Position numbers and translations under genes: made by a program. Source: Terrimicrobium sacchariphilum (GTDB lineage Bacteria; Verrucomicrobiota; Verrucomicrobiia; Chthoniobacterales; Terrimicrobiaceae). Taken from it: a DNA stretch of 64,000 nucleotides. This document shows positions 1-64,000 of this stretch, one piece after another. Where the stretch lies: assembly GCF_001613545.1 (NCBI RefSeq), contig NZ_BDCO01000003.1, positions 1 to 64,000 of the forward strand, written 5' to 3'. The notes under the pieces are model-generated. The model worked only from the letters and a program-made list of their open reading frames with translations, did no database searches and had not been told where the DNA came from. How positions within the stretch are numbered: the stretch's first letter is position 1; each line of letters begins with the position of its first letter.

Positions 1-1014
1 GTGGAGTTGAACAACCGCTACAGCGCGAACACGACGCCGCTGCGGCTGGATTTGAGCCTGCGGTATGACAACCTGTGGCAGCTGGGACACACGATCGGGT
101 TTGGATTTCAGATCGCACCGCAGCGGATTCAGGACGCGCTGATTTATTCCGGGTATTACATCGCGCCGGTGCCGGGGGTGGACTGGCTGAGCGTGATGGC
201 GCAGGCCATCCGGCAGAACAGCAACGTGTCGACCCTGGGTGGTTCCGCCGTGGCGGGAAATGGCTCGGTCATCGGCGGGCGGTTGCTCTTCGACCTGCCG
301 GGGAAAAAGGGCTTTTTTCACTCGGCGAGTTTCGGGGCGGATTACAAGGACTTCACGCAGGACCTGAGCATCAACGGGGCAACGACGGGATCGCCGATCC
401 AGTATTTTCCGTTCTCGCTCAGCTACACGGCGGCGTGGGTGGGGAAGAACTACCAGACGGAGTTTAGCGGAGGGGTGACGTGGAGTTTTCGGGGGATCGG
501 CAGCGACGAGACGGATTTCGACAACCGCCGGTACGCGTCGGACGCGAGCTTCTTCTACTTCCGAGGCAGCCTGGGCAACACGCTGGATCTTCCATGGGGC
601 TTCCAGGCGTATGGACTGGTTCAGGGACAGGCCAGCGCGCAGCCGCTGGTGGATACCGAGGAGTTTGCGCTCGGCGGTTTGAACACCGTGCGCGGGTATC
701 TGGAAAGTGCGGTGCTGGGCGACAGCGCCTTTGCCGGAACGCTGGAGTTGCGGAGTCCGTCGCTGCTGTGGTGGGCGCCGGAGGGCAACGAATGGCGGGT
801 GTTTGGATTCCTCGACGGAGGCGTGGCCTGGGTAAACGACCCGCTGCCCGAGCAGCAGGACGAGTTCAGTCTGGCGAGCGCGGGGTTCGGCAGCACGATC
901 AAGCTCTTTGAACACCTCAACGGCTCAGTGGTGCTGGGAGTGCCATTCATCACGCAAAGCCCGAACACGGCGTACGACCCGCTGCTGTCGTTCCGGGTCT
1001 GGGGAGAACTGTAA
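1..1014 (+). CDS. TpsB-type outer-membrane transporter (FhaC/ShlB family), C-terminal part
   Basis: Outer-membrane barrel of a two-partner secretion (Type Vb) system, which exports a large filamentous exoprotein. The reading frame is open from base 1, so the POTRA domains and the true start lie upstream of the window; about 337 residues of barrel are visible. The best diagnostic is the GGLNTVRGY segment (residues 225-233), the VRGY motif of the inward-folded loop L6 in the Omp85/TpsB superfamily, followed by a GDSAFAGTLELR strand. The protein ends in VWGEL rather than the more usual terminal aromatic residue. The cognate exoprotein gene lies seven genes downstream on the same strand (8,220-19,643). 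Family assignment is firm; partnership with that exoprotein is inferred from the operon. Confidence 0.85.
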   Translation: MELNNRYSANTTPLRLDLSLRYDNLWQLGHTIGFGFQIAPQRIQDALIYSGYYIAPVPGVDWLSVMAQAIRQNSNVSTLGGSAVAGNGSVIGGRLLFDLPGKKGFFHSASFGADYKDFTQDLSINGATTGSPIQYFPFSLSYTAAWVGKNYQTEFSGGVTWSFRGIGSDETDFDNRRYASDASFFYFRGSLGNTLDLPWGFQAYGLVQGQASAQPLVDTEEFALGGLNTVRGYLESAVLGDSAFAGTLELRSPSLLWWAPEGNEWRVFGFLDGGVAWVNDPLPEQQDEFSLASAGFGSTIKLFEHLNGSVVLGVPFITQSPNTAYDPLLSFRVWGEL

Positions 1015-1022
1015 AAATTTCT

Positions 1023-2846
1023 ATGCAGGTAAGAACATTCATAATGACCATGGCCATGCTGGGGGTGACCCTTGCAACGGGAAGCGCGTGGTGGGACAAG
1101 GACTGGACGGCGCGCAAATCGTTCACGATCGACCCGACGGCGCAGGGCGGAGACATCTCGGAGCCGGTGGGTCCGGGCGTGGTGCTGGTGAGGCTGCACA
1201 GCGGGAATTTCAACTTTGGAGCCGTCAAGGAGGATGGAAGCGACCTGCGGTTCGTGGCCGAGGACGACAAGACCGTGCTGCCGCACCAGATCGAGAAATG
1301 GGACGGGCTGCTGAACGAAGCCTTCGTCTGGGTCAAGGCGCCCGAGATCAAGCCCGGGGCGAAAACAACCTTCTGGCTCTACAGCGGGAATGCCGAGGCC
1401 ACGGCGCTCGACGCCAAGGCCGTCAAGGGCACGTACGACGCCGACACCGTGCTGGTGTATCACTTTGCCGGAGCCGGAGCGCCGCAGGACGCGAGCGAAG
1501 CAGGCAATACGGCGGAAAACGCCGGGACGGCGTCCGAGGGAGCGCTCATCGGTGGCGGCCTGCGCCTGCTGGGAGCGAATCCGCTGGTTTTGCCGGGATC
1601 GAGTTCGCTGGAATGGTCCGACGGCCAGGCCTTTACGTGGTCGGCGTGGATCAAGGAAAGCACGCCCGCGGCGAACGCGACCCTCTTCAACCGCACGGCG
1701 GGTGGCAATGGCTTCCGCATCGGAGTCGACAACGGCGCGCCGTTTGTGGAAGTGACCGACGCCAGCGGAGTCAAGCGCACGGCAGCAGGCCAGCCGCTGC
1801 CCGCCGCGACCTGGAAGAACCTCGCGGTCGTTTCCGATGGAGCGAAAATCAAGCTGCTCGTCGACGGCGCGGACTACGCCACGCTCGACGCCAAGGTGCC
1901 CGCCATCAACGGCCCGTCCTATCTGGGTGCGACCGGCCCCGATGCCACCGGCGGATTCGTGGGCGAGCTCGACGAACTTGTCATCTCCAAGATCGCACGT
2001 CCTGTCGGCTGGGTGAAATTCACAGCGATCAACCAAGGCGGAAGCGACGCCAGCACGAAGCTGCTCGTTCCCGGCGAAGACGAGGGCGGAGAAGGCCATA
2101 GCACGCTCGACAACATCATGGAGCACGTGTCGATCTTCGGCGACATCAGCAAGTCGCTCACCTTCGACGGCTGGGCGGTCATCGCCCTGTGCTCGATCAT
2201 GGCCATCCTCGGGTGGACCGTGGCGGTGCAGAAGTTTGTCTATCTCAACCAGGTCAAGAAAGGCACCGACCAGTTCATCCAGCAGTGGGAGGAGGTGTCT
2301 TCCGACCTGACGAAGATCGACCACGCTGACGAGGCCAGTGTGAAGGCTCTCGGCGGAGCCAGCGTCAAGCAGCAGAAGCTCATGCTGCAAAGCCCGCTCT
2401 ATCACATCTATCACATCGGCTCGCAGGAGATCAGCCACCGCATCAAGGAAGACAAAAACAAGGGACTCTCCGCGCGGTCCATCCAGGCGATCCGGGCCAG
2501 CCTCGAGGGCGGCCTCGTACGCGAGGTGCAGAAGCTCAACGGCAAGCTCGTTTTCCTGACCATCAGCATCGCAGGCGGTCCCTATCTCGGACTGCTCGGC
2601 ACGGTCATAGGCGTTATGATTACGTTTGCGACCATCGCCAAGACGGGCGAGGTGGAAGTCAATTCCATCGCCCCCGGCATCGCGGGCGCGCTTCTCGCCA
2701 CCGTCGCTGGTCTGCTCGTGGCCATTCCGGCGCTCTTTGCCTACAGCTACCTGAGCACCCGCATCAAGGAAACGGTCAGCACGATGCAGACCTTCATCGA
2801 CGAGTTCGTGACCAAGATGGCGGAGTTCTACCCCACGCCGGAATAA
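1023..2846 (+). CDS. Fusion of DUF2341 and LamG-like lectin domains to a MotA/TolQ/ExbB proton channel
   Basis: A 607-residue inner-membrane protein. Residues 1-22 form a signal peptide, followed by a DUF2341-type start (WWDKDWTARKSFTID, from about residue 23). A concanavalin/LamG-like beta-sandwich spans about 155-325 (TWSAWIKES, FRIGVDNG). Then comes a classical ExbB/TolQ module: TM1 near 383-405, a cytoplasmic helical region, and two C-terminal membrane helices with GPYLGLLGTVIGV (about 519) and PGIAGALLATVAGLLVAIPALF (about 550-575). ExbB is normally about 240 residues, so more than half of this protein is extra periplasmic sequence. It begins 8 bases after the TpsB stop and ends 4 bases before ExbD. 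Role: a proton channel that powers TonB with ExbD; the lectin part could bind glycan or peptidoglycan (inference). Confidence 0.85.
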   Translation: MQVRTFIMTMAMLGVTLATGSAWWDKDWTARKSFTIDPTAQGGDISEPVGPGVVLVRLHSGNFNFGAVKEDGSDLRFVAEDDKTVLPHQIEKWDGLLNEAFVWVKAPEIKPGAKTTFWLYSGNAEATALDAKAVKGTYDADTVLVYHFAGAGAPQDASEAGNTAENAGTASEGALIGGGLRLLGANPLVLPGSSSLEWSDGQAFTWSAWIKESTPAANATLFNRTAGGNGFRIGVDNGAPFVEVTDASGVKRTAAGQPLPAATWKNLAVVSDGAKIKLLVDGADYATLDAKVPAINGPSYLGATGPDATGGFVGELDELVISKIARPVGWVKFTAINQGGSDASTKLLVPGEDEGGEGHSTLDNIMEHVSIFGDISKSLTFDGWAVIALCSIMAILGWTVAVQKFVYLNQVKKGTDQFIQQWEEVSSDLTKIDHADEASVKALGGASVKQQKLMLQSPLYHIYHIGSQEISHRIKEDKNKGLSARSIQAIRASLEGGLVREVQKLNGKLVFLTISIAGGPYLGLLGTVIGVMITFATIAKTGEVEVNSIAPGIAGALLATVAGLLVAIPALFAYSYLSTRIKETVSTMQTFIDEFVTKMAEFYPTPE

Positions 2847-2850
2847 GGAA

Positions 2851-3252
2851 ATGGACGCCGGAGGAGACAACAAGAGTTACGACGACATCAACGTCACGCC
2901 GATGGTGGATCTCTACCTCGTGCTGCTACTGATCTTCATCATCATGACGACGGCGGGCGTGCAGGGCGTGAAGGTCGATCTCCCGAAGGCAAGCAAGAGC
3001 CCGGCGCTGGAAGGTCCCAAGAGCAAAGCCATCACGGTGAACAACGAAGGAAAGATTTTCCTCGATACCGTGCCCGTGACGCTGCCCGAGTTGGAGCAAA
3101 AGCTCAGCCAGCACAAGGCGAAGTTCCCGGATTTTCCCGTCGTCATCCGCGGCGACCGGCTCACGCATTATCAGGGCGTGATGGACGTTCTCAACGTCGT
3201 TGGGCGCCTCGGGCTGACCAAGGTCGGCCTCGCCACCGAAGCCAGCAAATAG
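2851..3252 (+). CDS. exbD: ExbD/TolR family biopolymer transport protein
   Basis: A 133-residue protein with the standard ExbD plan: a short cytoplasmic N-terminus, one membrane helix (about 17-38) and a periplasmic domain. The helix carries the family aspartate in PMVDLYLVLLLIF, the residue needed for proton flow in ExbD/TolR. The C-terminal part (PVVIRGDRLTHYQGVMDVLNVV) is the usual ExbD/TolR fold. It lies 4 bases after the lectin-ExbB gene and 6 bases before tonB, so the three are almost certainly cotranscribed and form one ExbB-ExbD-TonB energising unit. Confidence 0.9.
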   Translation: MDAGGDNKSYDDINVTPMVDLYLVLLLIFIIMTTAGVQGVKVDLPKASKSPALEGPKSKAITVNNEGKIFLDTVPVTLPELEQKLSQHKAKFPDFPVVIRGDRLTHYQGVMDVLNVVGRLGLTKVGLATEASK

Positions 3253-3258
3253 ACCCTC

Positions 3259-3957
3259 ATGCAGGACGAAGACACACCCACATTCTTTCAGCGCTACCGC
3301 GTGATCATCATCGCGGTGGGCGTGCTGGCGCTTGTCGTCGGCGGATGGGTCGTCTTCGGACCGAAGGAAGGCAAGAAGCGCAAATCGACCGCCAGCGTGA
3401 TGAGCATCATGCCGCCGCTGCCGCCCCCGCCGCCACCACCAACCCCTCCGCCGCCGACGCCGCCCCCGCCGCAGGAACCGCCGCCGGAGCAGACCAAACA
3501 GCCTGAGTTTCAACCCGAGGAAAAACCCGCGCCCGAGCCGCCGCAGCCGCCCGACAATCCGCCGCCCGCAATGGGCACGGCGTTGCAGGGCGATGGCCCC
3601 AACAGCTTTGGCCTGTCCGGCACCGGCAACGGTCTCATCGGAGGCCGTGGCAATGGCAAGGGCGGGGGAGGCGGAACCAAATACGGCTGGTACGCCGGGC
3701 AGGTCCAGGCCCGCGTGCTCGAGGCGATGCAACGGCATCGCAAGCTGCGCAGCTCGGCCTTGACCGTGCAGGTGCGGATCTGGGCCGACAGCAACGGGCG
3801 CGTGACGCGCGCCAAGGTGAGCGGGACGAGCGGAGACGCCGCCATCGACCAGGCCCTCGAGCGCGAAGTGCTCACGGGTCTGCAACTCAGCCAGCCGCCG
3901 CCTGACGGGATGCCCATGCCCATCGTGATGCGCATCACCGCGCGCCGACCCAATTAG
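3259..3957 (+). CDS. tonB: TonB family energy transducer
   Basis: A 232-residue protein with the TonB architecture. A short N-terminus is followed by a membrane anchor at about 12-32 (VIIIAVGVLALVVGGWVVF). A long proline-rich spacer runs over about 50-110, with several PPPPP runs and P/E/Q-rich stretches. A glycine-rich hinge (GNGLIGGRGNGKGGGGG) precedes a TonB C-terminal domain at about 150-232 that contains VQVRIWADSNGRVTRAKVSGTSGD. The spacer would cross the periplasm so that the C-terminal domain reaches an outer-membrane partner. No classical TonB-dependent receptor is encoded nearby; the outer-membrane proteins in this operon are a TpsB and a porin, which raises the question of what this TonB contacts. 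Confidence 0.88.
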   Translation: MQDEDTPTFFQRYRVIIIAVGVLALVVGGWVVFGPKEGKKRKSTASVMSIMPPLPPPPPPPTPPPPTPPPPQEPPPEQTKQPEFQPEEKPAPEPPQPPDNPPPAMGTALQGDGPNSFGLSGTGNGLIGGRGNGKGGGGGTKYGWYAGQVQARVLEAMQRHRKLRSSALTVQVRIWADSNGRVTRAKVSGTSGDAAIDQALEREVLTGLQLSQPPPDGMPMPIVMRITARRPN

Positions 3958-3962
3958 TTTTC

Positions 3963-6674
3963 ATGAAGAGACAGACCAACCCACGCCGAATGATGAATTG
4001 CCTCCTCCTGCTTGCGGGTGGAGTAGCTCCGCTCATCGGCGCGCATGCTCAGGATTCTGCCCGTCCGGCTCCGTCGCCCATCATCAATCAGAGCGGCGGA
4101 CGCACCCGCATCATTTTCGATTACGCCGAGCCCACTCCGGCCGCCGCCCCGACGGCCACCCCGGTCGCGACCCCGACCGCCTCGACCTCATTGTCCACCC
4201 CCGAGCCGTGGCCGCTCGGCACCCCGGTGCCCACGGCCACCCCGGAAGCGACTCCGGCTCCAGACGCGATTTCCACGCCGGAACCCGCCGCAACCCCCGA
4301 GCCCGTGGCTACGCCGACCCCGGCGCCTCTTGCCGCCACGACTCCGGTTTATCTTAACACCCCGACACCGAAACCGCTGATCGACTTTACGCCGACCCCG
4401 GCCAGTCCTGTGGCCGAGGCAACACCTGTGCCTTCGCCGGTTGAAACGACGCCAGCACCTGCCGTGGCGGAAGCGACGCCCGCTCCAGTTGCGCCGACCC
4501 CGGCTGTCGCCGAGGCCATCGCGGCCCCGAGCGTTGCCCCTGTCGTTAGCGAAGCCACTCACACACCTGCACCGAGTGCTCCGGCAGTGGCCGAAGCCAC
4601 CCCCGCGCCGACGCCGGAGGAAACCCCGGTGGATCAGCGCCCGGCGGAAGTGTTCCCGAATCCCGCCAGACAGCAGGCCGTTGTCACATCGCCGACCCCG
4701 TCGGTTGCACCCGCCCCGGCTACACTGGATTCCGCATTTCCTGCTCCCACCGCACCGCCGCAACCTGTCGCCGCGATTAAACCGCAGCCGGTTGAAGAAC
4801 CTGCTCCGCAGGCTCCCGCCGCGCCAGCGCCTCAGCCCGCACACACCGCCGCCGCACCGCAAAACGAGCCGGTGCCCGACGTCGCCGCAGCCGCCGAGTC
4901 CGCCAACCTCGCTTTGCCCAGCGCGCAGGACAAGCGTCCCGCCTCTGAGAGCGTGACGATCAACCTCATCAACAAGCTCGTTCAGCGCGGCCTCCTCACC
5001 AAGGAGGATGCCAAGGACATGATCGCACAGGCCGAGGCGGAAGCCGAAGCCACCCGCGCGCAAGCCCAGGCCGACATGTTTGCCATCGCGCAGGTCGCCG
5101 CCGCCCAGGCCGTGAGCGATCAGGGCGCAGTCGCGCAAGCGCAGGCCGGACCCACGCCATCCGACAGCGATGTGCGCGTGACCTACATCCCCGAGCCGGT
5201 CAAAACGCAGATTAAAGAAGACATCAAAATGGAGCTGGTCAACGAGAGCCGCGCCTCCGGCAAGCCGCTGCTCGGCGGTCCGAATGTCGCGAGCTTCCTC
5301 CCTGCCTGGGTCAACCGCGTCCATCCCTTCTTTGACCTGCGCCTGCGCTACGAAGGCATCTTCTATCCCGATGGCAACGACGTGACCGGCGCGTTTCCGA
5401 ACTTCAACGCCATCAACACCGGCCAGCCCTTCAACACCGCAGGCGACCAGTTTTCGCCGCAGTACAACGCCGATCAGAACCGCAACCGCTTCCGCATCCG
5501 CGTACGTGGCGGAGCCGAGATGGATCTGACGGATAACTTCACCACCGGATTTCGCATCGCCACCGGCGAGACGAATTCCCCGGTGACGACCAACCAGACC
5601 ATCGGCCTGAACAACAACGGACAGGGCGGCCAGTTCAGCAAATACGCCATCTGGCTCGACCGTGCCTATCTGAAATACGAAGTCAGCGCGAAGGATGACG
5701 ACCGCAGTCTCTCCGTCATCGGCGGTCGTTTCGATAATCCCTTCTTCAACACCTCGCTCATCTGGGATGACGACCTCGGCTTTGACGGCGCGGCCATGGT
5801 GGCGCGCTACCAGGTCTTCGACGGGTTTACCCCATGGCTCGTGGGCGGAGCCTTCCCGGTCTACAACACCGACCTGAACTTCTCGTCCAACCAGCCGCAG
5901 AAGTTCGCCAGCTACGACAAGTTCCTCTTCGGCGGCCAGCTCGGCTTTGACTGGTCTCCGGCCAAGGACTGGAAGGTGAAGTTTGGCGCGGCCTACTACT
6001 ACTTCTACAACATCGAGGGCAAGCTCTCCGATCCCTACACACCGCAGAACATTAACGACGCGGGCAACACGGACAACAGCCGTCCGTCCTTTGCCCAGAA
6101 GGGCAATACCTACATGGCCCTGCGCAACATCGTGCCGGATGCAAGCAACGATTATGGCACAATCAACCAGTGGCAGTACTACGGACTCGCGACGAAGTTC
6201 CAGGACTTCACCGTGACCGCGCGTATTGACTACAATGGCTGGGAACCCGTCCAGGTTTCGCTCATCGGCGAGTACGTCCAGAACCTCGCTTTCAACAGCA
6301 GCGCGATCAACGAGATCGCGGTCAATAACCGTGGCGCGGTTGATACGACCGAGCTGGACAACATCGGCGACTTCGAGGGCAGCCCGTACGGCTGGAACGT
6401 CGAGCTGCGCGTCGGCACGCCTGCGCTGGCCAAGGCGTGGGACTGGTACATTTCCGGCGGCTACCGCTACATCGGCTCCGACTCCGTGGTCGACGGGTTC
6501 AACGATTCCGACTTCGGCCTCGGAGGCACCAATATGCAGGGCTACACCGTCGGTGCAGCCGTCGCGCTAAACCCCAATGTCTGGCTGGCCGTGCGCTGGT
6601 ACGGCGCGGAAAACATCGCCGGTCCGACCTACAAGGTCGACGTGTTCCAGTTCGACCTCAACGCCAAGTTCTAA
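3963..6674 (+). CDS. Putative outer-membrane porin with a long Pro/Ala/Thr-rich N-terminal arm
   Basis: A 903-residue protein with a signal peptide at about 1-29 (LLLLAGGVAPLIGAHAQ). Residues about 45-325 are low-complexity sequence built from ATP, PTP and PAP units, likely an extended periplasmic arm. Next is a helical segment (ESVTINLINKLVQRGLLTKEDAKDM, then Ala/Glu/Gln-rich) seen in putative-porin family proteins. The last ~460 residues have alternating aromatic/polar beta strands and end in FDLNAKF; the final Phe fits a BAM-recognised barrel. It sits 5 bases after tonB, and its stop overlaps the next start (TAATG). The arm is far longer than in ordinary porins of this type. Channel function is inferred from the family; substrate unknown. 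Confidence 0.72.
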   Translation: MKRQTNPRRMMNCLLLLAGGVAPLIGAHAQDSARPAPSPIINQSGGRTRIIFDYAEPTPAAAPTATPVATPTASTSLSTPEPWPLGTPVPTATPEATPAPDAISTPEPAATPEPVATPTPAPLAATTPVYLNTPTPKPLIDFTPTPASPVAEATPVPSPVETTPAPAVAEATPAPVAPTPAVAEAIAAPSVAPVVSEATHTPAPSAPAVAEATPAPTPEETPVDQRPAEVFPNPARQQAVVTSPTPSVAPAPATLDSAFPAPTAPPQPVAAIKPQPVEEPAPQAPAAPAPQPAHTAAAPQNEPVPDVAAAAESANLALPSAQDKRPASESVTINLINKLVQRGLLTKEDAKDMIAQAEAEAEATRAQAQADMFAIAQVAAAQAVSDQGAVAQAQAGPTPSDSDVRVTYIPEPVKTQIKEDIKMELVNESRASGKPLLGGPNVASFLPAWVNRVHPFFDLRLRYEGIFYPDGNDVTGAFPNFNAINTGQPFNTAGDQFSPQYNADQNRNRFRIRVRGGAEMDLTDNFTTGFRIATGETNSPVTTNQTIGLNNNGQGGQFSKYAIWLDRAYLKYEVSAKDDDRSLSVIGGRFDNPFFNTSLIWDDDLGFDGAAMVARYQVFDGFTPWLVGGAFPVYNTDLNFSSNQPQKFASYDKFLFGGQLGFDWSPAKDWKVKFGAAYYYFYNIEGKLSDPYTPQNINDAGNTDNSRPSFAQKGNTYMALRNIVPDASNDYGTINQWQYYGLATKFQDFTVTARIDYNGWEPVQVSLIGEYVQNLAFNSSAINEIAVNNRGAVDTTELDNIGDFEGSPYGWNVELRVGTPALAKAWDWYISGGYRYIGSDSVVDGFNDSDFGLGGTNMQGYTVGAAVALNPNVWLAVRWYGAENIAGPTYKVDVFQFDLNAKF

Positions 6675-7348
6675 TGAAAAAGATATTAGCCGTCCTGTTG
6701 TTGCTTAGCCCGGCGCTGCTCCATGCGGCGGGCGCGGAGGAGGGAGACCCCGTGGTCGCCAAGCTCCGCGAAGCCCTGCGCAACACCATGCTCCAGATGC
6801 GCGACGTGCAAGGTCAGCTCGCCAACGCCCAGGCCGCCCAGATCGCCAGCGACGCCAAGGTGAAGGAACTCACCGCCCAAAACGACAAGCTGACCAGGCA
6901 GATGATCGAGGACAAGAACGCCTCGACCAATTCGATCGCCGAGCTCAACACCCGGCTGGAGGAGCAGGGCGTCGTCATCCAGAAGCTCAACGCCACCGTC
7001 GACCAGTGGAAGCGCGGTTACAACGAAGCCACCGCGCTGGCCCAGAAGAAGGAGGCCGAGCGGGCCAAGGCCGCCGCGCAGATCATCAAGCTCGACCGCA
7101 TCGTGGCCGACCAGCAGATCAAGAACGTCCAGATGTACAAGGTCGGTACCGAGATCCTCGACCGTTACGAGAAGTTCGGGCTTGGCGAGGCCATCCTCGC
7201 CCGCGAGCCGTTTGTCGGCATGACGCGGGCGAAGTTCCAGACCCTCATGCAGGATTATCAGGACAAGCTCGTCGACCAGCGTATTTCCAGTACCAGCAGC
7301 AGTACCACCAGCCCAACTTCCAGCAGCCATGAAAGCAGTAACCATTAG
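6674..7348 (+). CDS. Periplasmic coiled-coil protein of unknown function
   Basis: A 224-residue protein starting at the ATG that overlaps the porin stop codon (TAATG). A signal peptide (MKKILAVLLLLSPALLHAA) is followed by a long heptad-rich helix at about 25-150, rich in Gln, Lys, Asp and Glu (AQNDKLTRQMIEDKN, ELNTRLEEQG). A shorter region mentions LGEAILAREPFVGMTRAKF, and the Ser/Thr-rich tail ends at residue 224. I do not recognise a named family. Its 3' end overlaps the following foldase gene by 20 bases, so the two are translationally linked. A chaperone, spacer or assembly role for the neighbouring outer-membrane proteins is conceivable, but nothing in the sequence proves it. Confidence 0.75.
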   Translation: MKKILAVLLLLSPALLHAAGAEEGDPVVAKLREALRNTMLQMRDVQGQLANAQAAQIASDAKVKELTAQNDKLTRQMIEDKNASTNSIAELNTRLEEQGVVIQKLNATVDQWKRGYNEATALAQKKEAERAKAAAQIIKLDRIVADQQIKNVQMYKVGTEILDRYEKFGLGEAILAREPFVGMTRAKFQTLMQDYQDKLVDQRISSTSSSTTSPTSSSHESSNH

Positions 7349-8204
7349 CATCCTCCTCCTCGCCGCCGCGTTGACCGCGCGCGCGCAGGACGCCACCACC
7401 ATCATCGCCAAGGTCGGCGACACCGAGCTCAAGGCCAAAGACCTCGCACCCTACCTCGCGTCCCTTTCCGCCGATGACCGCGCCGCCCTGACCAGGAACC
7501 CCGCCCTCCTCAACCAGGTCGTGCGTTCGTTGATCCTTCAGCAGGTGCTGCTCAAGGAAGCCCTCTCGGCCAACTGGGACAAGCGCCCCGAGGTCGTCGA
7601 GCAGCTTGAGCGTTTGCGCAAAAACGCCATCGCCGAGGACTACCTCGTCACCGTCGCCAAGGTGCCCGACAACTACCCCGGCGAAACCGAGATCAAGGCC
7701 GCCTACGACGCCCGCAAGGATCAGCTCCAGCTCCCCAAACAATACCAGCTCGCCCAGATCTTCATCGGAGCCGATGACGCCAACGGTCAAGCCAACCTTG
7801 ACGCCGTAACCAAGGCGCTCAAGGCCGCCAATGCCGACTTCGCCGCCATCGCCAAGGACAAGAGCCAGGAAGCCCAAAGCGCCGCGCGCGGAGGGGAAAT
7901 CGGCTGGCTCACCGCCGCCGCCGTCCAGCCCGAGCTCCGCGACCGCCTCGCCAATGCCAGCAAGGGCGCCGTCACCGAGGCCATCCGCCTCCCCGACGGC
8001 TGGCACATCATAAAAGTCCTCGACGTCCGCGAACCCCGCACTGCCACCCTGGACGAAGTCAAACCCCGCCTCATCGAAGTCCTCCGCACCGAACGCGCCA
8101 AATCCAACCGCGAAGCCTACCTCGCCCAACTCCAGCAAAAGAACCCCGTCTCCCTCAACGAACTCGCCCTCGGCTCCATCCTCGCCGGCCCCGTCAAAAA
8201 CTAA
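7329..8204 (+). CDS. Periplasmic peptidyl-prolyl isomerase, PpiC/SurA type
   Basis: A 291-residue foldase with a signal peptide (MKAVTISILLLAAALTARAQ). A SurA-N-like helical chaperone domain lies at about 25-125 (LLNQVVRSLILQQVLLKEAL). A parvulin-type rotamase domain at about 135-235 contains YQLAQIFIG, the GGEIGWL motif and GWHIIKVLDV, the last two typical of parvulins. Such proteins guide unfolded outer-membrane proteins and exoproteins across the periplasm. It overlaps the coiled-coil gene by 20 bases and ends 15 bases before the giant exoprotein gene. It may therefore be the dedicated chaperone that keeps the exoprotein export-competent (inference from position). Confidence 0.85.
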   Translation: MKAVTISILLLAAALTARAQDATTIIAKVGDTELKAKDLAPYLASLSADDRAALTRNPALLNQVVRSLILQQVLLKEALSANWDKRPEVVEQLERLRKNAIAEDYLVTVAKVPDNYPGETEIKAAYDARKDQLQLPKQYQLAQIFIGADDANGQANLDAVTKALKAANADFAAIAKDKSQEAQSAARGGEIGWLTAAAVQPELRDRLANASKGAVTEAIRLPDGWHIIKVLDVREPRTATLDEVKPRLIEVLRTERAKSNREAYLAQLQQKNPVSLNELALGSILAGPVKN

Positions 8205-8219
8205 CTCTCTCGCCCGCGC

Positions 8220-11200
8220 TTGAAACTCCTCCGCTCCATGATCGTCCGCCGCCTGAGCCGTCCCACCGGACTGCTCATTGCGGCGCTCGGCCTGCTCGCC
8301 CTGGCCCACCTCGGCTACGCTGGCGACATCCTGCGCGGTGGAGTATCTTCGACCGGACGGAAAAACGCGGACGCCCGCGCGGGAGCCGGAGCAGAAGCAG
8401 CCACGGTGACCAAGGCCAATGCCAAAGATCGTCTGGCCCGTACCACCCAGGCGCTCGCATCTGTTCAAGCGATGCAGGCCAAGGCTCGGGCGAGTGCTGC
8501 CGGAACCGTCGTTCCCGAAGGACTGCAGCCCGGCGGGTTGGAAGTTTTGACCGGTGCCAATGCCCGGTGGGATGGTGCCGATTCCCCCACCCAGAGCGGG
8601 AGCCTCGTTACGATCAAGCAGCGAGATACCCAGGCCCTTTTGCACTGGAAGACCTTCAACGTCGGGCAGAATACGACCGTCAAGTTCGACCAGAGCGCGG
8701 GCAAGGACGACGCGAGCAAGTGGATAGTCTTCAACAAGGTTTTTGACCTAACGGGCAAGCCATCGCAAATCCGGGGCCAGATTCAGGCTGAGGGACAAGT
8801 CTATATCATCAACCAAAATGGCATCGTTTTTGGCGCAGGTTCCCAGGTGAATACCCGTGCACTTGTGGCCTCTTCGCTGCCGATCAACAACAATCTCGTC
8901 CAGCGCGGACTCTTGAACAATGCCGCCTCGCAGTTCCTCTTCACCAACATCGAAGATGCGGGGCAGGGCGATGTTCCGACATTTACCCCCGATGTTCCCC
9001 TGACGCCGGATAAGCGGGTTGGTGGTGTGGTGGTAGAGGCTGGCGCCACCATCAGCTCCCCGCTCAATGCGGAGGGGAACGGTGGTCGTATCATGCTCGT
9101 GGGTGCTAATGTCTCGAATGCTGGCACCCTCTACGCACCGGCAGGCCAGGTCATCATGGCCGCCGGCTTGCAGGTCGGCGTGGGAGCGCACTCCACGGAC
9201 GACCCCAGCCTGCGCGGACTGGATGTTTATGTCGGCGAGGTGGGAGATTATGCGGCTGCAGCGACCAATTCGGGCATCATTTCCGTTCCCCGCGGGCATG
9301 CGTTCCTGACAGGCAAGCAGGTTGAGCAAATGGGGGTCATTGACAGTTCGACCTCGGTGGCTCTTAACGGTCGCATCGACCTCATTGCCGCTTACGGAGC
9401 CGTACGAGTTATCTCGACCGGTTCCGATATCAAGGCGCCGTTTCGTTTCACCCAGTCCGGTGTGGTTACTTTTGGTTCGGATAGTGTGACGCGAATCCTT
9501 CCAGAATCCGCAAGCTCGGAGAAGACGGTGGGGCTCGAACTGGCTCTCCCCAGTCTAGTTAATGTCCAGGGATACGCGATCAACCTTGGTCGGAATGCAA
9601 CCATCCTTGCTCCGGGCGCGAAACTTCCGACCGGGGAGGATGTCGTCAAACCGCTGAGTTATCTCGATCCGCTCGCCGCAGGCATCCAGCTGTCAGCCGG
9701 GTCGTTTCGCAGCACCGACGGAACCTTCATGTATTCCGGTGGCCAGGTCTTTCTCGCCTCCGGGTCATTGATCGACGCCTCCGGCACCGCCGGGGCTGCC
9801 AGCCAGGTCAACCAGAATATCCTTAACCTCTCGCTACGAAGCGGGGAACTGGCGGATTCACCCCTCCAGCGCGATGGATTTGTGCGCGGCCTTTCCATCA
9901 CGGTCGATGTGCGGCGCACCGGCACCTACAATGGCCGCGACTGGATTGGCACTCCGTTGGCCGATGTCACCGGCTTTGCCGACCTGATCGAGCGCAATGT
10001 TGATCAACTCACCGTTGCTGGCGGCACTGTCCAGATCAAATCGGGAGGTTCCTTCGTCGCGCAAAAAGGAAGTATTATTGATGTTTCTGGCGGATGGACT
10101 GATTACCAGGCGGGCACCTCGTTCCGAACGACACGCCTCATGTCCAGCGGGCAGCTCATCAACATCGAGGACGCCACCCCGGATCGCCTCTACGACGGCG
10201 TTTACACTGGCCTTTCGATGAAGACGCATCAGAAATGGGGCGTCTCCCGGACCTACGCCACACCGCTTGCGCCGCTCGGAGCGGATTCCGGCCAGGCGTA
10301 TATCCAAGGAGCGGATGCGGGAACGATCGTCATCGAGGCTCCCTCGATGATTCTCGATGGCGACATGCTGGGCCGCAGCGTCATCGGCCCGCGCCAGATT
10401 CGCACCTCCTCGTTTTCCAGCAGCCTGCCTGCCCAGTCCTCGGTCGCTCTGCGTTTCCGCTCTCAATACCTTTACGGCGCGGATATTCTCGACGCATCGC
10501 CAACGCCGCCCACCGTGCTGCTCCAGGCAGGTTCTTCCTCCTCGACCTTGTCCGCGTTTTCCGTGAATGCCTCGGGCGAGCCTGCCGCGATTCCTCATGA
10601 TCGCCAGGAAACAGTCAACATCTCTCCCTCGCTCTTTGGGGAGTCAGGATTCGGTTCCGTGGAGATTGAAAACATGGAGGGCGATATTAACGTTCCCAAG
10701 GGAGTTGTTGTTCAAACCCGGGAAGGCGGCAGCCTTAAGCTCTCGGCGGCGAATGTCTCCGTGCAGGGCAGCATCATTTCCCCGGGTGGCTCCATCACTG
10801 TATCCGCCTACAATTATTCGCCCTTTGCCGCAGCGCTGCTGCGCAAGACCGTGGTGTCCGCCACCGATCTCCCTGCACGGGCCGATCATGGGCGCATCGA
10901 CGTCGCCGCCGGGTCCGTCATTTCCGCGGCGGGTACGGTGATCGACGAGCGTGCGGCCGCAGTGGAGCAGGCATTGTCTCCCATCGCCCAGAATGGCGGC
11001 ACGATTTCGCTTTCCGGCTATGATGTTTCCATCGCCCGTGGCAGCACTCTGGATGTCTCGGGTGGTATGACAGTGAGCCCGACCGGCAAGTTCTCCTTTG
11101 GCAACGGCGGACAATTGACGATCGCGGCCGGACAGGATCTTTCGCTCGCATCCGTCCTGGGCGGGGAACTGAAGCTTAACGGAACCCTGCTCGGATACTC

Positions 11201-14200
11201 CGCCGTGAAGGGCGGCACGCTCAGCATCACGGCCCCGCTGATTCAGGTCGGGGGTGCCAGTCCATACAAGGAGGCTTTTGTGGTGCAGCCGGAGTTCTTT
11301 AGCCAGGGCGGTTTCAACTCCTTCAAGCTCACCGGCATCGGGATGAAGCTCGCGGGCAGCCAGCCGGAGGATTTTGTGCCCGCGGTATTCATCGCACCGG
11401 GAACGATCATCGCACCGAGAGCGCAGGCGACCGTGGTCCAGCCTTTGCAACCGGGCCAGATGAATGTGGCTTACACCAGGGAGGTGCTTCCCGATGGCGT
11501 GCGACAGCCGGTTGATCTGGAGTTTTCGGCCCCGGGCGTCACCAACGCCTTCGATTCCAATGTCATGGACGTTCGCGGCGATATTGTCTTTTCGCCCGGC
11601 GCGAAAATCCTGGCTGATCCCGGCTCCGACATCACCTTTCGAGGCAATACCGTCTCGATCTTTGGCAGCGTCTATGCGCCTGGAGGGTCGATCACGATCG
11701 TTGGCAGAAACTCCTTCCCATATTCCTATTTTGGCAGTTCGGTCCTTCCCACCACGGCCAGAGCCACTGTCTATCTGGCTCCCTCTGCCTATCTGAGCAC
11801 TGCTGGCGCGGCCGTTTATGCGCCTGATCCTTTCGGCCGCCGGGTTGGTACTGTCTTTGGCGGTGGCGCTATCGCGATTTCCGGCAATATCTACGCGGAC
11901 GAGCAAGCCACCCTTGATGTGTCCGGTGCGAGCGGAGTCTTCGACCTCACTCTGGCGGAACTCGGTTTATCCGCCACAGCGGAGCAAATGACACGCAGCG
12001 GCGTGACCGCGACCCCGTATGGGTTCCTGGGATACGCCAAGCGGCTTGAAACCAACGCAGGCTCTATCACGCTGACCGGTGGCGAGATGCTCTACGCGCA
12101 CGCCAGACTCATCGGCCAGCCCGGCGGAGATTCCGCGCTTGGCGGTTCCCTCTCGGTTTCATCCGGGCGGTTCTATCCGACAGATGACAAGACCTCAGCG
12201 GATCTGAATCTCCTGGTCACCCAGAACGACACCCACAACATTCAGGCGATTAAGAAGGTGGGGGACTCGTTGCGTTCGACGTCGGGCGCTGCTCTCCTCG
12301 GAGGCGGTTTTTTCTCCGTCGATACTTTTGACAACGGCGGGTTTGCTTCTCTGACTCTCGGCGGCAACGTGCAGTTCTCCGGCCCGGTTACGATCTCCGC
12401 AGCCAAGGAAATTCGCGTCGCCCGAGGCGGTGTGCTCGCCGCAGACGCGCATGTCGATCTGACTGCTCCCTACGTGGCTCTCGGGCAGGCCTACCGCGCC
12501 CCGTCGCTGCCGACGGAGACGTTCAGCTACTTTACCAAGACCGTGGGAACGACCACGGGGGAGTATAACTTTTCCCCCACCTTTGGCTCTGGCTCCCTCG
12601 TCGTCAAAGCCGACCTGATCGATCTCGGCGCGCTCTCGTTCCAGGGTGTTGGGGACATCACTCTTGACGCCGCAGGTGGGCAGATCCGGGGAGGCGGTCC
12701 CGTGGATTTTTCAGGCAATCTCGTGATGCGCGCCGCGGCCATCTATCCGGTGAGTGGCCTCGACTTCGCCATTTACGGATACAATTACACCCAGGGAGGC
12801 GCCTCGAAGGGCAGTGTGGTCTCGATCGAGCGGGCGGGCTTCACCCAGTCGCCGCTTTCCGCGCAGGGTAGACTCGCCATCTATGCGGCGACCATTAACC
12901 AGTCCGGCGTTCTGCTTGCTCCCTTCGGACAGATCGCTCTTGGCTGGGATGGAGTCGGCACCGCCCCGGTCGACCCGATCGCCCGGACGGCTGCGACCAT
13001 TCCGACCGCTTCGCAAGTCAACCTCGGCGCGGGCAGCGTGACATCGGTCGCCGGTCTCGATTACGTCACCGGCCAGCCGTTGCTCGTCCCCTACGGTCTC
13101 AACCCCGACGGCCTTGCCTGGCTCGATCCGTCAGGGTTTGACATCACCTCGACCGGATTGTCGGGCAAATCGGTTTCTCTCGCTGGCTCGTCGGTAAACT
13201 TCTCAAGCGGAGCCACCATCGACATGCGCGGCGGCGGCGATCTCTTCTCGTACCGCTGGGTGCAGGGCAACGGCGGATCGAAGGACATTCTCGCCTCCGA
13301 GGACAGCTTTGCCATCGTTCCGGGCTACACCAGCAATTTTGCCCCTTACGCGCCCTTCAATACCTCCGCGGCAGCCACCGCGCTGGATGGCGATCCCGGC
13401 TACGTCAACAGCAAGCTTTCGGTTGGAGACTCGATCTACCTCCAGGCCAGCGCCGGTCTGCCCGCCGGGGAATACACCTTGCTGCCCGCGCGATATGCCC
13501 TGCTTCCGGGAGCATTCCTGGTCAGCCGCAAGTCTGCCAGCGTGATCGGCTCCTATCAGTTTGAGGACGGTTCCAGCACTGTGCCGGGTTATACCTTCAA
13601 TTCGGCGCAAAAGGAAGCCAGCCGCGGAAAGATCTTCTCCCAGTTTGAAGTGCTTCCCTCCTCGGTGGTCGCGTCGCGGGCGGAGTACGAGGTCTACAGC
13701 GCGAATGCGTTCTTTTCAAATGTCGCCGCGGAGCGCGAGCAGGTCGTGTCTCCCATCCCGGCGGATGCCGGCCAGCTCGTCTTCCGCGCCATCTCGAGCC
13801 TGAATATCGCTGGCCGCCTCCAGGCGGCGCCGGATCTGGGCGGCCGGGGCTCGCTGGTCGATATCAGTGCTCAAGCTCCGATCGTGATCGGGGGAGCCAA
13901 TACTACGGTTAGCGCCGGGTCGATCTTCCTCGATGCGGCCCGGCTTTCCTCGCTGGGTGCGGAAAGCCTCCTCATCGGCGGCTTCCGTACTGCCGGTTCG
14001 ACCGGCACCTCGGTGACCACCACAGCCACCAGCATCCGGGTTGATAATGCCGGATCGCCCCTCTACGCGCCCGAGGTTATTCTCACGACCACCGGCGAAC
14101 TGCGACTCGTTTCCGGATCGCAGGTTTATTCCACCGGCAGCCTCACACGACCGGCGGAGAAGCTCCTGCTCTCCGGCGACGGTGCGCTGTTGCGGGTATC

Positions 14201-17200
14201 CAGCGATGCCTCCGCCGACATGCTGCGTACGGGATTCACCGGCGCGCTCGCTCCCTCGCTCGTCTTGGAGGCGGGATCAGCAGTCTCCGGCAGTGGCGTC
14301 ATTCTTGACTCGTCCAACGCCATGAAGCTCGATCCCAATGCCATTATCACTGCTGAGGCGATCTCTCTCAACAGCGGGCAGGTGACCATTCTTCTTAATG
14401 CCCCCGGCACCGTGGCAGCGACCAACGGACTCATTCTTTCCGGGTCCCTGCTTTCCAACTTCGAGTCCTCTTCCCGCAAGTCTCTCCTGAGCTACTCGTC
14501 TCTCGACATCTATGGCACTGGGACGATTGGTGGCAACGGAAGCCTCTCCATCCGCGCGGCTCAGATTCGCGGGTACAACCAGGGAGTCGGCGGCTCCGTC
14601 CATGTCGTTGCAGATACTCTGTCTCTGGATAACTCCCAGAATGGAACCGTCCTCGCGGGAGCGGGATCGACCGGCGGCAATCTCGTCTTTGATACGGGTG
14701 TCGTCACGCTGGGAACGAACACGGTTTCGATTAGTGGATTTGGCAATACGACGATCAATGCGAGCGGCGGGGTCATTGGCTCGGGCTCGGGCGGCCTCAG
14801 TACAGCGGGCCGTCTCACCATCGCCGCACCTCTGATTGCCGGTGCCAAGGGCGCGACCCAGAGCATCACTGCTGGAGGTCAGCTGGTGCTGACCAGTCTC
14901 GCCGGGGGCTCTGCGACTGTCACCTCAGGTCTTGGCGCCAGCATGTCGTTCACTGGTTCCAGTGTCGCAGCCGACACGGATATCGTGCTCCCCAGCGGAG
15001 CCGTTACTCTCGCATCCACGGCGGGCGGCATTGAGGTCAATGGGCTGATCGACGTTAGCGGAATCTCGCGGGATTTCTACGACGTGACGGAGTACACGGA
15101 CGCGGGCTCTATCTCCCTTGCCGCTGTGGGCGGGGATGTCGTCATCGGATCTTCCGGTCAGATCAACGTTTCCTCCGCTGCCGGAGGTGGTAATGCGGGA
15201 ACACTCAGCATCAGTGCACCCCAGGGCGTCTTCACCTCGGCAGGATCTCTTGTTGGGTCAGCCGGGGCGGGGTGGAGGTCCGGCACCTTCATTCTCGATA
15301 TCTCCGCCTTGCCGACCCTTTCCTCGGTAAATCAGAGTTTCAGCGCGGATGACTTTAATTATGAGCGTTCCTTCCGGGTTCGCACCGGCATTGTCACAGT
15401 GGACGGCACCTCGAAGGCTCGTAAGTTCACACTCGCTGCCGATCAAGGCGATGTCACCGTGACTGGTTCGATCATGGCCAATGGGGAGACCGGGGGTGCG
15501 ATTGCCCTTTACGCGCATGGAAGTCTTACCTTGTCCAATGGCTCGCTCCTCGATGCCTCTGGTCGCTACTTCAGCAGCGCGGGCAAAGGCGGTTCCGTCG
15601 ATCTGAGTGCCGGAGCGACCTACAATGGCGTGGCTGGCACTGGCACACTCGATATTTTGGGCGGATCAAAGATCGATCTTTCGGTGGCCGCTCTCGATGT
15701 GGGTTCGCGCCCGAGTTCCTTCTACGGAGATTACAGTGGGGTCCTCCATTTGCGCGCCCCGCAGATTACGGGGAGCACGGACCTTGCCTTGAGTCCTGTG
15801 AGGGGAGCCATTTTCGGAGCCTCAGCCATCATCGTCGAGGGCTACCGTGTCTTTGATCTGACTTCCGTTTCGGGATTGATCTCGGCCACGGGCTCGACCG
15901 TACAAGCCCAGGGAGGTGCGATAACCTCGGCCAATGTCAATGTGCGGGAAAGCATCCGCCAGAACGGCGTCCTTTTCGGCGGAAACGATGTGGCGATTTC
16001 CTCCCGCCTCTTCACCGGAGCCAACGCCGGTCTCGCCAGCATCGCCGTCATCTCGCCGGGAGCGGAGATCGTCAACCGCAACGCCAACGGCAACATCACC
16101 CTGGGAACCACGACCTCGACCACTTCGCAGGATTGGAATCTCTCGACCTACCGCTTCGGCTCGAAGAGCGCTCCTGGCATCATCACGATGCGTACGGCGG
16201 GCAATCTGGTCTTTTACAATACCATGAGCGACGGCTTCCAGGCCGTGACCGCTGCCGCCGATAACGGCTGGTCGACCATGTGGCTGGCTCCGCTCATGGC
16301 GCGAAACAATCTGCTGCCCGGCAACGTGCAGTCATACTCCTATAATCTGGCCGCAGGTGCGGACCTGACTTCGGCCAATATCCTCGGCGTGCTGCCCATG
16401 ACCAGCCTCGGTAGCGAGCTCGGTTCTGTCCAGATCGGCAAAAACCTCGGTCAGGCAATCGGAACCACCGGAGCCAATGCGACGACGGCCCGCATTATCG
16501 GCAGTTCGTCGACCGCTGCGAATAACTTCAACGTCATCCGCACCGGAACCGGCGACATCAATATCGCCGCCGGCCGTGACGTGCAGTTGCTCAACCAGTT
16601 CGCCACCATCTACACTGCAGGCGTCCGGGTCGCTTCCTCAGACTCGATCTACACAGCCGGGGACTTCTCCGTCCCGGTGCTCATTGACCAGGACGGGTTC
16701 CTGGCTGGAACGACGCAGGGCGCTCTCGGCAACTACCAGCAGGTTTATCCGGCGCAGTACTCCATGGCGGGCGGCAACGTCTCTGTCTTCGCCCAGCGAA
16801 ACATCGGGCACTACACCCGCAATGGCTCAAGCACGACGCTTATCGCCGACTCCAGCCGCCAGATCCCGACGAACTGGCTCATGCGCCGAAGCTACATTGA
16901 CGGTTCCGGAAGTTACGGCTCCTTCACGGCCTCGGGCAACGGTACCTCCATCACCGATCCCTCTGCCTCGACTTCCTGGTGGGTGGACTTCAGCAACTTC
17001 TTCGAAGGTGTCGGTGCTCTCGGCGGTGGCAATGTGACGCTCAAGGCTCTTCAGGATGTCGTGAACGTCGATGCCGTGGCTCCGACCAACGCCCGCGCTC
17101 CCAAGGGGCTGGCCGATGCCACCCTTCTGCTCGAGCTCGGTGGCGGTGATGTCACTGTCTCGGCCGGGCGCAATATCGACGGTGGCATCTATTACGTTGA

Positions 17201-19643
17201 GAATGGCGTCGGCACGCTCACTGCGGGGGGACAGATCAAGACCAACTCCACCCGCTCGCCCTCCCTCGGCCTCATCAAGAGCCTTACCTCGCCCGAGGTG
17301 CTCGACGAGAATACCTGGCTCCCGACCACTCTCTTCGCTGGCAAGGCGACCTTCAATGTCTCCGCTCGCGGCAATGTTCTCTTGGGACCGACGCTCAATG
17401 CCTTCCTCGTTCCGCAGGGATTGACCAATCGCTATTGGTATCGATCCGCCTTCTCCACCTATGGCGCAGATTCCTCCGTCAACGTGTCGTCGCTCGGCGG
17501 ATCGGTGAATCTCCGCTATAACGCGATCCCACCGACCTCCAACACCTCGCTGCCGATCTTCCAGTACTGGCTCCAGCAGGAAAATCTCTATCGTTCCAGT
17601 GCGGGCAACACGATCGCGGCGGCCTACTACCCGTGGATTCGCCTGGGTGAGACTTCCGTCGATCCATTCAGTACGGCGGTAACCGTGCTTCCGCCCACGC
17701 TCGATGTCACGGCCTTCTCCGGCGATATTAACGTGGCGGGCAACCTAACCCTTTATCCGTCTGCCACGGGCAACCTATCGTTGAAAGCTGCCGGATCGAT
17801 CAACGGCCTCCAGAAGGTCGGCGTTTCCAACAACCTCAACGGCGCTCGCACGACGTTGTCGGGCTGGATGCCCTCCACCATCACCATTTCCGATGCCTCG
17901 CCGTCCTTGCTGCCAGGCGTCGCCTCGTCGACCTCCAACCTCGCGCGGTTCTCCAACACATCAAACCTCCTGTTGAGCAATCTCATCACAAGCTCGTCCG
18001 CGCTGTTCACCACCTTTGATCGCAGCTTCAAGGAGACTGCCACGACCACCAGCGTCATTCAGACCAAGCAGGCGCTCCATGCGTCAGGCCTCCTGCACGC
18101 GGCGGACTCCGAGCCGGTCAGGCTCTATGCCTCGGGCGGGGATATCCTGGATGTCACGCTCTTCGCGCCGAAACAGACGCGCATCATGGCTTCCAACGAC
18201 ATTCGAGATATCGCCTTCTACATCCAGAATGTTTCCGAGAATGACTACTCTCTCGTGCAGGCGGGTCGCGATATCGTCCTTTACGACGCCAACACCCCGG
18301 GACTCACTCAGGCCGCCGCCAGTGGCAGCGCCCTCTTGCCCACCTCGCTCATCCCGGCGGGAGATATCCAGATCAGCGGACCGGGCGCACTTGGAGTTTT
18401 CGCCGCTCGTAATATTGACCTCGGCGTCGGCTCTACCCGGAGCGACGGCACGGGCGTCGGTATCACAAGTATTGGCAACTCCCGCAACCCCTACCTCCCG
18501 TTCTCTGGTGCGGATGTGACGGTGGCGGCCGGCTTGAATGTTGAGGGCGCCACTCAGAGTCTCGACGTTGATGGTTTCCTGGCCAAGTTCGCAGCGGACG
18601 GCCCTGATTCATCCTATCTCTCGGAGGCGCTGGCTTCCATGGCGACCGATGGCGCGAAAAAGGACCTCGGCTCGCTGTCCGACGACGAAAAGCGCACGCT
18701 TGCCTTCAAGATTCTCTTCCAGATTCTGCGCGATACCGGTCGGGCGTATGCCACCGCCGGCAACTACGAGGCTGGGTTCTCCGCCCTTTCCGCCCTCATC
18801 GAAACCTCGGGAGAAGGAAATCTCAATCTCCGCGGTCGCGATGTGCGTACTCGCAACGACGGCGACATCACTCTCCTGGCCCCAGGCGGCAGCCTTTCGT
18901 TGGCCTCTTCCACCATTGGGAATCCGCTCGCTCCTCCGGGTATCGTCACCGAGCGGGGCGGTGCGATATCGATCCTTACTCAGGGCGACGTGGATCTTGG
19001 CATCGGGCGTATCTTTACCCTGCGCGGCGGCAATATCATCATCTGGTCTTCCGCAGGAGACATCGCGGCGGGCTCCTCGCCCAAGACCGTCCGATCCGCC
19101 CCGCCGACTCGCGTCGTCATCGATCCGCAGTCGGCCACCGTTGAGACCGACCTTGCTGGTCTCGCTACCGGCGGCGGTATCGGCGTGCTTGCCTCGGTCG
19201 TCGGCGTTCCTCCGGGAGACGTCGACCTTATTGCTCCGAATGGAGCGGTCGATGCGGGTGATGCGGGCATCCGCGCCACGGGCAACCTGAGCATCGCCGC
19301 GGTCAAGGTTCTGAACGCCGACAACATCTCCGTGGCGGGATCCACCACTGGCGTGCCCACCACTGCGCCTCCAGCCGCGCCGAATATCGCGGGCCTTTCC
19401 TCCGCATCGTCTGCCACCGCCGCCACCGCCAGCGCCTCCAGCGAAATGGCGAGCCAGAACAAGCAGCAGCCCGCTCAGGACGAGACGCCATCCATCATCA
19501 CAGTCGACGTTCTGGGGTATGGCGGCGGCGACGATGGCGCCGTGCCGGATGCGCGTTCGGCAACTCCGCAGGATGCCGCCCCGGCTGAAAAATCTCCCGA
19601 TGAAGACGACCCAAACAAACCTCGACCCACAGGTTCTGCCTAG
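8220..19643 (+). CDS. Giant filamentous haemagglutinin-like exoprotein (TpsA)
   Basis: A protein of about 3,807 residues. The start is either TTG at 8,220 or ATG at 8,238; the TTG sits 15 bases after the foldase stop. An N-terminal signal (about 10-36, LLIAALGLLALAHLGYAG) is followed by a Lys/Ala-rich stretch. The TPS domain covers about 100-265 and carries the signature NQNGI at residues 198-202 (family consensus NPNGI), preceded by HWKTFNVG and followed by NTRALVASS. The rest is a long beta-helix of irregular repeats rich in G, S, T and N with few charges. The acidic tail contains ITVDVLGYGGG, resembling the end of FHA-family proteins with DUF3739. No barrel is fused, so export needs the TpsB at the start of the operon. 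Likely a surface adhesin or fibre. Confidence 0.88.
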   Translation: MKLLRSMIVRRLSRPTGLLIAALGLLALAHLGYAGDILRGGVSSTGRKNADARAGAGAEAATVTKANAKDRLARTTQALASVQAMQAKARASAAGTVVPEGLQPGGLEVLTGANARWDGADSPTQSGSLVTIKQRDTQALLHWKTFNVGQNTTVKFDQSAGKDDASKWIVFNKVFDLTGKPSQIRGQIQAEGQVYIINQNGIVFGAGSQVNTRALVASSLPINNNLVQRGLLNNAASQFLFTNIEDAGQGDVPTFTPDVPLTPDKRVGGVVVEAGATISSPLNAEGNGGRIMLVGANVSNAGTLYAPAGQVIMAAGLQVGVGAHSTDDPSLRGLDVYVGEVGDYAAAATNSGIISVPRGHAFLTGKQVEQMGVIDSSTSVALNGRIDLIAAYGAVRVISTGSDIKAPFRFTQSGVVTFGSDSVTRILPESASSEKTVGLELALPSLVNVQGYAINLGRNATILAPGAKLPTGEDVVKPLSYLDPLAAGIQLSAGSFRSTDGTFMYSGGQVFLASGSLIDASGTAGAASQVNQNILNLSLRSGELADSPLQRDGFVRGLSITVDVRRTGTYNGRDWIGTPLADVTGFADLIERNVDQLTVAGGTVQIKSGGSFVAQKGSIIDVSGGWTDYQAGTSFRTTRLMSSGQLINIEDATPDRLYDGVYTGLSMKTHQKWGVSRTYATPLAPLGADSGQAYIQGADAGTIVIEAPSMILDGDMLGRSVIGPRQIRTSSFSSSLPAQSSVALRFRSQYLYGADILDASPTPPTVLLQAGSSSSTLSAFSVNASGEPAAIPHDRQETVNISPSLFGESGFGSVEIENMEGDINVPKGVVVQTREGGSLKLSAANVSVQGSIISPGGSITVSAYNYSPFAAALLRKTVVSATDLPARADHGRIDVAAGSVISAAGTVIDERAAAVEQALSPIAQNGGTISLSGYDVSIARGSTLDVSGGMTVSPTGKFSFGNGGQLTIAAGQDLSLASVLGGELKLNGTLLGYSAVKGGTLSITAPLIQVGGASPYKEAFVVQPEFFSQGGFNSFKLTGIGMKLAGSQPEDFVPAVFIAPGTIIAPRAQATVVQPLQPGQMNVAYTREVLPDGVRQPVDLEFSAPGVTNAFDSNVMDVRGDIVFSPGAKILADPGSDITFRGNTVSIFGSVYAPGGSITIVGRNSFPYSYFGSSVLPTTARATVYLAPSAYLSTAGAAVYAPDPFGRRVGTVFGGGAIAISGNIYADEQATLDVSGASGVFDLTLAELGLSATAEQMTRSGVTATPYGFLGYAKRLETNAGSITLTGGEMLYAHARLIGQPGGDSALGGSLSVSSGRFYPTDDKTSADLNLLVTQNDTHNIQAIKKVGDSLRSTSGAALLGGGFFSVDTFDNGGFASLTLGGNVQFSGPVTISAAKEIRVARGGVLAADAHVDLTAPYVALGQAYRAPSLPTETFSYFTKTVGTTTGEYNFSPTFGSGSLVVKADLIDLGALSFQGVGDITLDAAGGQIRGGGPVDFSGNLVMRAAAIYPVSGLDFAIYGYNYTQGGASKGSVVSIERAGFTQSPLSAQGRLAIYAATINQSGVLLAPFGQIALGWDGVGTAPVDPIARTAATIPTASQVNLGAGSVTSVAGLDYVTGQPLLVPYGLNPDGLAWLDPSGFDITSTGLSGKSVSLAGSSVNFSSGATIDMRGGGDLFSYRWVQGNGGSKDILASEDSFAIVPGYTSNFAPYAPFNTSAAATALDGDPGYVNSKLSVGDSIYLQASAGLPAGEYTLLPARYALLPGAFLVSRKSASVIGSYQFEDGSSTVPGYTFNSAQKEASRGKIFSQFEVLPSSVVASRAEYEVYSANAFFSNVAAEREQVVSPIPADAGQLVFRAISSLNIAGRLQAAPDLGGRGSLVDISAQAPIVIGGANTTVSAGSIFLDAARLSSLGAESLLIGGFRTAGSTGTSVTTTATSIRVDNAGSPLYAPEVILTTTGELRLVSGSQVYSTGSLTRPAEKLLLSGDGALLRVSSDASADMLRTGFTGALAPSLVLEAGSAVSGSGVILDSSNAMKLDPNAIITAEAISLNSGQVTILLNAPGTVAATNGLILSGSLLSNFESSSRKSLLSYSSLDIYGTGTIGGNGSLSIRAAQIRGYNQGVGGSVHVVADTLSLDNSQNGTVLAGAGSTGGNLVFDTGVVTLGTNTVSISGFGNTTINASGGVIGSGSGGLSTAGRLTIAAPLIAGAKGATQSITAGGQLVLTSLAGGSATVTSGLGASMSFTGSSVAADTDIVLPSGAVTLASTAGGIEVNGLIDVSGISRDFYDVTEYTDAGSISLAAVGGDVVIGSSGQINVSSAAGGGNAGTLSISAPQGVFTSAGSLVGSAGAGWRSGTFILDISALPTLSSVNQSFSADDFNYERSFRVRTGIVTVDGTSKARKFTLAADQGDVTVTGSIMANGETGGAIALYAHGSLTLSNGSLLDASGRYFSSAGKGGSVDLSAGATYNGVAGTGTLDILGGSKIDLSVAALDVGSRPSSFYGDYSGVLHLRAPQITGSTDLALSPVRGAIFGASAIIVEGYRVFDLTSVSGLISATGSTVQAQGGAITSANVNVRESIRQNGVLFGGNDVAISSRLFTGANAGLASIAVISPGAEIVNRNANGNITLGTTTSTTSQDWNLSTYRFGSKSAPGIITMRTAGNLVFYNTMSDGFQAVTAAADNGWSTMWLAPLMARNNLLPGNVQSYSYNLAAGADLTSANILGVLPMTSLGSELGSVQIGKNLGQAIGTTGANATTARIIGSSSTAANNFNVIRTGTGDINIAAGRDVQLLNQFATIYTAGVRVASSDSIYTAGDFSVPVLIDQDGFLAGTTQGALGNYQQVYPAQYSMAGGNVSVFAQRNIGHYTRNGSSTTLIADSSRQIPTNWLMRRSYIDGSGSYGSFTASGNGTSITDPSASTSWWVDFSNFFEGVGALGGGNVTLKALQDVVNVDAVAPTNARAPKGLADATLLLELGGGDVTVSAGRNIDGGIYYVENGVGTLTAGGQIKTNSTRSPSLGLIKSLTSPEVLDENTWLPTTLFAGKATFNVSARGNVLLGPTLNAFLVPQGLTNRYWYRSAFSTYGADSSVNVSSLGGSVNLRYNAIPPTSNTSLPIFQYWLQQENLYRSSAGNTIAAAYYPWIRLGETSVDPFSTAVTVLPPTLDVTAFSGDINVAGNLTLYPSATGNLSLKAAGSINGLQKVGVSNNLNGARTTLSGWMPSTITISDASPSLLPGVASSTSNLARFSNTSNLLLSNLITSSSALFTTFDRSFKETATTTSVIQTKQALHASGLLHAADSEPVRLYASGGDILDVTLFAPKQTRIMASNDIRDIAFYIQNVSENDYSLVQAGRDIVLYDANTPGLTQAAASGSALLPTSLIPAGDIQISGPGALGVFAARNIDLGVGSTRSDGTGVGITSIGNSRNPYLPFSGADVTVAAGLNVEGATQSLDVDGFLAKFAADGPDSSYLSEALASMATDGAKKDLGSLSDDEKRTLAFKILFQILRDTGRAYATAGNYEAGFSALSALIETSGEGNLNLRGRDVRTRNDGDITLLAPGGSLSLASSTIGNPLAPPGIVTERGGAISILTQGDVDLGIGRIFTLRGGNIIIWSSAGDIAAGSSPKTVRSAPPTRVVIDPQSATVETDLAGLATGGGIGVLASVVGVPPGDVDLIAPNGAVDAGDAGIRATGNLSIAAVKVLNADNISVAGSTTGVPTTAPPAAPNIAGLSSASSATAATASASSEMASQNKQQPAQDETPSIITVDVLGYGGGDDGAVPDARSATPQDAAPAEKSPDEDDPNKPRPTGSA

Positions 19644-20553
19644 CCGCGGCATCATCCTCAGCGCCATGATGGCGGTGGCATCTCTTGGCCCGATGACCCT
19701 CGCCTTTGCCGTTGACGCGAGCCCGGTTCCCTCGCCTGCGGCCTCTCCTGCTCTCGATGCCCACGGAGCCAAGGCGCTTTACGCCAAGGGCCTCGCCCTG
19801 CTGAGGGGAACCGGCGGGACCAAGGACGCCGCCGCCGCGGGCAAACTCTTCCAGGAGGCCGCGCAGGCGGGCAGTCCCGAGGCCCAGGCGGCACTGGGCT
19901 ATCTCTATTCCGTGGGGCAGGGCATGCCCAAGGATGAGGATCTGGCCATCAAGTATCTGCGCATGGCTTCCGCGCAAAAGCTGGCTTCCGCCCAGCACAA
20001 CCTGGCCATCATGCTTCTGCGCAAGGACGCCGCTGCCAACGAGGCCGAGGCCATCGTCCTTCTTTCGGACGCCGCGGACCGGGGATTTCTCCCTTCGCAG
20101 ATCGAGCTCGGCGAAACCTATTTTGATGGCAAGTGGACCATTAAGCCCGATCCCGACAAGGCATTCCATTTCATGCAACTCGCCGCGGCCCGGGGTAATG
20201 CTTCCGCCGCAAACTACCTCGGTGTTATGTATAACACCGGGAGCGGCGTGACGATGGATAAGGCCCAGGCAGCTCAGTGGTTTGAGAAAGCCGCCCGGCA
20301 GGGTGAGGCAAAGGCGCTCGTAAATCTTGGCCGGTGCTACGCTTCGGGATCAGGTGTAGAAAAAAATCTCGTTACTGCCTACGCCTTGTTCAAGCTCGGT
20401 AATGAAATTCGCACCGGCTCGATTGGAATCGAGCTTACCGAGATGGAGCACAATCTTACTCCCGAGCAGCGCCAGGAGGCGGTGAAGGTGATGGGTTCTT
20501 ATCGGGAGAGCGCTGGGGTGACCGCTCCTTCCGTCAAGGAAATCGCCCTCTGA
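19600..20553 (+). CDS. Secreted Sel1-like/TPR repeat protein
   Basis: A protein of about 317 residues if it starts at the ATG at 19,600, which overlaps the exoprotein gene by 44 bases. This start puts a signal-like hydrophobic segment (IILSAMMAVASLGPMTLAFA) near the N-terminus; earlier in-frame starts run further into the exoprotein gene. The mature part is a series of Sel1-like repeats of about 36 residues, for example AQAALGYLYSVGQGMPKDEDLAIKY, followed by units with GVMYNTGSGVTMDKAQA and LGRCYASGSGVEKN. Sel1 repeats form a helical solenoid that binds other proteins. Being last in the operon and coupled to the exoprotein, it could assist secretion or anchoring; that is inference. Confidence 0.8.
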   Translation: MKTTQTNLDPQVLPSRGIILSAMMAVASLGPMTLAFAVDASPVPSPAASPALDAHGAKALYAKGLALLRGTGGTKDAAAAGKLFQEAAQAGSPEAQAALGYLYSVGQGMPKDEDLAIKYLRMASAQKLASAQHNLAIMLLRKDAAANEAEAIVLLSDAADRGFLPSQIELGETYFDGKWTIKPDPDKAFHFMQLAAARGNASAANYLGVMYNTGSGVTMDKAQAAQWFEKAARQGEAKALVNLGRCYASGSGVEKNLVTAYALFKLGNEIRTGSIGIELTEMEHNLTPEQRQEAVKVMGSYRESAGVTAPSVKEIAL

Positions 20554-20643
20554 AGATTTCGAGCGGCAATCGACGGGAAGATTTCCGCCTTTGGACTGGT
20601 TATTTTTCGATGGCTCCCATGTGGGGAAGCCTCCGTGGTTTAG

Positions 20644-21198
20644 TCAATGCTCAGGCTGCTGGTTTCCGTTGGCGAAGCTCTCCGTGTACGCCTTGCGATG
20701 CTGGGCGAGGTAGCGATCCTTGCCATAGTAGAGGCGATAAAGCTCATCGTTTTCCTTTTGGGCCGCGTTCCATTTGGCGGTAAAGTCAGGGTCTTTGGGT
20801 GACAAATTGGCGACGGCGTCAAAAAAGGCCTGCCGCAACTGCTGGGCGACAGAAATATCCTGGGGAGTAAAGTCTTTGGCGAATGACGCAACCGCTGCGG
20901 GCACCGCCTGGTCGGGTCCGATCTCCATGGAGAGAGACGCCGATGAAGAATCTTCGGGCTTGGTCTCCGCCTCGGGGCTTTTGTTGACCTGCTGTTGTGT
21001 TGGGCTGACTGAAGGTGCGACTTCACTCTCAATCCGTGGCATAGGCAGAGCCGAGATGGCTGGCTTCGGGGCGGATATCCCACTCTTCGGCGAGAGTGCC
21101 GGCCTGGAGTCCTCTTGCGATGTACCCAGGATCAGAAAGGCGGCGAGCGGTAGTGCCAGGAGACAGAGCCACCAGGGTGAGAGCAATGGGAGTTTCAT
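20644..21198 (-). CDS. Small membrane-anchored hypothetical protein
   Basis: A protein of about 184 residues. The start at 21,198 (MKLPLLSPWW) is preferred over the in-frame ATG at 21,249, because the latter would place a perfect hairpin (21,220-21,247) inside the gene. One hydrophobic segment (WWLCLLALPLAAFLIL) is followed by a disordered Ser/Pro/Glu-rich stretch. A helical C-terminal part contains VAQQLRQAFFDAVANLSPKDPDF and a Tyr/Lys-rich tail. I recognise no family. It faces the Sel1-repeat gene tail to tail and lies downstream of a terminator, so it probably has its own promoter. Confidence 0.6.
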   Translation of the reverse strand: MKLPLLSPWWLCLLALPLAAFLILGTSQEDSRPALSPKSGISAPKPAISALPMPRIESEVAPSVSPTQQQVNKSPEAETKPEDSSSASLSMEIGPDQAVPAAVASFAKDFTPQDISVAQQLRQAFFDAVANLSPKDPDFTAKWNAAQKENDELYRLYYGKDRYLAQHRKAYTESFANGNQQPEH

Positions 21199-21210
21199 TG
21201 GTGATATCCG

Positions 21211-21247
21211 AAAAGCAGAGCAGGCGCTGGCTTTCACCAGCGCCTGC
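21211..21247 (-). terminator. Rho-independent terminator after the binding-protein gene
   Basis: A perfect 11-base-pair inverted repeat, GCAGGCGCTGG (21,220-21,230) and CCAGCGCCTGC (21,237-21,247), with a 6-base loop. Read on the minus strand, the stem is followed by TCTGCTTTTC. It lies 35 bases after the stop of the binding-protein-like gene and ends that two-gene unit. Confidence 0.75.
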
Positions 21248-21281
21248 AAAGTTTAGCAGTTGTTTATTGTTATGCTGGCGA

Positions 21282-22547
21282 TTACAGAGCCGCAGGTTCT
21301 TCGTAGGTGCCAGGACCGACCAGCGAACCGTCGCTGTTGCCGCGGGCGACGTTCATGGTCTCGAGCCTTACACCGGGAGCACTGTCGCCGAGGCTATCGA
21401 GAGCCTTCGCGATCGCACCGCGCCCGTTGGTATCTTTGTAGCCAGTCATCGCATTATAGAACGTGACCTGATCGCTGGAGAGCTCACTGAAGGTCGCGAA
21501 GAGATGCTGCACACCCCAGAAGGTGTAGAAGCCGTTTTGTACGTTGGCGATCGAGTAAGGCACGCCGTTGTAGCGGAGCGCAACGCTGCCGCCAGCATTC
21601 ACGTGCGTCTGGTCACCGATACCGAGATAGGAGACAACCGAGACGGAATTGCCGCTTATGCTTGCAGGCGAGGCCGCAGTGCCATCAGCTTTCTTCAGGT
21701 TCACGGTTTCGGCCATCGTGCAGCCGATAACGTCGCGGATTCCCGAGCCGCTCGTGTAGCCGCCGTTGCCGGTGGTGGCGTCATTCGTGCCGGTGGAGAT
21801 GGAACCTTGCGTAGTGTTCGGCCACAGGCGGAGACCTGTGATCGTACCGTTTGCACCAGTAGTCTCGACAATGTACTGACGGACGTTGGCGAAGAGCGGA
21901 TAACCGGCTTCCGCAAGAGCGGTCGCACGGGTGCCCGAGCCATTGTAACGACCCGTCAGGTAAACCTTCGAGGTCGCGTCGGCTGCATTACCAGTGAAGA
22001 AATTCTTCTGGATCACGCCGGAAGCGAGAATCTGGTTGGCGACTTGGGTCGTGATGTTGGTGAAGGTAGCGCCTTCGTTGGCCACCCAGGTGAAGGATAC
22101 GATGCCGACATAGGTATCGTCAAAGACCGGGTTGCTGACGCCCGTCGAATCCTGAAACACGTCCGAGAACGCGAAGTTTGGGGTGCCAACTTCGAGGCTC
22201 GAAGTCGAGTATGAACCGCCAGCCGGAGCGCTCGCCGGAATGAAGCTCACCGTATCAATGCCCGCGAAGGCGCGGACACCTTCCACAGAGCCGTTCCAGG
22301 ATGTGCGGATCGTTGTGACTCCGCTAATACCAGGGAAGCTGCCAACATACAGCTGCTGATTTGCTGACGTTTCAGAAGTGCCGGTATAGGCGATCTTGGT
22401 AACGGATGTCATCGTGCTCTTGATGGCTGTGACGACGGCCGATCGGAACGCGGACGAACCCGTGATGTTGATGGTGGTGTCAGCGTGGGCTGCGACGGTG
22501 AAGAGCATCGTCGCGCTCGCTGCGAGGAGAAGATTATGAAGTTTCAT
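21282..22547 (-). CDS. Secreted PstS-like substrate-binding-domain protein
   Basis: A 421-residue protein with a clear signal peptide (LLLAASATMLFTVAAHAD). The mature N-terminus, TTINITGSSAFRSAV, resembles the opening strand and serine-rich ligand loop of PstS-like periplasmic binding proteins. Later segments such as FSDVFQDSTG, SFTWVANEGA and ILASGVIQKNFFTG fit a two-lobed binding fold. No ABC permease or ATPase gene is next to it, so a transport role is not supported by context. It is 30 bases downstream of a PEP-CTERM protein gene in the same direction and is followed by a strong terminator. The fold call is by pattern only; the ligand is unknown. Confidence 0.5.
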   Translation of the reverse strand: MKLHNLLLAASATMLFTVAAHADTTINITGSSAFRSAVVTAIKSTMTSVTKIAYTGTSETSANQQLYVGSFPGISGVTTIRTSWNGSVEGVRAFAGIDTVSFIPASAPAGGSYSTSSLEVGTPNFAFSDVFQDSTGVSNPVFDDTYVGIVSFTWVANEGATFTNITTQVANQILASGVIQKNFFTGNAADATSKVYLTGRYNGSGTRATALAEAGYPLFANVRQYIVETTGANGTITGLRLWPNTTQGSISTGTNDATTGNGGYTSGSGIRDVIGCTMAETVNLKKADGTAASPASISGNSVSVVSYLGIGDQTHVNAGGSVALRYNGVPYSIANVQNGFYTFWGVQHLFATFSELSSDQVTFYNAMTGYKDTNGRGAIAKALDSLGDSAPGVRLETMNVARGNSDGSLVGPGTYEEPAAL

Positions 22548-22577
22548 GTATGAGTTGAGAGGGATGTGTTGCTGCGA

Positions 22578-23417
22578 TTAGGCCTGCTGGAGGCGGCGGC
22601 GGAAGAAGAGGACCGCGCCGAGTCCGAGACCGATGAGGGCGTAGGTGGAAGGTTCCGGAACGGTGACAACGTATCCGATATCGCCATTCTGGTTGATCGT
22701 CAGGGTGCCTTCGTATCCCGCAGCGCCATGATAGACGTTACGGTACAGATCGAGGGCGCCTTCGATGCCGTTGCCGAGAATGGTGTCATAGGAACCTGTG
22801 GTGAACTTCTGCTGGATGCCCACTCCCGTGCTGCTATATGCACCAAAGGACTTGCTGGCGTCACTGACTGGCGGATTCCATTTATCCCAAGAGGCGCTGT
22901 TCTTGTCGAACACCGCGACATTCGCATTGTTGTCGGAGGCAGTCTGGGTATCGAAGTTGGACTGCATTACACCTAGACGGGTGAGAGCCGTGTCGTCGTC
23001 GCCATTGGTCGTGTTCCACGTAGTGGAGTTCTTCGTTCCAGCCGTTCCGCCGATACCGCGGGCTTTGGAAACGTAGACCGTTCCGTCGAGATCGCCATTG
23101 GTCGTGTCGCCTTCCGGCACCGAGTTGTAGACGCCGATGGCGCCCCAGTAGAGGTCGGTGCGATCGTACCAGTTGGCTCCGAAGGTGCCTTCGAGGTCAA
23201 CGCCGATCGTGGTGATCGAGAAGTTGTTCGTGGTGGCGTCGCGGAATGCCGTGGCCGAGCCGAGACTGACCATCAGAACCTGTCCGGCTCCCTGACCAGA
23301 ATTGGTCGTGAAGCCAATGATCAGGTCACCAGGCGAGTAATTCACGGTCGCAGCGTTCGCGGAAACGATCGCGAAGAGAGCAGCGGCGAGAATCATCGTT
23401 TTTTTGATGAGTTTCAT
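22578..23417 (-). CDS. PEP-CTERM sorted extracellular protein
   Basis: A protein of about 279 residues. The ATG at 23,417 gives MKLIKKTMILAAALFAIVSANAA, a textbook signal peptide; an earlier in-frame ATG would add an unlikely Ser/Gly/Pro-rich leader. The C-terminus is a PEP-CTERM tripartite signal: VPEPSTYAL, a hydrophobic helix (IGLGLGAVLFF) and the basic RRRLQ. Such proteins are cut and anchored or released by an exosortase/EpsH system, which is not encoded here. The middle is Asn/Thr/Gly-rich with no known domain. It is first in a two-gene unit with the binding-protein-like gene. Confidence 0.85.
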   Translation of the reverse strand: MKLIKKTMILAAALFAIVSANAATVNYSPGDLIIGFTTNSGQGAGQVLMVSLGSATAFRDATTNNFSITTIGVDLEGTFGANWYDRTDLYWGAIGVYNSVPEGDTTNGDLDGTVYVSKARGIGGTAGTKNSTTWNTTNGDDDTALTRLGVMQSNFDTQTASDNNANVAVFDKNSASWDKWNPPVSDASKSFGAYSSTGVGIQQKFTTGSYDTILGNGIEGALDLYRNVYHGAAGYEGTLTINQNGDIGYVVTVPEPSTYALIGLGLGAVLFFRRRLQQA

Positions 23418-23818
23418 TAGTGTGTTTTTGGGTATTGGTGTTTGGTTGGATTCCCGCTCGGCCCAGGGCGGGGATGCGCCTTGGAAAGAGCTATCCCCGG
23501 ACACTGGTCCGAGAATGCGCCGAGTAGTAGGAGTTCAACTGGAAGCGGGCCAGTTATGAAGTGTCACAATTTCGACACACGTGCGCCTCTTGCTGCGCAA
23601 GAGGGTGCGGAACAGATCGTTAGGATGAACTGGCTTCTGATCCTAATGGATTCTGCGGCGAGATAAGGCGGGATATGCCTCTCAGCTCTTTTGGCGAGGC
23701 GGTCGGGTTGATCTCCGCTGCAAAGAAAAATTGTTACAAATTTGTAACATAAGGCATCCGGTTCGAGATGATCCCGCGCCGGATGCCTAATGCTATGGAT
23801 GGACGGAGGGGCGGGGAG
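23418..23818. other. Non-coding region rich in inverted repeats
   Basis: About 400 bases between the PEP-CTERM gene start and the LarA-homologue end, both on the minus strand. No convincing gene is seen. It holds a GTGTC/GACAC pair (23,561-23,578), a perfect 8-bp hairpin CCTCTTGC-TGC-GCAAGAGG (23,586-23,604), an 18-bp perfect palindrome (23,732-23,749) and a 10-bp hairpin (23,752-23,788). The two on the right probably end the LarA operon; the two on the left lie in the upstream region of the PEP-CTERM gene. Confidence 0.6.
23720..23788 (-). terminator. Tandem hairpin terminator of the SDR-LarA operon
   Basis: Read on the minus strand after the LarA-homologue stop, there is first a perfect 10-bp stem, AGGCATCCGG pairing with CCGGATGCCT (23,752-23,761 and 23,779-23,788, 17-base loop). 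Next is the palindrome TGTTACAAATTTGTAACA (23,732-23,749), immediately followed by ATTTTTCTTT. The second element plus its T run looks like an intrinsic terminator with a 7-bp AT-rich stem. The palindrome could instead be an operator. Confidence 0.5.
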
Positions 23819-25075
23819 CTACCTCGCCACTCGGTAAAGCATCTCGCCTGCCTTCGGAACGTAGAGGATGCCCTCGTTCTCGCGGTTCGCGTAGTCGGCG
23901 GGATTGATCGTTGCCGGGTCGCGGTAGCCGAGGTTGATCTTGTGGCAGGTTTCTTCCGGGATGCCGGTGGCTAGGGTGACCTGGATGCGGCATTTCTCCA
24001 CCCCGTCCTCGTAGGTGCCCATGCCGCGCACGTGCGTGGAGTGGGCGAGGATGCCCCAGGGCTTGTCCTTGAATTTATCCCACTGCTTGAGGAAGTAATC
24101 CCGGCAGTGATACCCGAGCTCTTCGATGAGCCGTCCATGCACCACGCTCACCTCGTGAATGTGCGGGGCGTAGATGATGAGTTCGCCGCCATCGGCCACC
24201 ACGGGCTCGAGCTTGTACATGCACTTGCCGCCGACCCACATCTCGTCGTACATCGCGGGCGCGCTGGAGAGGACAGTGTGGAAGGGCTTGGGCTTGTAAA
24301 TAATGTGCAGCCCCTCCGAGTGGTCGCTCGCGGCGTCCCACGCCTCCTCGGGCGTCCCGGCGAACATCCCGGCAAAGTTCTTTCCGTCCACCACGAGGCA
24401 GAAGCACAGCTTCTCGATTGGCAGCAGCGCCGCCGCGCGGTCCACCACCTTGCGCACTGGCGTCCATTTGTGCCCGATGATGAAGGGGTTTGTAATGACT
24501 GCGCCCAGCCAGTGAAAGAAATTCAGGATCTCCGGCCCCGCCACGCCGGGGAACAGGTACTTGTTGCCGCCGGAGAACCCGACAACCTCATGCGGAAAGA
24601 CCGGCCCGATGATGATGATGCGGTCGTACTCAAAGAGCCGCTTGTTGATCGTCACCTCGACGTCCATCGAGAAGAGCCCGTCCGACAGCTCGCTGATCGC
24701 CGAGGCCGGGATCACGCCGAGCGAACGCAGCGCCTCGGGGTTGTCCCATTCGTGGTTGAGGAATTGCGGCCGCGAAAACTCGCCCGTCCGCTCCTCCGGC
24801 GAAAGCTCCAGCCGGTGGCAGATTGCCTCCTGCGTCATTGGCGGATGCGTTCCGAGGGCCACCATTACGTCGACCGCAGCGGTCTCGCCCGCGATACGGC
24901 GATAGAGCGCCTTGAAGACCGGCCCGACCGGCGCGGTGCGGGTCGAGTCGGGTATGATGAGGAGCACCTTCTTTCCCGCCCACTCCCTGCCCATGCAGGC
25001 ACCGTCGATGACGGAGAGGATTTGCTCTTCGGTGAGAGTGCCGCCGCGCGGTGCGATCTGGGAGACGAGGCTCAT
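23819..25075 (-). CDS. LarA-family nickel-dependent racemase/epimerase homologue
   Basis: A 418-residue protein, close to the ~424 of lactate racemase LarA. From the ATG at 25,075 all six key LarA positions are present: D43 and R46 in PDSTR, H77 in GTHPPMT, H162 and K172 in PHEVVGFSGGNKY, and H188 in FFHWLG. The H-to-K spacing of 10 and K-to-H spacing of 16 equal LarA H174/K184/H200, where Lys binds the nickel-pincer (NPN) cofactor and His ligates Ni. Known homologues racemise or epimerise 2-hydroxyacids, including sugar acids. The start overlaps the SDR stop by 4 bases (ATGA), so the two are coupled. No larB, larC or larE is in the window. Substrate unknown; a sugar acid is likely from the neighbour. 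Confidence 0.85.
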   Translation of the reverse strand: MSLVSQIAPRGGTLTEEQILSVIDGACMGREWAGKKVLLIIPDSTRTAPVGPVFKALYRRIAGETAAVDVMVALGTHPPMTQEAICHRLELSPEERTGEFSRPQFLNHEWDNPEALRSLGVIPASAISELSDGLFSMDVEVTINKRLFEYDRIIIIGPVFPHEVVGFSGGNKYLFPGVAGPEILNFFHWLGAVITNPFIIGHKWTPVRKVVDRAAALLPIEKLCFCLVVDGKNFAGMFAGTPEEAWDAASDHSEGLHIIYKPKPFHTVLSSAPAMYDEMWVGGKCMYKLEPVVADGGELIIYAPHIHEVSVVHGRLIEELGYHCRDYFLKQWDKFKDKPWGILAHSTHVRGMGTYEDGVEKCRIQVTLATGIPEETCHKINLGYRDPATINPADYANRENEGILYVPKAGEMLYRVAR

Positions 25076-25884
25076 ATGGTTTGAGAGAGGAATCCGCCAT
25101 CCACGCGGATGTCTGTGCCGGTGACGAAGCTGCTGGCTGCCTGGCTGGCGAGGAAGACCGCCGCGCCTGCGAGTTCCTGCGACTGGCCAAATCGGCCCAT
25201 CGCCGTGTGCCCGAGGATCGAGGCTGCGCGAGCCGTCGGTGTGCCGTCTTCGTTGAAGAGCAGCTTGCGGTTCTGCTCGGCGGGGAAAAATCCCGGCGTG
25301 ATCGTATTGACGCGCACTCCGTACGGCGCCCACTCGCGGGCGAGGAATTGCGTCATGTTCAGCACCGCCGCCTTCGCGGCCGAGTAGGCCACCACCCGCG
25401 AGAGCGGCAAATGCGCCGACACGCTCGCGATGTTGATGATGCTGCCCCGACCCGCCGCGCAAAAGGCCGGGCCAAACTCCTGGCACGGCACGAGCAGGCC
25501 GCCTACGAGGTTCAGGTCAAAGCTGGCATTCCACGCCTCCAGCGCGATGTCTTCAAACTTGTGATCCCCCGTCACCGTCACCTTCGGGTCGTTGCCGCCC
25601 GCGGCATTGATCAGGATGTCCGGCACGCCCCATTCCTTTGTCACCGCCTCGCGCATGGCCGCGATGCTGGCGCGCGAGGAGGCGTCAGCTTCAAAAAAGC
25701 CCGCCGTTCCGCCGACGGCGCGAATTGCCTCCGCTCGCGCTTCACCGCGCTCCCGGCTGCGGCCTGCCACCGCGATTTTTGCGCCTGCTGCGCCCAGTGC
25801 ATCGGCCAGCGAACCGCCGAGCACACCCGTGCCGCCAATGACAACGGCGACGCTTCCAGTGAGATCAAAGAGCTCTTTCGACAT
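25072..25884 (-). CDS. SDR oxidoreductase resembling D-mannonate oxidoreductase
   Basis: A 270-residue short-chain dehydrogenase/reductase. It has the Rossmann cofactor motif GGTGVLGG (about 17-24), the LINAAGGNDPK segment in place of the usual NNAG, the catalytic Ser in NIASVSA, the YSAAK Tyr/Lys pair, and PGFFPAEQNR with HTAMGRFG near the end. The AGGNxPK and PGFFxxEQNR patterns are those of the YjmF/UxuB-like SDR group that interconverts fructuronate and mannonate. It is translationally coupled to the LarA homologue, which suggests a short pathway for a hexuronate or aldonate. SDR membership is firm; the specific substrate is inferred. Confidence 0.8.
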   Translation of the reverse strand: MSKELFDLTGSVAVVIGGTGVLGGSLADALGAAGAKIAVAGRSRERGEARAEAIRAVGGTAGFFEADASSRASIAAMREAVTKEWGVPDILINAAGGNDPKVTVTGDHKFEDIALEAWNASFDLNLVGGLLVPCQEFGPAFCAAGRGSIINIASVSAHLPLSRVVAYSAAKAAVLNMTQFLAREWAPYGVRVNTITPGFFPAEQNRKLLFNEDGTPTARAASILGHTAMGRFGQSQELAGAAVFLASQAASSFVTGTDIRVDGGFLSQTI

Positions 25885-25980
25885 GAGAGGAGGTTCCTAC
25901 TTACCTCCGGTGGCAGGCGCTCGCAATGCGAATTTCCTACACGTGTGTGAGTTTGCGGGGCGGCAACATTGTGTGTGGGG

Positions 25981-26592
25981 CTATTCTTCCTTTTTGTTCT
26001 TCTCGGCTGCCTTGCGCATCGCCTCCAGGAGCGGGTCGCTGCCGAGGAGGGCAAACTGTTGCCCCCGCTGGGTTTGTGAGATTTGCTGAAGGATATTGAG
26101 GCAGTTGGAGATGGTTTTTTCGGCCGACCGACGGCGGGCGGCAAAATTCTCCTTCCGCCGATCTTTCTCCTCCGCCACCCATTCATTGTCCGGGAGCAGG
26201 CTGCTGATTGGTTTGTCCGCCGCTCGCACCGCTCCTACCTCGGCAGCTGCCTTGGTTTTTGCCCCCGGCAGGCTGGTCAGTTCTCGCAGGATGGCGAGCG
26301 TCTGCTGGCGTATGTATGGGTAATTTTCCAGCGTCTCACTCTTCATCGCCGCCGCCAGCACCGTCCCGGCCTCGATCGGCTGTTCGTCAATGTCCTGGAG
26401 ATACTGCCGTGCAAAATCCCCCAGCATAAGCTGAAACTCGTTCAGCGAAACGCTCGTCGGCCCGAGCGTGCGATCTGCCGCCTGCCCGGAAAGCCCCGCG
26501 AGACACAGGAGCGCCAGACTCCCTGCAATTAACACGATTCGCCCGTGTTTTTTGCTTGGGTGGACCGTTGGGATGGGGGATGAGTGGGGCAC
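25981..26592 (-). CDS. Secreted hypothetical protein
   Basis: A 203-residue protein. A Lys/Arg-containing N-terminus and hydrophobic segment (IVLIAGSLALLCLAGLSGQA) form a signal peptide or anchor. The mature part looks all-helical: LNEFQLMLGDFARQYLQDIDEQP, then ENYPYIRQQTLAILREL, and a Lys/Glu/Arg-rich C-terminus ending in KKEE. No catalytic motif or named family is recognised. It is divergently arranged with the plus-strand gene at 26,622, with only 29 bases between starts, so their promoters must overlap. Confidence 0.6.
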   Translation of the reverse strand: MPHSSPIPTVHPSKKHGRIVLIAGSLALLCLAGLSGQAADRTLGPTSVSLNEFQLMLGDFARQYLQDIDEQPIEAGTVLAAAMKSETLENYPYIRQQTLAILRELTSLPGAKTKAAAEVGAVRAADKPISSLLPDNEWVAEEKDRRKENFAARRRSAEKTISNCLNILQQISQTQRGQQFALLGSDPLLEAMRKAAEKNKKEE

Positions 26593-26621
26593 GACGTCCT
26601 TTCTTCACCCAGCCTGACCTT

Positions 26622-27086
26622 ATGTGCGCGCGCTTCAAGTCCAAAGGCATCATCACTAAGCCGGGCGACGAGATCATCCTCGAGACCCCGGAAGGCGAGG
26701 TGACCGGAGTCTGGACCAGCTTCGCCCAGGAGGAAAAGATCGATTGGTGGATACGTCGCGAAGGCAACACTCTGGCCCAATATCCTGTCGATGAGATCGC
26801 CGAGCGCTCCGACGACACCCGCGAACTCCGCTGGAGCCGCGCCCCCGCAGGTGCAAACCTCCTTTTCGTCGTTTCACCTGAGATTCCCGGCAAGGGTAAA
26901 CCCTACCGTCCCGCTCGCGTCATCACCCGCCTCGCCACGCCCGAGGAGCTCGCCTACTTCCGCCACCCCCGCTTCCCGCACCTTGGCGAAATCCTCCCCA
27001 CTGGAGAAATCCAGCCCACCTTCATTACCGCCCCCGTTCCTGTTCCCTCCGATCGTCCCGTCCAGACGGAACTGTTTTTCGGGTAG
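26622..27086 (+). CDS. Hypothetical protein starting with Met-Cys
   Basis: A protein of about 154 residues from the ATG at 26,622, giving MCARFKSKGIITKPGDEIIL. No domain is recognised. It is rich in charged residues and prolines, with DWWIRREGNTLAQYPVDEIAE and YRPARVITRLATPEELAYFRHPRFP. It lacks a signal peptide and is probably cytoplasmic. The Met-Cys start recalls SRAP (HMCES/YedK) peptidases, but the other SRAP motifs are missing (see rejected items). An earlier in-frame ATG at 26,556 would overlap the divergent gene, so the later start is preferred. Confidence 0.55.
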   Translation: MCARFKSKGIITKPGDEIILETPEGEVTGVWTSFAQEEKIDWWIRREGNTLAQYPVDEIAERSDDTRELRWSRAPAGANLLFVVSPEIPGKGKPYRPARVITRLATPEELAYFRHPRFPHLGEILPTGEIQPTFITAPVPVPSDRPVQTELFFG

Positions 27087-27163
27087 GGCGGCAATACCCA
27101 TACTCAGCCTGAATGCTCCCTCAGGAACCGACCTGATGGCGCTCTGCGGCTCTCGGGGTTTCC

Positions 27164-29713
27164 ATGAAGCGCTGGCGTTACGCCTCGAACGATATGACCA
27201 CCATACCGTCTCCCGATGTCGAACTACAGACAACCCGAGAACGCCTGGATCTGGCCTTGGAGGCTTCGGAGCTGGGGACGTTCTATTGCCCGCTCCCCTT
27301 TGGGGCTCTGGAGTGGAATGCCAAGTGCAAGGAGCATTTCTGGCTGCCGCCAGATGCCGAGGTTTCCATCGATCAGTTCTTCGACATCATCCATCCTGAC
27401 GATCGCGAGCATACCCGCCTAGCCATTGAGAGTACGCTGAACGAACGCCAACGCTACGACATCGCCTATCGTACGGTCTCTCCGGAGGGAAAGATTCGCT
27501 GGATTCGCGCCATCGGGCGAGGGTTCTACGATGAGACAGGCAGGCCGACCCGGTTCGACGGCATCACGGTCGATATTACATCGTCCAAGGAGATTGAGCA
27601 GGAACTCCGGCATCAGCAGCAGCTTTACGAGGAGATCGCCCGCCGGCTGGAGTTTCTCAACGGTATCTCCGAGGAAACACGCGAGCTGACCAGCCCGGCA
27701 GAGGTCATGAGCATCATCTCGGAGCGACTCGGTCTCTTTTTGGGAGTGAACCGCTGCGCCTACGCGGTGGTGCATCTCGATGAGGATGGCTTCACCATCA
27801 TGGATAATTTCACCGACGGTTGCGGCTCCATCGTCGGGGATTTCCGGCTCTCGGGCTTTGGCCGCGAGATTTATTCGGATCTCCGTGCGGGCAAGACCAT
27901 CGTGATCAATGATGTCGACACCCATCTCGCGCCGAACGATGGAGCCGAGGCGCTGAAGGTGGTCGATGTCCGGGCGTTGATCTGCTGCCCTCTCATCAAG
28001 AAGGGTAAACTGGCAGCCCTCATGGCTGTGCATCACATGCAGCCCCGTGTTTGGAAGACCAACGAGATCACCCTGCTGGAGGAGGTGGTCGAGCGGTCAT
28101 GGAACTATATCGAACGGGTCTACTCCAATCTCGCCCTCACCGAGAGCGAACTCCGCTTCCGCTCCCTCGTCGGTGCCACGGCTCTCATCGTCTGGCAGGC
28201 GGACAAGCATGGCAACATCCTCAGCGAGGTCGCGGGATGGGAGACCTTCACCGGGCAAACGCGTGCCCAATACTCCGGCCGGGGCTGGATGGATGCGGTG
28301 CATCCGGATGATCGCGGCCATATGGGCGACTCCTGGAAACAATCCGATCCGCCCGGGCTGAAATTTCAGGCCACCGTGCGTATTCGCCGCCGCGATGGCG
28401 TATTTCGCCGCATGCTCATTATTGGCGTGCCGGTGCTGGATGTCGCCGGCTTGATCCGCGAGTGGGTCGGCACCTGCACCGATATCGAGGACAAGCTGAC
28501 CCTCGAGGATCAGCGCGAGCGCATCATCCATGCCGAACGGACGGCGCGCACGGAAGCCGAGCGAGCCAGCCGGATGAAGGATGAGTTCCTCGCTACGCTC
28601 TCCCACGAGTTGCGCACACCCCTGAGCGCCATCCTCGGATGGGCGCAGATCCTGCGCGACGATGCCGGGCTGCCGCCCCAGCTTCAGGAAGCAGCGAAAA
28701 TCATCGAGCGCAACGCCCGCATGCAGGCTCAGATCATCGACGACCTGCTGGATATGAATCGCATCATCTCCGGCAAGGTTCGCCTCGACGTTCAGCATGT
28801 CGAGTTGAGCAAGATCATCGAGTCCTCCGTCGAGACCGTTCGTCCCGCCGCTACGGCAAAAGGCGTGCGCCTTCAGCCCATCCTTGATGGTTCGGCCGGC
28901 CCGGTCAGCGGCGACCCGAATCGTCTCCAGCAGGTTTTCTGGAATCTCCTCTCCAACGCCATCAAGTTCACCCCACGCGGCGGCCGCGTGCAGATCATCC
29001 TGCAGCGGGTCGACTCGCACATCGAGGTGAGCGTGGCCGATAATGGCGAGGGCCTTGCCCCGGAGTTCCTGCCCTATGTCTTTGACCGCTTCGTGCAGGC
29101 CGACTCCTCCTCGACCCGGGGCCATGGCGGCCTGGGCCTTGGGCTGGCCATCGTCCGTCAACTCGTCGAGTTGCATGGAGGGAGCGTGCATGCCGAGAGT
29201 CCCGGACCTCATCAGGGCGCCACCTTCACAGTTTCCCTGCCGCTTCTCCCGATTCATGCTCACCCCCCGGCGGAGCGCCGCCACCCGAAGAGCCTGCCGG
29301 AAAAACCACGGCCCCTTGAGTCCCTTCCGCGCCTCGATGGCGTGCGCGTGCTCGTGGTCGACGACGAGCCCGACGCCCGCGCGCTGTCCTGCCATCTCCT
29401 CACGGCCCAGGGAGCCGAGGTCCAGATGGCGGACTGTGCTGCCGAGGCCTTTGAAATGCTCCGGAAAAACCCGCCTTCCGTGCTGCTCAGTGATATCGGC
29501 ATGCCACGCGAGGATGGCATTTCGCTGATCAAGCGCATCCGCCAACTCCCGGCCGAGCAGGGAGGGGCTGTCCCGGCCATCGCTCTCACCGCTTACGCTC
29601 GCAGCGAGGATCGCACCAGCGCCGTTCTCGCGGGCTTTCAGATGCACGTTGCCAAACCGGTGGAAACCGGCGAACTCCTGGCTGTCGTCGCGAGTTTGGT
29701 GGGTCGGGTGTAG
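27164..29713 (+). CDS. Hybrid sensor histidine kinase (PAS-GAF-PAS-HisKA-HATPase-REC)
   Basis: An 849-residue soluble sensor kinase with no membrane segment. The order is: PAS with PAC at about 20-140 (HPDDRE, GITVDIT); GAF at about 165-310; a second PAS at about 325-445 (VHPDDRG); a HisKA dimerisation domain with phospho-acceptor His481 in LSHELRTPL; a HATPase domain at about 590-695 with NLLSNAIKF, DNGEGLAPEF and GLGLGLAIV; and a C-terminal receiver domain with phospho-acceptor Asp777 in LLSDIGMP and a closing Lys in HVAKPVE. It should autophosphorylate and relay to its own receiver. No partner regulator or output gene lies beside it. The start may instead be the ATG at 27,194. Confidence 0.9.
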   Translation: MKRWRYASNDMTTIPSPDVELQTTRERLDLALEASELGTFYCPLPFGALEWNAKCKEHFWLPPDAEVSIDQFFDIIHPDDREHTRLAIESTLNERQRYDIAYRTVSPEGKIRWIRAIGRGFYDETGRPTRFDGITVDITSSKEIEQELRHQQQLYEEIARRLEFLNGISEETRELTSPAEVMSIISERLGLFLGVNRCAYAVVHLDEDGFTIMDNFTDGCGSIVGDFRLSGFGREIYSDLRAGKTIVINDVDTHLAPNDGAEALKVVDVRALICCPLIKKGKLAALMAVHHMQPRVWKTNEITLLEEVVERSWNYIERVYSNLALTESELRFRSLVGATALIVWQADKHGNILSEVAGWETFTGQTRAQYSGRGWMDAVHPDDRGHMGDSWKQSDPPGLKFQATVRIRRRDGVFRRMLIIGVPVLDVAGLIREWVGTCTDIEDKLTLEDQRERIIHAERTARTEAERASRMKDEFLATLSHELRTPLSAILGWAQILRDDAGLPPQLQEAAKIIERNARMQAQIIDDLLDMNRIISGKVRLDVQHVELSKIIESSVETVRPAATAKGVRLQPILDGSAGPVSGDPNRLQQVFWNLLSNAIKFTPRGGRVQIILQRVDSHIEVSVADNGEGLAPEFLPYVFDRFVQADSSSTRGHGGLGLGLAIVRQLVELHGGSVHAESPGPHQGATFTVSLPLLPIHAHPPAERRHPKSLPEKPRPLESLPRLDGVRVLVVDDEPDARALSCHLLTAQGAEVQMADCAAEAFEMLRKNPPSVLLSDIGMPREDGISLIKRIRQLPAEQGGAVPAIALTAYARSEDRTSAVLAGFQMHVAKPVETGELLAVVASLVGRV

Positions 29714-30259
29714 AAGCAGTCTTGTTCAAGGAGCGAGTTCGCTTCATTTCCCGGCATTGACGGGGGATGGCAGACTTAACACCTGTTCACACGAACGAAC
29801 AACTGAATCACAAACTATCGGAAGTGAGGAGCCAATCCGAGAGAGAGATACCGGCTGTTGCAGACCTTGGTTTCGATATTGGTTTTCCGGAAAGCCCAGA
29901 CAGGACCAAGCCCTGGTTGCCCTTGGGGGATTTGAAAAGGTAGCTTATTTCCAACCCGCACCTTGATCGGGAGTCCCCCTATTTTAGTACTGTTCTGTTG
30001 CGTTTTCCTCACATTGCAACGTCCCGACCAAGCTGTTTTGGTAGCTCTGGAAGTGCGCTGGTCGACAAAGATATTCTGAATAAAGGGCGTAGCTGTTCCG
30101 AAATGGAAAGTTGAGACTAGCTGCGCGCTCTTGCCTTTTGGCCTGACGACGCGAAGGTCGAGGAAGCAGAGAGCAATGTGCTTCTGATAAAAACGGTTCG
30201 CCAATCCAGGCAAAGGGGGCGGCCGGTGGTGCCTGAAGACACTCCCTGGAATAGCTGGC
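29714..30259. other. AT-richer stretch without a convincing gene
   Basis: About 546 bases between the sensor kinase and the methyltransferase. Base composition is visibly less GC-rich than the flanks. A 132-residue frame is open on the minus strand (29,815-30,213; FLDLRVVRPKGKSA, VRVGNKLPFQIPQG), but it matches no family I know and has no good start signal. It may be a gene remnant or chance. No transposase or repeat is seen. The region belongs to the same foreign-looking patch as the methyltransferase. Confidence 0.4.
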
Positions 30260-31012
30260 TTATTTGCGAGTCATGGCGGCCCAACTGTCGTCAAAAGGAA
30301 TGGCTTCCTGTGAATCCGATGCCCAAAAATAGAGATTATGCCGCGATGGAAAGATTGTTTCGAACACGGTTACATGCTCGAAGTGCGGTTTTAAAAATGA
30401 GAGGAGATCTTCCTTGTCCTTGAACTCATATTCATGGTGACTAAGTTGCTTCCCGTCGCTCTTTTCCACGATGGTATACCCGGAAAGTATCCCGCCTGGA
30501 GCCAATCGCGCTTTGATGGCCTTCATCAACGCATTGATTTCATCCGGAGTGAAGTGCTCGATGGCTGCGTCCCAGACAATATTCTCAAAGGATCCCGTTG
30601 GCATTTGTGTTCGGATGTCGGCGAGGACAAATGTCACGTTCGGAGCAGAGTTTTTGTTTTTTGCCGTCTCTATGGCGGCTGGGTCGAAATCGCACGCAAT
30701 CACGGACTGAGAACGAAGGCTGTAGAAGTTTCGAGCGTTAAATCCATCTCCGCACGCAAGCTCAAGGACTTTTCCTCCCTTTAGCGACAAGGAGCCGAAG
30801 CAACCTCGTTCTATCCATAGGTTATTTCGATGGGTAAGCCATTGATGAAAGAGATCAATGTGATGGTCGAAGTGCTCGGGCTGCGGTGATCGTTCCCATT
30901 GGCATCGCATAAGCCACTTATGGGTAGAGTTTGCGAATTTTATGCTTAGGCCTGCGAGGAACTGAAGGATACGTTCTTCCTGTTTCTTTGGCAGCTTTCG
31001 GAGAATAGTCAT
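30260..31012 (-). CDS. Class I SAM-dependent methyltransferase
   Basis: A protein of about 250 residues from the ATG at 31,012 (MTILRKLPKKQEERI). The SAM-binding motif I is VLELACGDGFNARNFY; motif II is the acidic CDFDPAAIETAK; the following VLADIRTQMP, IVWDAAIEHF and LAPGGILSGY complete a Rossmann methyltransferase. The N-terminal ~75 residues are Trp/His-rich. Base and codon use are less GC-rich than neighbours (many AAA, AAT and TTT codons), and the gene lies just beyond the 3' end of tRNA-Lys, both signs of acquisition by transfer. The target is unknown; small molecules or glycans are typical for this type. Confidence 0.8.
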   Translation of the reverse strand: MTILRKLPKKQEERILQFLAGLSIKFANSTHKWLMRCQWERSPQPEHFDHHIDLFHQWLTHRNNLWIERGCFGSLSLKGGKVLELACGDGFNARNFYSLRSQSVIACDFDPAAIETAKNKNSAPNVTFVLADIRTQMPTGSFENIVWDAAIEHFTPDEINALMKAIKARLAPGGILSGYTIVEKSDGKQLSHHEYEFKDKEDLLSFLKPHFEHVTVFETIFPSRHNLYFWASDSQEAIPFDDSWAAMTRK

Positions 31013-31184
31013 TGCAATGGAAAAATGATTTGGACCCTGAGTGTCTGTCCGAAAATCGTAACATTGTCGCGCCTCCGCAAAGTCCTTTGAGATATGTATT
31101 CCGGTTTTGATTTTCGTTGCAACCGAAGAATGTCGGCCCAGTTGGTTGGGAACGAGCAAGGGTAGTAGGGAACCAAGAAAAACA

Positions 31185-31256
31185 TGGGTTGGGTGGGACT
31201 CGAACCCACAACCAACGCCTTAAAAGGGCGCTGCTCTACCATTGAGCTACCAACCC
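31185..31256 (-). tRNA. tRNA-Lys (UUU)
   Basis: A 72-base cloverleaf on the minus strand. The acceptor arm GGGTTGG pairs with CCAACCC, the D arm is GCTC/GAGC, and the anticodon stem GCGCC/GGCGT holds the loop CTTTTAA with anticodon TTT. The T arm is GTGGG-TTCGAGT-CCCAC. The discriminator base is A (31,185) and the 3' CCA is not encoded. The 3' end faces the AT-richer methyltransferase patch. Confidence 0.95.
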
Positions 31257-31267
31257 GGGTCTCTTTC

Positions 31268-31295
31268 TTTATACCGCGCCGGGAGCGAAGCTCAA
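31268..31295 (-). promoter_or_regulatory. Sigma-70-like promoter of tRNA-Lys
   Basis: On the minus strand TTGAGC (31,290-31,295) and TATAAA (31,268-31,273) are separated by 16 bases, and the -10 ends 11 bases before the first base of the tRNA. Both hexamers are close to consensus and the position fits transcription start at or just before the tRNA 5' end. Confidence 0.55.
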
Positions 31296-31323
31296 GCGGG
31301 TATCGGGAAAGCGAACGGCGTAT

Positions 31324-31344
31324 ATTCCTCGTTTTTCGAGGAAT
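31324..31344 (-). terminator. Hairpin after the peroxiredoxin gene
   Basis: A perfect 8-bp inverted repeat, ATTCCTCG (31,324-31,331) and CGAGGAAT (31,337-31,344), with a 5-base loop, 21 bases after the peroxiredoxin stop. No T run follows on the minus strand, so it may be a weak or factor-assisted terminator that also insulates tRNA-Lys. Confidence 0.45.
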
Positions 31345-31365
31345 GGCAAGCGCTCTCTGTGCGAA

Positions 31366-31878
31366 TTACTTCAACGCCGCGGCCGCCTGGCGCACTTCAT
31401 CGGCTGCTCCCTCGGTCTTCGCCTTCGGGTTCACCCAGGCGATTTTTCCGTCTTTCACGAGGAAAGACTGGCGCTGCGTGATGCCCACGACAGGGATCAG
31501 ATCGACATGGAACGCCTCGGCCACCTTGCCGTCATGGTCGGCGATGAGAGGGAAGGGGAGGTTGTATTTCTCTTGGAATTTTTTCTGCGCCTCGACCGTG
31601 TCCTTGCTCACGCCCACGACCTGGATGCTCGCGCCGCCGAGGCTGGCGTAGGAGTCGCGTAGCGAGCAGGCCTGCTTTGTGCAGCCCGGTGTGTCGGCTT
31701 TTGGGTAGAAATACACCAGGGTGACCCCCTTGGCGTAGATCGCCGCGAGGTCGAGCGGTTTGCCGTCCTGGTCGATGGCGGCAGGGGTGGGGGCGGGTGA
31801 ACCGACCTCGAGAGGGGCGGCGTTACCGAAGAGTCCGAAGAATGTCATGGCAAGAAGGGTGAGTATTGCTCGTTTCAT
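31366..31878 (-). CDS. Secreted PrxQ/BCP-type peroxiredoxin
   Basis: A 170-residue thiol peroxidase from the ATG at 31,878. The signal peptide is MKRAILTLLAMTFFGLFGNA. The peroxidatic Cys66 and resolving Cys71 in DTPGCTKQACSLRD have the C-X4-C spacing of BCP/PrxQ enzymes (compare PGCTxQAC in E. coli Bcp). YFYPKADTPG and the later AEAFHVDLIPVVG fit the thioredoxin fold. It should reduce hydroperoxides, with the signal placing it in the periplasm. It is divergent from the TPR membrane protein, with 32 bases between starts. A cytoplasmic thioredoxin could not serve it directly, so its reductant is unclear. Confidence 0.88.
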   Translation of the reverse strand: MKRAILTLLAMTFFGLFGNAAPLEVGSPAPTPAAIDQDGKPLDLAAIYAKGVTLVYFYPKADTPGCTKQACSLRDSYASLGGASIQVVGVSKDTVEAQKKFQEKYNLPFPLIADHDGKVAEAFHVDLIPVVGITQRQSFLVKDGKIAWVNPKAKTEGAADEVRQAAAALK

Positions 31879-31910
31879 GGAAATTTCGTTGTAGGGTACC
31901 ATCCATCGAA

Positions 31911-33293
31911 ATGCTCAGAAGTCGACTCCTCCGTTACGCTGCGATTGTTGTTTTGGGTGCGGCCATTTGCGGGCTTCTCTGGCTCGTCCCGGCGTTGCTG
32001 GTGGGACCGGCCTTGGAAAGCTGGGCTTCCGCCGCCCGTGGGATGTATCCGCAACTCTTTATCCCGGAGCTTCATACGTCCTTGGATGGTGTCTCCGGCC
32101 TCCTTTGGAGGCTCGGCGGTGCGAGCGGCCTGGGCTTTCTCGTGGCGGTGATGGGTTTTTTCAAGGGCTTCGCCATCGGTGGCATCCTGACCGCCCTCCT
32201 GCTCCTCGCCTGGCAACTCCGCCCGCGTCTGTGGCAATGGCTGGCTGGCGGTCTGGCCGCCCTCGCGTATCTCGGGGCCTGCGCCCTCGCGATCGTTCAG
32301 ATGGCGACCCTCGATCGGAGCTTCGTGCAATCCCGGGAGCTGAACGGCCCGTTCAACCTTCTCGACGAATGGAAGGGTGGCCCGCTCTTCGTTTCCCGTT
32401 CCGGCCTTCCGTTTGTTGTCCTGCGCGATCCGGCGGCCGCGAAAGACCTTACCGAGGCCGCCGCCTTCAAACTGGCCAACGATACTGCCGCCTGGCGCGA
32501 ACAATTGCGGAAATCTGACTGGCAGACCGTCATTCTCACCGGGCCGAACATCGAATTTCGCCCGCTCCTCAATCACCTCCTCGACTCGCCCGACTGGCAT
32601 CTCGCCGCCGTGACGAACCAAGGCTACGTCTTTCTCCGTGGCGCCGGGGCGACTCCGCATGAGTTCGACCCCATGAAATTCCAGCTCGGCAGCGACCGCG
32701 AAACCGCTGTCTATCTCGCTGCGCTGGCCGATCGCTACGAGGCTCTCCGCGACACCCGCAGCGCACGCGATTGCATCACCCGCGCCCTCAAACTCGCCGG
32801 CAACGACGCCACGGTCCTCTCCTACGCCGCCGCCATCGAGGCCGGGCACAAGCGCTGGGCGGATTCCCTGGGGTTCGCCGACCGTGCTCTTTCCGCCGAT
32901 CCGCGTTCCTCCTACGCGCTGCTGCTCAAGACCCTCGCCCTTCTCGAGACCGGCCGCCCCGACAAGGCCGAGCCGCTGGCTCGCCAGTTGATGGAGCGCG
33001 CACCCAATGACACCTATACGCTCTTCCTCTACGCCCGCGTTTGCCGCGAACTCCGCGACTCCCATACCGAGGCCGAGACTTTGCAGAAACTCATTGCTGT
33101 CTCGCAACGGCAGGGCCTCGCCATACCGCCGAATTACTACGTCTATCTCGGCCAGGCCTACGTCCTCATCGGCGACGCCCCACAGGCCGCCGCAGCCTAC
33201 CACAAGGCCCTCGAGATTCCCGGTCTCGGCCCGGAGTTGACCGAGTCCGTGCGCGATGCCCTGAAAACGGTGGAATCCAAAATCCGCCGCTGA
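31911..33293 (+). CDS. Membrane protein with C-terminal TPR-like repeats
   Basis: A protein of about 460 residues from the ATG at 31,911. Three hydrophobic helices lie near the N-terminus: AAIVVLGAAICGLLWLVPALL, LGFLVAVMGFFKGFAIGGIL and WLAGGLAALAYLGACALAIV. A periplasm-sized region of unknown fold follows, with DWQTVILTGPNIEF and HLAAVTNQGYVFLRG. TPR-like helical repeats occupy about 265-455, for example YLAALADRYEALRDTRSARDC and YVYLGQAYVLIGDAPQAAAA. TPRs bind partner proteins; the partner is unknown. It is divergent from the peroxiredoxin and 64 bases upstream of ilvD. Confidence 0.7.
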   Translation: MLRSRLLRYAAIVVLGAAICGLLWLVPALLVGPALESWASAARGMYPQLFIPELHTSLDGVSGLLWRLGGASGLGFLVAVMGFFKGFAIGGILTALLLLAWQLRPRLWQWLAGGLAALAYLGACALAIVQMATLDRSFVQSRELNGPFNLLDEWKGGPLFVSRSGLPFVVLRDPAAAKDLTEAAAFKLANDTAAWREQLRKSDWQTVILTGPNIEFRPLLNHLLDSPDWHLAAVTNQGYVFLRGAGATPHEFDPMKFQLGSDRETAVYLAALADRYEALRDTRSARDCITRALKLAGNDATVLSYAAAIEAGHKRWADSLGFADRALSADPRSSYALLLKTLALLETGRPDKAEPLARQLMERAPNDTYTLFLYARVCRELRDSHTEAETLQKLIAVSQRQGLAIPPNYYVYLGQAYVLIGDAPQAAAAYHKALEIPGLGPELTESVRDALKTVESKIRR

Positions 33294-33357
33294 TTCCGCC
33301 CGCCCTGCCGCCCTTGCCTAGAGAGACGCGACCCACTAGACTCCCAACCTTCCACAA

Positions 33358-35061
33358 ATGAGCTCCAAGACCCGCACGAAGCCCAACCTTCGCCCCCACT
33401 CCTCACTCGTGCTCGATGGCGAGAGCCGCGCGCCCAGTCGCGCCATGCTCTACCCCGTCGGGTACAAGGACAGCGATTTCAGCAAATCCCAGATCGGCGT
33501 CGCGTCGACCTGGAGCATGGTCACTCCGTGCAACATGCACATCGACCAGCTTGCCCGCGAGGCAGCCATCGGCGTCGACGGCGCGGGCGGGAAGGCCACC
33601 ATTTTCAACACCATCACCATCTCCGATGGCATCTCCATGGGCACCGAGGGGATGAAATACTCGCTCGTGTCGCGCGAGGTCATCGCCGACTCCATTGAGA
33701 CGGTCGTGGGCTGCCAGGGTTTCGACGGCTTCGTCGCCATCGGCGGCTGTGACAAGAACATGCCGGGCTGCTGTATTGCCATCGCCCGCCTGGACCGCCC
33801 CGCCGTGTTTGTGTACGGAGGAACCATTCTGCCGGGCTGCCTGAATGGCAAAAACCTCGACGTCGTCTCCGTCTTTGAGGCGGTCGGCGCGGAGGCTGCG
33901 GGCAAGATCACTCCGAAGGAAATGCACGAGGTCGAGTCCTGCGCGATTCCCGGCCCCGGCTCCTGCGGCGGCATGTACACAGCCAATACGATGGCATCCG
34001 CCATCGAGGCCATGGGCCTCAGCCTACCCAACAGCTCGGCCCAGGCTGCCGTTTCCGCCCACAAGGTGAAGGACTGCCGCGAGGCAGGCGCTGCGGTTTT
34101 GAATCTCCTGAAGCGCGGCATCCGCCCATCGGATATCTTCTCGAAGGAATCCCTGGAGAACGCCATCACCGTGGTCATCGCCCTTGGTGGTTCGACCAAT
34201 GCCGTGCTGCATCTCCTCGCCATCGCCCACGCGGCCAACGTGAAGCTCACGATCGACGACTTCACCCGCATCGGCAAGCGCGTGCCGGTATTGGCTGATC
34301 TCAAGCCGAGCGGCCGTTTCCTCATGAGCCAGCTCGTCGAGATCGGCGGCATCGTCCCGATGATGAAGGACCTGCTCCACGCGGGCCTCCTCCACGGCGA
34401 CTGCCTCACCGTCACCGGCAAGACGCTCAAACAAAACCTCGCCGCCTTCAAACCCTACCCGAAGGGCCAGCAGATCATCGCCCCGCTCAAGAAGCCCCTC
34501 AAGCCCGAGAGCCATCTCGTCATCCTGCGTGGTAACCTCGCGCCCGACGGTTCCGTGGCCAAGATCAGCGGCAAGGAGGGCGAGCGCTTCAGCGGCAAAG
34601 CCCGCGTTTTTGATAGCGAGGAGACCGCGATGTCGGCCATCCTCGACGGCAAGATCAAGAAGGGCGACGTCATCGTCATCCGCTACGAAGGGCCGCGCGG
34701 CGGTCCCGGCATGCGCGAGATGCTCTCGCCTACCAGTGCCGTCATGGGCCGCGGCCTCGGAAAGGATGTCGCCCTCATCACGGACGGACGCTTCTCCGGC
34801 GGTACGCATGGCTTTGTCGTCGGCCACATCACGCCCGAGGCGTTCGATGGCGGCCCGCTGGCCATCGTCAAAAACGGCGACGCGATCACCATCGACGCCG
34901 TCACCCGCACTCTCACGCTCGGCCTCTCCAAGAAGGAAATCTCCGACCGCCTCGCCAAGTGGAAGCGTCCGAAGCCCCGGTACCGCCGTGGCGTGCTCGC
35001 CAAGTACGCTGCCAGCGTGACCACCGCCTCGCTCGGCGCTGTCACCGACGCCGGTCTCTAG
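33358..35061 (+). CDS. ilvD: Dihydroxy-acid dehydratase
   Basis: A 567-residue enzyme of the IlvD/Edd family that dehydrates 2,3-dihydroxy-isovalerate and -methylvalerate to the 2-oxoacids, the third common step of Val and Ile synthesis. Cluster-binding Cys residues are in place: C58 (TPCNMH), C131 ([10 protein letters not shown]) and C203 ([12 protein letters not shown]). The C-terminal swivelling domain has [14 protein letters not shown] and [10 protein letters not shown]. Length and motifs fit IlvD rather than 6-phosphogluconate dehydratase. It stands apart from other ilv genes; leuC-leuD of the same amino-acid network are 27 kb away in this window. The degenerate NRPS-like gene starts 25 bases after its stop. 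Confidence 0.93.
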
Positions 35062-35086
35062 TAGTACCCACTCCCGATCTCTCTCC

Positions 35087-38000
35087 ATGCGCGACTCCTC
35101 TGCCTCCGCCGGTCTTTCCACCGCCGTTTTCCTCCACAAGGAAGCGGCGGACCCCGCTGTGCAAAATGCCCAGCTTTCCGTCAGCTTCGGTGAAAAAATC
35201 GAAGCTGGGAAAATCCGGGACACCTGGAACAGCCTGCTGGCGGCCAAGGCGCTCCTGCGCGCGGGCATCTACCAGACGCCCGAGGGCTGCGTGCTTCGCG
35301 AGGCCGCAGCGAGAGAAATGCGCTGGCAGCATCTCGATTGGACAAAGGATGACCGTGAGGGCATCCCGGTCCAGTGGGGCGCGTTGCTGGCCTCGGAAGC
35401 CGAAATGTCTTTTGCCCTCGAGGGTGCGCCGCTTTTCCGCGGTGTCACTATCGAGCTCCCGGGCGGCGGGACGCACCTGCTCCTGACCTTCCCGCAGTGC
35501 CTCCTGAGCGAGGAGGAAATCTACCGGCTCCTCTCGGAATATCTCGCCGCCATTGATGGACATGCTCCGGCGCATGAAACCGAGATTCCCGCCACGTCCT
35601 CCGGCGATGCCTCGACGGATTGGTGGAAGGAACACGCCAAGGCGGCACCGTTCACGCTGGCTCTCCATCCTGCTTCGGACGCCCTGCGCACCCCGGCCTC
35701 CGTTTCCCACCTTTACCAGCGCGACGACTCCCGCGGACTCCACAACGCCGCATCGAAACTCGGCGTCAGCCTCGGCACGCTTATTCAGGGCGTCGCCGCC
35801 ATCGTCATCGGCCGCCTCGGCTCCGCTCCCGACTTCACCTGGCTCTCGAATCCTCCCGGCGTCTCGCATCTTCTGCCCACCCCGGTTTCGCTGAAAGGAA
35901 GCCAGACCTTTTCGGACTGGATCACCGCCTTCGAACTTGACGAACAGGACCGCGCCGCGCACGCCGGGGTTTCGCTTCCGGGCATCCTCCCTGTCCTCGG
36001 TCGCCGCCTTGCGGAATACCCGATCGCCTTCCGCTCGCTGCCCGCGTCCGTCAGCGACCGCATTCAAGCCGCTCAGCCGCGCTGGATGAATTTCGATGCC
36101 AAGATCATGGGCCGTCCGCTGACGCCGGTCTCCATCGACCTGCACGATGGCTCCCGCATTTCGCTCGAGGTTTTCTACACCGCCGATCGCTGGACTTCCG
36201 AGCAGGCCGACCGCGTGCTCGCGCGGCTCCTGTCGGCCATTGCGGGGGTATTGGCAGATCCCGAGATCGAGCTTGGCGCCCTGACTGGCGCGCTCGATAC
36301 CGATACCCTTCCTGCCGTGACCTGTGTGCCGCTGCCCTCTGCGGGCAAGAGCTTCGAGGAGCGTATCTGCGACACCGCGGCGAAGCTCTCCACCGAGCTT
36401 GCCGTGCAGGGCGAGGGCGAGGCCGCTCTTTCCTACGGCGACCTCCTTTCTCATGCCCGGTCGCTTGCGTCCTATCTCAAGCAGGAAAATCTCGCTGAGG
36501 GCTGGGTGATCGCCGTGTGTCTCGTGCCCACTCCCTGGCTGCCCGTGGCCCTGCTGGGCATCGCCCTCGCGGGCGACACCTGCGTCGCGCTTGATCCCGA
36601 GGCCGCCCGCGAATGGCTCGCCGACAAGGCCGCCTCCTGCGATGCCGAACTCGTCATTTGCGATTCCCGGACCGCATCATTTTTTGAGGGAGGCTCCCGC
36701 CGCGTTCTGGTCATCGACCAGCACTGGGAGACGATTGCCGCCGCCCCGGTTTTCGAAAAGATCAGCCACGAGCCCAAGACAGCGTACCTCCTGCTCGGCA
36801 CCGAGAGCGATCCCGCCCCAAGGGTCGCCTCGATCCAGCCCGATTTCGTCGGCTCCGTCCTCAAGGAATCCATCGCCCGCTGGCGGCTGCGCCCCGGTTC
36901 AAGCATTCCGCTGAATTTTTCCGCGGGCACAGGCGCATTCCTCGAGGTGCTGCTTTCCGCTCTTGCGTCTGGGGCGACGATCCTCCTGCCGCCGACGGCC
37001 TCGGTCGCTTCCAGCTTTGCGTGGAATCCCACCCACCTCCGCCTCAGTCTCTTCCAGTGGCGCAATCTCCTCGCCGAGCTTCGCCGTGGCTCCGTTACAC
37101 TTCCAGAATCGCTTCGTGCCGTCGCCATTGAGGCCGATGCCGTGCCTGCTGATCTCTTCGCGGAATGGCTGACCTTTGCCGGGGAGGAAATCGCCACCCA
37201 CATCTTCTGGAGCCCGGTGTCGAATGCCGGTCTCGGCATCCGCTCGTTCGTGAAAGGCGGCTCCGCAGCGACCCTGCCCGCCACGGGTTTTCCGACCCCT
37301 GGCCTGTCTGTCACGTTTGTCGACGCTCTCGGCCGCGACCTTCCGCCGCATATCGAGGGGGAGGCTCTGATCAAGCTCATTGATGGTGACCAGGAGTGGA
37401 AAATGCCTGCCTGGCGCGACGAGCACGGCGCGTTTTATTTCCTCACGGAGAGCTGTGCCGAGGCGAAAATCCGCCAGACTCTCGGCGTGCTCGATACCGT
37501 TGTTGCCGAAGTCGACTCGCGTCGTGGCGCATGGGTTTTGCGCAAGTCCGATGCACTTCCCGCGAATGCGCTGGAGCAGATCAATGGCGTCCTGTCCTCC
37601 GCTCGCAAAATCGACTTTGTTCAGGAGGTCGACCTGTTTCCCGTCACTCCCGTGGGCGAATTGAAGGTTGCCGCCCTTCCGACCCCCGCGAGAATCGCCA
37701 AGCCGAAGCAACAGGCCAAACCCGAGCCTGCGCCCGCTCCGAAAGCCTCCGCAGCCCCCCGGGTTCCCGAGGCGCGTCCGGCTGAGTCTTCCGTTGCCGC
37801 CGAGTCCGCGCCGCAGCCGGCCCCGCAGCCCGTGCGCCGCGATTGGGAGCCTCTCGTCCTGCTCAGCCGTGAACCTTCCACGCCGAACCTCATCCTCGTC
37901 CACGACGCAGGCGGCGATCCCGCTGTGTATGATTCGCTGGCTGCGACTCTGCGCGGAGACTGGACTATTTATGCCACAGCAGCCCGCGGCTTTCACCAGC

Positions 38001-38518
38001 CTGAGTCCTGCCATGAGGCTGTCGAGGACGAAGCCGCCGCGCTTGTACGCGCTCTCATTGATCTCGACCCTGTCGGTCCCTATCACCTCTTCGGCTATGG
38101 TTACGGCGCTCTGCTCGCCTACGAAATGGCTCGCCAGCTTCGCGAGACGAACCGTCCCGTGCATTACCTTGCCCTAGCCGGCACGCCGCCGGAATTGCAG
38201 GGCGGCAAGGTCTGGCTGCGTTCGTTCACCCGCCTGTTCTCCGGTCAGGCTGCGCAGCGCGAAATTCCCGCCACGCCCGCAGGCGAGGCCCATCTCCGCG
38301 CTACCCGAGCCTATCGCCCGGCACCCCTTGACGGCCCCGCAGGCGTCATTCTCGGCTCCGACCAGGGTCGCGATGTGGAGAATGCCTGGCTTAATGCCAT
38401 TCCCGAGGGATTTGTCGAGCGTGTGACCAATCCGGTCGCCTCGCTCCTCGATGAACCTGGCGTAAAGCGCCTCGCTGTCATTCTGCGTGAGTGGGCCGTG
38501 CCTTCCGCTGAGGAATAG
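35087..38518 (+). CDS. Degenerate NRPS-like protein (condensation-like, adenylation-like, thioesterase-like)
   Basis: A 1,143-residue protein. Residues about 20-400 resemble a condensation-domain fold, but FPQCLLSEEEIY stands where HHxxxDG is expected. Residues about 420-880 follow the adenylation-domain plan (ALSYGDLLSHARSLASYL, then GSSIPLNFSAGTGAFLEVLLSALASG), yet the P-loop A3 motif (SGTTGxPKG) is replaced by LGTESDPAPRVAS, and the YRTGDL and GRxDxQ motifs are lost. A Pro/Ala-rich linker (about 882-920) comes where a carrier domain would be; there is no LGGxS site. The last ~230 residues resemble a type I thioesterase (LVHDAGGD), but its GxSxG reads GYGYG at 1003-1007, so the nucleophile Ser is Gly1005. 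All three activities look lost. A scaffold, binding or regulatory role is possible. ilvD is 25 bases upstream. Confidence 0.7.
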   Translation: MRDSSASAGLSTAVFLHKEAADPAVQNAQLSVSFGEKIEAGKIRDTWNSLLAAKALLRAGIYQTPEGCVLREAAAREMRWQHLDWTKDDREGIPVQWGALLASEAEMSFALEGAPLFRGVTIELPGGGTHLLLTFPQCLLSEEEIYRLLSEYLAAIDGHAPAHETEIPATSSGDASTDWWKEHAKAAPFTLALHPASDALRTPASVSHLYQRDDSRGLHNAASKLGVSLGTLIQGVAAIVIGRLGSAPDFTWLSNPPGVSHLLPTPVSLKGSQTFSDWITAFELDEQDRAAHAGVSLPGILPVLGRRLAEYPIAFRSLPASVSDRIQAAQPRWMNFDAKIMGRPLTPVSIDLHDGSRISLEVFYTADRWTSEQADRVLARLLSAIAGVLADPEIELGALTGALDTDTLPAVTCVPLPSAGKSFEERICDTAAKLSTELAVQGEGEAALSYGDLLSHARSLASYLKQENLAEGWVIAVCLVPTPWLPVALLGIALAGDTCVALDPEAAREWLADKAASCDAELVICDSRTASFFEGGSRRVLVIDQHWETIAAAPVFEKISHEPKTAYLLLGTESDPAPRVASIQPDFVGSVLKESIARWRLRPGSSIPLNFSAGTGAFLEVLLSALASGATILLPPTASVASSFAWNPTHLRLSLFQWRNLLAELRRGSVTLPESLRAVAIEADAVPADLFAEWLTFAGEEIATHIFWSPVSNAGLGIRSFVKGGSAATLPATGFPTPGLSVTFVDALGRDLPPHIEGEALIKLIDGDQEWKMPAWRDEHGAFYFLTESCAEAKIRQTLGVLDTVVAEVDSRRGAWVLRKSDALPANALEQINGVLSSARKIDFVQEVDLFPVTPVGELKVAALPTPARIAKPKQQAKPEPAPAPKASAAPRVPEARPAESSVAAESAPQPAPQPVRRDWEPLVLLSREPSTPNLILVHDAGGDPAVYDSLAATLRGDWTIYATAARGFHQPESCHEAVEDEAAALVRALIDLDPVGPYHLFGYGYGALLAYEMARQLRETNRPVHYLALAGTPPELQGGKVWLRSFTRLFSGQAAQREIPATPAGEAHLRATRAYRPAPLDGPAGVILGSDQGRDVENAWLNAIPEGFVERVTNPVASLLDEPGVKRLAVILREWAVPSAEE

Positions 38519-38526
38519 GCCGGCTT

Positions 38527-39267
38527 TTAGTAAATCACGCTCCTCGCCAGCAGGAGCCAGACCCGGCTGCGGGCGACTTTCACGCGCGGGGCGCCGGGAT
38601 TCTTCTCGATCAATTCGAGCGTCTCGCGCCCGAGCAGCAGCGGCAGCGCGCATGCCATGCGCAGGCGGCGAATCCGTAGCGCCTTCACGTATTTCTCCGC
38701 GCCGAGCAAGTGCCCCCGTGCCACCGCCAGCGCATGACTGATGGATTCTGGGCGGAGATAAACCCGCCCGAGAGACGAATCCGCCGCGCGGTCGCGCAGC
38801 ACGTTCACGTATTGCAGCCCTTTGCCAAATTGCACCCCCGCCTCCAGCATTTCCTCGTGCGGCAGACTGGCAAAGTGCGGCAGATGTTTCGTGCAAACGC
38901 GGGTCCAGAATTCTCCCACGCAGCCCGCCACGAGATAGGTGTAGCGATCGAGTTCCGCGGCGCTGAGCGGGGGCGCGCCGGGGGGGAAGCGGGAGCCGTC
39001 AAAGTCCTGCCCTTCCTGGATGGTCGCCCAGACCGAGGCGATTTCCTCACGGTCCTCGCTGGCCTTCAATGCCGCGCGAAGCTCGTCCTCTCTCGCGAGC
39101 AGTTCTCTCTCGGAATCGGAGGTCGCTCCATCTGCCTTGGTGTCCGAGAGCCGGGCGAGCAGATAGGCCAGTGCGATCGTGGGGCGTACGCGGGGAGGCA
39201 GCAGGCGCAGGGTAAGATAAAACGATCGCGAGACCTCGCGGAGCAGGCGCCAGTCGATCTCAGGCAT
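38527..39267 (-). CDS. Squalene/phytoene synthase family protein
   Basis: A protein of about 246 residues from the ATG at 39,267 (MPEIDWRLLREVSRSF). It has the two Asp-rich motifs of head-to-head prenyl synthases: DTKAD at 42-46 in the first, and NVLRDRAADSSLGRVYL in the second, which normally reads DxxxD...GRxYLP. SRSFYLTLRLLP matches the family start. Members join two prenyl diphosphates to squalene, phytoene or related products. It is about 30-50 residues shorter than usual. Its start overlaps the stop of the DUF362 gene by one base (TGATG), implying coupled translation. No other carotenoid or hopanoid gene is in the window, so the product cannot be named. Confidence 0.82.
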   Translation of the reverse strand: MPEIDWRLLREVSRSFYLTLRLLPPRVRPTIALAYLLARLSDTKADGATSDSERELLAREDELRAALKASEDREEIASVWATIQEGQDFDGSRFPPGAPPLSAAELDRYTYLVAGCVGEFWTRVCTKHLPHFASLPHEEMLEAGVQFGKGLQYVNVLRDRAADSSLGRVYLRPESISHALAVARGHLLGAEKYVKALRIRRLRMACALPLLLGRETLELIEKNPGAPRVKVARSRVWLLLARSVIY

Positions 39268-40319
39268 CACCGCAGGGCTTCCACTCCCACCCGGAGCAAC
39301 TCCGTGCGAGTCTCGGAGAACTGACCCAGCCCCAGTTGCGCTCCCGATTCGATCCAGGCGCATGCCGGCTTGATGGAAGGCAGCTTGCTGCCCTTGCGCA
39401 GTTCGTCAATCAGTCGCACTGCCGTGGCGTCGATTGCGATGACATCCGTGCTGGCAAAGATGGTGAAGTTGTTCACGGCAAAGTTCGGATTCGGCATCGG
39501 TCCGCCCGCATACTGGATCACGAGCGCATCCATCATTGTGAGCGCCACCTTGTCCTTTACCAGTTCATCGGCGTAAACCTCCGCGAGATACGATCCGCCG
39601 TCCATCGAGGCCTGACCAAACCGTCGCCAGTTATCGAGGTTGAAGACTGTCATATTGACGATCCCGCCATTGATTCCCGTCATGAAACTGTCAGTCATCG
39701 CCGGCACATTGATCACTTTCGTTACCGACTTGCTCAGTACCTTGGCAAAGAAGCTCCGGCTGCTGAGCTGGTCGCCGTTGGAGAGACGGTCGGAGATGCG
39801 CGAGCCGTCTCGTTTGCCAAACTGGCTGTCTCCCCAGATCAGCTTGCCCAGTACCGGCGCGCTCACCTGTGCGTCCTGGTCGTAGCCGTTCTGCGGATCG
39901 ATGCCCTGGAGGATGTAGAGTGGATTGTCCTTGCGAAATCCCGCCGCCAGCAGGTCATCGATATTGCGATCCCACACGATGATGTTGCGGGCCGGTACGC
40001 CGGATTCGATGAGTCCACGAGCGATGGCGTCGACCACCTCCGGATGTGTGCCGCTTGTCGCCTGTCCGCTGGCGGAAACCTTGATACCCACCACATCGGA
40101 TGGCGTGACGTACTTTGCCCAGGCCTGCGCTACCGTCGGCTTCTGGGCGAGATTGCAGATGAGAGAGTCCACCATGCGCTGGACCGTGCGTGGATTGGCC
40201 CGGTTTCCTTCTGAAAGTGCGGAGCCGTCGATCGCGTAGTAAACCTTCGATTTCGGGGGCGGGGGAGGCAGATCCGACTGGGCCATCGCCATTCCGCCGA
40301 CAATCCCTGCACAAAACAT
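39267..40319 (-). CDS. Secreted DUF362 domain protein
   Basis: A protein of about 350 residues. The ATG at 40,319 gives MFCAGIVGGMAMAQ as a short signal; an in-frame ATG at 40,391 would give a longer, basic signal but would overlap hemW. DUF362 features include DVVGIKVSASG, a GTHPEVVDAIARGL segment, ARNIIVWDRN, VINVPAMTDSFMTGINGGIVNM, and the C-terminal DVIAIDATAVRLID. Many DUF362 proteins carry a ferredoxin-like 4Fe-4S part; no CxxCxxC cluster is seen here. Function is unknown. It is translationally coupled to the squalene/phytoene-synthase-family gene. Confidence 0.75.
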   Translation of the reverse strand: MFCAGIVGGMAMAQSDLPPPPPKSKVYYAIDGSALSEGNRANPRTVQRMVDSLICNLAQKPTVAQAWAKYVTPSDVVGIKVSASGQATSGTHPEVVDAIARGLIESGVPARNIIVWDRNIDDLLAAGFRKDNPLYILQGIDPQNGYDQDAQVSAPVLGKLIWGDSQFGKRDGSRISDRLSNGDQLSSRSFFAKVLSKSVTKVINVPAMTDSFMTGINGGIVNMTVFNLDNWRRFGQASMDGGSYLAEVYADELVKDKVALTMMDALVIQYAGGPMPNPNFAVNNFTIFASTDVIAIDATAVRLIDELRKGSKLPSIKPACAWIESGAQLGLGQFSETRTELLRVGVEALR

Positions 40320-40360
40320 CCACGCGACTGCCCATTTTCTGCTACCGTGGCCCCTCAGCC

Positions 40361-41449
40361 ATGGTCGAACATCTCTACGCGCACATTCCATTCTGTCCGA
40401 AGGTGTGCCCGTATTGCAGTTTTTACAAGGAGGCAAGCGATCGGAATAAAACTCGCGCGTACCTCGATGCCATGCTCCGCGAGGCGGAACTCTGGGGCGA
40501 CCGGCTCCAGCCACGCACGATTTTCTTCGGCGGCGGCACTCCGACCGCCCTTTCCACCTCGCAACTCGACTACCTCATTTCCGGCCTGCGTGAGCGCATG
40601 GATTTCTCTCGACTGGAGGAGTTCACCATCGAGATGAATCCCGCCACCGTCTCGCTGGAGAAAGCCTCACGCCTCCGGGAACTGGGCGTCAACCGCGTCA
40701 GCATGGGAGTACAGAGCTGGGATCCCGGCCTGCTGGAAACCCTCGGCCGCGTGCACTCAAAAGATCAGGCTCTCCGTAGCTACGCCATTCTGCGTGAGGC
40801 AGGCTTCCGAAATATCAACCTCGACTTTATCTTTGGCATCCCCGGCCAGACCGTGGACCAGTGGGTTGATACCTTGCGCCAGACCATTGCACTTCAGCCA
40901 CAGCATATTTCATCTTATTGCCTTACCTATGAGGAGGATACGGAATATTTTCTCCGTCTGGGCCGTGGGGAGTTCTCCCAGGACCCTGAGGTCGATGCCG
41001 CCCTTTTCGAGCTTACGATGGAGACGCTGGAGGGTGCGGGTTATGCACAGTACGAGATTTCCAACTACGCCCGAGCAGGGCGTGAGTGCCGGCACAATCT
41101 TGCCTACTGGCTTGGCGCGGACTACATCGGCCTCGGCCCCAGCGCCTTTTCCACCTTCGGAGGGGAGCGCTGGAAAAATGTCAGTGATACTTCGGATTAT
41201 GTCGCTCGCGTGAATGCCGGGGTCACCCGGGCCGATTTTGTCGAGCCGGTCGATGCCGCCACCCGGCAGGCCGAGGTGGTCGCCTTTTCGCTCCGCACAA
41301 GTCGAGGTGTCGATGTGAGCCTCGTCCCCGAGGAAAAAACCAGCGAACTCGCTGCGCTCGGCTATCTCACACGTTGCGGCGATCGCTGGCTGCTCACACG
41401 CAAGGGACGCATGGTGGCCGATGAACTCGCTGGCCAGCTGATCGAGTAG
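40361..41449 (+). CDS. hemW: HemW-type radical SAM protein (haem chaperone)
   Basis: A 362-residue radical SAM protein from the ATG at 40,361. The 4Fe-4S motif is C12-X3-C16-X2-C19 (FCPKVCPYCSF). Further family marks are FFGGGTPTALS, the EMNPATV strand, NRVSMGVQSW, and NLDFIFGIPGQT. HemW proteins lack the extra N-terminal residues of the coproporphyrinogen III dehydrogenase HemN and bind haem, and the short N-terminus here favours HemW. It is often annotated as oxygen-independent coproporphyrinogen oxidase. It is divergent from the DUF362 gene and ends 2 bases from the convergent TPR gene. Confidence 0.88.
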   Translation: MVEHLYAHIPFCPKVCPYCSFYKEASDRNKTRAYLDAMLREAELWGDRLQPRTIFFGGGTPTALSTSQLDYLISGLRERMDFSRLEEFTIEMNPATVSLEKASRLRELGVNRVSMGVQSWDPGLLETLGRVHSKDQALRSYAILREAGFRNINLDFIFGIPGQTVDQWVDTLRQTIALQPQHISSYCLTYEEDTEYFLRLGRGEFSQDPEVDAALFELTMETLEGAGYAQYEISNYARAGRECRHNLAYWLGADYIGLGPSAFSTFGGERWKNVSDTSDYVARVNAGVTRADFVEPVDAATRQAEVVAFSLRTSRGVDVSLVPEEKTSELAALGYLTRCGDRWLLTRKGRMVADELAGQLIE

Positions 41450-41451
41450 GT

Positions 41452-41829
41452 TTACTGTTCCTGCTGCTGCTGCTGCGGTAGTGGGACATCGTCTTTGCGA
41501 ATCTTCCCGCCCCACGAGAGAATGCGCGCCTTCACGCCCGCCGACTCCGCTTCCTTGATCTGGTGGTTGCGGACGTAAAAGAGCGACAGGCTCGACCAGG
41601 CGAGCTGATCGTTGGGATTCAAATCGACCGCCTTCAGTCCGGCCTCGATCGCCTCGGGATACCGGCCGGACTTCATCAGAGCCATGCCGAGAGCGTGCCA
41701 CGCGTCGAAGTACGTGGCATCCATCTCGACGCAGTTCCGGTATTTCTCGATTGCGGCGTCGAGGTCCCCCAGGGCGATATCGCCCGTCGCATCCTCAAAC
41801 AACTCGACCGCCGCAGGGTCTGGGGTCAT
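41452..41829 (-). CDS. Small TPR protein
   Basis: A 125-residue protein made of about three tetratricopeptide repeats: AVELFEDATGDIALGDLDAAIEKY, FDAWHALGMALMKSGRYPEAIEAG, and QLAWSSLSLFYVRNHQIKEAE. The tail is Gln-rich (PLPQQQQQEQ). There is no signal peptide, so it is probably a cytoplasmic adaptor. It starts 5 bases after the stop of the PpiD-like gene in the same direction, suggesting cotranscription. The partner is unknown. Confidence 0.8.
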   Translation of the reverse strand: MTPDPAAVELFEDATGDIALGDLDAAIEKYRNCVEMDATYFDAWHALGMALMKSGRYPEAIEAGLKAVDLNPNDQLAWSSLSLFYVRNHQIKEAESAGVKARILSWGGKIRKDDVPLPQQQQQEQ

Positions 41830-41834
41830 GAGTG

Positions 41835-43331
41835 TTAGCGGGTGCGGCCGAGAGGTGTGATCTTGGCTGCCTCGCGGGCGTCATCCAGCCAGCTCAGGAA
41901 GAGCAGCTTGCGCTTGCCCTCGAGCAGATCGTTTTCCACAGAGACTCGCTGACTGGCTTGATCTGCGGCAGCGGCATCGGTCGGTGCGCGGGATTGGAGA
42001 TACAGGGCCACTCCGCCATCCGCCGTCGGGATGTAGTTCGTCAGCTGCGCCGGCTGGAGCAGGAGTGTCAGCTTCACCGCCTCGTATGGGATGTTCTGCT
42101 CGAGAAGCTTTTGCGGCTCGAGGCCGGTCAGCGTGTCGACCTTGAGGCCGAGAGCCAGGGCAGCTTCCGGGAGGGGTTTGCCTGCGGCAATGGCCTCGCG
42201 CAACTGAGCCACGGCTTTCTGGCCGTTTTCCGCCGCGAGACGCTCGGCCTTGATCAGTTTCAACCGTGCCTCCGCGATCGGGCGCACTTCGTCAACCGTC
42301 AATGCACGCTCCGGCGTGATCGTCTCCAGCTTCAGCACGAAGAATTTGTCACCGGCCTGCACCACGTCGCTCACCGGTGTTTTCTCGCTCAAAAGGAACG
42401 CCTGGGGTGCGATCTCGGGCAACTCCGTAATCGCCACCCCTTCCTTCGCGCGTCCCATTTTGTCAAATGCCGCCGAGGTTTGCACCGTCAGTCCCGCCTG
42501 TTGCGCTGCCGTGTCAAAACCGCCTATGGCCTTTTCTGCAAAGGCGGCGGCGGTGTCGGCGAGGTGTTGCATGGCCTCGACCTTCTTCCCGCTGTCGGTC
42601 TGGTTCGCCGCGTCGGCAGGGAGGGAGAATTCTACGAACTTCACCACCCGCGTCTCCGGGCTGGTCATCTTGTTGCGATTGAAGAACTCGGTGATTTCCT
42701 CCTGCGCGATTGCCGCGCTCGCCTCATTGGCAATGGCCGGGAAGCGTATCACCTGCACATCCACCTTCTGGAAGATCCGCAGGGCTTCGTCGACCTCTGC
42801 GGCACCCACTGTGGCGGGGGCGGAGATGAAGCTCTTGATCTTCTCCAGGCGCAGGCTGTCGCGCACCACCGTCTCGAGCTGGATCTCGGTGAAACCGCGC
42901 GGCCCGAGCTGCTCCTGCACAAATCTGGCGTATTTCTGGTAATCAAACTTTCCGTCCGTCTGGAAGACCGGCAGAGACTGTATGCGCTCTGCGATCTGCT
43001 CCGGCGTGGGTTCCACGCCCAGGAGGCCTGCCTGATGCTGCAGCACGAGCAGGTTGAAAATGAAATCCTCCACTGCGCGCTGTTCGTTCTGGGAAAGTCC
43101 CCCCAGCTCCGACAGCAGCTCAAACTGGCCGAGTGCTCGCGCGAGGGTGAAATTTTTCACTTCTCGATCAATATCGGTCTGCGTGTAGGTCTTTCCGTAA
43201 ATCTGCACCAGCCCGCTGGACTGGAACTGCTTCATATTGCCCGGGTCGTAAAGCCATGCGAAGGCCACGATTACGACGACGGTGATGATCAGGAAGAGCT
43301 TGCGCTGGTGGGTGCGGAGAGTCGTTAACAT
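41835..43331 (-). CDS. PpiD/SurA-like membrane-anchored foldase
   Basis: A 498-residue protein with an N-terminal membrane anchor at about 11-28 (LFLIITVVVIVAFAWLYD), followed by a SurA-N/PpiD-type helical chaperone region (NEQRAVEDFIFNLLVLQHQAGLLG, then TPEQIAERIQSLPVFQTDGKFDYQKYARFV). The FQxxGxFDxxxY pattern is typical of PpiD. A degenerate parvulin-like region follows around 240-350 (DVVQAGDKFFVLKLETITP). It should sit in the inner membrane facing the periplasm and assist folding of exported proteins. Divergent from the TPR gene of the second ExbB locus, with 58 bases between starts. Confidence 0.82.
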   Translation of the reverse strand: MLTTLRTHQRKLFLIITVVVIVAFAWLYDPGNMKQFQSSGLVQIYGKTYTQTDIDREVKNFTLARALGQFELLSELGGLSQNEQRAVEDFIFNLLVLQHQAGLLGVEPTPEQIAERIQSLPVFQTDGKFDYQKYARFVQEQLGPRGFTEIQLETVVRDSLRLEKIKSFISAPATVGAAEVDEALRIFQKVDVQVIRFPAIANEASAAIAQEEITEFFNRNKMTSPETRVVKFVEFSLPADAANQTDSGKKVEAMQHLADTAAAFAEKAIGGFDTAAQQAGLTVQTSAAFDKMGRAKEGVAITELPEIAPQAFLLSEKTPVSDVVQAGDKFFVLKLETITPERALTVDEVRPIAEARLKLIKAERLAAENGQKAVAQLREAIAAGKPLPEAALALGLKVDTLTGLEPQKLLEQNIPYEAVKLTLLLQPAQLTNYIPTADGGVALYLQSRAPTDAAAADQASQRVSVENDLLEGKRKLLFLSWLDDAREAAKITPLGRTR

Positions 43332-43389
43332 GAAAAAGGGCTGCGAAACTGTTGATTTGCGGGAGAGTTGTGATTAAAGCAGTTATCGG

Positions 43390-44136
43390 ATGAAAGCAAG
43401 TGCGTCCCCCCGTACATGGATAGTGTCTTTACTGGCCCTCGCGGCCTGCGGGTCTTTCGCATTCGCTCAGGATGCCGTTGTACAGAAGAATGGAGTCCGC
43501 AGCGAAGGCCAGATTTTAGGCGTCGCCGCCGGTAAGATCAAAATCAAGGTCGGCCCGGTCGAAACCTCCATTGCCCTCGATCAGGCTGCCTCCGTCACCA
43601 AGGAGGCTCCCAAGTCCTTCACCGAAGGCATCGCTGCCTGGGATTCAGGCAATGCCGCCCAGGCTCTGCCCCTGATCAAGTCGACAGTCGATACCTTCCG
43701 CGGATTGCCTACTCCCTGGGCGGAACGCGCCTCGGCCCTCCTTGGGGATATTTATCTGTCTCTCAACCAGGTGCCAGCCGCTGAGACCGCATTTGCCGAG
43801 TTTCAAAAAGCCTATCCTGGCTCAACCTCCCAGTCCGACATCGGCCTCGCGCACCTCGCAGTCGAGAAAAAGGATTTTGCCTCTGCCAAGGCCAAGCTTG
43901 AGCCGATTGTCGCCGAGGCCCAGGGCGTCGCGCTTGCCCCCGAGGGCAAAGGGGCCATGTATGGGAAGGCTTTCTTTTTGATGGGAGTGATCCGTGAGTC
44001 CGAGGGAGACCTTCCCGAGGCTCTTCGCGATTACCTGAGCACGGTGACCTTGTTCTATGAGGACCAGGCCGTTGTTGCCAAGGCACGCGAGCGCGCAGAT
44101 ATTCTCGTCAAAGAAAAGCAAGTGATAGTTCCCTAA
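43390..44136 (+). CDS. Secreted TPR-like protein upstream of ExbB
   Basis: A 248-residue protein with a signal peptide (TWIVSLLALAACGSFAFAQ). A short beta-rich domain at about 30-75 (VVQKNGVRSEGQILGVAAGKIKIKVG) is followed by TPR-like repeats at about 80-240 (GNAAQALPLIKSTVDTF, AETAFAEFQKAYPGS, ALRDYLSTVTLFYEDQ). This layout recalls YbgF/CpoB, the periplasmic TPR partner in Tol loci, but the sequence is not clearly that family. It is 30 bases ahead of the exbB gene and likely its operon mate. Confidence 0.72.
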   Translation: MKASASPRTWIVSLLALAACGSFAFAQDAVVQKNGVRSEGQILGVAAGKIKIKVGPVETSIALDQAASVTKEAPKSFTEGIAAWDSGNAAQALPLIKSTVDTFRGLPTPWAERASALLGDIYLSLNQVPAAETAFAEFQKAYPGSTSQSDIGLAHLAVEKKDFASAKAKLEPIVAEAQGVALAPEGKGAMYGKAFFLMGVIRESEGDLPEALRDYLSTVTLFYEDQAVVAKARERADILVKEKQVIVP

Positions 44137-44166
44137 CCGCCGTCTCTTCCGTTCGTGATTCCATCT

Positions 44167-45069
44167 ATGAAAAGTTCCCGTTCCCTGTTGCGTATCATTC
44201 TGCCCGCGCTCATTGCTCTCGCCACCGTGAGCGGAGCCCACGCGGCCGAGGGCGCACCAGCCGAGTCCCACAACATCATCCAGGTCATTCTCTCGGGTGG
44301 CCCGCTCATCGTCATGATCTGGCTCGCCATCCTTGGCACCTCGATCACGATGGTGACGTTCATCATCCAGCTATTCCTCGTCCTTCGCGATGAGCAGCTC
44401 GCTCCCGCCGCTCTCCTCGAGTCGCTCCGCGCTACGATCAGCGCTGGCAACTACCAGGAAGCCTGGGAAATCTGCCGCGCCAACAAGGCCTACATTGCCC
44501 TCGTTCTCGGCGGTGCTCTCGAGCGCCTCGGTCGTGGCAAGGATGCTGTTGAGACGGCTCTCATCGAGCACGGACTCCGCGAGGCCCAAGTCCTGAAGAC
44601 CAAAAACAGCTATCTCTCCGTTATCGGAGTTATCGCACCGATGATCGGACTGCTCGGTACGGTTATCGGAATGATGGGCGCGTTCGCCGTACTCGGTTCC
44701 TCGGGTGTGTCGGACCCGCGCCTCCTCGCCACCCGTATCGGTGAAGTGCTCATGGCTACCGCCAGCGGTCTCTTCATCGCTATCCCGGCCTTTATTTTCT
44801 ACTACTACTTCCGCAACCGCGCGACCATCGTCCTCGTTACCGCCGACGACAAGCTGAACCAGCTCATCGAGGATATCCCGTTCGACGAACTCGGCGGAGT
44901 CCGCATCGGTGAGAACTTCGAGGCAGGTGCCGGCGCTCCCGTCACCGGCGCTGGCCGCTCCCGCAAGGTTTCGGTCGCCCTCACCACGAATTGCCCCGTC
45001 TGCAACGGTGCCATCCAGCCCGGCCAGAATCCCTGCCCGCATTGCGGCGCCACTCTCGAGTGGGCCTGA
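44167..45069 (+). CDS. MotA/TolQ/ExbB proton channel with a C-terminal zinc ribbon
   Basis: A 300-residue protein from the ATG at 44,167 (a GTG at 44,155 is possible). A signal-like N-terminus (IILPALIALATVSGAHAAEG) is followed by TM1 at about 43-66, a cytoplasmic loop, then APMIGLLGTVIGMMGAFAV and LMATASGLFIAIPAFIFYYYF, the paired helices typical of ExbB/TolQ. The unusual part is the last ~25 residues: NCPVCNGAIQPGQNPCPHCGATL, a CxxC...CxxC zinc ribbon that would lie in the cytoplasm. Standard ExbB lacks it. The ribbon may recruit a cytoplasmic partner. Three exbD paralogues follow. Confidence 0.88.
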   Translation: MKSSRSLLRIILPALIALATVSGAHAAEGAPAESHNIIQVILSGGPLIVMIWLAILGTSITMVTFIIQLFLVLRDEQLAPAALLESLRATISAGNYQEAWEICRANKAYIALVLGGALERLGRGKDAVETALIEHGLREAQVLKTKNSYLSVIGVIAPMIGLLGTVIGMMGAFAVLGSSGVSDPRLLATRIGEVLMATASGLFIAIPAFIFYYYFRNRATIVLVTADDKLNQLIEDIPFDELGGVRIGENFEAGAGAPVTGAGRSRKVSVALTTNCPVCNGAIQPGQNPCPHCGATLEWA

Positions 45070-45078
45070 TAGCATCCG

Positions 45079-45558
45079 ATGTCAGAAGAGGCTCATAGGC
45101 GCGGCAAAAAGAAAGTCCGCAAAGCCGATCCCGAGGCCGATCCGGAGTTCCAGATCGCCCCGATGATCGATATTCTCCTCGTTCTCCTGGTGTTCTTTAT
45201 GTCCATCACCTCCACCGAGGTGCTGCAGTCGAACACCGACGTCGACCTCCCGGTCGCCAAGGAGGCCAAGGAGCCCAAACCGATCAAGGGCGGCCAGATG
45301 ATCGTCAACATCCTCTTCAGCCCCATCAACAACGCGACCACCTTCGAGGTAAACGAAAAGAACCCCTCGATGAATGAAATCGCGGCGATGCTCTCCAATG
45401 AAGTGAATCGCAACCCGCAGTACCGCGTGCTCGTCCGTGCCGACAAGCAGGTCAAGTACGAGGCGATCCGCTCTCTCCTGGAAGCTGTTGGTCGTGCAGG
45501 AGTGGGCAATGTCACTTTCTCGGTCGTCGACAAGGACGCCGGAAAACCCCAAGGATAA
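45079..45558 (+). CDS. ExbD/TolR family protein, first of three
   Basis: A 159-residue ExbD/TolR protein. The N-terminus is strongly charged (EEAHRRGKKKVRKADPEAD), followed by a membrane helix with the family Asp in IAPMIDILLVLLVFFM, and a periplasmic domain (RVLVRADKQVKYEAIRSLLEAV). It differs from the next two copies in having the long basic/acidic N-terminus and a longer periplasmic loop. It lies 9 bases after exbB and 18 bases before the second copy. Confidence 0.88.
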   Translation: MSEEAHRRGKKKVRKADPEADPEFQIAPMIDILLVLLVFFMSITSTEVLQSNTDVDLPVAKEAKEPKPIKGGQMIVNILFSPINNATTFEVNEKNPSMNEIAAMLSNEVNRNPQYRVLVRADKQVKYEAIRSLLEAVGRAGVGNVTFSVVDKDAGKPQG

Positions 45559-45576
45559 TCACGAGGTAATAAAACT

Positions 45577-45996
45577 ATGGCAGGTGGTGGTGTATCAGAA
45601 GACGGAGATGTCGGATTCCAAATCGCACCGATGGTGGACGTGGTGTTCGTGCTCCTTCTCTTCTTCATGGCTTCGGCCGGTTCTCAGATCAAACCCCGCG
45701 AGTTGACCATCAACCTCCCGAGTGGCAAGTCTGCCCCGGGTATCGATGTTCCCAAGACTCCTCTCATCATCGACATCTTCCCGGACGGCAAGGTGCAGAT
45801 GAACAACAAGGTCTACGACACTCCGGGCAGCCGCGAACTTCCCGAGCTCCGGGCCAAGCTCGCCGACACAATCAACAAGTTCGGTGACAAGGACCCCGTC
45901 ATCATTCGTCCCGATCCGCAGACCCGTCACGATCGGATCATCGACGTGCTTAATGCGGCGGCCGCCTCGGGTGTGAAAAACCTCACGTTCAGCTAG
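45577..45996 (+). CDS. ExbD/TolR family protein, second of three
   Basis: A 139-residue ExbD with an N-terminal GGGVSEDGDVGFQIAP stretch, the membrane helix Asp in PMVDVVFVLLLFFM, and a periplasmic domain (IIDIFPDGKVQMNNKVYD, then DPVIIRPDPQTRHDRIIDVL). It is much closer to the third copy than to the first. A strong terminator follows 27 bases after its stop. Confidence 0.9.
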   Translation: MAGGGVSEDGDVGFQIAPMVDVVFVLLLFFMASAGSQIKPRELTINLPSGKSAPGIDVPKTPLIIDIFPDGKVQMNNKVYDTPGSRELPELRAKLADTINKFGDKDPVIIRPDPQTRHDRIIDVLNAAAASGVKNLTFS

Positions 45997-46023
45997 GCGC
46001 GCAACGTCAGGGAATTGCTTTTC

Positions 46024-46057
46024 AAACGCCTCCGTCCTCACCGGGCGGGGGCGTTTT
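46024..46057 (+). terminator. Rho-independent terminator between exbD copies two and three
   Basis: AAACGCC (46,024-46,030) pairs with GGCGTTT (46,050-46,056), and the stem extends inward through G-U and G-C pairs to about 14 bp with the 5-base loop TCACC. The TTTT at 46,054-46,057 overlaps the end of the stem. It separates the third exbD from the first two. Confidence 0.78.
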
Positions 46058-46111
46058 GCTTTCTCGACTTCTCCGGTCTTCTTCGCTAGTCTCCGGTCAA
46101 CCCCTCAAAAT

Positions 46112-46528
46112 ATGGCTGGAAACATTTCCTCGGAAGAAGGAGACGTCGGCTTTCAGATCGCGCCCATGGTGGACGTCGTGTTCGTCCTCTTGTTGTTTTT
46201 CATGGCTGCTGCCGGATCTCAGGTCATCAACAAGGAACTCACTGTCACGCTGCCCAGCGGTGCGACCTCCGACCGACCGCAGGAGAAAGTCCCGCTCATC
46301 ATCGACATCTTTCCCGACGGCAAGGTGCAGATGAACAACAAGGTTTACGACGCGTTTTCCAGCCGGGACCTGCCGGAACTGCAAGCCAAGCTCGCCGAGG
46401 CTGTCGCAAAATTCGGCGACAAGGACCCCGTCATCGTGCGTCCCGACCCACAGAGTCGCCACGAACGCATCATGGATGTCCTCAATGCCGCGACCGCAGC
46501 GGGTATAAAAAAACTCTCCTTCAGCTAG
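46112..46528 (+). CDS. ExbD/TolR family protein, third of three
   Basis: A 138-residue ExbD nearly collinear with the second copy: both share VGFQIAPMVDVVFVLLLFFM, the IIDIFPDGKVQMNNKVYD segment, FGDKDPVI and a C-terminal FS. The periplasmic N-terminal loop has diverged (TLPSGATSDRPQEK). This is a recent tandem duplication. Because a terminator precedes it, it probably has its own promoter or is expressed by read-through at a lower level. Confidence 0.9.
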   Translation: MAGNISSEEGDVGFQIAPMVDVVFVLLLFFMAAAGSQVINKELTVTLPSGATSDRPQEKVPLIIDIFPDGKVQMNNKVYDAFSSRDLPELQAKLAEAVAKFGDKDPVIVRPDPQSRHERIMDVLNAATAAGIKKLSFS

Positions 46529-46551
46529 AACGGAGAGGGGAGGTGGAATCG

Positions 46552-46575
46552 GCGCTCCCGCCGAGACGGGAGCGC
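46552..46575. terminator. Hairpin between exbD and ndk
   Basis: A perfect 9-bp inverted repeat, GCGCTCCCG and CGGGAGCGC, with the 6-base loop CCGAGA, lies between the convergent third exbD and ndk. There is no T run on either side, so it is a structured boundary that may stop transcription from both sides rather than a classical terminator. Confidence 0.5.
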
Positions 46576-46597
46576 ACGAAAAGGAATTCCGAAAACC

Positions 46598-47041
46598 TTA
46601 CGGCTTCGTGGTGTAGCTCATCGCGTAATCGAAGAGTTCTTCGTCCTTGAAGAAGCGCTTCAACTCGATTTCCGCGTTCTCCGCGCTGTCGGAGGCATGG
46701 GCCACGTTGACCATCACGTCGACGCCAAAGTCGCCGCGGATCGTACCCTTGTCGGCCTTCTTGGAGTCCGTGGGTCCGAGGAGCGTACGCACGCGATCGA
46801 CTGCGTTGTCACCGGCGACGGCGAGGCCGACCACGGGAGACGACTGCATGAAGGCGACGATCTCGGGGAAGAAGGGCTTCGAGGCCAGGTGCGCGTAATG
46901 TTCGTTGAGGATCTCGCTGCTCAGGCGGAAGAGTTTGCATCCGCGGATCTGAAAACCTGCCTCCTCGAAACGCTTGATCACTTCGCCGACCTTGCGGCCA
47001 GTCACACAATCGGGTTTGAGAAGAATGAGAGATGTTTGCAT
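46598..47041 (-). CDS. ndk: Nucleoside diphosphate kinase
   Basis: A 147-residue enzyme, the usual Ndk length. It transfers the gamma-phosphate of ATP to other nucleoside diphosphates through a phospho-histidine. The active His115 is in NVAHASDS (family NxxHxSDS). The N-terminal strand LILLKPD has the phosphate-binding Lys, and the C-terminal part has the usual ELFDY (family ElxdW/Y). It stands alone, 61 bases downstream of the amt stop and in the same direction. Confidence 0.95.
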   Translation of the reverse strand: MQTSLILLKPDCVTGRKVGEVIKRFEEAGFQIRGCKLFRLSSEILNEHYAHLASKPFFPEIVAFMQSSPVVGLAVAGDNAVDRVRTLLGPTDSKKADKGTIRGDFGVDVMVNVAHASDSAENAEIELKRFFKDEELFDYAMSYTTKP

Positions 47042-47102
47042 CGGCGCGGAAGTCTAGCCGTCCGCCCGCCCTCGGGAAGGAGAATCTTTTGAGGCCTGGT
47101 CG

Positions 47103-48656
47103 TCACGGCAAACCCTGCTCTCCCGTGATGAAGTCCGGATAGGCCGCTCCCGAGTGCTCGGTGAAGTCGAGTCCGAGATCCTGCTCATCCTCGCTGGCTC
47201 GTAATCCCACGATCTTGTCGATGAGGAGAAACCCGATGAACGACGCCCCGAAGGCTGCCGCCGTGATGCTGGCCACGCCCAGCGCCTGCACGCCGAGTTG
47301 ATGCGGGGAAAATCCCGCTTCATTGAAAATCGCCACCGACAGGATACCCCACCAGCCGCAGAAGAGATGCACCGGTACCGCACCGACGGCATCGTCGATC
47401 TTGAGTCGTTCCAGCAGGAGCGACCCAAAGGTCGCTATTACGCCGGCGACCAGCCCGATTACCAAAGCCGAGGCCGGGGCGACCAGGTTGCAGTTTGCTG
47501 TGATTCCGACCAGTCCACCCAGCGCTCCATTGATCGTCATGCCGAGATCGGGCCGGCCCTGGTGCAGCCACATGGCAAACATACCTGCGATCGCCCCCGC
47601 CGCCGGGGCGATCGTGGTGTTGACCGCGATGCGGCCGATATTTACATCGCCGACCAGCGTTGAACCCGGATTGAACCCATACCATCCCAGCCAGAGGATG
47701 AAGACGCCCAGGGTTGCGAGCGGCATGTTGTGACCGCTGATGAGATTGGCCGTGCCATCGGACTTGAAGCGACCGATTCGAGGTCCGACCACCAGTACCC
47801 CCGCCAGCGCCGCCGCTCCTCCGATCGAGTGTACGACGCTCGATCCTGCAAAATCCAGGTAGCCGAGTTGCTCCAGCCAGCCCTTGCCTCCGCCATAGCC
47901 AAACGCCCCGCCGAAGCTGCCCCAGGCCCAGTGCCCTATTACCGGGTAGAGTACGCCTGTGATGAGCGCTGTAAAAATCAGATAGCCGACGAACTTTGTC
48001 CGCTCCGCCATCGCACCCGAGATGATCGTCGCCGCCGTGCCGCAGAAGACGAGCTGAAAGAACCAGAACGACCACAGCATGTTATTCGCGGGCACGTCCG
48101 AGATCCAGAACGGACCCGTGCCAAACAGTCCTGCCACCGAGTGCCCAAACATCAGCCCAAACCCGAGGAAGAGGAAACACAGCGTGCCCACGCAGAAATC
48201 CAGGAAGTTCTTCATGCAGATGTTGATTGCGTTCTTGGCCCGGGTGAATCCCAGCTCCAGCATGCAAAATCCCGCCTGCATGAAAAAGACCAGCGCCGCC
48301 GTGAGCACGATCCACACGGCGTTCACACTTGTCTGCGCGGACTTATCCTCTGCTGATGCTTGGGTTTCTGGCGCTGCGGGAGCCGTTGCGAGCTTCGTCT
48401 CCAGCTCCCTTAATCTCGCCTCCAGCGCGCTGACGTCCGGGGTGGCCGCAACTGTCCCCGCCTTGCCCAGCGTTTTCTCGATCCCGCCGATACGACGGAG
48501 GATCTCATTGGAGTTCTCGATCAGCGTGGCCTGGCTCTTCTCACTCCGCTGCATGAAGTTTTCCATGGCGGGCTGCGGAACTGGCGTCGCGTCCTGGGCG
48601 GTCAGCCCGGCGACGCCGAGGGCGAGGGCGGCGAGGATGGCGTGCGGGTGTTTCAT
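47103..48656 (-). CDS. amt: Ammonium transporter with a periplasmic N-terminal extension
   Basis: A 517-residue protein. Residues about 120-500 are the Amt/MEP/Rh channel with the twin-His pore: the first His in GSSVVHSIGG next to the Asp of LDFAGS, and the second in VPVHLFCGWWG. The FCMLELGFTRAKN opening is typical. Ahead of this is a signal peptide (AILAALALGVAGLTAQ) and about 95 extra residues with a coiled coil (NSNEILRRIGGIEKTLGKAG, ALEARLRELETKLATAP). Most Amt proteins lack such a leader domain. No glnB/glnK gene lies next to it, which is uncommon. The start overlaps the upstream Roadblock-like gene by 4 bases. Confidence 0.93.
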   Translation of the reverse strand: MKHPHAILAALALGVAGLTAQDATPVPQPAMENFMQRSEKSQATLIENSNEILRRIGGIEKTLGKAGTVAATPDVSALEARLRELETKLATAPAAPETQASAEDKSAQTSVNAVWIVLTAALVFFMQAGFCMLELGFTRAKNAINICMKNFLDFCVGTLCFLFLGFGLMFGHSVAGLFGTGPFWISDVPANNMLWSFWFFQLVFCGTAATIISGAMAERTKFVGYLIFTALITGVLYPVIGHWAWGSFGGAFGYGGGKGWLEQLGYLDFAGSSVVHSIGGAAALAGVLVVGPRIGRFKSDGTANLISGHNMPLATLGVFILWLGWYGFNPGSTLVGDVNIGRIAVNTTIAPAAGAIAGMFAMWLHQGRPDLGMTINGALGGLVGITANCNLVAPASALVIGLVAGVIATFGSLLLERLKIDDAVGAVPVHLFCGWWGILSVAIFNEAGFSPHQLGVQALGVASITAAAFGASFIGFLLIDKIVGLRASEDEQDLGLDFTEHSGAAYPDFITGEQGLP

Positions 48657-49321
48657 GAGTTGAAGGTATTGAGAAATTCCGAGCTGAGCGCGTCGCGTTT
48701 TCCCCGATTGGGGACGTAATCAAGGATCGCCAGTCCGATGCGTCGCGCATCATCGCGCTTGAGCTCGCCATTGATCGGCGTTGTCTCCTTGCTCATGGCG
48801 CGCTGGATCAGCTTGGCCGCCTGGGCCTGCCCTGTGACCCGGCTGAGCAGCCCGGTGACGATCTTTTCAAACTCCGCCCGTTTTATCATGGGCGACCCTT
48901 CCTCCTGCTGGGGTATTGACTGGGCCTCCGCCTTCGTTGCGAGTACGGGAGGCGGAGTTGCGGAGTTGGTCGGCGCTGGCAGCATTTCCAGCTCCATCAG
49001 CAGTCGCGTGGCCCGGGCGCTGACGAGGTCGATATCCGCAGCGGGCGTCAGAAGCACCGAGAGACGCGTGTTCCCCCGCGAGAGAATGAGCAGCCGATAA
49101 TTTTCAAATCCGGCGCAGATCTGCCATAGCGCCCGGTCCACGCTCTCGTAGCCGGAGACGAGGTGATTTACCCGCGCTGCGAAATTTGCCACCCGCTCAT
49201 CGGAGTAGGGGAGATCGTGATTCATCACCAGCGCACCTGTTTGCAGGCACGATCCGGAGACTCCGGGTTGGGAATACAGATCTGCGAGATTCTTGCGGAG
49301 AGTGTCGGGTGTTACAGCCAT
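48653..49321 (-). CDS. Roadblock/LC7-like domain protein
   Basis: A 222-residue soluble protein. Residues about 5-112 show the alternation of Roadblock/LC7 (MglB-like) domains: LRKNLADLYSQPGVSG, TGALVMNHDLPYSDERVANF, then YRLLILSRGNTRLSVLLTP and a final helix. A Pro/Thr-rich linker leads to a second helical domain (MIKRAEFEKIVTGLLSRVTGQ, then DDARRIGLAILDYVPNRGKRD). Roadblock domains often regulate small GTPases or sit in signalling complexes; no GTPase gene is adjacent. It starts 13 bases after the upstream small gene and overlaps amt by ATGA. The fold call is by pattern. Confidence 0.5.
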   Translation of the reverse strand: MAVTPDTLRKNLADLYSQPGVSGSCLQTGALVMNHDLPYSDERVANFAARVNHLVSGYESVDRALWQICAGFENYRLLILSRGNTRLSVLLTPAADIDLVSARATRLLMELEMLPAPTNSATPPPVLATKAEAQSIPQQEEGSPMIKRAEFEKIVTGLLSRVTGQAQAAKLIQRAMSKETTPINGELKRDDARRIGLAILDYVPNRGKRDALSSEFLNTFNS

Positions 49322-49334
49322 GCGACTCTCCTGC

Positions 49335-49652
49335 CTAGTTCAGGTCATTCAGGATCTGGCCGACGCCCTGGTGCGCCCGGGTGAGGAGAATCACGGTTTC
49401 CCCATTCTTGGCGTATCGATAGGAGCTTTGCCTTCCCGCCTCGGTGATCGAGACAAACTCCGGCGAGCCCGTCATCAATAACGACGAAAACTCGTCGAGG
49501 TAGTCCTTCAGATAGTCGGCTTCGTATATGACCATGCGCGCCTCTTCCTGGTGTTCTTGCTCGAACACAGGCGCACAGGCCGATGCGATCTCCTTGTTCG
49601 GCCCGAGGCGGATATGAATCGTCTCCTTGACCGAGAGTAATCCCTGACTCAT
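49335..49652 (-). CDS. Small soluble protein in the amt operon
   Basis: A protein of about 105 residues from the ATG at 49,652 (MSQGLLSVKETIHIRLGP); an in-frame ATG at 49,676 is possible. It is a mixed alpha/beta sequence, with IYEADYLKDYLDEFSSLLMTG and NGETVILLTRAHQGVGQILND. It may be another small Roadblock-like module, since its end resembles the second half of that fold, but the match is weak. It lies between glyQS (ends 49,705) and the Roadblock-like gene, all on the minus strand. Confidence 0.55.
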   Translation of the reverse strand: MSQGLLSVKETIHIRLGPNKEIASACAPVFEQEHQEEARMVIYEADYLKDYLDEFSSLLMTGSPEFVSITEAGRQSSYRYAKNGETVILLTRAHQGVGQILNDLN

Positions 49653-49704
49653 CGCGTGGCCGGAAGCAGCTTCCATGCCACGCGGTTTTGTTAGCTTCCC
49701 GAAT

Positions 49705-51066
49705 CTAGAGGATGGCAGCCGCGAGACGCGGCAGAAGCTCATCAATAGAGACGCGTTCCTGTTGCATGGAGTCGCGATGACGCAGCGTCACGGTGTCCGC
49801 TTTTTCCGGTCCGTTTTCGCCTACGGTATCAAAATCGACAGTCACGCAGAACGGCGTGCCCGCCTCGTCCTGACGGCGATAGCGGCGACCGATGGCTCCC
49901 GCCTCATCGTAGGAGACCGCCATGTGCGGGCGCAGCTTCGCGACGACTTCCTTGGCTTTCGCCACCAGCTCGGGCTTGTTCTTGAGCAGCGGGAAGATGC
50001 CGACCTTGATCGGGGCCATGCGCGGATGGAAGCGCAGCACGGTGCGCACCTCGCTCTTGCCGTTTTCATCGGTGACGGTTTCCTCGTCGAAGGCTTCGCA
50101 AAGCAGCGCCAGCGTGGTGCGGTCCACGCCTGCGCTCGGCTCGACCACGTGCGGGACGAACTTCTCGTTCTTCTCCTGGTCGTGGTACTCGAGCGGCTTG
50201 CCGCTCGCCTCGATGTGACGCGAGAGATCGTAATCCGTGCGGTACGCGATGCCTTCCAGCTCGCTCACGCCGAAGGGGAATTCGTATTCCAGGTCGTATG
50301 TCTTCTTGGAGTAGAAGGCGCGCTCGCCGTCCGGGATGTCGACGACGTGGATCTTGTCGCGCGGGATGCCGATGTCTTCGTAGAATTTCAAGCGCTGCTC
50401 GAGCCAGTAATCCGTCAGCGCAAGGCCGTCCTCGGCGCGGCAGAAATACTCGATCTCCATCTGCTCAAACTCCCGCGAGCGGAAGATGTAGTTGCGCGGG
50501 TTGATCTCATTGCGAAACGCCTTGCCGATCTGCGCGATGCCAAAGGGCAGCTTCTGGCGCGAGGTGTCGAGCACGTTGCGAAACTGCACGAACATCGCCT
50601 GCGCCGTCTCGGGGCGGAGATACACGAGGTTGTCATCGCTCTCGAGCGGGCCCGCGTAGCTCTTGAACATGAGGTTGAAGGCGCGGGGCTCCGTCAGGTC
50701 GCGGCTGCCGCAGTTCGGGCAGTACTTCGTGCCGTCTTTCTCCGGCAGTTGGTCGGCGCGGTGGCGGGCCTTGCACGATTTGCAGTCCACCATCGGGTCG
50801 GAAAAAGTCTCCTCGTGGCCGCTGGCCTTCCACACCGCGCGGTTCATGATGATCGAGCCATCCATGCCGACCATGTCGTCACGTTCGCGCACATTGCGCC
50901 GCCACCAGAAATCTTTCAGGTTGCGCTTGAGCTCGACGCCGAGGGGTCCGAAGTCCCAAAAGCCGTTCAGGCCGCCGTAAATCTCGGAGGACTGGAAGAT
51001 GAAGCCCCTCCTTTTGCAGAGGCTCACGATTTTCTCCATTCGCTGGGATGCGGGATCTTTGGACAT
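49705..51066 (-). CDS. glyQS: Glycine-tRNA ligase, single-chain (alpha-2) type
   Basis: A 453-residue class II aminoacyl-tRNA synthetase from the ATG at 51,066 (MSKDPASQRMEKI). Marks of the eukaryote/archaeal-like homodimer are IYGGLNGFWDFGPLG, KDFWWRRNV, the zinc-type Cys pairs CKSC and CPNC, ETAQAMFVQF with NVLDTSRQKLPF, FRNEINPRNYIFRSREFEQMEIE (motif 2), and the anticodon-binding domain in the C-terminus. It differs from the alpha2-beta2 GlyQ/GlyS type. Upstream in-frame codons run into the divergent TolB-like gene region and are not used. It appears first in the operon that ends with amt. Confidence 0.93.
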   Translation of the reverse strand: MSKDPASQRMEKIVSLCKRRGFIFQSSEIYGGLNGFWDFGPLGVELKRNLKDFWWRRNVRERDDMVGMDGSIIMNRAVWKASGHEETFSDPMVDCKSCKARHRADQLPEKDGTKYCPNCGSRDLTEPRAFNLMFKSYAGPLESDDNLVYLRPETAQAMFVQFRNVLDTSRQKLPFGIAQIGKAFRNEINPRNYIFRSREFEQMEIEYFCRAEDGLALTDYWLEQRLKFYEDIGIPRDKIHVVDIPDGERAFYSKKTYDLEYEFPFGVSELEGIAYRTDYDLSRHIEASGKPLEYHDQEKNEKFVPHVVEPSAGVDRTTLALLCEAFDEETVTDENGKSEVRTVLRFHPRMAPIKVGIFPLLKNKPELVAKAKEVVAKLRPHMAVSYDEAGAIGRRYRRQDEAGTPFCVTVDFDTVGENGPEKADTVTLRHRDSMQQERVSIDELLPRLAAAIL

Positions 51067-51184
51067 AGGTAGGAACTGGCGAATTAACCACGGATCACCA
51101 TCCCAAGGGGAGCTTTTTTCCGTCTTTTCCTCCGCCTTTCCCGGTTGCCGTGTTGCCCGGATTCTGCCCAACATCCGCTCTGCC

Positions 51185-52042
51185 ATGCGCACCGTGCTTC
51201 TCTCCCTGGCCGCATTCCTAGCGGTCGTCACGATTTCTCCCGCCCAGATCGCCTACGAATCCCTGGGATGGATTTACCTCCACGCCGAGGGCGGCAATCC
51301 GAAAAAGCTCGTCCAGGGCGTCTACCCCGCCTTCTCCCCGGATGGCCAAGCAATCGCCTACAATACTCAGGATGAAGACGGCGCCCGCCACATTGCCATT
51401 TACGATCTGGCCTCGGGCAAATCCCCCGTGCCCAATATCCCGGGCGACAACTCCTACGGCCCTTCGTGGTCCCCGGATGGCAAAAAACTCGCCTTTCATA
51501 TTTTCAACAACGACCGCTGGGATATCGGCATCATCGGCGCGGATGGCTCCGGGTTCTTCCGGCTGCCGGTCGGGAAAGAAGTGTGGTCTCCCTCCTGGGC
51601 GCCCGACGGCCAGTCCCTTTACGCCCACGACATGGATACGATCTATCAGATCTCTCTCGCAGGTAAGGCGCTCAAGACCTGGCCGGTCAGCCTCTTCGGT
51701 CCCGGTGCCAGCATGAGCAGCGGCAGCTCGCTCGCGGTTTCGCCGGACGGAAAATCTCTGCTCGTCGAGGTCGATGGCGATGAGGATGTAAAGATCAAGG
51801 ACTGGGACGGCCCGCCGTCCGCCCTCTGGACGATGGACCTCCAGACCGGTGCGCGCCAGCGCATCGGCTCGCGCAGCCTTCTCGCCTGGTCCGGCTGCTG
51901 GGAATCCGCCAACAGCATCATCTGCAACGGCGCGACTGAGAAAAAACCTCAGCCTGCGATTTATCGCATCACCCTGCCCGACGGCGCGTTTTCCCTGGTC
52001 CTTCCCATTGGCGGGCAGCCCTCCGTCGTGCCTGCGCGGTAG
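51185..52042 (+). CDS. Secreted TolB-like beta-propeller protein
   Basis: A protein of about 285 residues from the ATG at 51,185 (signal MRTVLLSLAAFLAVVTISPAQ). It contains repeated WD40-like/TolB blades with the FSPDGQAIAY, WSPDGKKLAF, WAPDGQSLYA and VSPDGKSLLV pattern. Only about four to five blades are present, so it is shorter than TolB (about 430 residues, with an N-terminal alpha/beta domain). It is probably a periplasmic binding protein; the partner is unknown. Divergent from glyQS and convergent with ppk2, with 15 bases between stops. Confidence 0.8.
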   Translation: MRTVLLSLAAFLAVVTISPAQIAYESLGWIYLHAEGGNPKKLVQGVYPAFSPDGQAIAYNTQDEDGARHIAIYDLASGKSPVPNIPGDNSYGPSWSPDGKKLAFHIFNNDRWDIGIIGADGSGFFRLPVGKEVWSPSWAPDGQSLYAHDMDTIYQISLAGKALKTWPVSLFGPGASMSSGSSLAVSPDGKSLLVEVDGDEDVKIKDWDGPPSALWTMDLQTGARQRIGSRSLLAWSGCWESANSIICNGATEKKPQPAIYRITLPDGAFSLVLPIGGQPSVVPAR

Positions 52043-52057
52043 CGGGACGGCTCAGGA

Positions 52058-53026
52058 TCAGGAAAGGTTCGTGCCGGGATCGTCCTTGGGCAGGTAGGGC
52101 TGGGGGATGATCATGTCCTCCGGTACCGGCAGCCGGTGATAATCGGAGTGGTGTACACGTGGCGGCAACTCGATCGGGGTGTATTCGACCTGCTGGTACG
52201 GGATCAGGCTCAGCATGTGGCTGATGCAGTTCAGGCGAGCCAGCTTCTTGTCCGTCGCGGGTACCACCCACCAGCGAGCCTCCGGGATGTGCGTGCGTTC
52301 CAGCATCACTTCCTTGGCTTTGGTGTAGTCCTCCCAGCGGCGGCGCGATTCGAGATCCATCGGGCTGAGCTTCCAGTGCTTGAGCGGATCACTCACGCGG
52401 CACTGAAAGCGAAACTCCTGCTCTGTATCCGTGATGGAGAACCAATACTTGATCAGGCGGATGCCCGATCGGATCAGCATCTTTTCAAACTCTGGCACCG
52501 TGCGGAAAAACTCCTCGTAATCCTCATCGGAGCAAAAGCCCATCACCCGCTCGACTCCCGCGCGGTTGTACCAGCTGCGGTCAAAGAGCACCATTTCGCC
52601 CGCCGCCGGCAGGTGCGCGACGTACCGCTGAAAATACCATTGGGTGCGTTCGCGGCTGTTCGGTGCTGGCAGCGCGGCGACCCGGCACACCCGGGGATTC
52701 AGGCGCTGCGTGATGCGCTTGATCACGCCGCCCTTGCCTGCCGCGTCGCGCCCCTCGAAGATCACCACGATCTTTTCGCCCGACGCCACCACCCACTCCT
52801 GCATCTTTACCAGCTCGGATTGCAGCCGGAAGAGTTCGCGAAAATAAAAGTGCCGCTGGATCTTCTCATCCTCCATCTCCTCCAGCGTCTGCGGCGGATG
52901 GTATTCCGTGCGCCGATCCTCCATCTCGAGTTCCAGCTCCTCGTCGAAGCTGTCTATCATCTCGCGATGTGCTCGGGCGATGAGGTCTTGCGTGGATTGC
53001 TGGTTGTGCTTTTCGTCGGAGTTCAT
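52058..53026 (-). CDS. ppk2: Polyphosphate kinase 2 family protein
   Basis: A 322-residue PPK2. Walker A is GRDAAGKGG (about 92-100) and the Walker B region is FDRSWYNRAGVERVMGF (about 148-164). A family YWFSITDTEQEFRFQCRVSDP stretch and the lid helix follow. It is a one-domain enzyme that uses polyphosphate to phosphorylate nucleotides (or the reverse). The N-terminal ~55 residues are acidic and likely disordered. The MFS transporter gene ends 22 bases upstream of this start in the same direction, so the two may form an operon. Confidence 0.92.
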   Translation of the reverse strand: MNSDEKHNQQSTQDLIARAHREMIDSFDEELELEMEDRRTEYHPPQTLEEMEDEKIQRHFYFRELFRLQSELVKMQEWVVASGEKIVVIFEGRDAAGKGGVIKRITQRLNPRVCRVAALPAPNSRERTQWYFQRYVAHLPAAGEMVLFDRSWYNRAGVERVMGFCSDEDYEEFFRTVPEFEKMLIRSGIRLIKYWFSITDTEQEFRFQCRVSDPLKHWKLSPMDLESRRRWEDYTKAKEVMLERTHIPEARWWVVPATDKKLARLNCISHMLSLIPYQQVEYTPIELPPRVHHSDYHRLPVPEDMIIPQPYLPKDDPGTNLS

Positions 53027-53048
53027 GGCGTGGAAGGGATGGGATTTC

Positions 53049-54572
53049 CTAGTCGAGCTTGATGTGTTCGAGATTGACCCCCTTGGTCTCGATGGCGAAG
53101 CGATGCGTCACCCATGCCCCGAGTAGACAGGTGCCGATCAGGATGTAGAGCAGCGTGGCCGTACCGATGTCCTTGAGCAGGATGGGGAAGAGAAATGCCG
53201 TCGCCACCGCACCGACCTTGGCAAACGATGCCGCAAACCCAGCGCCAACTCCGCGTACCTTCGTGGGAAATACTTCCCCTGCCAGCAGGTACGTCATCGC
53301 GTTCGGTCCCATGTTGGTCATGAAGTTGAACAGCATGAATCCCGCAAAGATCAGCAGCACGTGTGTCGTTCCGTCGAAGTACGTCGAGATAGCTGCCAGC
53401 AGGAGTCCGATTGCACACCCGATAAAGCCGCCAATCTGGAGCTTGATCCGGCCCACCCGGTCTGCGAGGAAGATTGCCGCCACGATGCCCAGGATGAGCA
53501 GCACATCGATGATGGCTGCTCCCTTTGCCGCCTGGATGTCATCGTGAATGACGTCGGCAAGGTTGCGCGGGACGCCGGAGTCATGCCCAAAGGTGTACGC
53601 CAGGATCGTCGGCGTGAAGATGCCGATGCCGTAGGTGGAAAGATCCTGCAGGAACCACGGCACGGAGGCCAGGATCGTGGCGCGGCGGTACTTGGGCTTG
53701 GTAAAGAGCTTCGTAAACTCCGGCGTGTTTGCGGCCTCGATGGTCAGCGCGGCATCGGGTTCCAGCACGATGTCTTTTGGGTACTGCGGTTTGCGCTCGA
53801 GCAGGCGGCGCATTTCCCGCTCTGCCTCTTTGTGCCGTCCTTTGCTCATCAGCCAGTGCGGGCTCTGGGTGATGAAAAACCGCCCGATGATCACGGTGAT
53901 GGCCGGGATGATCGCGCAGGCGTACATCAGTCGCCAGTCGGCCATGGACTTTGAGATCGAGAGAATGAAAAAACCGAGTACCGTGCCTGCCAGCGCGCCG
54001 ACCGCCTGGAATCCAAAGGCTCCCAGCACCAGCTTTCCCCGGCAATGGCTCGGGATGCTTTCCGAGATCACCAGATGCGCGGTGGGATAATCGCACCCCA
54101 GCGCCAGTCCCATTCCGAACAGGCTCAGCACGAGGAACGGGAAACTAGGGCTTACAGCCACCAGGACGAGAAAGATGGTGAAAAGCACCATTTCCGAGAT
54201 GAAGAGCATCTTCCGGCCAAAGTGATCCGCCAGCCCGCCCAGCGCGGTCGCGCCGATGAGGATGCCCGCCAGAGAGGCCGCGCTGATCATTCCCTTGTCA
54301 GCCGCCGTGAGCTGAAACTCGCGAACCATCAGCGGCAGCGCCACGCCTGTCATGAAGACCACGAGACCCTCGAAAAACTTGCCCGCAGTGGCCAGCCCCC
54401 AGATCCGCCATTGCATTCGCGTCATGGGCGCTTCGGAGACCTCCGTGCCATCCTCCCAGCGGGGGGTCTCGTCGATGTACTCCTGGATGGTCTTGGGTCG
54501 TTTGCTCATACGCGGTGGAGGGGCCGGATTCCGACCGCCTTGAGGGGCAGGCTGGCTGGTGTCTTGCGGCAT
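53049..54572 (-). CDS. MFS transporter
   Basis: A protein of about 507 residues if it starts at 54,572; in-frame ATGs at 54,509 and 54,683 are alternatives. It has twelve predicted membrane helices. The loop 2-3 motif is GGLADHFGRKMLF (family GxxxDRxGRR), and the sugar/acid-porter region around GCDYPTAHLVISESIPSHCRGKLV is of the type seen in aromatic-acid and phosphate symporters. A cytoplasmic N-terminal tail (about 50-70 residues) and a long central loop with two charged helices are present. The substrate is not evident. Adjacent to ppk2, so phosphate or an organic anion is a guess only. Confidence 0.85.
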   Translation of the reverse strand: MPQDTSQPAPQGGRNPAPPPRMSKRPKTIQEYIDETPRWEDGTEVSEAPMTRMQWRIWGLATAGKFFEGLVVFMTGVALPLMVREFQLTAADKGMISAASLAGILIGATALGGLADHFGRKMLFISEMVLFTIFLVLVAVSPSFPFLVLSLFGMGLALGCDYPTAHLVISESIPSHCRGKLVLGAFGFQAVGALAGTVLGFFILSISKSMADWRLMYACAIIPAITVIIGRFFITQSPHWLMSKGRHKEAEREMRRLLERKPQYPKDIVLEPDAALTIEAANTPEFTKLFTKPKYRRATILASVPWFLQDLSTYGIGIFTPTILAYTFGHDSGVPRNLADVIHDDIQAAKGAAIIDVLLILGIVAAIFLADRVGRIKLQIGGFIGCAIGLLLAAISTYFDGTTHVLLIFAGFMLFNFMTNMGPNAMTYLLAGEVFPTKVRGVGAGFAASFAKVGAVATAFLFPILLKDIGTATLLYILIGTCLLGAWVTHRFAIETKGVNLEHIKLD

Positions 54573-54706
54573 CGTCAAGGGGGCAAATATGACAGTTTCG
54601 ACACCTTTTCGCACTTGCGTTTTCTGGCAATCAAACGGGGTTTTTACGCAAAATTGCATGTCGTTCGGTTGCATCCCGGCCATCCCTGCATACGTTTCAG
54701 GCCGCT

Positions 54707-55306
54707 ATGAAACACGTACCCCGCATCCTCGCGATTCTGGCTCTCTCCACTGCCGCCGCGTTCGCCGCGCCGGAAATTGGCAAACCCGCTCCTGATTTCT
54801 CTCTTAAGGACGCTTCCGGCAAGGAGGTGAAGCTCTCCGATTACAAGGGCAAGTACGTTGTCCTCGAGTGGGTGAACTTTGGCTGTCCCTTCGTGAAGAA
54901 GCACTACGGCTCAGGGAATATGCAGGCCCTTCAGAAGGATCTCACCGGCAAAGGAGCTGTCTGGCTTTCGATTTGTTCCTCTGCCGAGGGCAAGCAGGGC
55001 TTCTTTCCCAAGGGCGAGGTAGCCGCTGCGGTAAAGGAGAATGGCTCCAATGCCACGGACTATCTGATCGACGCCTCGGGTGAGGTCGGCAAGCTCTACG
55101 GAGCCGTCACTACGCCGGAAATGTTCCTTATCAATCCAGAGGGCGAGCTGGTCTACAAAGGCGCCATCGACAGCGCTGCAAGTCCCGATCCTGCCACGAT
55201 CAAGGACGCCACAAATTACGTAAAGGCTGCCTTTGAAGAGGCTTCCGCGGGCAAGCCCGTGTCGAATCCCTCGACCAAGTCCTACGGCTGCTCGGTCAAG
55301 TACTAG
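54707..55306 (+). CDS. Secreted redoxin (AhpC/TSA family)
   Basis: A 199-residue protein with a signal peptide (MKHVPRILAILALSTAAAFA). The thioredoxin-fold redoxin domain has a single Cys60 in NFGCPFVKKHYG in the position of the peroxidatic Cys, with a fold core EWVNFGCPF and PEMFLINPEGELVYKG (cis-Pro loop TTPEMF). It matches the group often annotated as thioredoxin family protein; it lacks the CxxC of true thioredoxins. Other Cys are in LSICSSA and near the C-terminus (YGCSVKY). Probably a periplasmic thiol peroxidase-like protein. Convergent with the LolA-like gene, with a 2-base gap. Confidence 0.82.
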   Translation: MKHVPRILAILALSTAAAFAAPEIGKPAPDFSLKDASGKEVKLSDYKGKYVVLEWVNFGCPFVKKHYGSGNMQALQKDLTGKGAVWLSICSSAEGKQGFFPKGEVAAAVKENGSNATDYLIDASGEVGKLYGAVTTPEMFLINPEGELVYKGAIDSAASPDPATIKDATNYVKAAFEEASAGKPVSNPSTKSYGCSVKY

Positions 55307-55308
55307 GC

Positions 55309-55959
55309 CTAGCGCCCCAGCGGTTCGCTTACTGTCACGCCGGACGGCGGCTTGAAGGAGAAGTCGTCCGGCGTAAGCGCCGCCTTTCGCTCGTTGGAAA
55401 ATGTGATCGTGCTCGACTCGCCCGGACCTGAAACCAGCACCATGCGGCGAGCTTTCAGATCCGCCCCGATCACCAGCGTGATCGACTGGATCGTGCCGCG
55501 CATCGCCCGGCTTCGAGGTGTCAGGTCCATCGTGTAGCCATCAGCATTGCGCTCGGCTTTTACCGAGTAGTTCTTTGCGATGTCGCGCAGCCCGAGGCCG
55601 GACGTCATGGCTGAAAGGGATTCTCTCAGGGCTTTGTTGGAGGACAGTGTGTATTTCTCGGCCTCCTTGTAGGCGGGGTAGTACATCCACAGTGTTTCTC
55701 CGTCACATGCCGTCAGTGATTTTCCCGGCACTTCCCGGCGAAACTTGTTTGGAGCGAGAAAGGCGATCGTGCCCGTTTCGACCACCGGCTTTTCCATCAT
55801 CGCCAGTTTCTTCTCCTCGCGGAAATCACTCTGGATCGCTCCATCGGCCCGCTTGGCGGCGATCTGGTCGAGCAGATGCGCCGTCTCGTCATCACTCATT
55901 GGCTGGGCGGCAGCCCACGCTACGGGAAGTGTCAAAGCGAGGAGGAGGAGTCGTTTCAT
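55309..55959 (-). CDS. LolA-like outer-membrane lipoprotein carrier
   Basis: A 216-residue protein from the ATG at 55,959 (MKRLLLLALTLPVAWAAAQ signal). The LolA/LolB-type half-barrel is seen in QSDFREEKKLAMMEKPVVETGTIAFLAPNKFRREV, then DGETLWMYYPAYKEAEKYTL, and the late strand LKARRMVLVSG...STITFSN. It may carry a lipid-linked molecule across the periplasm. Its start overlaps the LpxL-like stop by 4 bases. In aryl-polyene clusters a LolA-like gene of this type accompanies the acyltransferases. Confidence 0.8.
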   Translation of the reverse strand: MKRLLLLALTLPVAWAAAQPMSDDETAHLLDQIAAKRADGAIQSDFREEKKLAMMEKPVVETGTIAFLAPNKFRREVPGKSLTACDGETLWMYYPAYKEAEKYTLSSNKALRESLSAMTSGLGLRDIAKNYSVKAERNADGYTMDLTPRSRAMRGTIQSITLVIGADLKARRMVLVSGPGESSTITFSNERKAALTPDDFSFKPPSGVTVSEPLGR

Positions 55960-56861
55960 GCGGAGACGGGGACAAATTGATACCACTGCGTGGGGTGCTG
56001 GATGATCTCCTCGAACAATTCCGCGGCAATTTGCCGGGTGCAATCCTCGATCGCTTGTTTTCGAAGTTCCCTCGACGCGGCTTCCACGTGGATCGGCGGC
56101 TTCGCGATCAGTCGATATTTCCCGCCCCGCAGACGCAGGACGATCACCGGCACGACCGGGCATCGCGTCATGGCCGCGAGGATCGCGGGCGCAGTGGAGA
56201 AAAGGGTGCGGCCATTGGGCAGGGAGATCGGCAGGCCGTGCTCGGCGATGGGGCGATCGGCCAGCAGCGCCACGCAACGCCCCGCATCCAGGCTGCGCAC
56301 GATCTGGATCGAAGAGAACGGGTCTGCTCCCACCGGTACGGTTTCTGTGTTCCAGCGCTGCCGCCACTTCGCCCGCCACTCTGTCAGTGAGGCAGTCGGT
56401 TCCGGCAGTGTGCCGATCGTGAGTGGGATGCCGGCCTTGCCGAGAGCCACTGCGCCGTACTCGAAGAAACTGAAATGGGCCGTCGCGAGGATCACTCCCC
56501 GTCCGCCGGACATCGCGGCGCGCAGGTGCTCCAGCCCGCCGTCGTTCTCCTGTAGCGACTGGGCTTTCTTCACCGGCATCGCCCCGACGGCGACGTAGTC
56601 GGCGATGGTCGCGCCGAAGTTGACGAATACCCGCACCGCTTCGGCTTCGGATACCGGCTCCTTGCGCAGGAGCTGGAGGTTGCGGCGCACCACTTCGCGC
56701 ACAGCGGGCTGGGTCATGGCATAGGTCCAAGCCACGGTGCGGCTGACCGCTTGAAAGACCGGCCTGCGGGTGTACGGGTACAGCCGGGTGCAAAGGGAGA
56801 AGATCGAGTCCTGGTACAGCCTCTGGTAGGCCCATCTCTCGGTGTGCGAACGTCCCGACAT
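55956..56861 (-). CDS. LpxL/HtrB-like lysophospholipid acyltransferase
   Basis: A 301-residue protein from the ATG at 56,861 (MSGRSHTERWAYQRLYQD). The acyltransferase motif is HX4E: H129 and E134 in ATAHFSFFEYGAV. Other blocks, GRGVILATAH, RCVALLADRP and PVVPVIVLRL, match the LpxL/lipid A acyltransferase family. It lacks the long N-terminal membrane helix of LpxL. It should move an acyl chain onto a lipid or glycan acceptor at the inner membrane. Its start overlaps the deacetylase stop by one base (TGATG), and its end overlaps the LolA-like gene (ATGA), so the cluster is coupled. Confidence 0.85.
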   Translation of the reverse strand: MSGRSHTERWAYQRLYQDSIFSLCTRLYPYTRRPVFQAVSRTVAWTYAMTQPAVREVVRRNLQLLRKEPVSEAEAVRVFVNFGATIADYVAVGAMPVKKAQSLQENDGGLEHLRAAMSGGRGVILATAHFSFFEYGAVALGKAGIPLTIGTLPEPTASLTEWRAKWRQRWNTETVPVGADPFSSIQIVRSLDAGRCVALLADRPIAEHGLPISLPNGRTLFSTAPAILAAMTRCPVVPVIVLRLRGGKYRLIAKPPIHVEAASRELRKQAIEDCTRQIAAELFEEIIQHPTQWYQFVPVSA

Positions 56862-57619
56862 CAACGCAGCGACTCCGGTTCCGGCAGCACGCAGGTATAC
56901 CCTGCATTCTTCAGTCGTTCCAGCAGCCGCTCGAGCGTGGAGACGCGGTAGCGGCTGGCGCCTCCTTCATGAAGCAGGATGATTGCGCCCGGTCGGACCG
57001 ATGCCATGATGCGCTGGATCACGACCGTGGGTGCAGCAGGGCACCCATCCTTTCCGCTGGCCGACCAGCCGATCACGCGCTGGCTTTCGGCTGCAGCGGC
57101 CGGGTGGACCGACATGTTGTTCATTCCCACGGGGGATCGGAACCACTTCGGCTTGGATCCCGTCGCGGTTTCGATGGCCTTGTTTCCCCAGGCGATTTCA
57201 TGCCGGACGACCGGCTTGGGTGCCGCCCACCACCAACCCGACGAATGACTGTACGTGTGATTGCCCAAGCTGTGTCCTTCCCGGAGGATTCGACGCACGA
57301 GTGCCCGCTGGCTGTCCACTTGCCGACCAATCACGAAAAACGTCGCCTTTGCCTCGTATCTGGCCAGCGCGTCGAGCATTCCCGGTGTGTCTCGCGGATC
57401 AGGACCATCGTCGATCGTCAGCCACACCTCACGCTTCTCGGTTTCGAAGCGTGTTGCCACCGGGCCCTGCCACGCGCAGTTCTGGCGGAGCGTGGGATAG
57501 AGCCAGAAGAAATTGTGCGTCATTTCCACCGACCATCGGGCGCGCCACGGGGTCAGCGGCCAGAGTGCGAGCGCGGCGGCACGTGCGGCCAGGATTAGAT
57601 GTCGCGTGGAGAGAGCCAT
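56861..57619 (-). CDS. Polysaccharide deacetylase (NodB/CE4 family)
   Basis: A protein of about 252 residues from the ATG at 57,619. A hydrophobic N-terminus is followed by the NodB domain: motif 1 TIDDGPDP (Asp70, Asp71), motif 2 HTYSH (His121, His125), motif 3 FRSPVG, and the late IILLHEGG His. Metal-dependent enzymes of this family remove acetyl groups from N-acetylated glycans or lipid-linked sugars. The start overlaps the GT2 gene end by 25 bases. Its place inside a GT2-acyltransferase block suggests a lipid-linked sugar as substrate. Confidence 0.88.
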   Translation of the reverse strand: MALSTRHLILAARAAALALWPLTPWRARWSVEMTHNFFWLYPTLRQNCAWQGPVATRFETEKREVWLTIDDGPDPRDTPGMLDALARYEAKATFFVIGRQVDSQRALVRRILREGHSLGNHTYSHSSGWWWAAPKPVVRHEIAWGNKAIETATGSKPKWFRSPVGMNNMSVHPAAAAESQRVIGWSASGKDGCPAAPTVVIQRIMASVRPGAIILLHEGGASRYRVSTLERLLERLKNAGYTCVLPEPESLR

Positions 57620-58371
57620 TTCCTCCGAAGCTGCCAGACTCGCCACAGTCGCGGAAACAGCAAAATGCAAAGCCGCGTGTGGGTGCCCGCAAGCAGCAGG
57701 TTGTCGCGCAGGTAGCGAAAGTGCGTCACCCCGCCATCCGCCTTCTCCGGATACCTCACTGGTACCGGACGATTGATGGGTTCCACCCCCGCCCAAAAAA
57801 GCCGTACAGCCAGTTCGGTATCAAAATCGAAGCGTCGCGCCGTCGTGATCGATCGCATGACGTCAATCGCGGGTCGCAGCGGATATAATCGGAAGCCGAA
57901 AAGCGAGTCACGGATGCCACCCCAGAGTGTTTCCAGATTGGCAAACCAGTTTCCGACCCGCCGTCCTTTTACTCGCTCCGCCGGCGCCTCGGGTCCGAAG
58001 ACCGGCTCTCCGAGAATCATGGCCCCGGGATGCCTTTGTGAAAGCTCCATGAAGCCAGTGACATCCTGCACCGGATGCTGGCCGTCGGCATCCATCAGCA
58101 GCGCGTGCGTGTAGCCTGCCTTGGCCGCGGCTTCCATCGCCACGAGGCTGGCTCCGCCTTTGCCTCGGTTTTCCCCAAGATGGATCACGCTCAGCCCCGG
58201 CTCGGAGCGAGCTAGCTCCTGGATTTCTGCCACGCTTTCATCCGTGCTCCCATCGAGCACCACCCACACGGGCTGCCACACGTTCAGCACGGCGCGTGCG
58301 GTTTCCACAAGCATCCGGCCACTATTGTAGCTCGGCAGGATGACGATTCTCTCCCGGTCCTCGAAACTCAA
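57595..58371 (-). CDS. Family 2 glycosyltransferase
   Basis: A 258-residue GT2. The N-terminal nucleotide-sugar fold has ILPSYNSGRMLVETA, VVLDGSTDES, and the DxD motif in LLMDADGQHP. LGENRGKGGASLVA is typical of dolichyl-phosphate-mannose-synthase-like GT2s. The C-terminus has a hydrophobic, basic part that may bind the membrane, but no full TM helix pair. In aryl-polyene loci a GT2 is fused or adjacent to an LpxL-like acyltransferase; here it is two genes upstream. Overlaps the AGPAT gene by 4 bases. Confidence 0.85.
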   Translation of the reverse strand: MSFEDRERIVILPSYNSGRMLVETARAVLNVWQPVWVVLDGSTDESVAEIQELARSEPGLSVIHLGENRGKGGASLVAMEAAAKAGYTHALLMDADGQHPVQDVTGFMELSQRHPGAMILGEPVFGPEAPAERVKGRRVGNWFANLETLWGGIRDSLFGFRLYPLRPAIDVMRSITTARRFDFDTELAVRLFWAGVEPINRPVPVRYPEKADGGVTHFRYLRDNLLLAGTHTRLCILLFPRLWRVWQLRRKWLSPRDI

Positions 58372-59207
58372 AGTGAGACGTCTTTCTTGCGGCGGAGAAT
58401 GCTCTCGCCCGTGTACTCGAGGTTGCTGCGGAAGTAATCCTCCAGCCGCTGCGCCAGTGCCGGGGCGGTTTCGCCCTCCTGCGGCGTGAAGACCTCGCCG
58501 AGTGTTATCCGTACTGTGATCGGGAGCCGGGCGGGAGAAAAGAGGGGGAATTCCTTGGAAAGATATCGTCCCTCCTGCTCGATGAGGACTGTCTGGATCG
58601 GAGCGCCGGTCTTGGTTGCGATGAGGGCAAAGCCATGTTTGAAAGGATTCACCGCCTGCGCCCTAGTCCGCGTGCCCTCGGGGAAGATGAGGAGATTCTC
58701 TCCTTCTCGGATCTTCTCGATGCCTTCGCGTACCAGGGTTGGCCCCTGGTCGTTCGTAATATACCCCGCCATTCGCGCGGCACCGCCGAGGTAGGAGCGT
58801 TTCATCAGGCTGGCGCGCATCACGCAGATGGCGTTGGGAACGAAGCTCAGCAGGTAAATTGCATCGAGCTCGCTCGGGTGATTCGGAGCGATGATCGTGC
58901 CTCGCAGGCTGCGGAGTTTTTCCACGTCATCGATCTGGATGTCAAAGGCGCCAAGGGCCGTGGAGATCTTGAGCCAGTTGCGAAAGAGCCAATGGATCAG
59001 GTGCTGGCCCGTGGACGGTCGAATCGAGTTTCCCGCCAGCCTGCGCAGCAGGATGCAGGCAGGACACACCACGATACCACTGCCTATGAAGAGAAAGATC
59101 GCCGTGACCTGGCGCACGTAATCCCAGATTCCCCGTACGGAAAAAAACACGCGGCGTCGCCCGCGCACATAGATGGGAGAGGGAGAGTGGGCTCTCACTG
59201 TGGACAT
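58368..59207 (-). CDS. 1-acyl-glycerol-3-phosphate acyltransferase (PlsC-like)
   Basis: A 279-residue acyltransferase with the PlsC motifs: NHPSELD (His110, Asp115; HX4D), a basic substrate patch, FPEGTRT (about 172) and a late hydrophobic IQTVLIEQ. An N-terminal membrane segment is present (VTAIFLFIGSGIVVCPACILL). It could make phosphatidic acid or acylate another lipid alcohol. It is first in the minus-strand cluster AGPAT-GT2-deacetylase-LpxL-LolA, with overlaps at every junction. Divergent from the flippase-like gene with 92 bases between starts. Confidence 0.87.
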   Translation of the reverse strand: MSTVRAHSPSPIYVRGRRRVFFSVRGIWDYVRQVTAIFLFIGSGIVVCPACILLRRLAGNSIRPSTGQHLIHWLFRNWLKISTALGAFDIQIDDVEKLRSLRGTIIAPNHPSELDAIYLLSFVPNAICVMRASLMKRSYLGGAARMAGYITNDQGPTLVREGIEKIREGENLLIFPEGTRTRAQAVNPFKHGFALIATKTGAPIQTVLIEQEGRYLSKEFPLFSPARLPITVRITLGEVFTPQEGETAPALAQRLEDYFRSNLEYTGESILRRKKDVSL

Positions 59208-59299
59208 GTGCAGGATACGCTATCGCGGGTTTGGTGAGATTTCGAGTGCGTTGTTGCTTGCCCTCGGACTCTCTTCGGGCGACACACACTCCTCGCCCC

Positions 59300-60271
59300 A
59301 TGCGCAAGTGGCTCACCATCATCCTTCAGACACTGGTCAGCGTGGCTCTGCTCGCCTGGATCTTCCGCGATGCCTCGACACGGCGCGAGGTGATGCAGTT
59401 TGTTCGTGAGGCGGATATCTTCTGGCTCGTGACAGGGGTGGCTTCCGCCGGGGTGGGGATCATCCTTGGTGTTTATCGCTGGGAGATTTTTTTGCGTGTC
59501 ATGGGCATCCGCCTCTCCGGTTGGGAGCTCTTTCGCATCTCGATGGTGGGGTTGTTTTTTAATAACTTCCTTGTCGGCGCAGTCGGAGGCGATGCCGTGA
59601 AGGTCGTGTGGCTGGGTGCGAAGGGGCATTCGAAAGTCTCCGCTTTGGTATCGGTGCTCATGGATCGAATGAGCGGGCTGGGGGCGTTGGTCGTTTGTTC
59701 GCTCGTGTTCATCGCTGGTCGGCTTGACTGGCTCTCGCGCAGCCCTGTTGTTGCCGGGGTGAGCCATGTCGTCCTTGTGTATCTGGTAGCGGTCCTTGTT
59801 TTCCTCGGCATCACATTTGTCCTGGCCATGCGAGGGGTGACGGATCGGCTCCCCGCTCGTATTCCCGGCCGCGGACAGTTGGTGAATTTCACCTCAGCCT
59901 ATTTCAAGTTCGTTTCGCACTGGCGCTCGACTCTGGCAGCCTCGCTTATCTCCTGCGTCATTCTGGTGTCGTATATCGGCACCTTTTATTGCGCGGCCCG
60001 GGCCTTCGGCGTAAACCAGCCTTTCGTGGACTTCCTCGCCTTCATGCCAGCGGTCGACATTATTGCCGCGATGCCAGTGAGCCTGGGAGGCTTCGGGGTC
60101 CGGGATCAGCTTTTTGCCACCATCATGGGCGATCTGTACGGCATCCCCGTCGCACAGGCGGTCTCGATCTCGCTTTGCGGGGCTTTCATGTCTCTGATTT
60201 GGGGGCTTCTCGGCCTCGCCATGCTGCCCTCGTATCGCCGCGTCGTCCGGGAGGAAACTGAGACCGCATGA
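59300..60271 (+). CDS. Lysylphosphatidylglycerol synthase/UPF0104 membrane protein
   Basis: A protein of about 323 residues from the ATG at 59,300 with eight or so membrane helices. Family traits are GLFFNNFLVGAVGGDAVKVVWL, the Arg in SVLMDRMSGLGALV, and AAMPVSLGGFGVRDQLFA. This AglD/MprF-type transmembrane domain is found in lipid flippases and in proteins paired with glycosyltransferases. No aminoacyl-transfer domain is present. Its stop overlaps the methyltransferase start by 4 bases. With the divergent acyltransferase/GT2 block, it may flip a lipid-linked product. Confidence 0.85.
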   Translation: MRKWLTIILQTLVSVALLAWIFRDASTRREVMQFVREADIFWLVTGVASAGVGIILGVYRWEIFLRVMGIRLSGWELFRISMVGLFFNNFLVGAVGGDAVKVVWLGAKGHSKVSALVSVLMDRMSGLGALVVCSLVFIAGRLDWLSRSPVVAGVSHVVLVYLVAVLVFLGITFVLAMRGVTDRLPARIPGRGQLVNFTSAYFKFVSHWRSTLAASLISCVILVSYIGTFYCAARAFGVNQPFVDFLAFMPAVDIIAAMPVSLGGFGVRDQLFATIMGDLYGIPVAQAVSISLCGAFMSLIWGLLGLAMLPSYRRVVREETETA

Positions 60272-60912
60272 GTTCGCCCGTTCGCCAGGCCGCCCAGCGC
60301 TATCGACGCTGGAAAAATCTGTACTATTACTCGCTCGGGAAGGCCTTCCTCGACCCAGCCTATCCTGCCGTCGCCCGGCTTTTCCGCAATTCGACTCTCC
60401 CGCTACTCGATCTCGGTTGCGGGATGGGACTTCTCACTGCTTATCTGCGCGCCTCGGGTCATGGCTCGCATGTCATTGGCATTGAGCTGGATGCTGAAAA
60501 GGTTAGCGTCGCCCGAGAGGTTCTTGGCGAGGCCGGGGCCGAGTTCCATCCTGGCGACGCGTTTTCCTTCCCACCCCATCTTGGCGATGTGGTCATGCTC
60601 GACGTGATCCATTACTTCGATGATGCACAGCAGCAGGCGCTCCTCACTCGCATCGCGCAAAGTCTCGCTCCCGGCGGTGTCGCCGCCATTCGGTTCACAC
60701 TCAATGAACGTCACTGGCGCTTCGCTCTTACCCGGGCGGAGGAATGGTTTGTTCATCGCAGTGGCTGGATTCCCACGACGGGGCATAATTTCCCCACGGC
60801 CGAAGAAATGACCCGAGCATTCGTCGCTGCAGGATGCGAGGTCACAATGGAGCCGATGTGGGGTTGCACACCCTTCAATAGCTACCTCCTCGTCGCTCGG
60901 CGACGGGATTGA
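60268..60912 (+). CDS. Class I SAM-dependent methyltransferase
   Basis: A 214-residue methyltransferase coupled to the flippase-like gene (ATGA). SAM motif I is LLDLGCGMGLLTAYL, followed by VIGIELDAEKV (acidic ribose-binding), HPGDAFSF, VVMLDVIHYF and LAPGGVAAIRF. The C-terminal part has EEMTRAFVAAGCEV and NSYLLVARR. Such a gene is common in lipid and polyene clusters, where it methylates a head group, but the substrate here is unknown. Convergent with the GYF_2 gene, with a 10-base gap. Confidence 0.83.
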   Translation: MSSPVRQAAQRYRRWKNLYYYSLGKAFLDPAYPAVARLFRNSTLPLLDLGCGMGLLTAYLRASGHGSHVIGIELDAEKVSVAREVLGEAGAEFHPGDAFSFPPHLGDVVMLDVIHYFDDAQQQALLTRIAQSLAPGGVAAIRFTLNERHWRFALTRAEEWFVHRSGWIPTTGHNFPTAEEMTRAFVAAGCEVTMEPMWGCTPFNSYLLVARRRD

Positions 60913-60922
60913 TGGAGCGGGG

Positions 60923-61513
60923 CTAGTTCTTGGTGCGGAGGCCGCTGAAGTCCTTGATGCGGTCTTCCAGTTCCTTGATCCGCACCTCCATCTTGGCGAT
61001 GGTCTCCTCTGCTGCCATCAGGCGACGCCGTTTGTCGAGAAGGGAAGTCTCCAGCTCGCGCACTCGTTTCTGGAGGTTGAAGCGAATGTTGCCCTTGGTC
61101 GGCAGCTCCAGCTTGTCAAAGAAGGTGCCGGCAGGAACTTCTTCCTCCTTGGGCGCGGCCATGGCCTCCTGGAAAAACGCCGTGTCGCGCAATGCCACCC
61201 ATTCGCCCGTGCACGAGTTGATCAGCAGCGTGTCCGGCGTGATCTCCTCCATGCGGTAAAACTCGATCAGAGCTCCGGCCGTCGTCGGGCCGTACAGCAG
61301 ATCCTCGCCCACCACGACCAGCCAGTCCATTTTCATGTCGGCCACCATGGGAGCCTTCGTCCACACGACATTGTCCGGCGACAGCATGTCCTGCGGATTC
61401 ACATGCGCGGAGCGCGCCCATTCCTGGATTTTCGAGAGGTGGATCGGTCCGAAGACCTCGCCGTTCTCGTGCTTTTTCAGGTACCAATTAACGGGATTAT
61501 CGGTCTGCGGCAT
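60923..61513 (-). CDS. GYF_2 (DUF4339) domain protein with coiled coil
   Basis: A protein of about 196 residues from the ATG at 61,513 (MPQTDNPVNWYLKKHENG). Residues about 9-60 form a GYF_2 domain: NWYLKKHENGEVFGPIHL, IQEWARSAHVNPQDMLSP and VVWTKAP. A second, looser copy may follow (LLYGPTTAGALIEFYR, then WVALRD). The C-terminal 65 residues are a coiled coil (RVRELETSLLDKRRRLM, AKMEVRIKELEDRIKDF). GYF domains bind proline-rich peptides. It is divergent from leuC, with 194 bases between starts. Confidence 0.75.
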   Translation of the reverse strand: MPQTDNPVNWYLKKHENGEVFGPIHLSKIQEWARSAHVNPQDMLSPDNVVWTKAPMVADMKMDWLVVVGEDLLYGPTTAGALIEFYRMEEITPDTLLINSCTGEWVALRDTAFFQEAMAAPKEEEVPAGTFFDKLELPTKGNIRFNLQKRVRELETSLLDKRRRLMAAEETIAKMEVRIKELEDRIKDFSGLRTKN

Positions 61514-61604
61514 AGGGAGTCTCTGGGAGAAGGGGAGGGTTGATGCAACAATGCGCGAATCCGCCTCGAAAGACAAGATTTGTTGGGGCGCGAAACCGCC
61601 CGAT

Positions 61605-61616
61605 CCCGATATCGGG
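61605..61616. promoter_or_regulatory. Perfect 12-bp palindrome upstream of leuC
   Basis: CCCGATATCGGG lies 91 bases before the leuC start and 91 bases before the divergent GYF_2 start, in the middle of the intergenic region. It is a plausible operator. It may serve either gene; the protein that binds it is unknown. Confidence 0.35.
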
Positions 61617-61681
61617 GACTCACAATCGAGTCCGACATCGAACTTGCGCCCAGGCCCAATCACGGGCACACTGTCAAGTTC

Positions 61682-61695
61682 CCCCGAAACCGGGG
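61682..61695 (+). promoter_or_regulatory. Small hairpin just ahead of leuC
   Basis: CCCCG-AAAC-CGGGG forms a 5-bp stem with a 4-base loop ending 12 bases before the leuC ATG, in the place of a Shine-Dalgarno sequence. Folding could hide the start region. No leader peptide with a Leu run is seen upstream. Confidence 0.3.
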
Positions 61696-61707
61696 TTAAC
61701 GAACGCT

Positions 61708-63117
61708 ATGAGCAAAACATTATTGGATAAAGTCTGGGAGGCGCACACCGTGCGCAAACTGCCGAACGGAGCAACTCAACTGTTGATCGGCACCCACCTT
61801 ATTCATGAGGTGACCAGCCCTCAGGCTTTCGGCATGCTGCGTGATCTGGGCCTCAAGGTCCTCTATCCGCAGCGCACCTTCGCCACCGTCGACCACATCG
61901 TGCCCACCGACGAGCGCGAGGAGCCGTTTTCTGATCCGCTGGCGGACGAAATGATCAAGGCCCTCCGTGCCAACTGCGACGAATTCGGCATCAAGTTCTT
62001 CGACCTGCCGACTGGCGCGCAGGGTATCGTGCACATCGTCGGTCCCGAGCAGGGCATCACCCAGCCCGGCACCACCATCGCCTGCGGCGACTCGCACACC
62101 TCGACCCACGGCGCTTTCGGCGCGATCGCCTTCGGCATCGGCACCAGCCAGGTCCGCGACGTGCTCGCGACCCAGACCATGGCGCTGCACAAGCCCAAGG
62201 TCCGCCGCATCAATGTCGACGGCAAGCTCGCCCCCGGCGTCTATGCCAAGGACGTCATCCTCCACATCATCCGCAAGCTCGGGGTGAATGGCGGCATCGG
62301 CTACGCCTACGAATACGGCGGCTCGACCTTTGACAATTTCACGCAGGAAGAGCGCATGACCGTCTGCAACATGTCCATCGAGGGCGGCGCCCGCGTGGGA
62401 TATGTGAATCCGGACGACACCACCTTCGATTACCTCAAGGGCCGTCCCTACGCGCCCAAGGCCGAGGAGTGGGATGCCGCGATCGCCCGCTGGCGTTCCT
62501 TTGCTTCCGACCCGGATGCCACCTACGACGACGTGGTGAACTTCCGAGCCGAGGACATCGGACCCACGATCACCTGGGGCATCAACCCCGGCCAGGCCAT
62601 TTTCATCGACGAGAACGTCCCGACTCCCGCCGAACTGCCCGAGAAGGATCGCGCGACCGCCGAAGAGGCTCTCGTGCACATGAATCTCGCGCCCGGCAAG
62701 CCCATCAAGGGCACCAAGGTCGACGTTGCTTTCCTCGGCAGCTGTACTAACGGCCGCCTGAGCGACCTCACCGAGGTGGCGCGCTTCGTCAAGGGCCGCA
62801 AGGTCAAAGACGGCGTGAAGGCCATCGTCGTGCCCGGTTCCCAGGGCGTCTCGCAGATCGCCGAGAAAATGGGCCTTGCGGAAATCTTCCGCGACGCCGG
62901 TTTCGAGTGGCGCGGTGCGGGCTGCTCGATGTGCCTCGGCATGAACCCCGACAAGCTCGTCGGCCATCAGCTCTGCGCCAGCTCCAGCAACCGTAACTTC
63001 AAGGGCCGCCAGGGTAGCCCGACCGGTCGGACAGTGCTCATGAGCCCGATCATGGTCGCCGCCGCCGCCCTCACCGGCGAGATCACCGACGCCCGCGAAG
63101 TCTTCGACATCAAATAA
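61708..63117 (+). CDS. leuC: 3-isopropylmalate dehydratase, large subunit
   Basis: A 469-residue aconitase-family protein from the ATG at 61,708. It isomerises 2-isopropylmalate to 3-isopropylmalate in Leu synthesis together with LeuD. The 4Fe-4S ligand cysteines are in GSCTNGR and GCSMCLGMN. Substrate and cluster-region motifs [13 protein letters not shown] and EYGGSTFDN are intact, and the length matches LeuC. leuD follows after 7 bases. The upstream region holds two inverted repeats that could be regulatory. Confidence 0.96.
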
Positions 63118-63124
63118 CTCGTTT

Positions 63125-63730
63125 ATGGCTCTCGAAAAAATCACCCAGGTCACCGGCCGCGGCGTCTACGTCCCCGGTGAAGACATCGACACGGACCGCA
63201 TCATCCCGGCCCGTTTCATGAAGTGCATCACCTTCGACGGTCTCGGCGAGTTCGCCTTCTACGACGAACGCAAGGCCGCCGACGGCTCGCTCAAGCCGCA
63301 TCCGCTCAACGAAGAACGCTATGTTGGCGCGAAGTTCCTCCTCTCCGGGTCGAACTTCGGCTGCGGCAGCTCGCGTGAGCACGCTCCGCAGGCCCTCTAC
63401 CGCTACGGCTTCCGCGCTGTCATTGCCGAGAGCTTTGCCGAGATTTTCTTCGGCAACTCGATCACGCTCGGTATGCCCTGCGCCGTCATGGCCCACGACG
63501 ATATCCAGGCCCTTGCCGGTCTCATCGAAAGCGATCCCGCCATCCTCATCACTCTCGACCTGCTCGAGGGCAAGGTGACGGCCGCCGACATGGACTTCCC
63601 GGCCACGCTTCCTCCGCATGCGAAGGAAGCTCTCGTTCAGGGCAAATGGGACGCCATCGCCGACCTCCTCGAGAGCGTTGACGACATCAAGAACGTGGCG
63701 GGCAACCTCGCCTACTTCAAGGCCGCCTAA
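63125..63730 (+). CDS. leuD: 3-isopropylmalate dehydratase, small subunit
   Basis: A 201-residue protein with the small-subunit swivel fold. The marks are GEDIDTDRIIPARFM, the GSNFGCGSSREHAPQAL loop and the AESFAEIFFGNSI strand. It completes the LeuCD heterodimer. The start lies 7 bases after the leuC stop, and a strong terminator follows 30 bases after the leuD stop, so leuC-leuD is a two-gene unit. Confidence 0.96.
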   Translation: MALEKITQVTGRGVYVPGEDIDTDRIIPARFMKCITFDGLGEFAFYDERKAADGSLKPHPLNEERYVGAKFLLSGSNFGCGSSREHAPQALYRYGFRAVIAESFAEIFFGNSITLGMPCAVMAHDDIQALAGLIESDPAILITLDLLEGKVTAADMDFPATLPPHAKEALVQGKWDAIADLLESVDDIKNVAGNLAYFKAA

Positions 63731-63759
63731 GCGCCCTTAGTCCCAAAGACCTTTACGCG

Positions 63760-63797
63760 CAGCGGGGTGGATTCGTCCTCCCCGCTGTTTGCGTTTT
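63760..63797 (+). terminator. Rho-independent terminator after leuD
   Basis: CAGCGGGG (63,760-63,767) pairs perfectly with CCCCGCTG (63,780-63,787), with a 12-base loop, followed by TTTGCGTTTT. It ends the leuCD unit and faces the convergent glycosyltransferase gene. Confidence 0.75.
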
Positions 63798-64000
63798 CAG
63801 AGTACTTTGCCGAGCACTGCGAGCGTCTCGTTCACATTCCGCTCGATGGAATACTGCGCCGCCAGCTCTCGGCAGGCCTTCCCCGTCGCCGCACGATCCT
63901 GTGAGCGCCAGTAGCGCAACGCCTCCGCCAGTCCTTCTACGTCACCGGGCTCGACGACCGAGCCATGCACGCCCGGCGTGATGATTTCGGAAAACCCATT
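63797..64000 (-). CDS. C-terminal end of a family 4 glycosyltransferase
   Basis: The last 67 codons of a gene that runs off the right edge on the minus strand, ending in TGA at 63,797-63,799. The translation NGFSEIITPGVHGSVVEPGD, followed by a LAEALRYW helix and a tail ending in LAVLGKVL, matches the end of GT-B fold (GT4) glycosyltransferases. In these the G-x-x-E-x-I-x-x-G-x-x-G segment binds the nucleotide sugar; the Glu in GFSEII is present. Donor and acceptor are unknown because the N-terminus is missing. Confidence 0.7.
   Translation of the reverse strand, partial: NGFSEIITPGVHGSVVEPGDVEGLAEALRYWRSQDRAATGKACRELAAQYSIERNVNETLAVLGKVL

Follow-up and report, generated by a model that had tools for sequence, protein, structure and literature searches.

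A two-partner secretion locus of Terrimicrobium sacchariphilum with a porin and a TonB module of its own, and a C-terminal tag common to its exoproteins

Type Vb secretion is taught as a matter of two proteins, an exoprotein (TpsA) and its transporter (TpsB), with no energy needed at the outer membrane. TpsB-type transporters are not known to require TonB. What, then, is an ExbB-ExbD-TonB motor doing inside a two-partner secretion (TPS) locus? The question is raised by the window, the 64,000-nucleotide stretch of T. sacchariphilum DNA analyzed here. A first-pass annotation placed nine close-packed plus-strand genes at positions 1-20553. Open reading frames and Pfam domains bear out their coordinates and strand, and the identities it gave to the genes are consistent with the domain evidence.

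The locus opens with the 3' part of tpsB (1..1014), which encodes the second half of the outer-membrane transporter (ShlB PF03865, E=4.1e-11). Next is a gene (1023..2846) where DUF2341 (PF10102) and Laminin_G_3 (PF13385) are fused to an ExbB/TolQ proton channel (PF01618). The DUF2341 and Laminin_G_3 part of this lectin-ExbB is probably periplasmic. The same fusion is found in loci on Methylosinus and Klebsiella plasmids; the literature mentions DUF2341-ExbB fusions merely as an unexplained appendage (PMC12505986). Then come exbD (2851..3252; PF02472, E=2.3e-27) and tonB (3259..3957; PF13103, E=1.7e-10). The features of a motor are present: channel motifs in ExbB/TolQ, the channel Asp in the ExbD transmembrane motif NVTPMVDLYLVLLLIF, and, in TonB, one transmembrane helix, a Pro-rich spacer and a TonB_2 C-terminal domain (nt 3682-3933).

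Downstream lie genes for a Porin_5 protein (3963..6674; PF16930, E=1.4e-186), for a periplasmic coiled coil that matches no family in the Pfam scan (6674..7348), and for a PpiC-type peptidyl-prolyl isomerase (7329..8204; PF13145/PF00639). The filamentous exoprotein itself, of 3807 amino acids, is encoded by tpsA (8220..19643, although the Met start may be at 8238). It has the N-terminal TPS domain of a type Vb substrate (aa 125-249; PF05860, E=6.9e-16) and, near its other end, DUF3739 (aa 3603-3714; PF12545). Last is a lineage-specific companion, a Sel1-repeat protein (19519..20553, with a likely start at 19597; PF08238), whose homologue stands 3' of tpsA in one other genome (G013). From tpsB on, the genes are separated by 8, 4, 6 and 5 bp, overlap by 1 and 20 bp, and are then separated by 15 bp; such tight spacing suggests a single transcript. 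A further ExbB-family channel gene (44530-44826, in a 310-aa frame) lies in the window apart from the cassette.

Base 1 of the window is the end of its contig (C3:1), and the window's tpsB is therefore cut there. Bases 1-8170 are an 8.17-kb repeat, whose second copy, 99.98% identical, is on the minus strand of contig C2 (C2:3006968-2998799; blastn, 100% and 99.98%). Here, tpsB is complete, its 560 amino acids including the POTRA (POTRA_2) and the ShlB barrel of a type Vb transporter. Immediately 5' of this copy (L010, upstream of 3006968) is a type II secretion operon with pseudopilins, a GspL-like protein, GspD, GspE and GspF; 3' of its ppiC there is no tpsA. The end of a third contig (C1:1-127) overlaps window bases 1-127 exactly, and bears the 5' half of a different tpsB. 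Between copies, tpsB is a mosaic, 65% identical as protein in its 5' half and identical thereafter. The repeat and the exact overlap imply that the assembly broke at the repeat and that the genome holds two cassettes. Contig C1 has a second DUF3739 TpsA with PstS-like and PEP-CTERM genes of its own. The genome has, then, two cassettes and two TpsAs, in a pairing that the assembly does not fix. Two close relatives, with porins ~90% identical (L066/L067), each hold a single porin cassette, where type II secretion genes are followed by tpsB, the intervening genes, ppiC and tpsA.

Is such a locus new? It had been put forward as the window's best candidate for an undescribed system. This description had to be abandoned, since the pdt/exbB2D2/tonB4 cluster of Pseudomonas aeruginosa holds the same parts, and Llamas et al. 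reported in 2009 that homologues of the TPS, ExbBD and PA0696 proteins are kept together in several Proteobacteria (PMC2729926). That cluster comprises pdtA, phdA, pdtB, exbB2, exbD2, tonB4 and PA0696-PA0699 (PMC2729926, PMC7035377, PMC4971064), with PA0696 a putative porin, PA0698 a YbjN protein and PA0699 a PpiC protein (PMC7035377). The genes from phdA through pdtB, exbB2D2 and tonB4 to PA0696-0701 form a single transcript (PMC4971064). The window's locus is almost certainly the Verrucomicrobiota version of this PUMA3/Pdt cluster, a match made by gene order and annotation in papers, and by annotated relatives.

The two share TpsA, TpsB, ExbB, ExbD, TonB, a putative porin, a signal-peptide protein and PpiC. 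They share also the order from pdtB on, with TpsB, ExbB, ExbD, TonB and putative porin in succession and the signal-peptide protein and PpiC after the porin; the coil is likened to PA0697 by position. Each adjoins a type II secretion locus, which is Hxc in P. aeruginosa (PMC7035377, PMC4971064) and here is beside the C2 copy. They differ in that tpsA stands before tpsB in P. aeruginosa, which also has phdA and YbjN genes, whereas Sel1 or PEP-CTERM neighbours have not been described for it. The P. aeruginosa cluster, moreover, adjoins regulators, VreA-VreI-VreR, and is controlled by VreI and PhoB (PMC7035377, PMC4971064). No such adjacent set (STN/TonB, ECF sigma, FecR) was found in T. sacchariphilum. 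The sole FecR match in its genome (C2:92786) is distant from the two cassettes and also from the C1 TpsA; Vre-type control is thus not shared by this organism.

Annotated plasmids carry this set too. One in Methylosinus carries STN, sigma, FecR, TpsB, ExbB, ExbD, TonB and a putative porin, then a hypothetical protein, PpiC, YbjN, a 4.1-kaa exoprotein and a substrate-binding protein. A Klebsiella plasmid is annotated with ExbB-ExbD-TonB-porin-hypothetical-YbjN-PpiC and, further on, LysR; one in Cupriavidus has the same gene set with type II secretion genes. What the cluster does is another matter. In P. aeruginosa it is regulated by phosphate (Pi) starvation, and its TonB part was termed "still uncharacterized" (PMC2729926, PMC7035377). 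In zebrafish tests, virulence equalled that of wild type for mutants in the tonB homologue, tpsA, tpsB and PA0696 alike (PMC2729926). As a consequence, tonB4 has no known phenotype.

The claim that these genes belong together required that they be found together in relatives, and here it held up well. Full-length Porin_5 and DUF3739-type TpsA occur in identical sets of genomes, 9 of 289 in Verrucomicrobiota and 15 of 399 in Pseudomonadota, with none having one alone; every sampled carrier has both. The chance of identical sets is ~3e-17 and ~2e-27 respectively if genomes are independent, but they are of course related, which makes these figures indicative of strength only. Porin_5 relatives at large were considered and set aside: in 69 further Verrucomicrobiota genomes the match is weak and covers only stretches, and DUF3739 is absent from every one.

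Order is conserved as well. The cassette order recurs in all of the best 80 loci of a scan of named genomes, an arrangement therefore far beyond chance, and TpsB-[lectin]ExbB-ExbD-TonB-porin is seen in all 60 named loci whose upstream sequence is complete. With the lectin part, it was also found in the other Verrucomicrobiota genomes examined. Among the best 80, the coil is present in 75 and PpiC in 42. Porin and coil are core members; PpiC and Sel1 are optional. At 12 of 16 Pseudomonadota porin loci the genes from TpsB to porin are in order. Two genomes of that phylum (G657, G316) have motor and porin with no TpsB detected. In G581 the locus is cut by the contig end, with ExbB to porin in order; in G565, TpsB, porin and coil are together, and the trio of lectin-ExbB, ExbD and TonB is unlinked, kept on another contig. 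On a Methylomagnum plasmid (L150:17899-21750), Porin_5 adjoins cax and phoU; TpsA-TpsB and a PBP_like_2 gene are close by, and the stretch has no ExbBD/TonB. Genome G085 (L051/L052, reversed, 35-39 kb) has a second set, ExbB-ExbD-ExbD, 3' of tpsA, followed by two unclassified genes.

A single cassette can go with more than one exoprotein. In Reyranella (L124/G289), there are four DUF3739 TpsAs to one full-length porin cassette, and in genomes G497 and G677 there are three for each porin. Around the three extra Reyranella TpsAs no TpsB was found within the 30-32 kb read. Upstream of two of them are genes for STN with or without TonB_2 (Pfam scan); one that was read through has the order VreA-like, sigma, FecR-like, TpsA. 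FecR genes adjoin all four. Such numbers point to a shared machine, not to one porin per ligand. Because the co-occurrence is obligate and one cassette accompanies several TpsAs, TpsB, lectin-ExbB, ExbD, TonB, Porin_5 and the coil rod probably constitute one dedicated trans-envelope apparatus for the biogenesis of DUF3739-type TpsA.

Searches of the PDB by sequence gave no useful relatives for porin or coil. In its AF2 model (pLDDT 81), the porin has a barrel of 16 strands and a periplasmic helical arm, and it lacks a plug; before these come a signal peptide and a Pro/Ala-rich linker. A TonB-dependent receptor would have a 22-strand barrel, a plug and an N-terminal TonB box. A segment of the arm near VRVTYIPEVVKxQIRDEIKxE is kept across phyla. 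The stretch before the arm in the window's porin (3963-4920) is ~300 residues rich in Pro, Ala and Thr; in most relatives it is much shorter. The coil is modelled by AF2 as a single helix of 150 residues (26-175); with a rise of 1.5 A for each residue it would span ~225 A, which would suffice to cross a periplasm.

Known systems offer partial parallels. The porin model's best fold match in the PDB is OmpM1 of Veillonella, an outer-membrane attachment porin, followed by DcaP. OmpM likewise has a barrel with a periplasmic helical stalk (PMC10628300), but its stalk carries an SLH peptidoglycan-binding domain, and the Pfam scan found no SLH in the cassette porin. In the HxuCBA haem-haemopexin system of Haemophilus influenzae, too, a TPS locus has a TonB-linked component in the outer membrane (PMC5422565, PMC4873976). 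There, however, HxuC is a TonB-dependent transporter; here there is a 16-strand porin, and TonB, ExbB and ExbD belong to the locus. That export of a protein across the outer membrane can be linked to TonB has a precedent in Oar and PopC of Myxococcus xanthus (PMC6434023), although with a TonB-dependent transporter in place of TpsB and an unrelated substrate.

What might the motor act upon? A candidate is found at the end of the exoprotein. All 34 distinct TpsA C-termini carry a tag close to P-S-I-I-T-V-E-V-L-G-Y-G (PSIITVEVLGYGG-like), 1-66 residues from the stop, after DUF3739 and a flexible, low-complexity linker rich in Ala and Ser. In the window, motif comparison places it, as PSIITVDVLGYGGG, at aa 3757-3770 (19488..19529, plus strand). 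A strict form of the tag has 19 matches in 2.1 million six-frame residues, every one a TpsA C-terminus; a looser form has 27, of which just one lies more than 75 residues before its frame ends. The tag is also in the eight further plasmid TpsAs readable in frame (of 10; L223 and L225 were left out), two of these being close to ones already in the set. The tag, a short and hydrophobic strand that is flexibly tethered, resembles a TonB box. The TonB boxes of receptors are, of course, N-terminal, and their consensus is different. This look, together with the fact that the cassette's TonB-type domain and those of some VreA-like genes belong to one Pfam family (TonB_2), makes TonB the preferred reader; the tag could be read instead by TpsB, the porin, the coil or a protease.

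A mechanism can be sketched on this basis, tentatively and at rather less than even odds, in which TonB engages the C-terminal tag of TpsA. The exoprotein would exit through TpsB with its N-terminus first, while the DUF3739 end with its flexible tail would remain, or halt for a time, in the periplasm. Here, the C-terminal domain of TonB would bind the tag by strand addition. Proton motive force, delivered through lectin-ExbB and ExbD, would then complete the passage of the TpsA fibre, release it, or hold it at the surface, with the porin as a scaffold in the outer membrane and the coil rod as one in the periplasm. In Proteobacteria that have VreA, this protein's TonB-like domain would recognize the tag as well and pass on the status of TpsA to the anti-sigma/sigma pair. 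The first-pass suggestion that export, anchoring or an accessory porin may be coupled to the proton motive force fits the evidence.

The main rival holds that the locus scavenges phosphate or organophosphate, much as HxuABC pirates haem. At the surface, a ligand would be captured by the TpsA fibre, together with PstS-like binders or phosphatases from type II secretion; Porin_5 would be the entry channel, with entry energised or gated by TonB/ExbBD. The neighbourhood speaks for this. In the window, a secreted PstS-like protein (21282..22547) and a PEP-CTERM surface-type protein (22578..23504; PF07589, E=9.7e-7) are encoded on the minus strand, and PstS-like and/or PEP-CTERM genes adjoin the cassette in 27 of 54 loci with enough upstream sequence, PEP-CTERM homologues in other genomes among them. 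The PstS-like family has no match in Pfam, and was recognized by its profile against the PDB (4ecf, E=1.2e-8; 4exl, 8.3e-8). PBP_like_2 proteins neighbour TpsA in Methylosinus and likewise in Methylomagnum, where phoU is present too. In Pseudomonas, hxc type II secretion genes, DING/Lap proteins and TpsA adjoin (PMC2225411, PMC7035377); in P. fluorescens SBW25 the gene for a secreted DING protein has the Hxc genes on one side and a haemagglutinin-type gene of 4083 aa on the other (PMC2225411). Type II secretion genes accompany the C2 cassette and L066/L067, and P. aeruginosa transcription is PhoB-dependent (PMC4971064). The co-conserved PstS-like neighbours and the regulation by Pi fit an uptake role as well. 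Against it, the modelled barrel has no plug for TonB to move, up to four different TpsAs share a porin, and about half of the loci show no PstS-like neighbour. Nor are pho boxes enriched 5' of tpsB: by an E. coli-type consensus, 67 regions, nearly all from Verrucomicrobiota, average 9.13 of 14 matches versus 9.06 in shuffles. Upstream regions of two Pseudomonadota (G391/G599) show the pho-box sequence CTGTCATAAAACTGTTG. Phosphate control is thus established in Pseudomonas but merely suggested for Verrucomicrobiota cassettes, and scavenging is possible without being likely.

Alternatively, the cassette might be an outer-membrane tether that takes part in neither export nor uptake. Lectin-ExbB, the arm of the porin and the coil rod would fix the fibre to peptidoglycan and inner membrane, with TonB/ExbBD supplying tension much as Tol-Pal does. 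A fold closest to an attachment porin and a helix of periplasmic length speak for a tether, and in NCBIfam the best scores of ExbB and TonB are with TolQ and TolA, all below cut-off. The likeness to OmpM is, however, one of overall fold alone, and no SLH, OmpA-like or Pal-like peptidoglycan-binding domain was found in the cassette with Pfam; a tether is unlikely. Finally, TonB/ExbBD modules often act in trans, and the module might serve ordinary TonB-dependent receptors elsewhere, being merely co-transcribed with the TPS locus. This would be surprising indeed, as Porin_5 tracks the DUF3739 TpsA in 24 of 24 genomes, and the trio of lectin-ExbB, ExbD and TonB sits with Porin_5 or is kept even when unlinked. 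Recognition of the tag by TonB is preferred over both uptake and tethering.

What is new here is the identity of the genome sets that hold porin and DUF3739 TpsA, the invariant order, the several TpsAs per cassette, and the universal C-terminal tag. These describe a form of two-partner secretion that, in all 24 genomes, brings along a porin and a TonB motor of its own. It is conceivable, if speculative, that this is a subtype whose motor grips the tag of its exoprotein, with VreA reading that tag too, so that secretion status and expression would share one signal. Tag and cassette offer a way into two questions: why a Pi-starvation locus of P. aeruginosa should contain a TonB system, and what the VreA/VreR sensor may sense. 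The matter now becomes approachable by peptide-binding and deletion tests.
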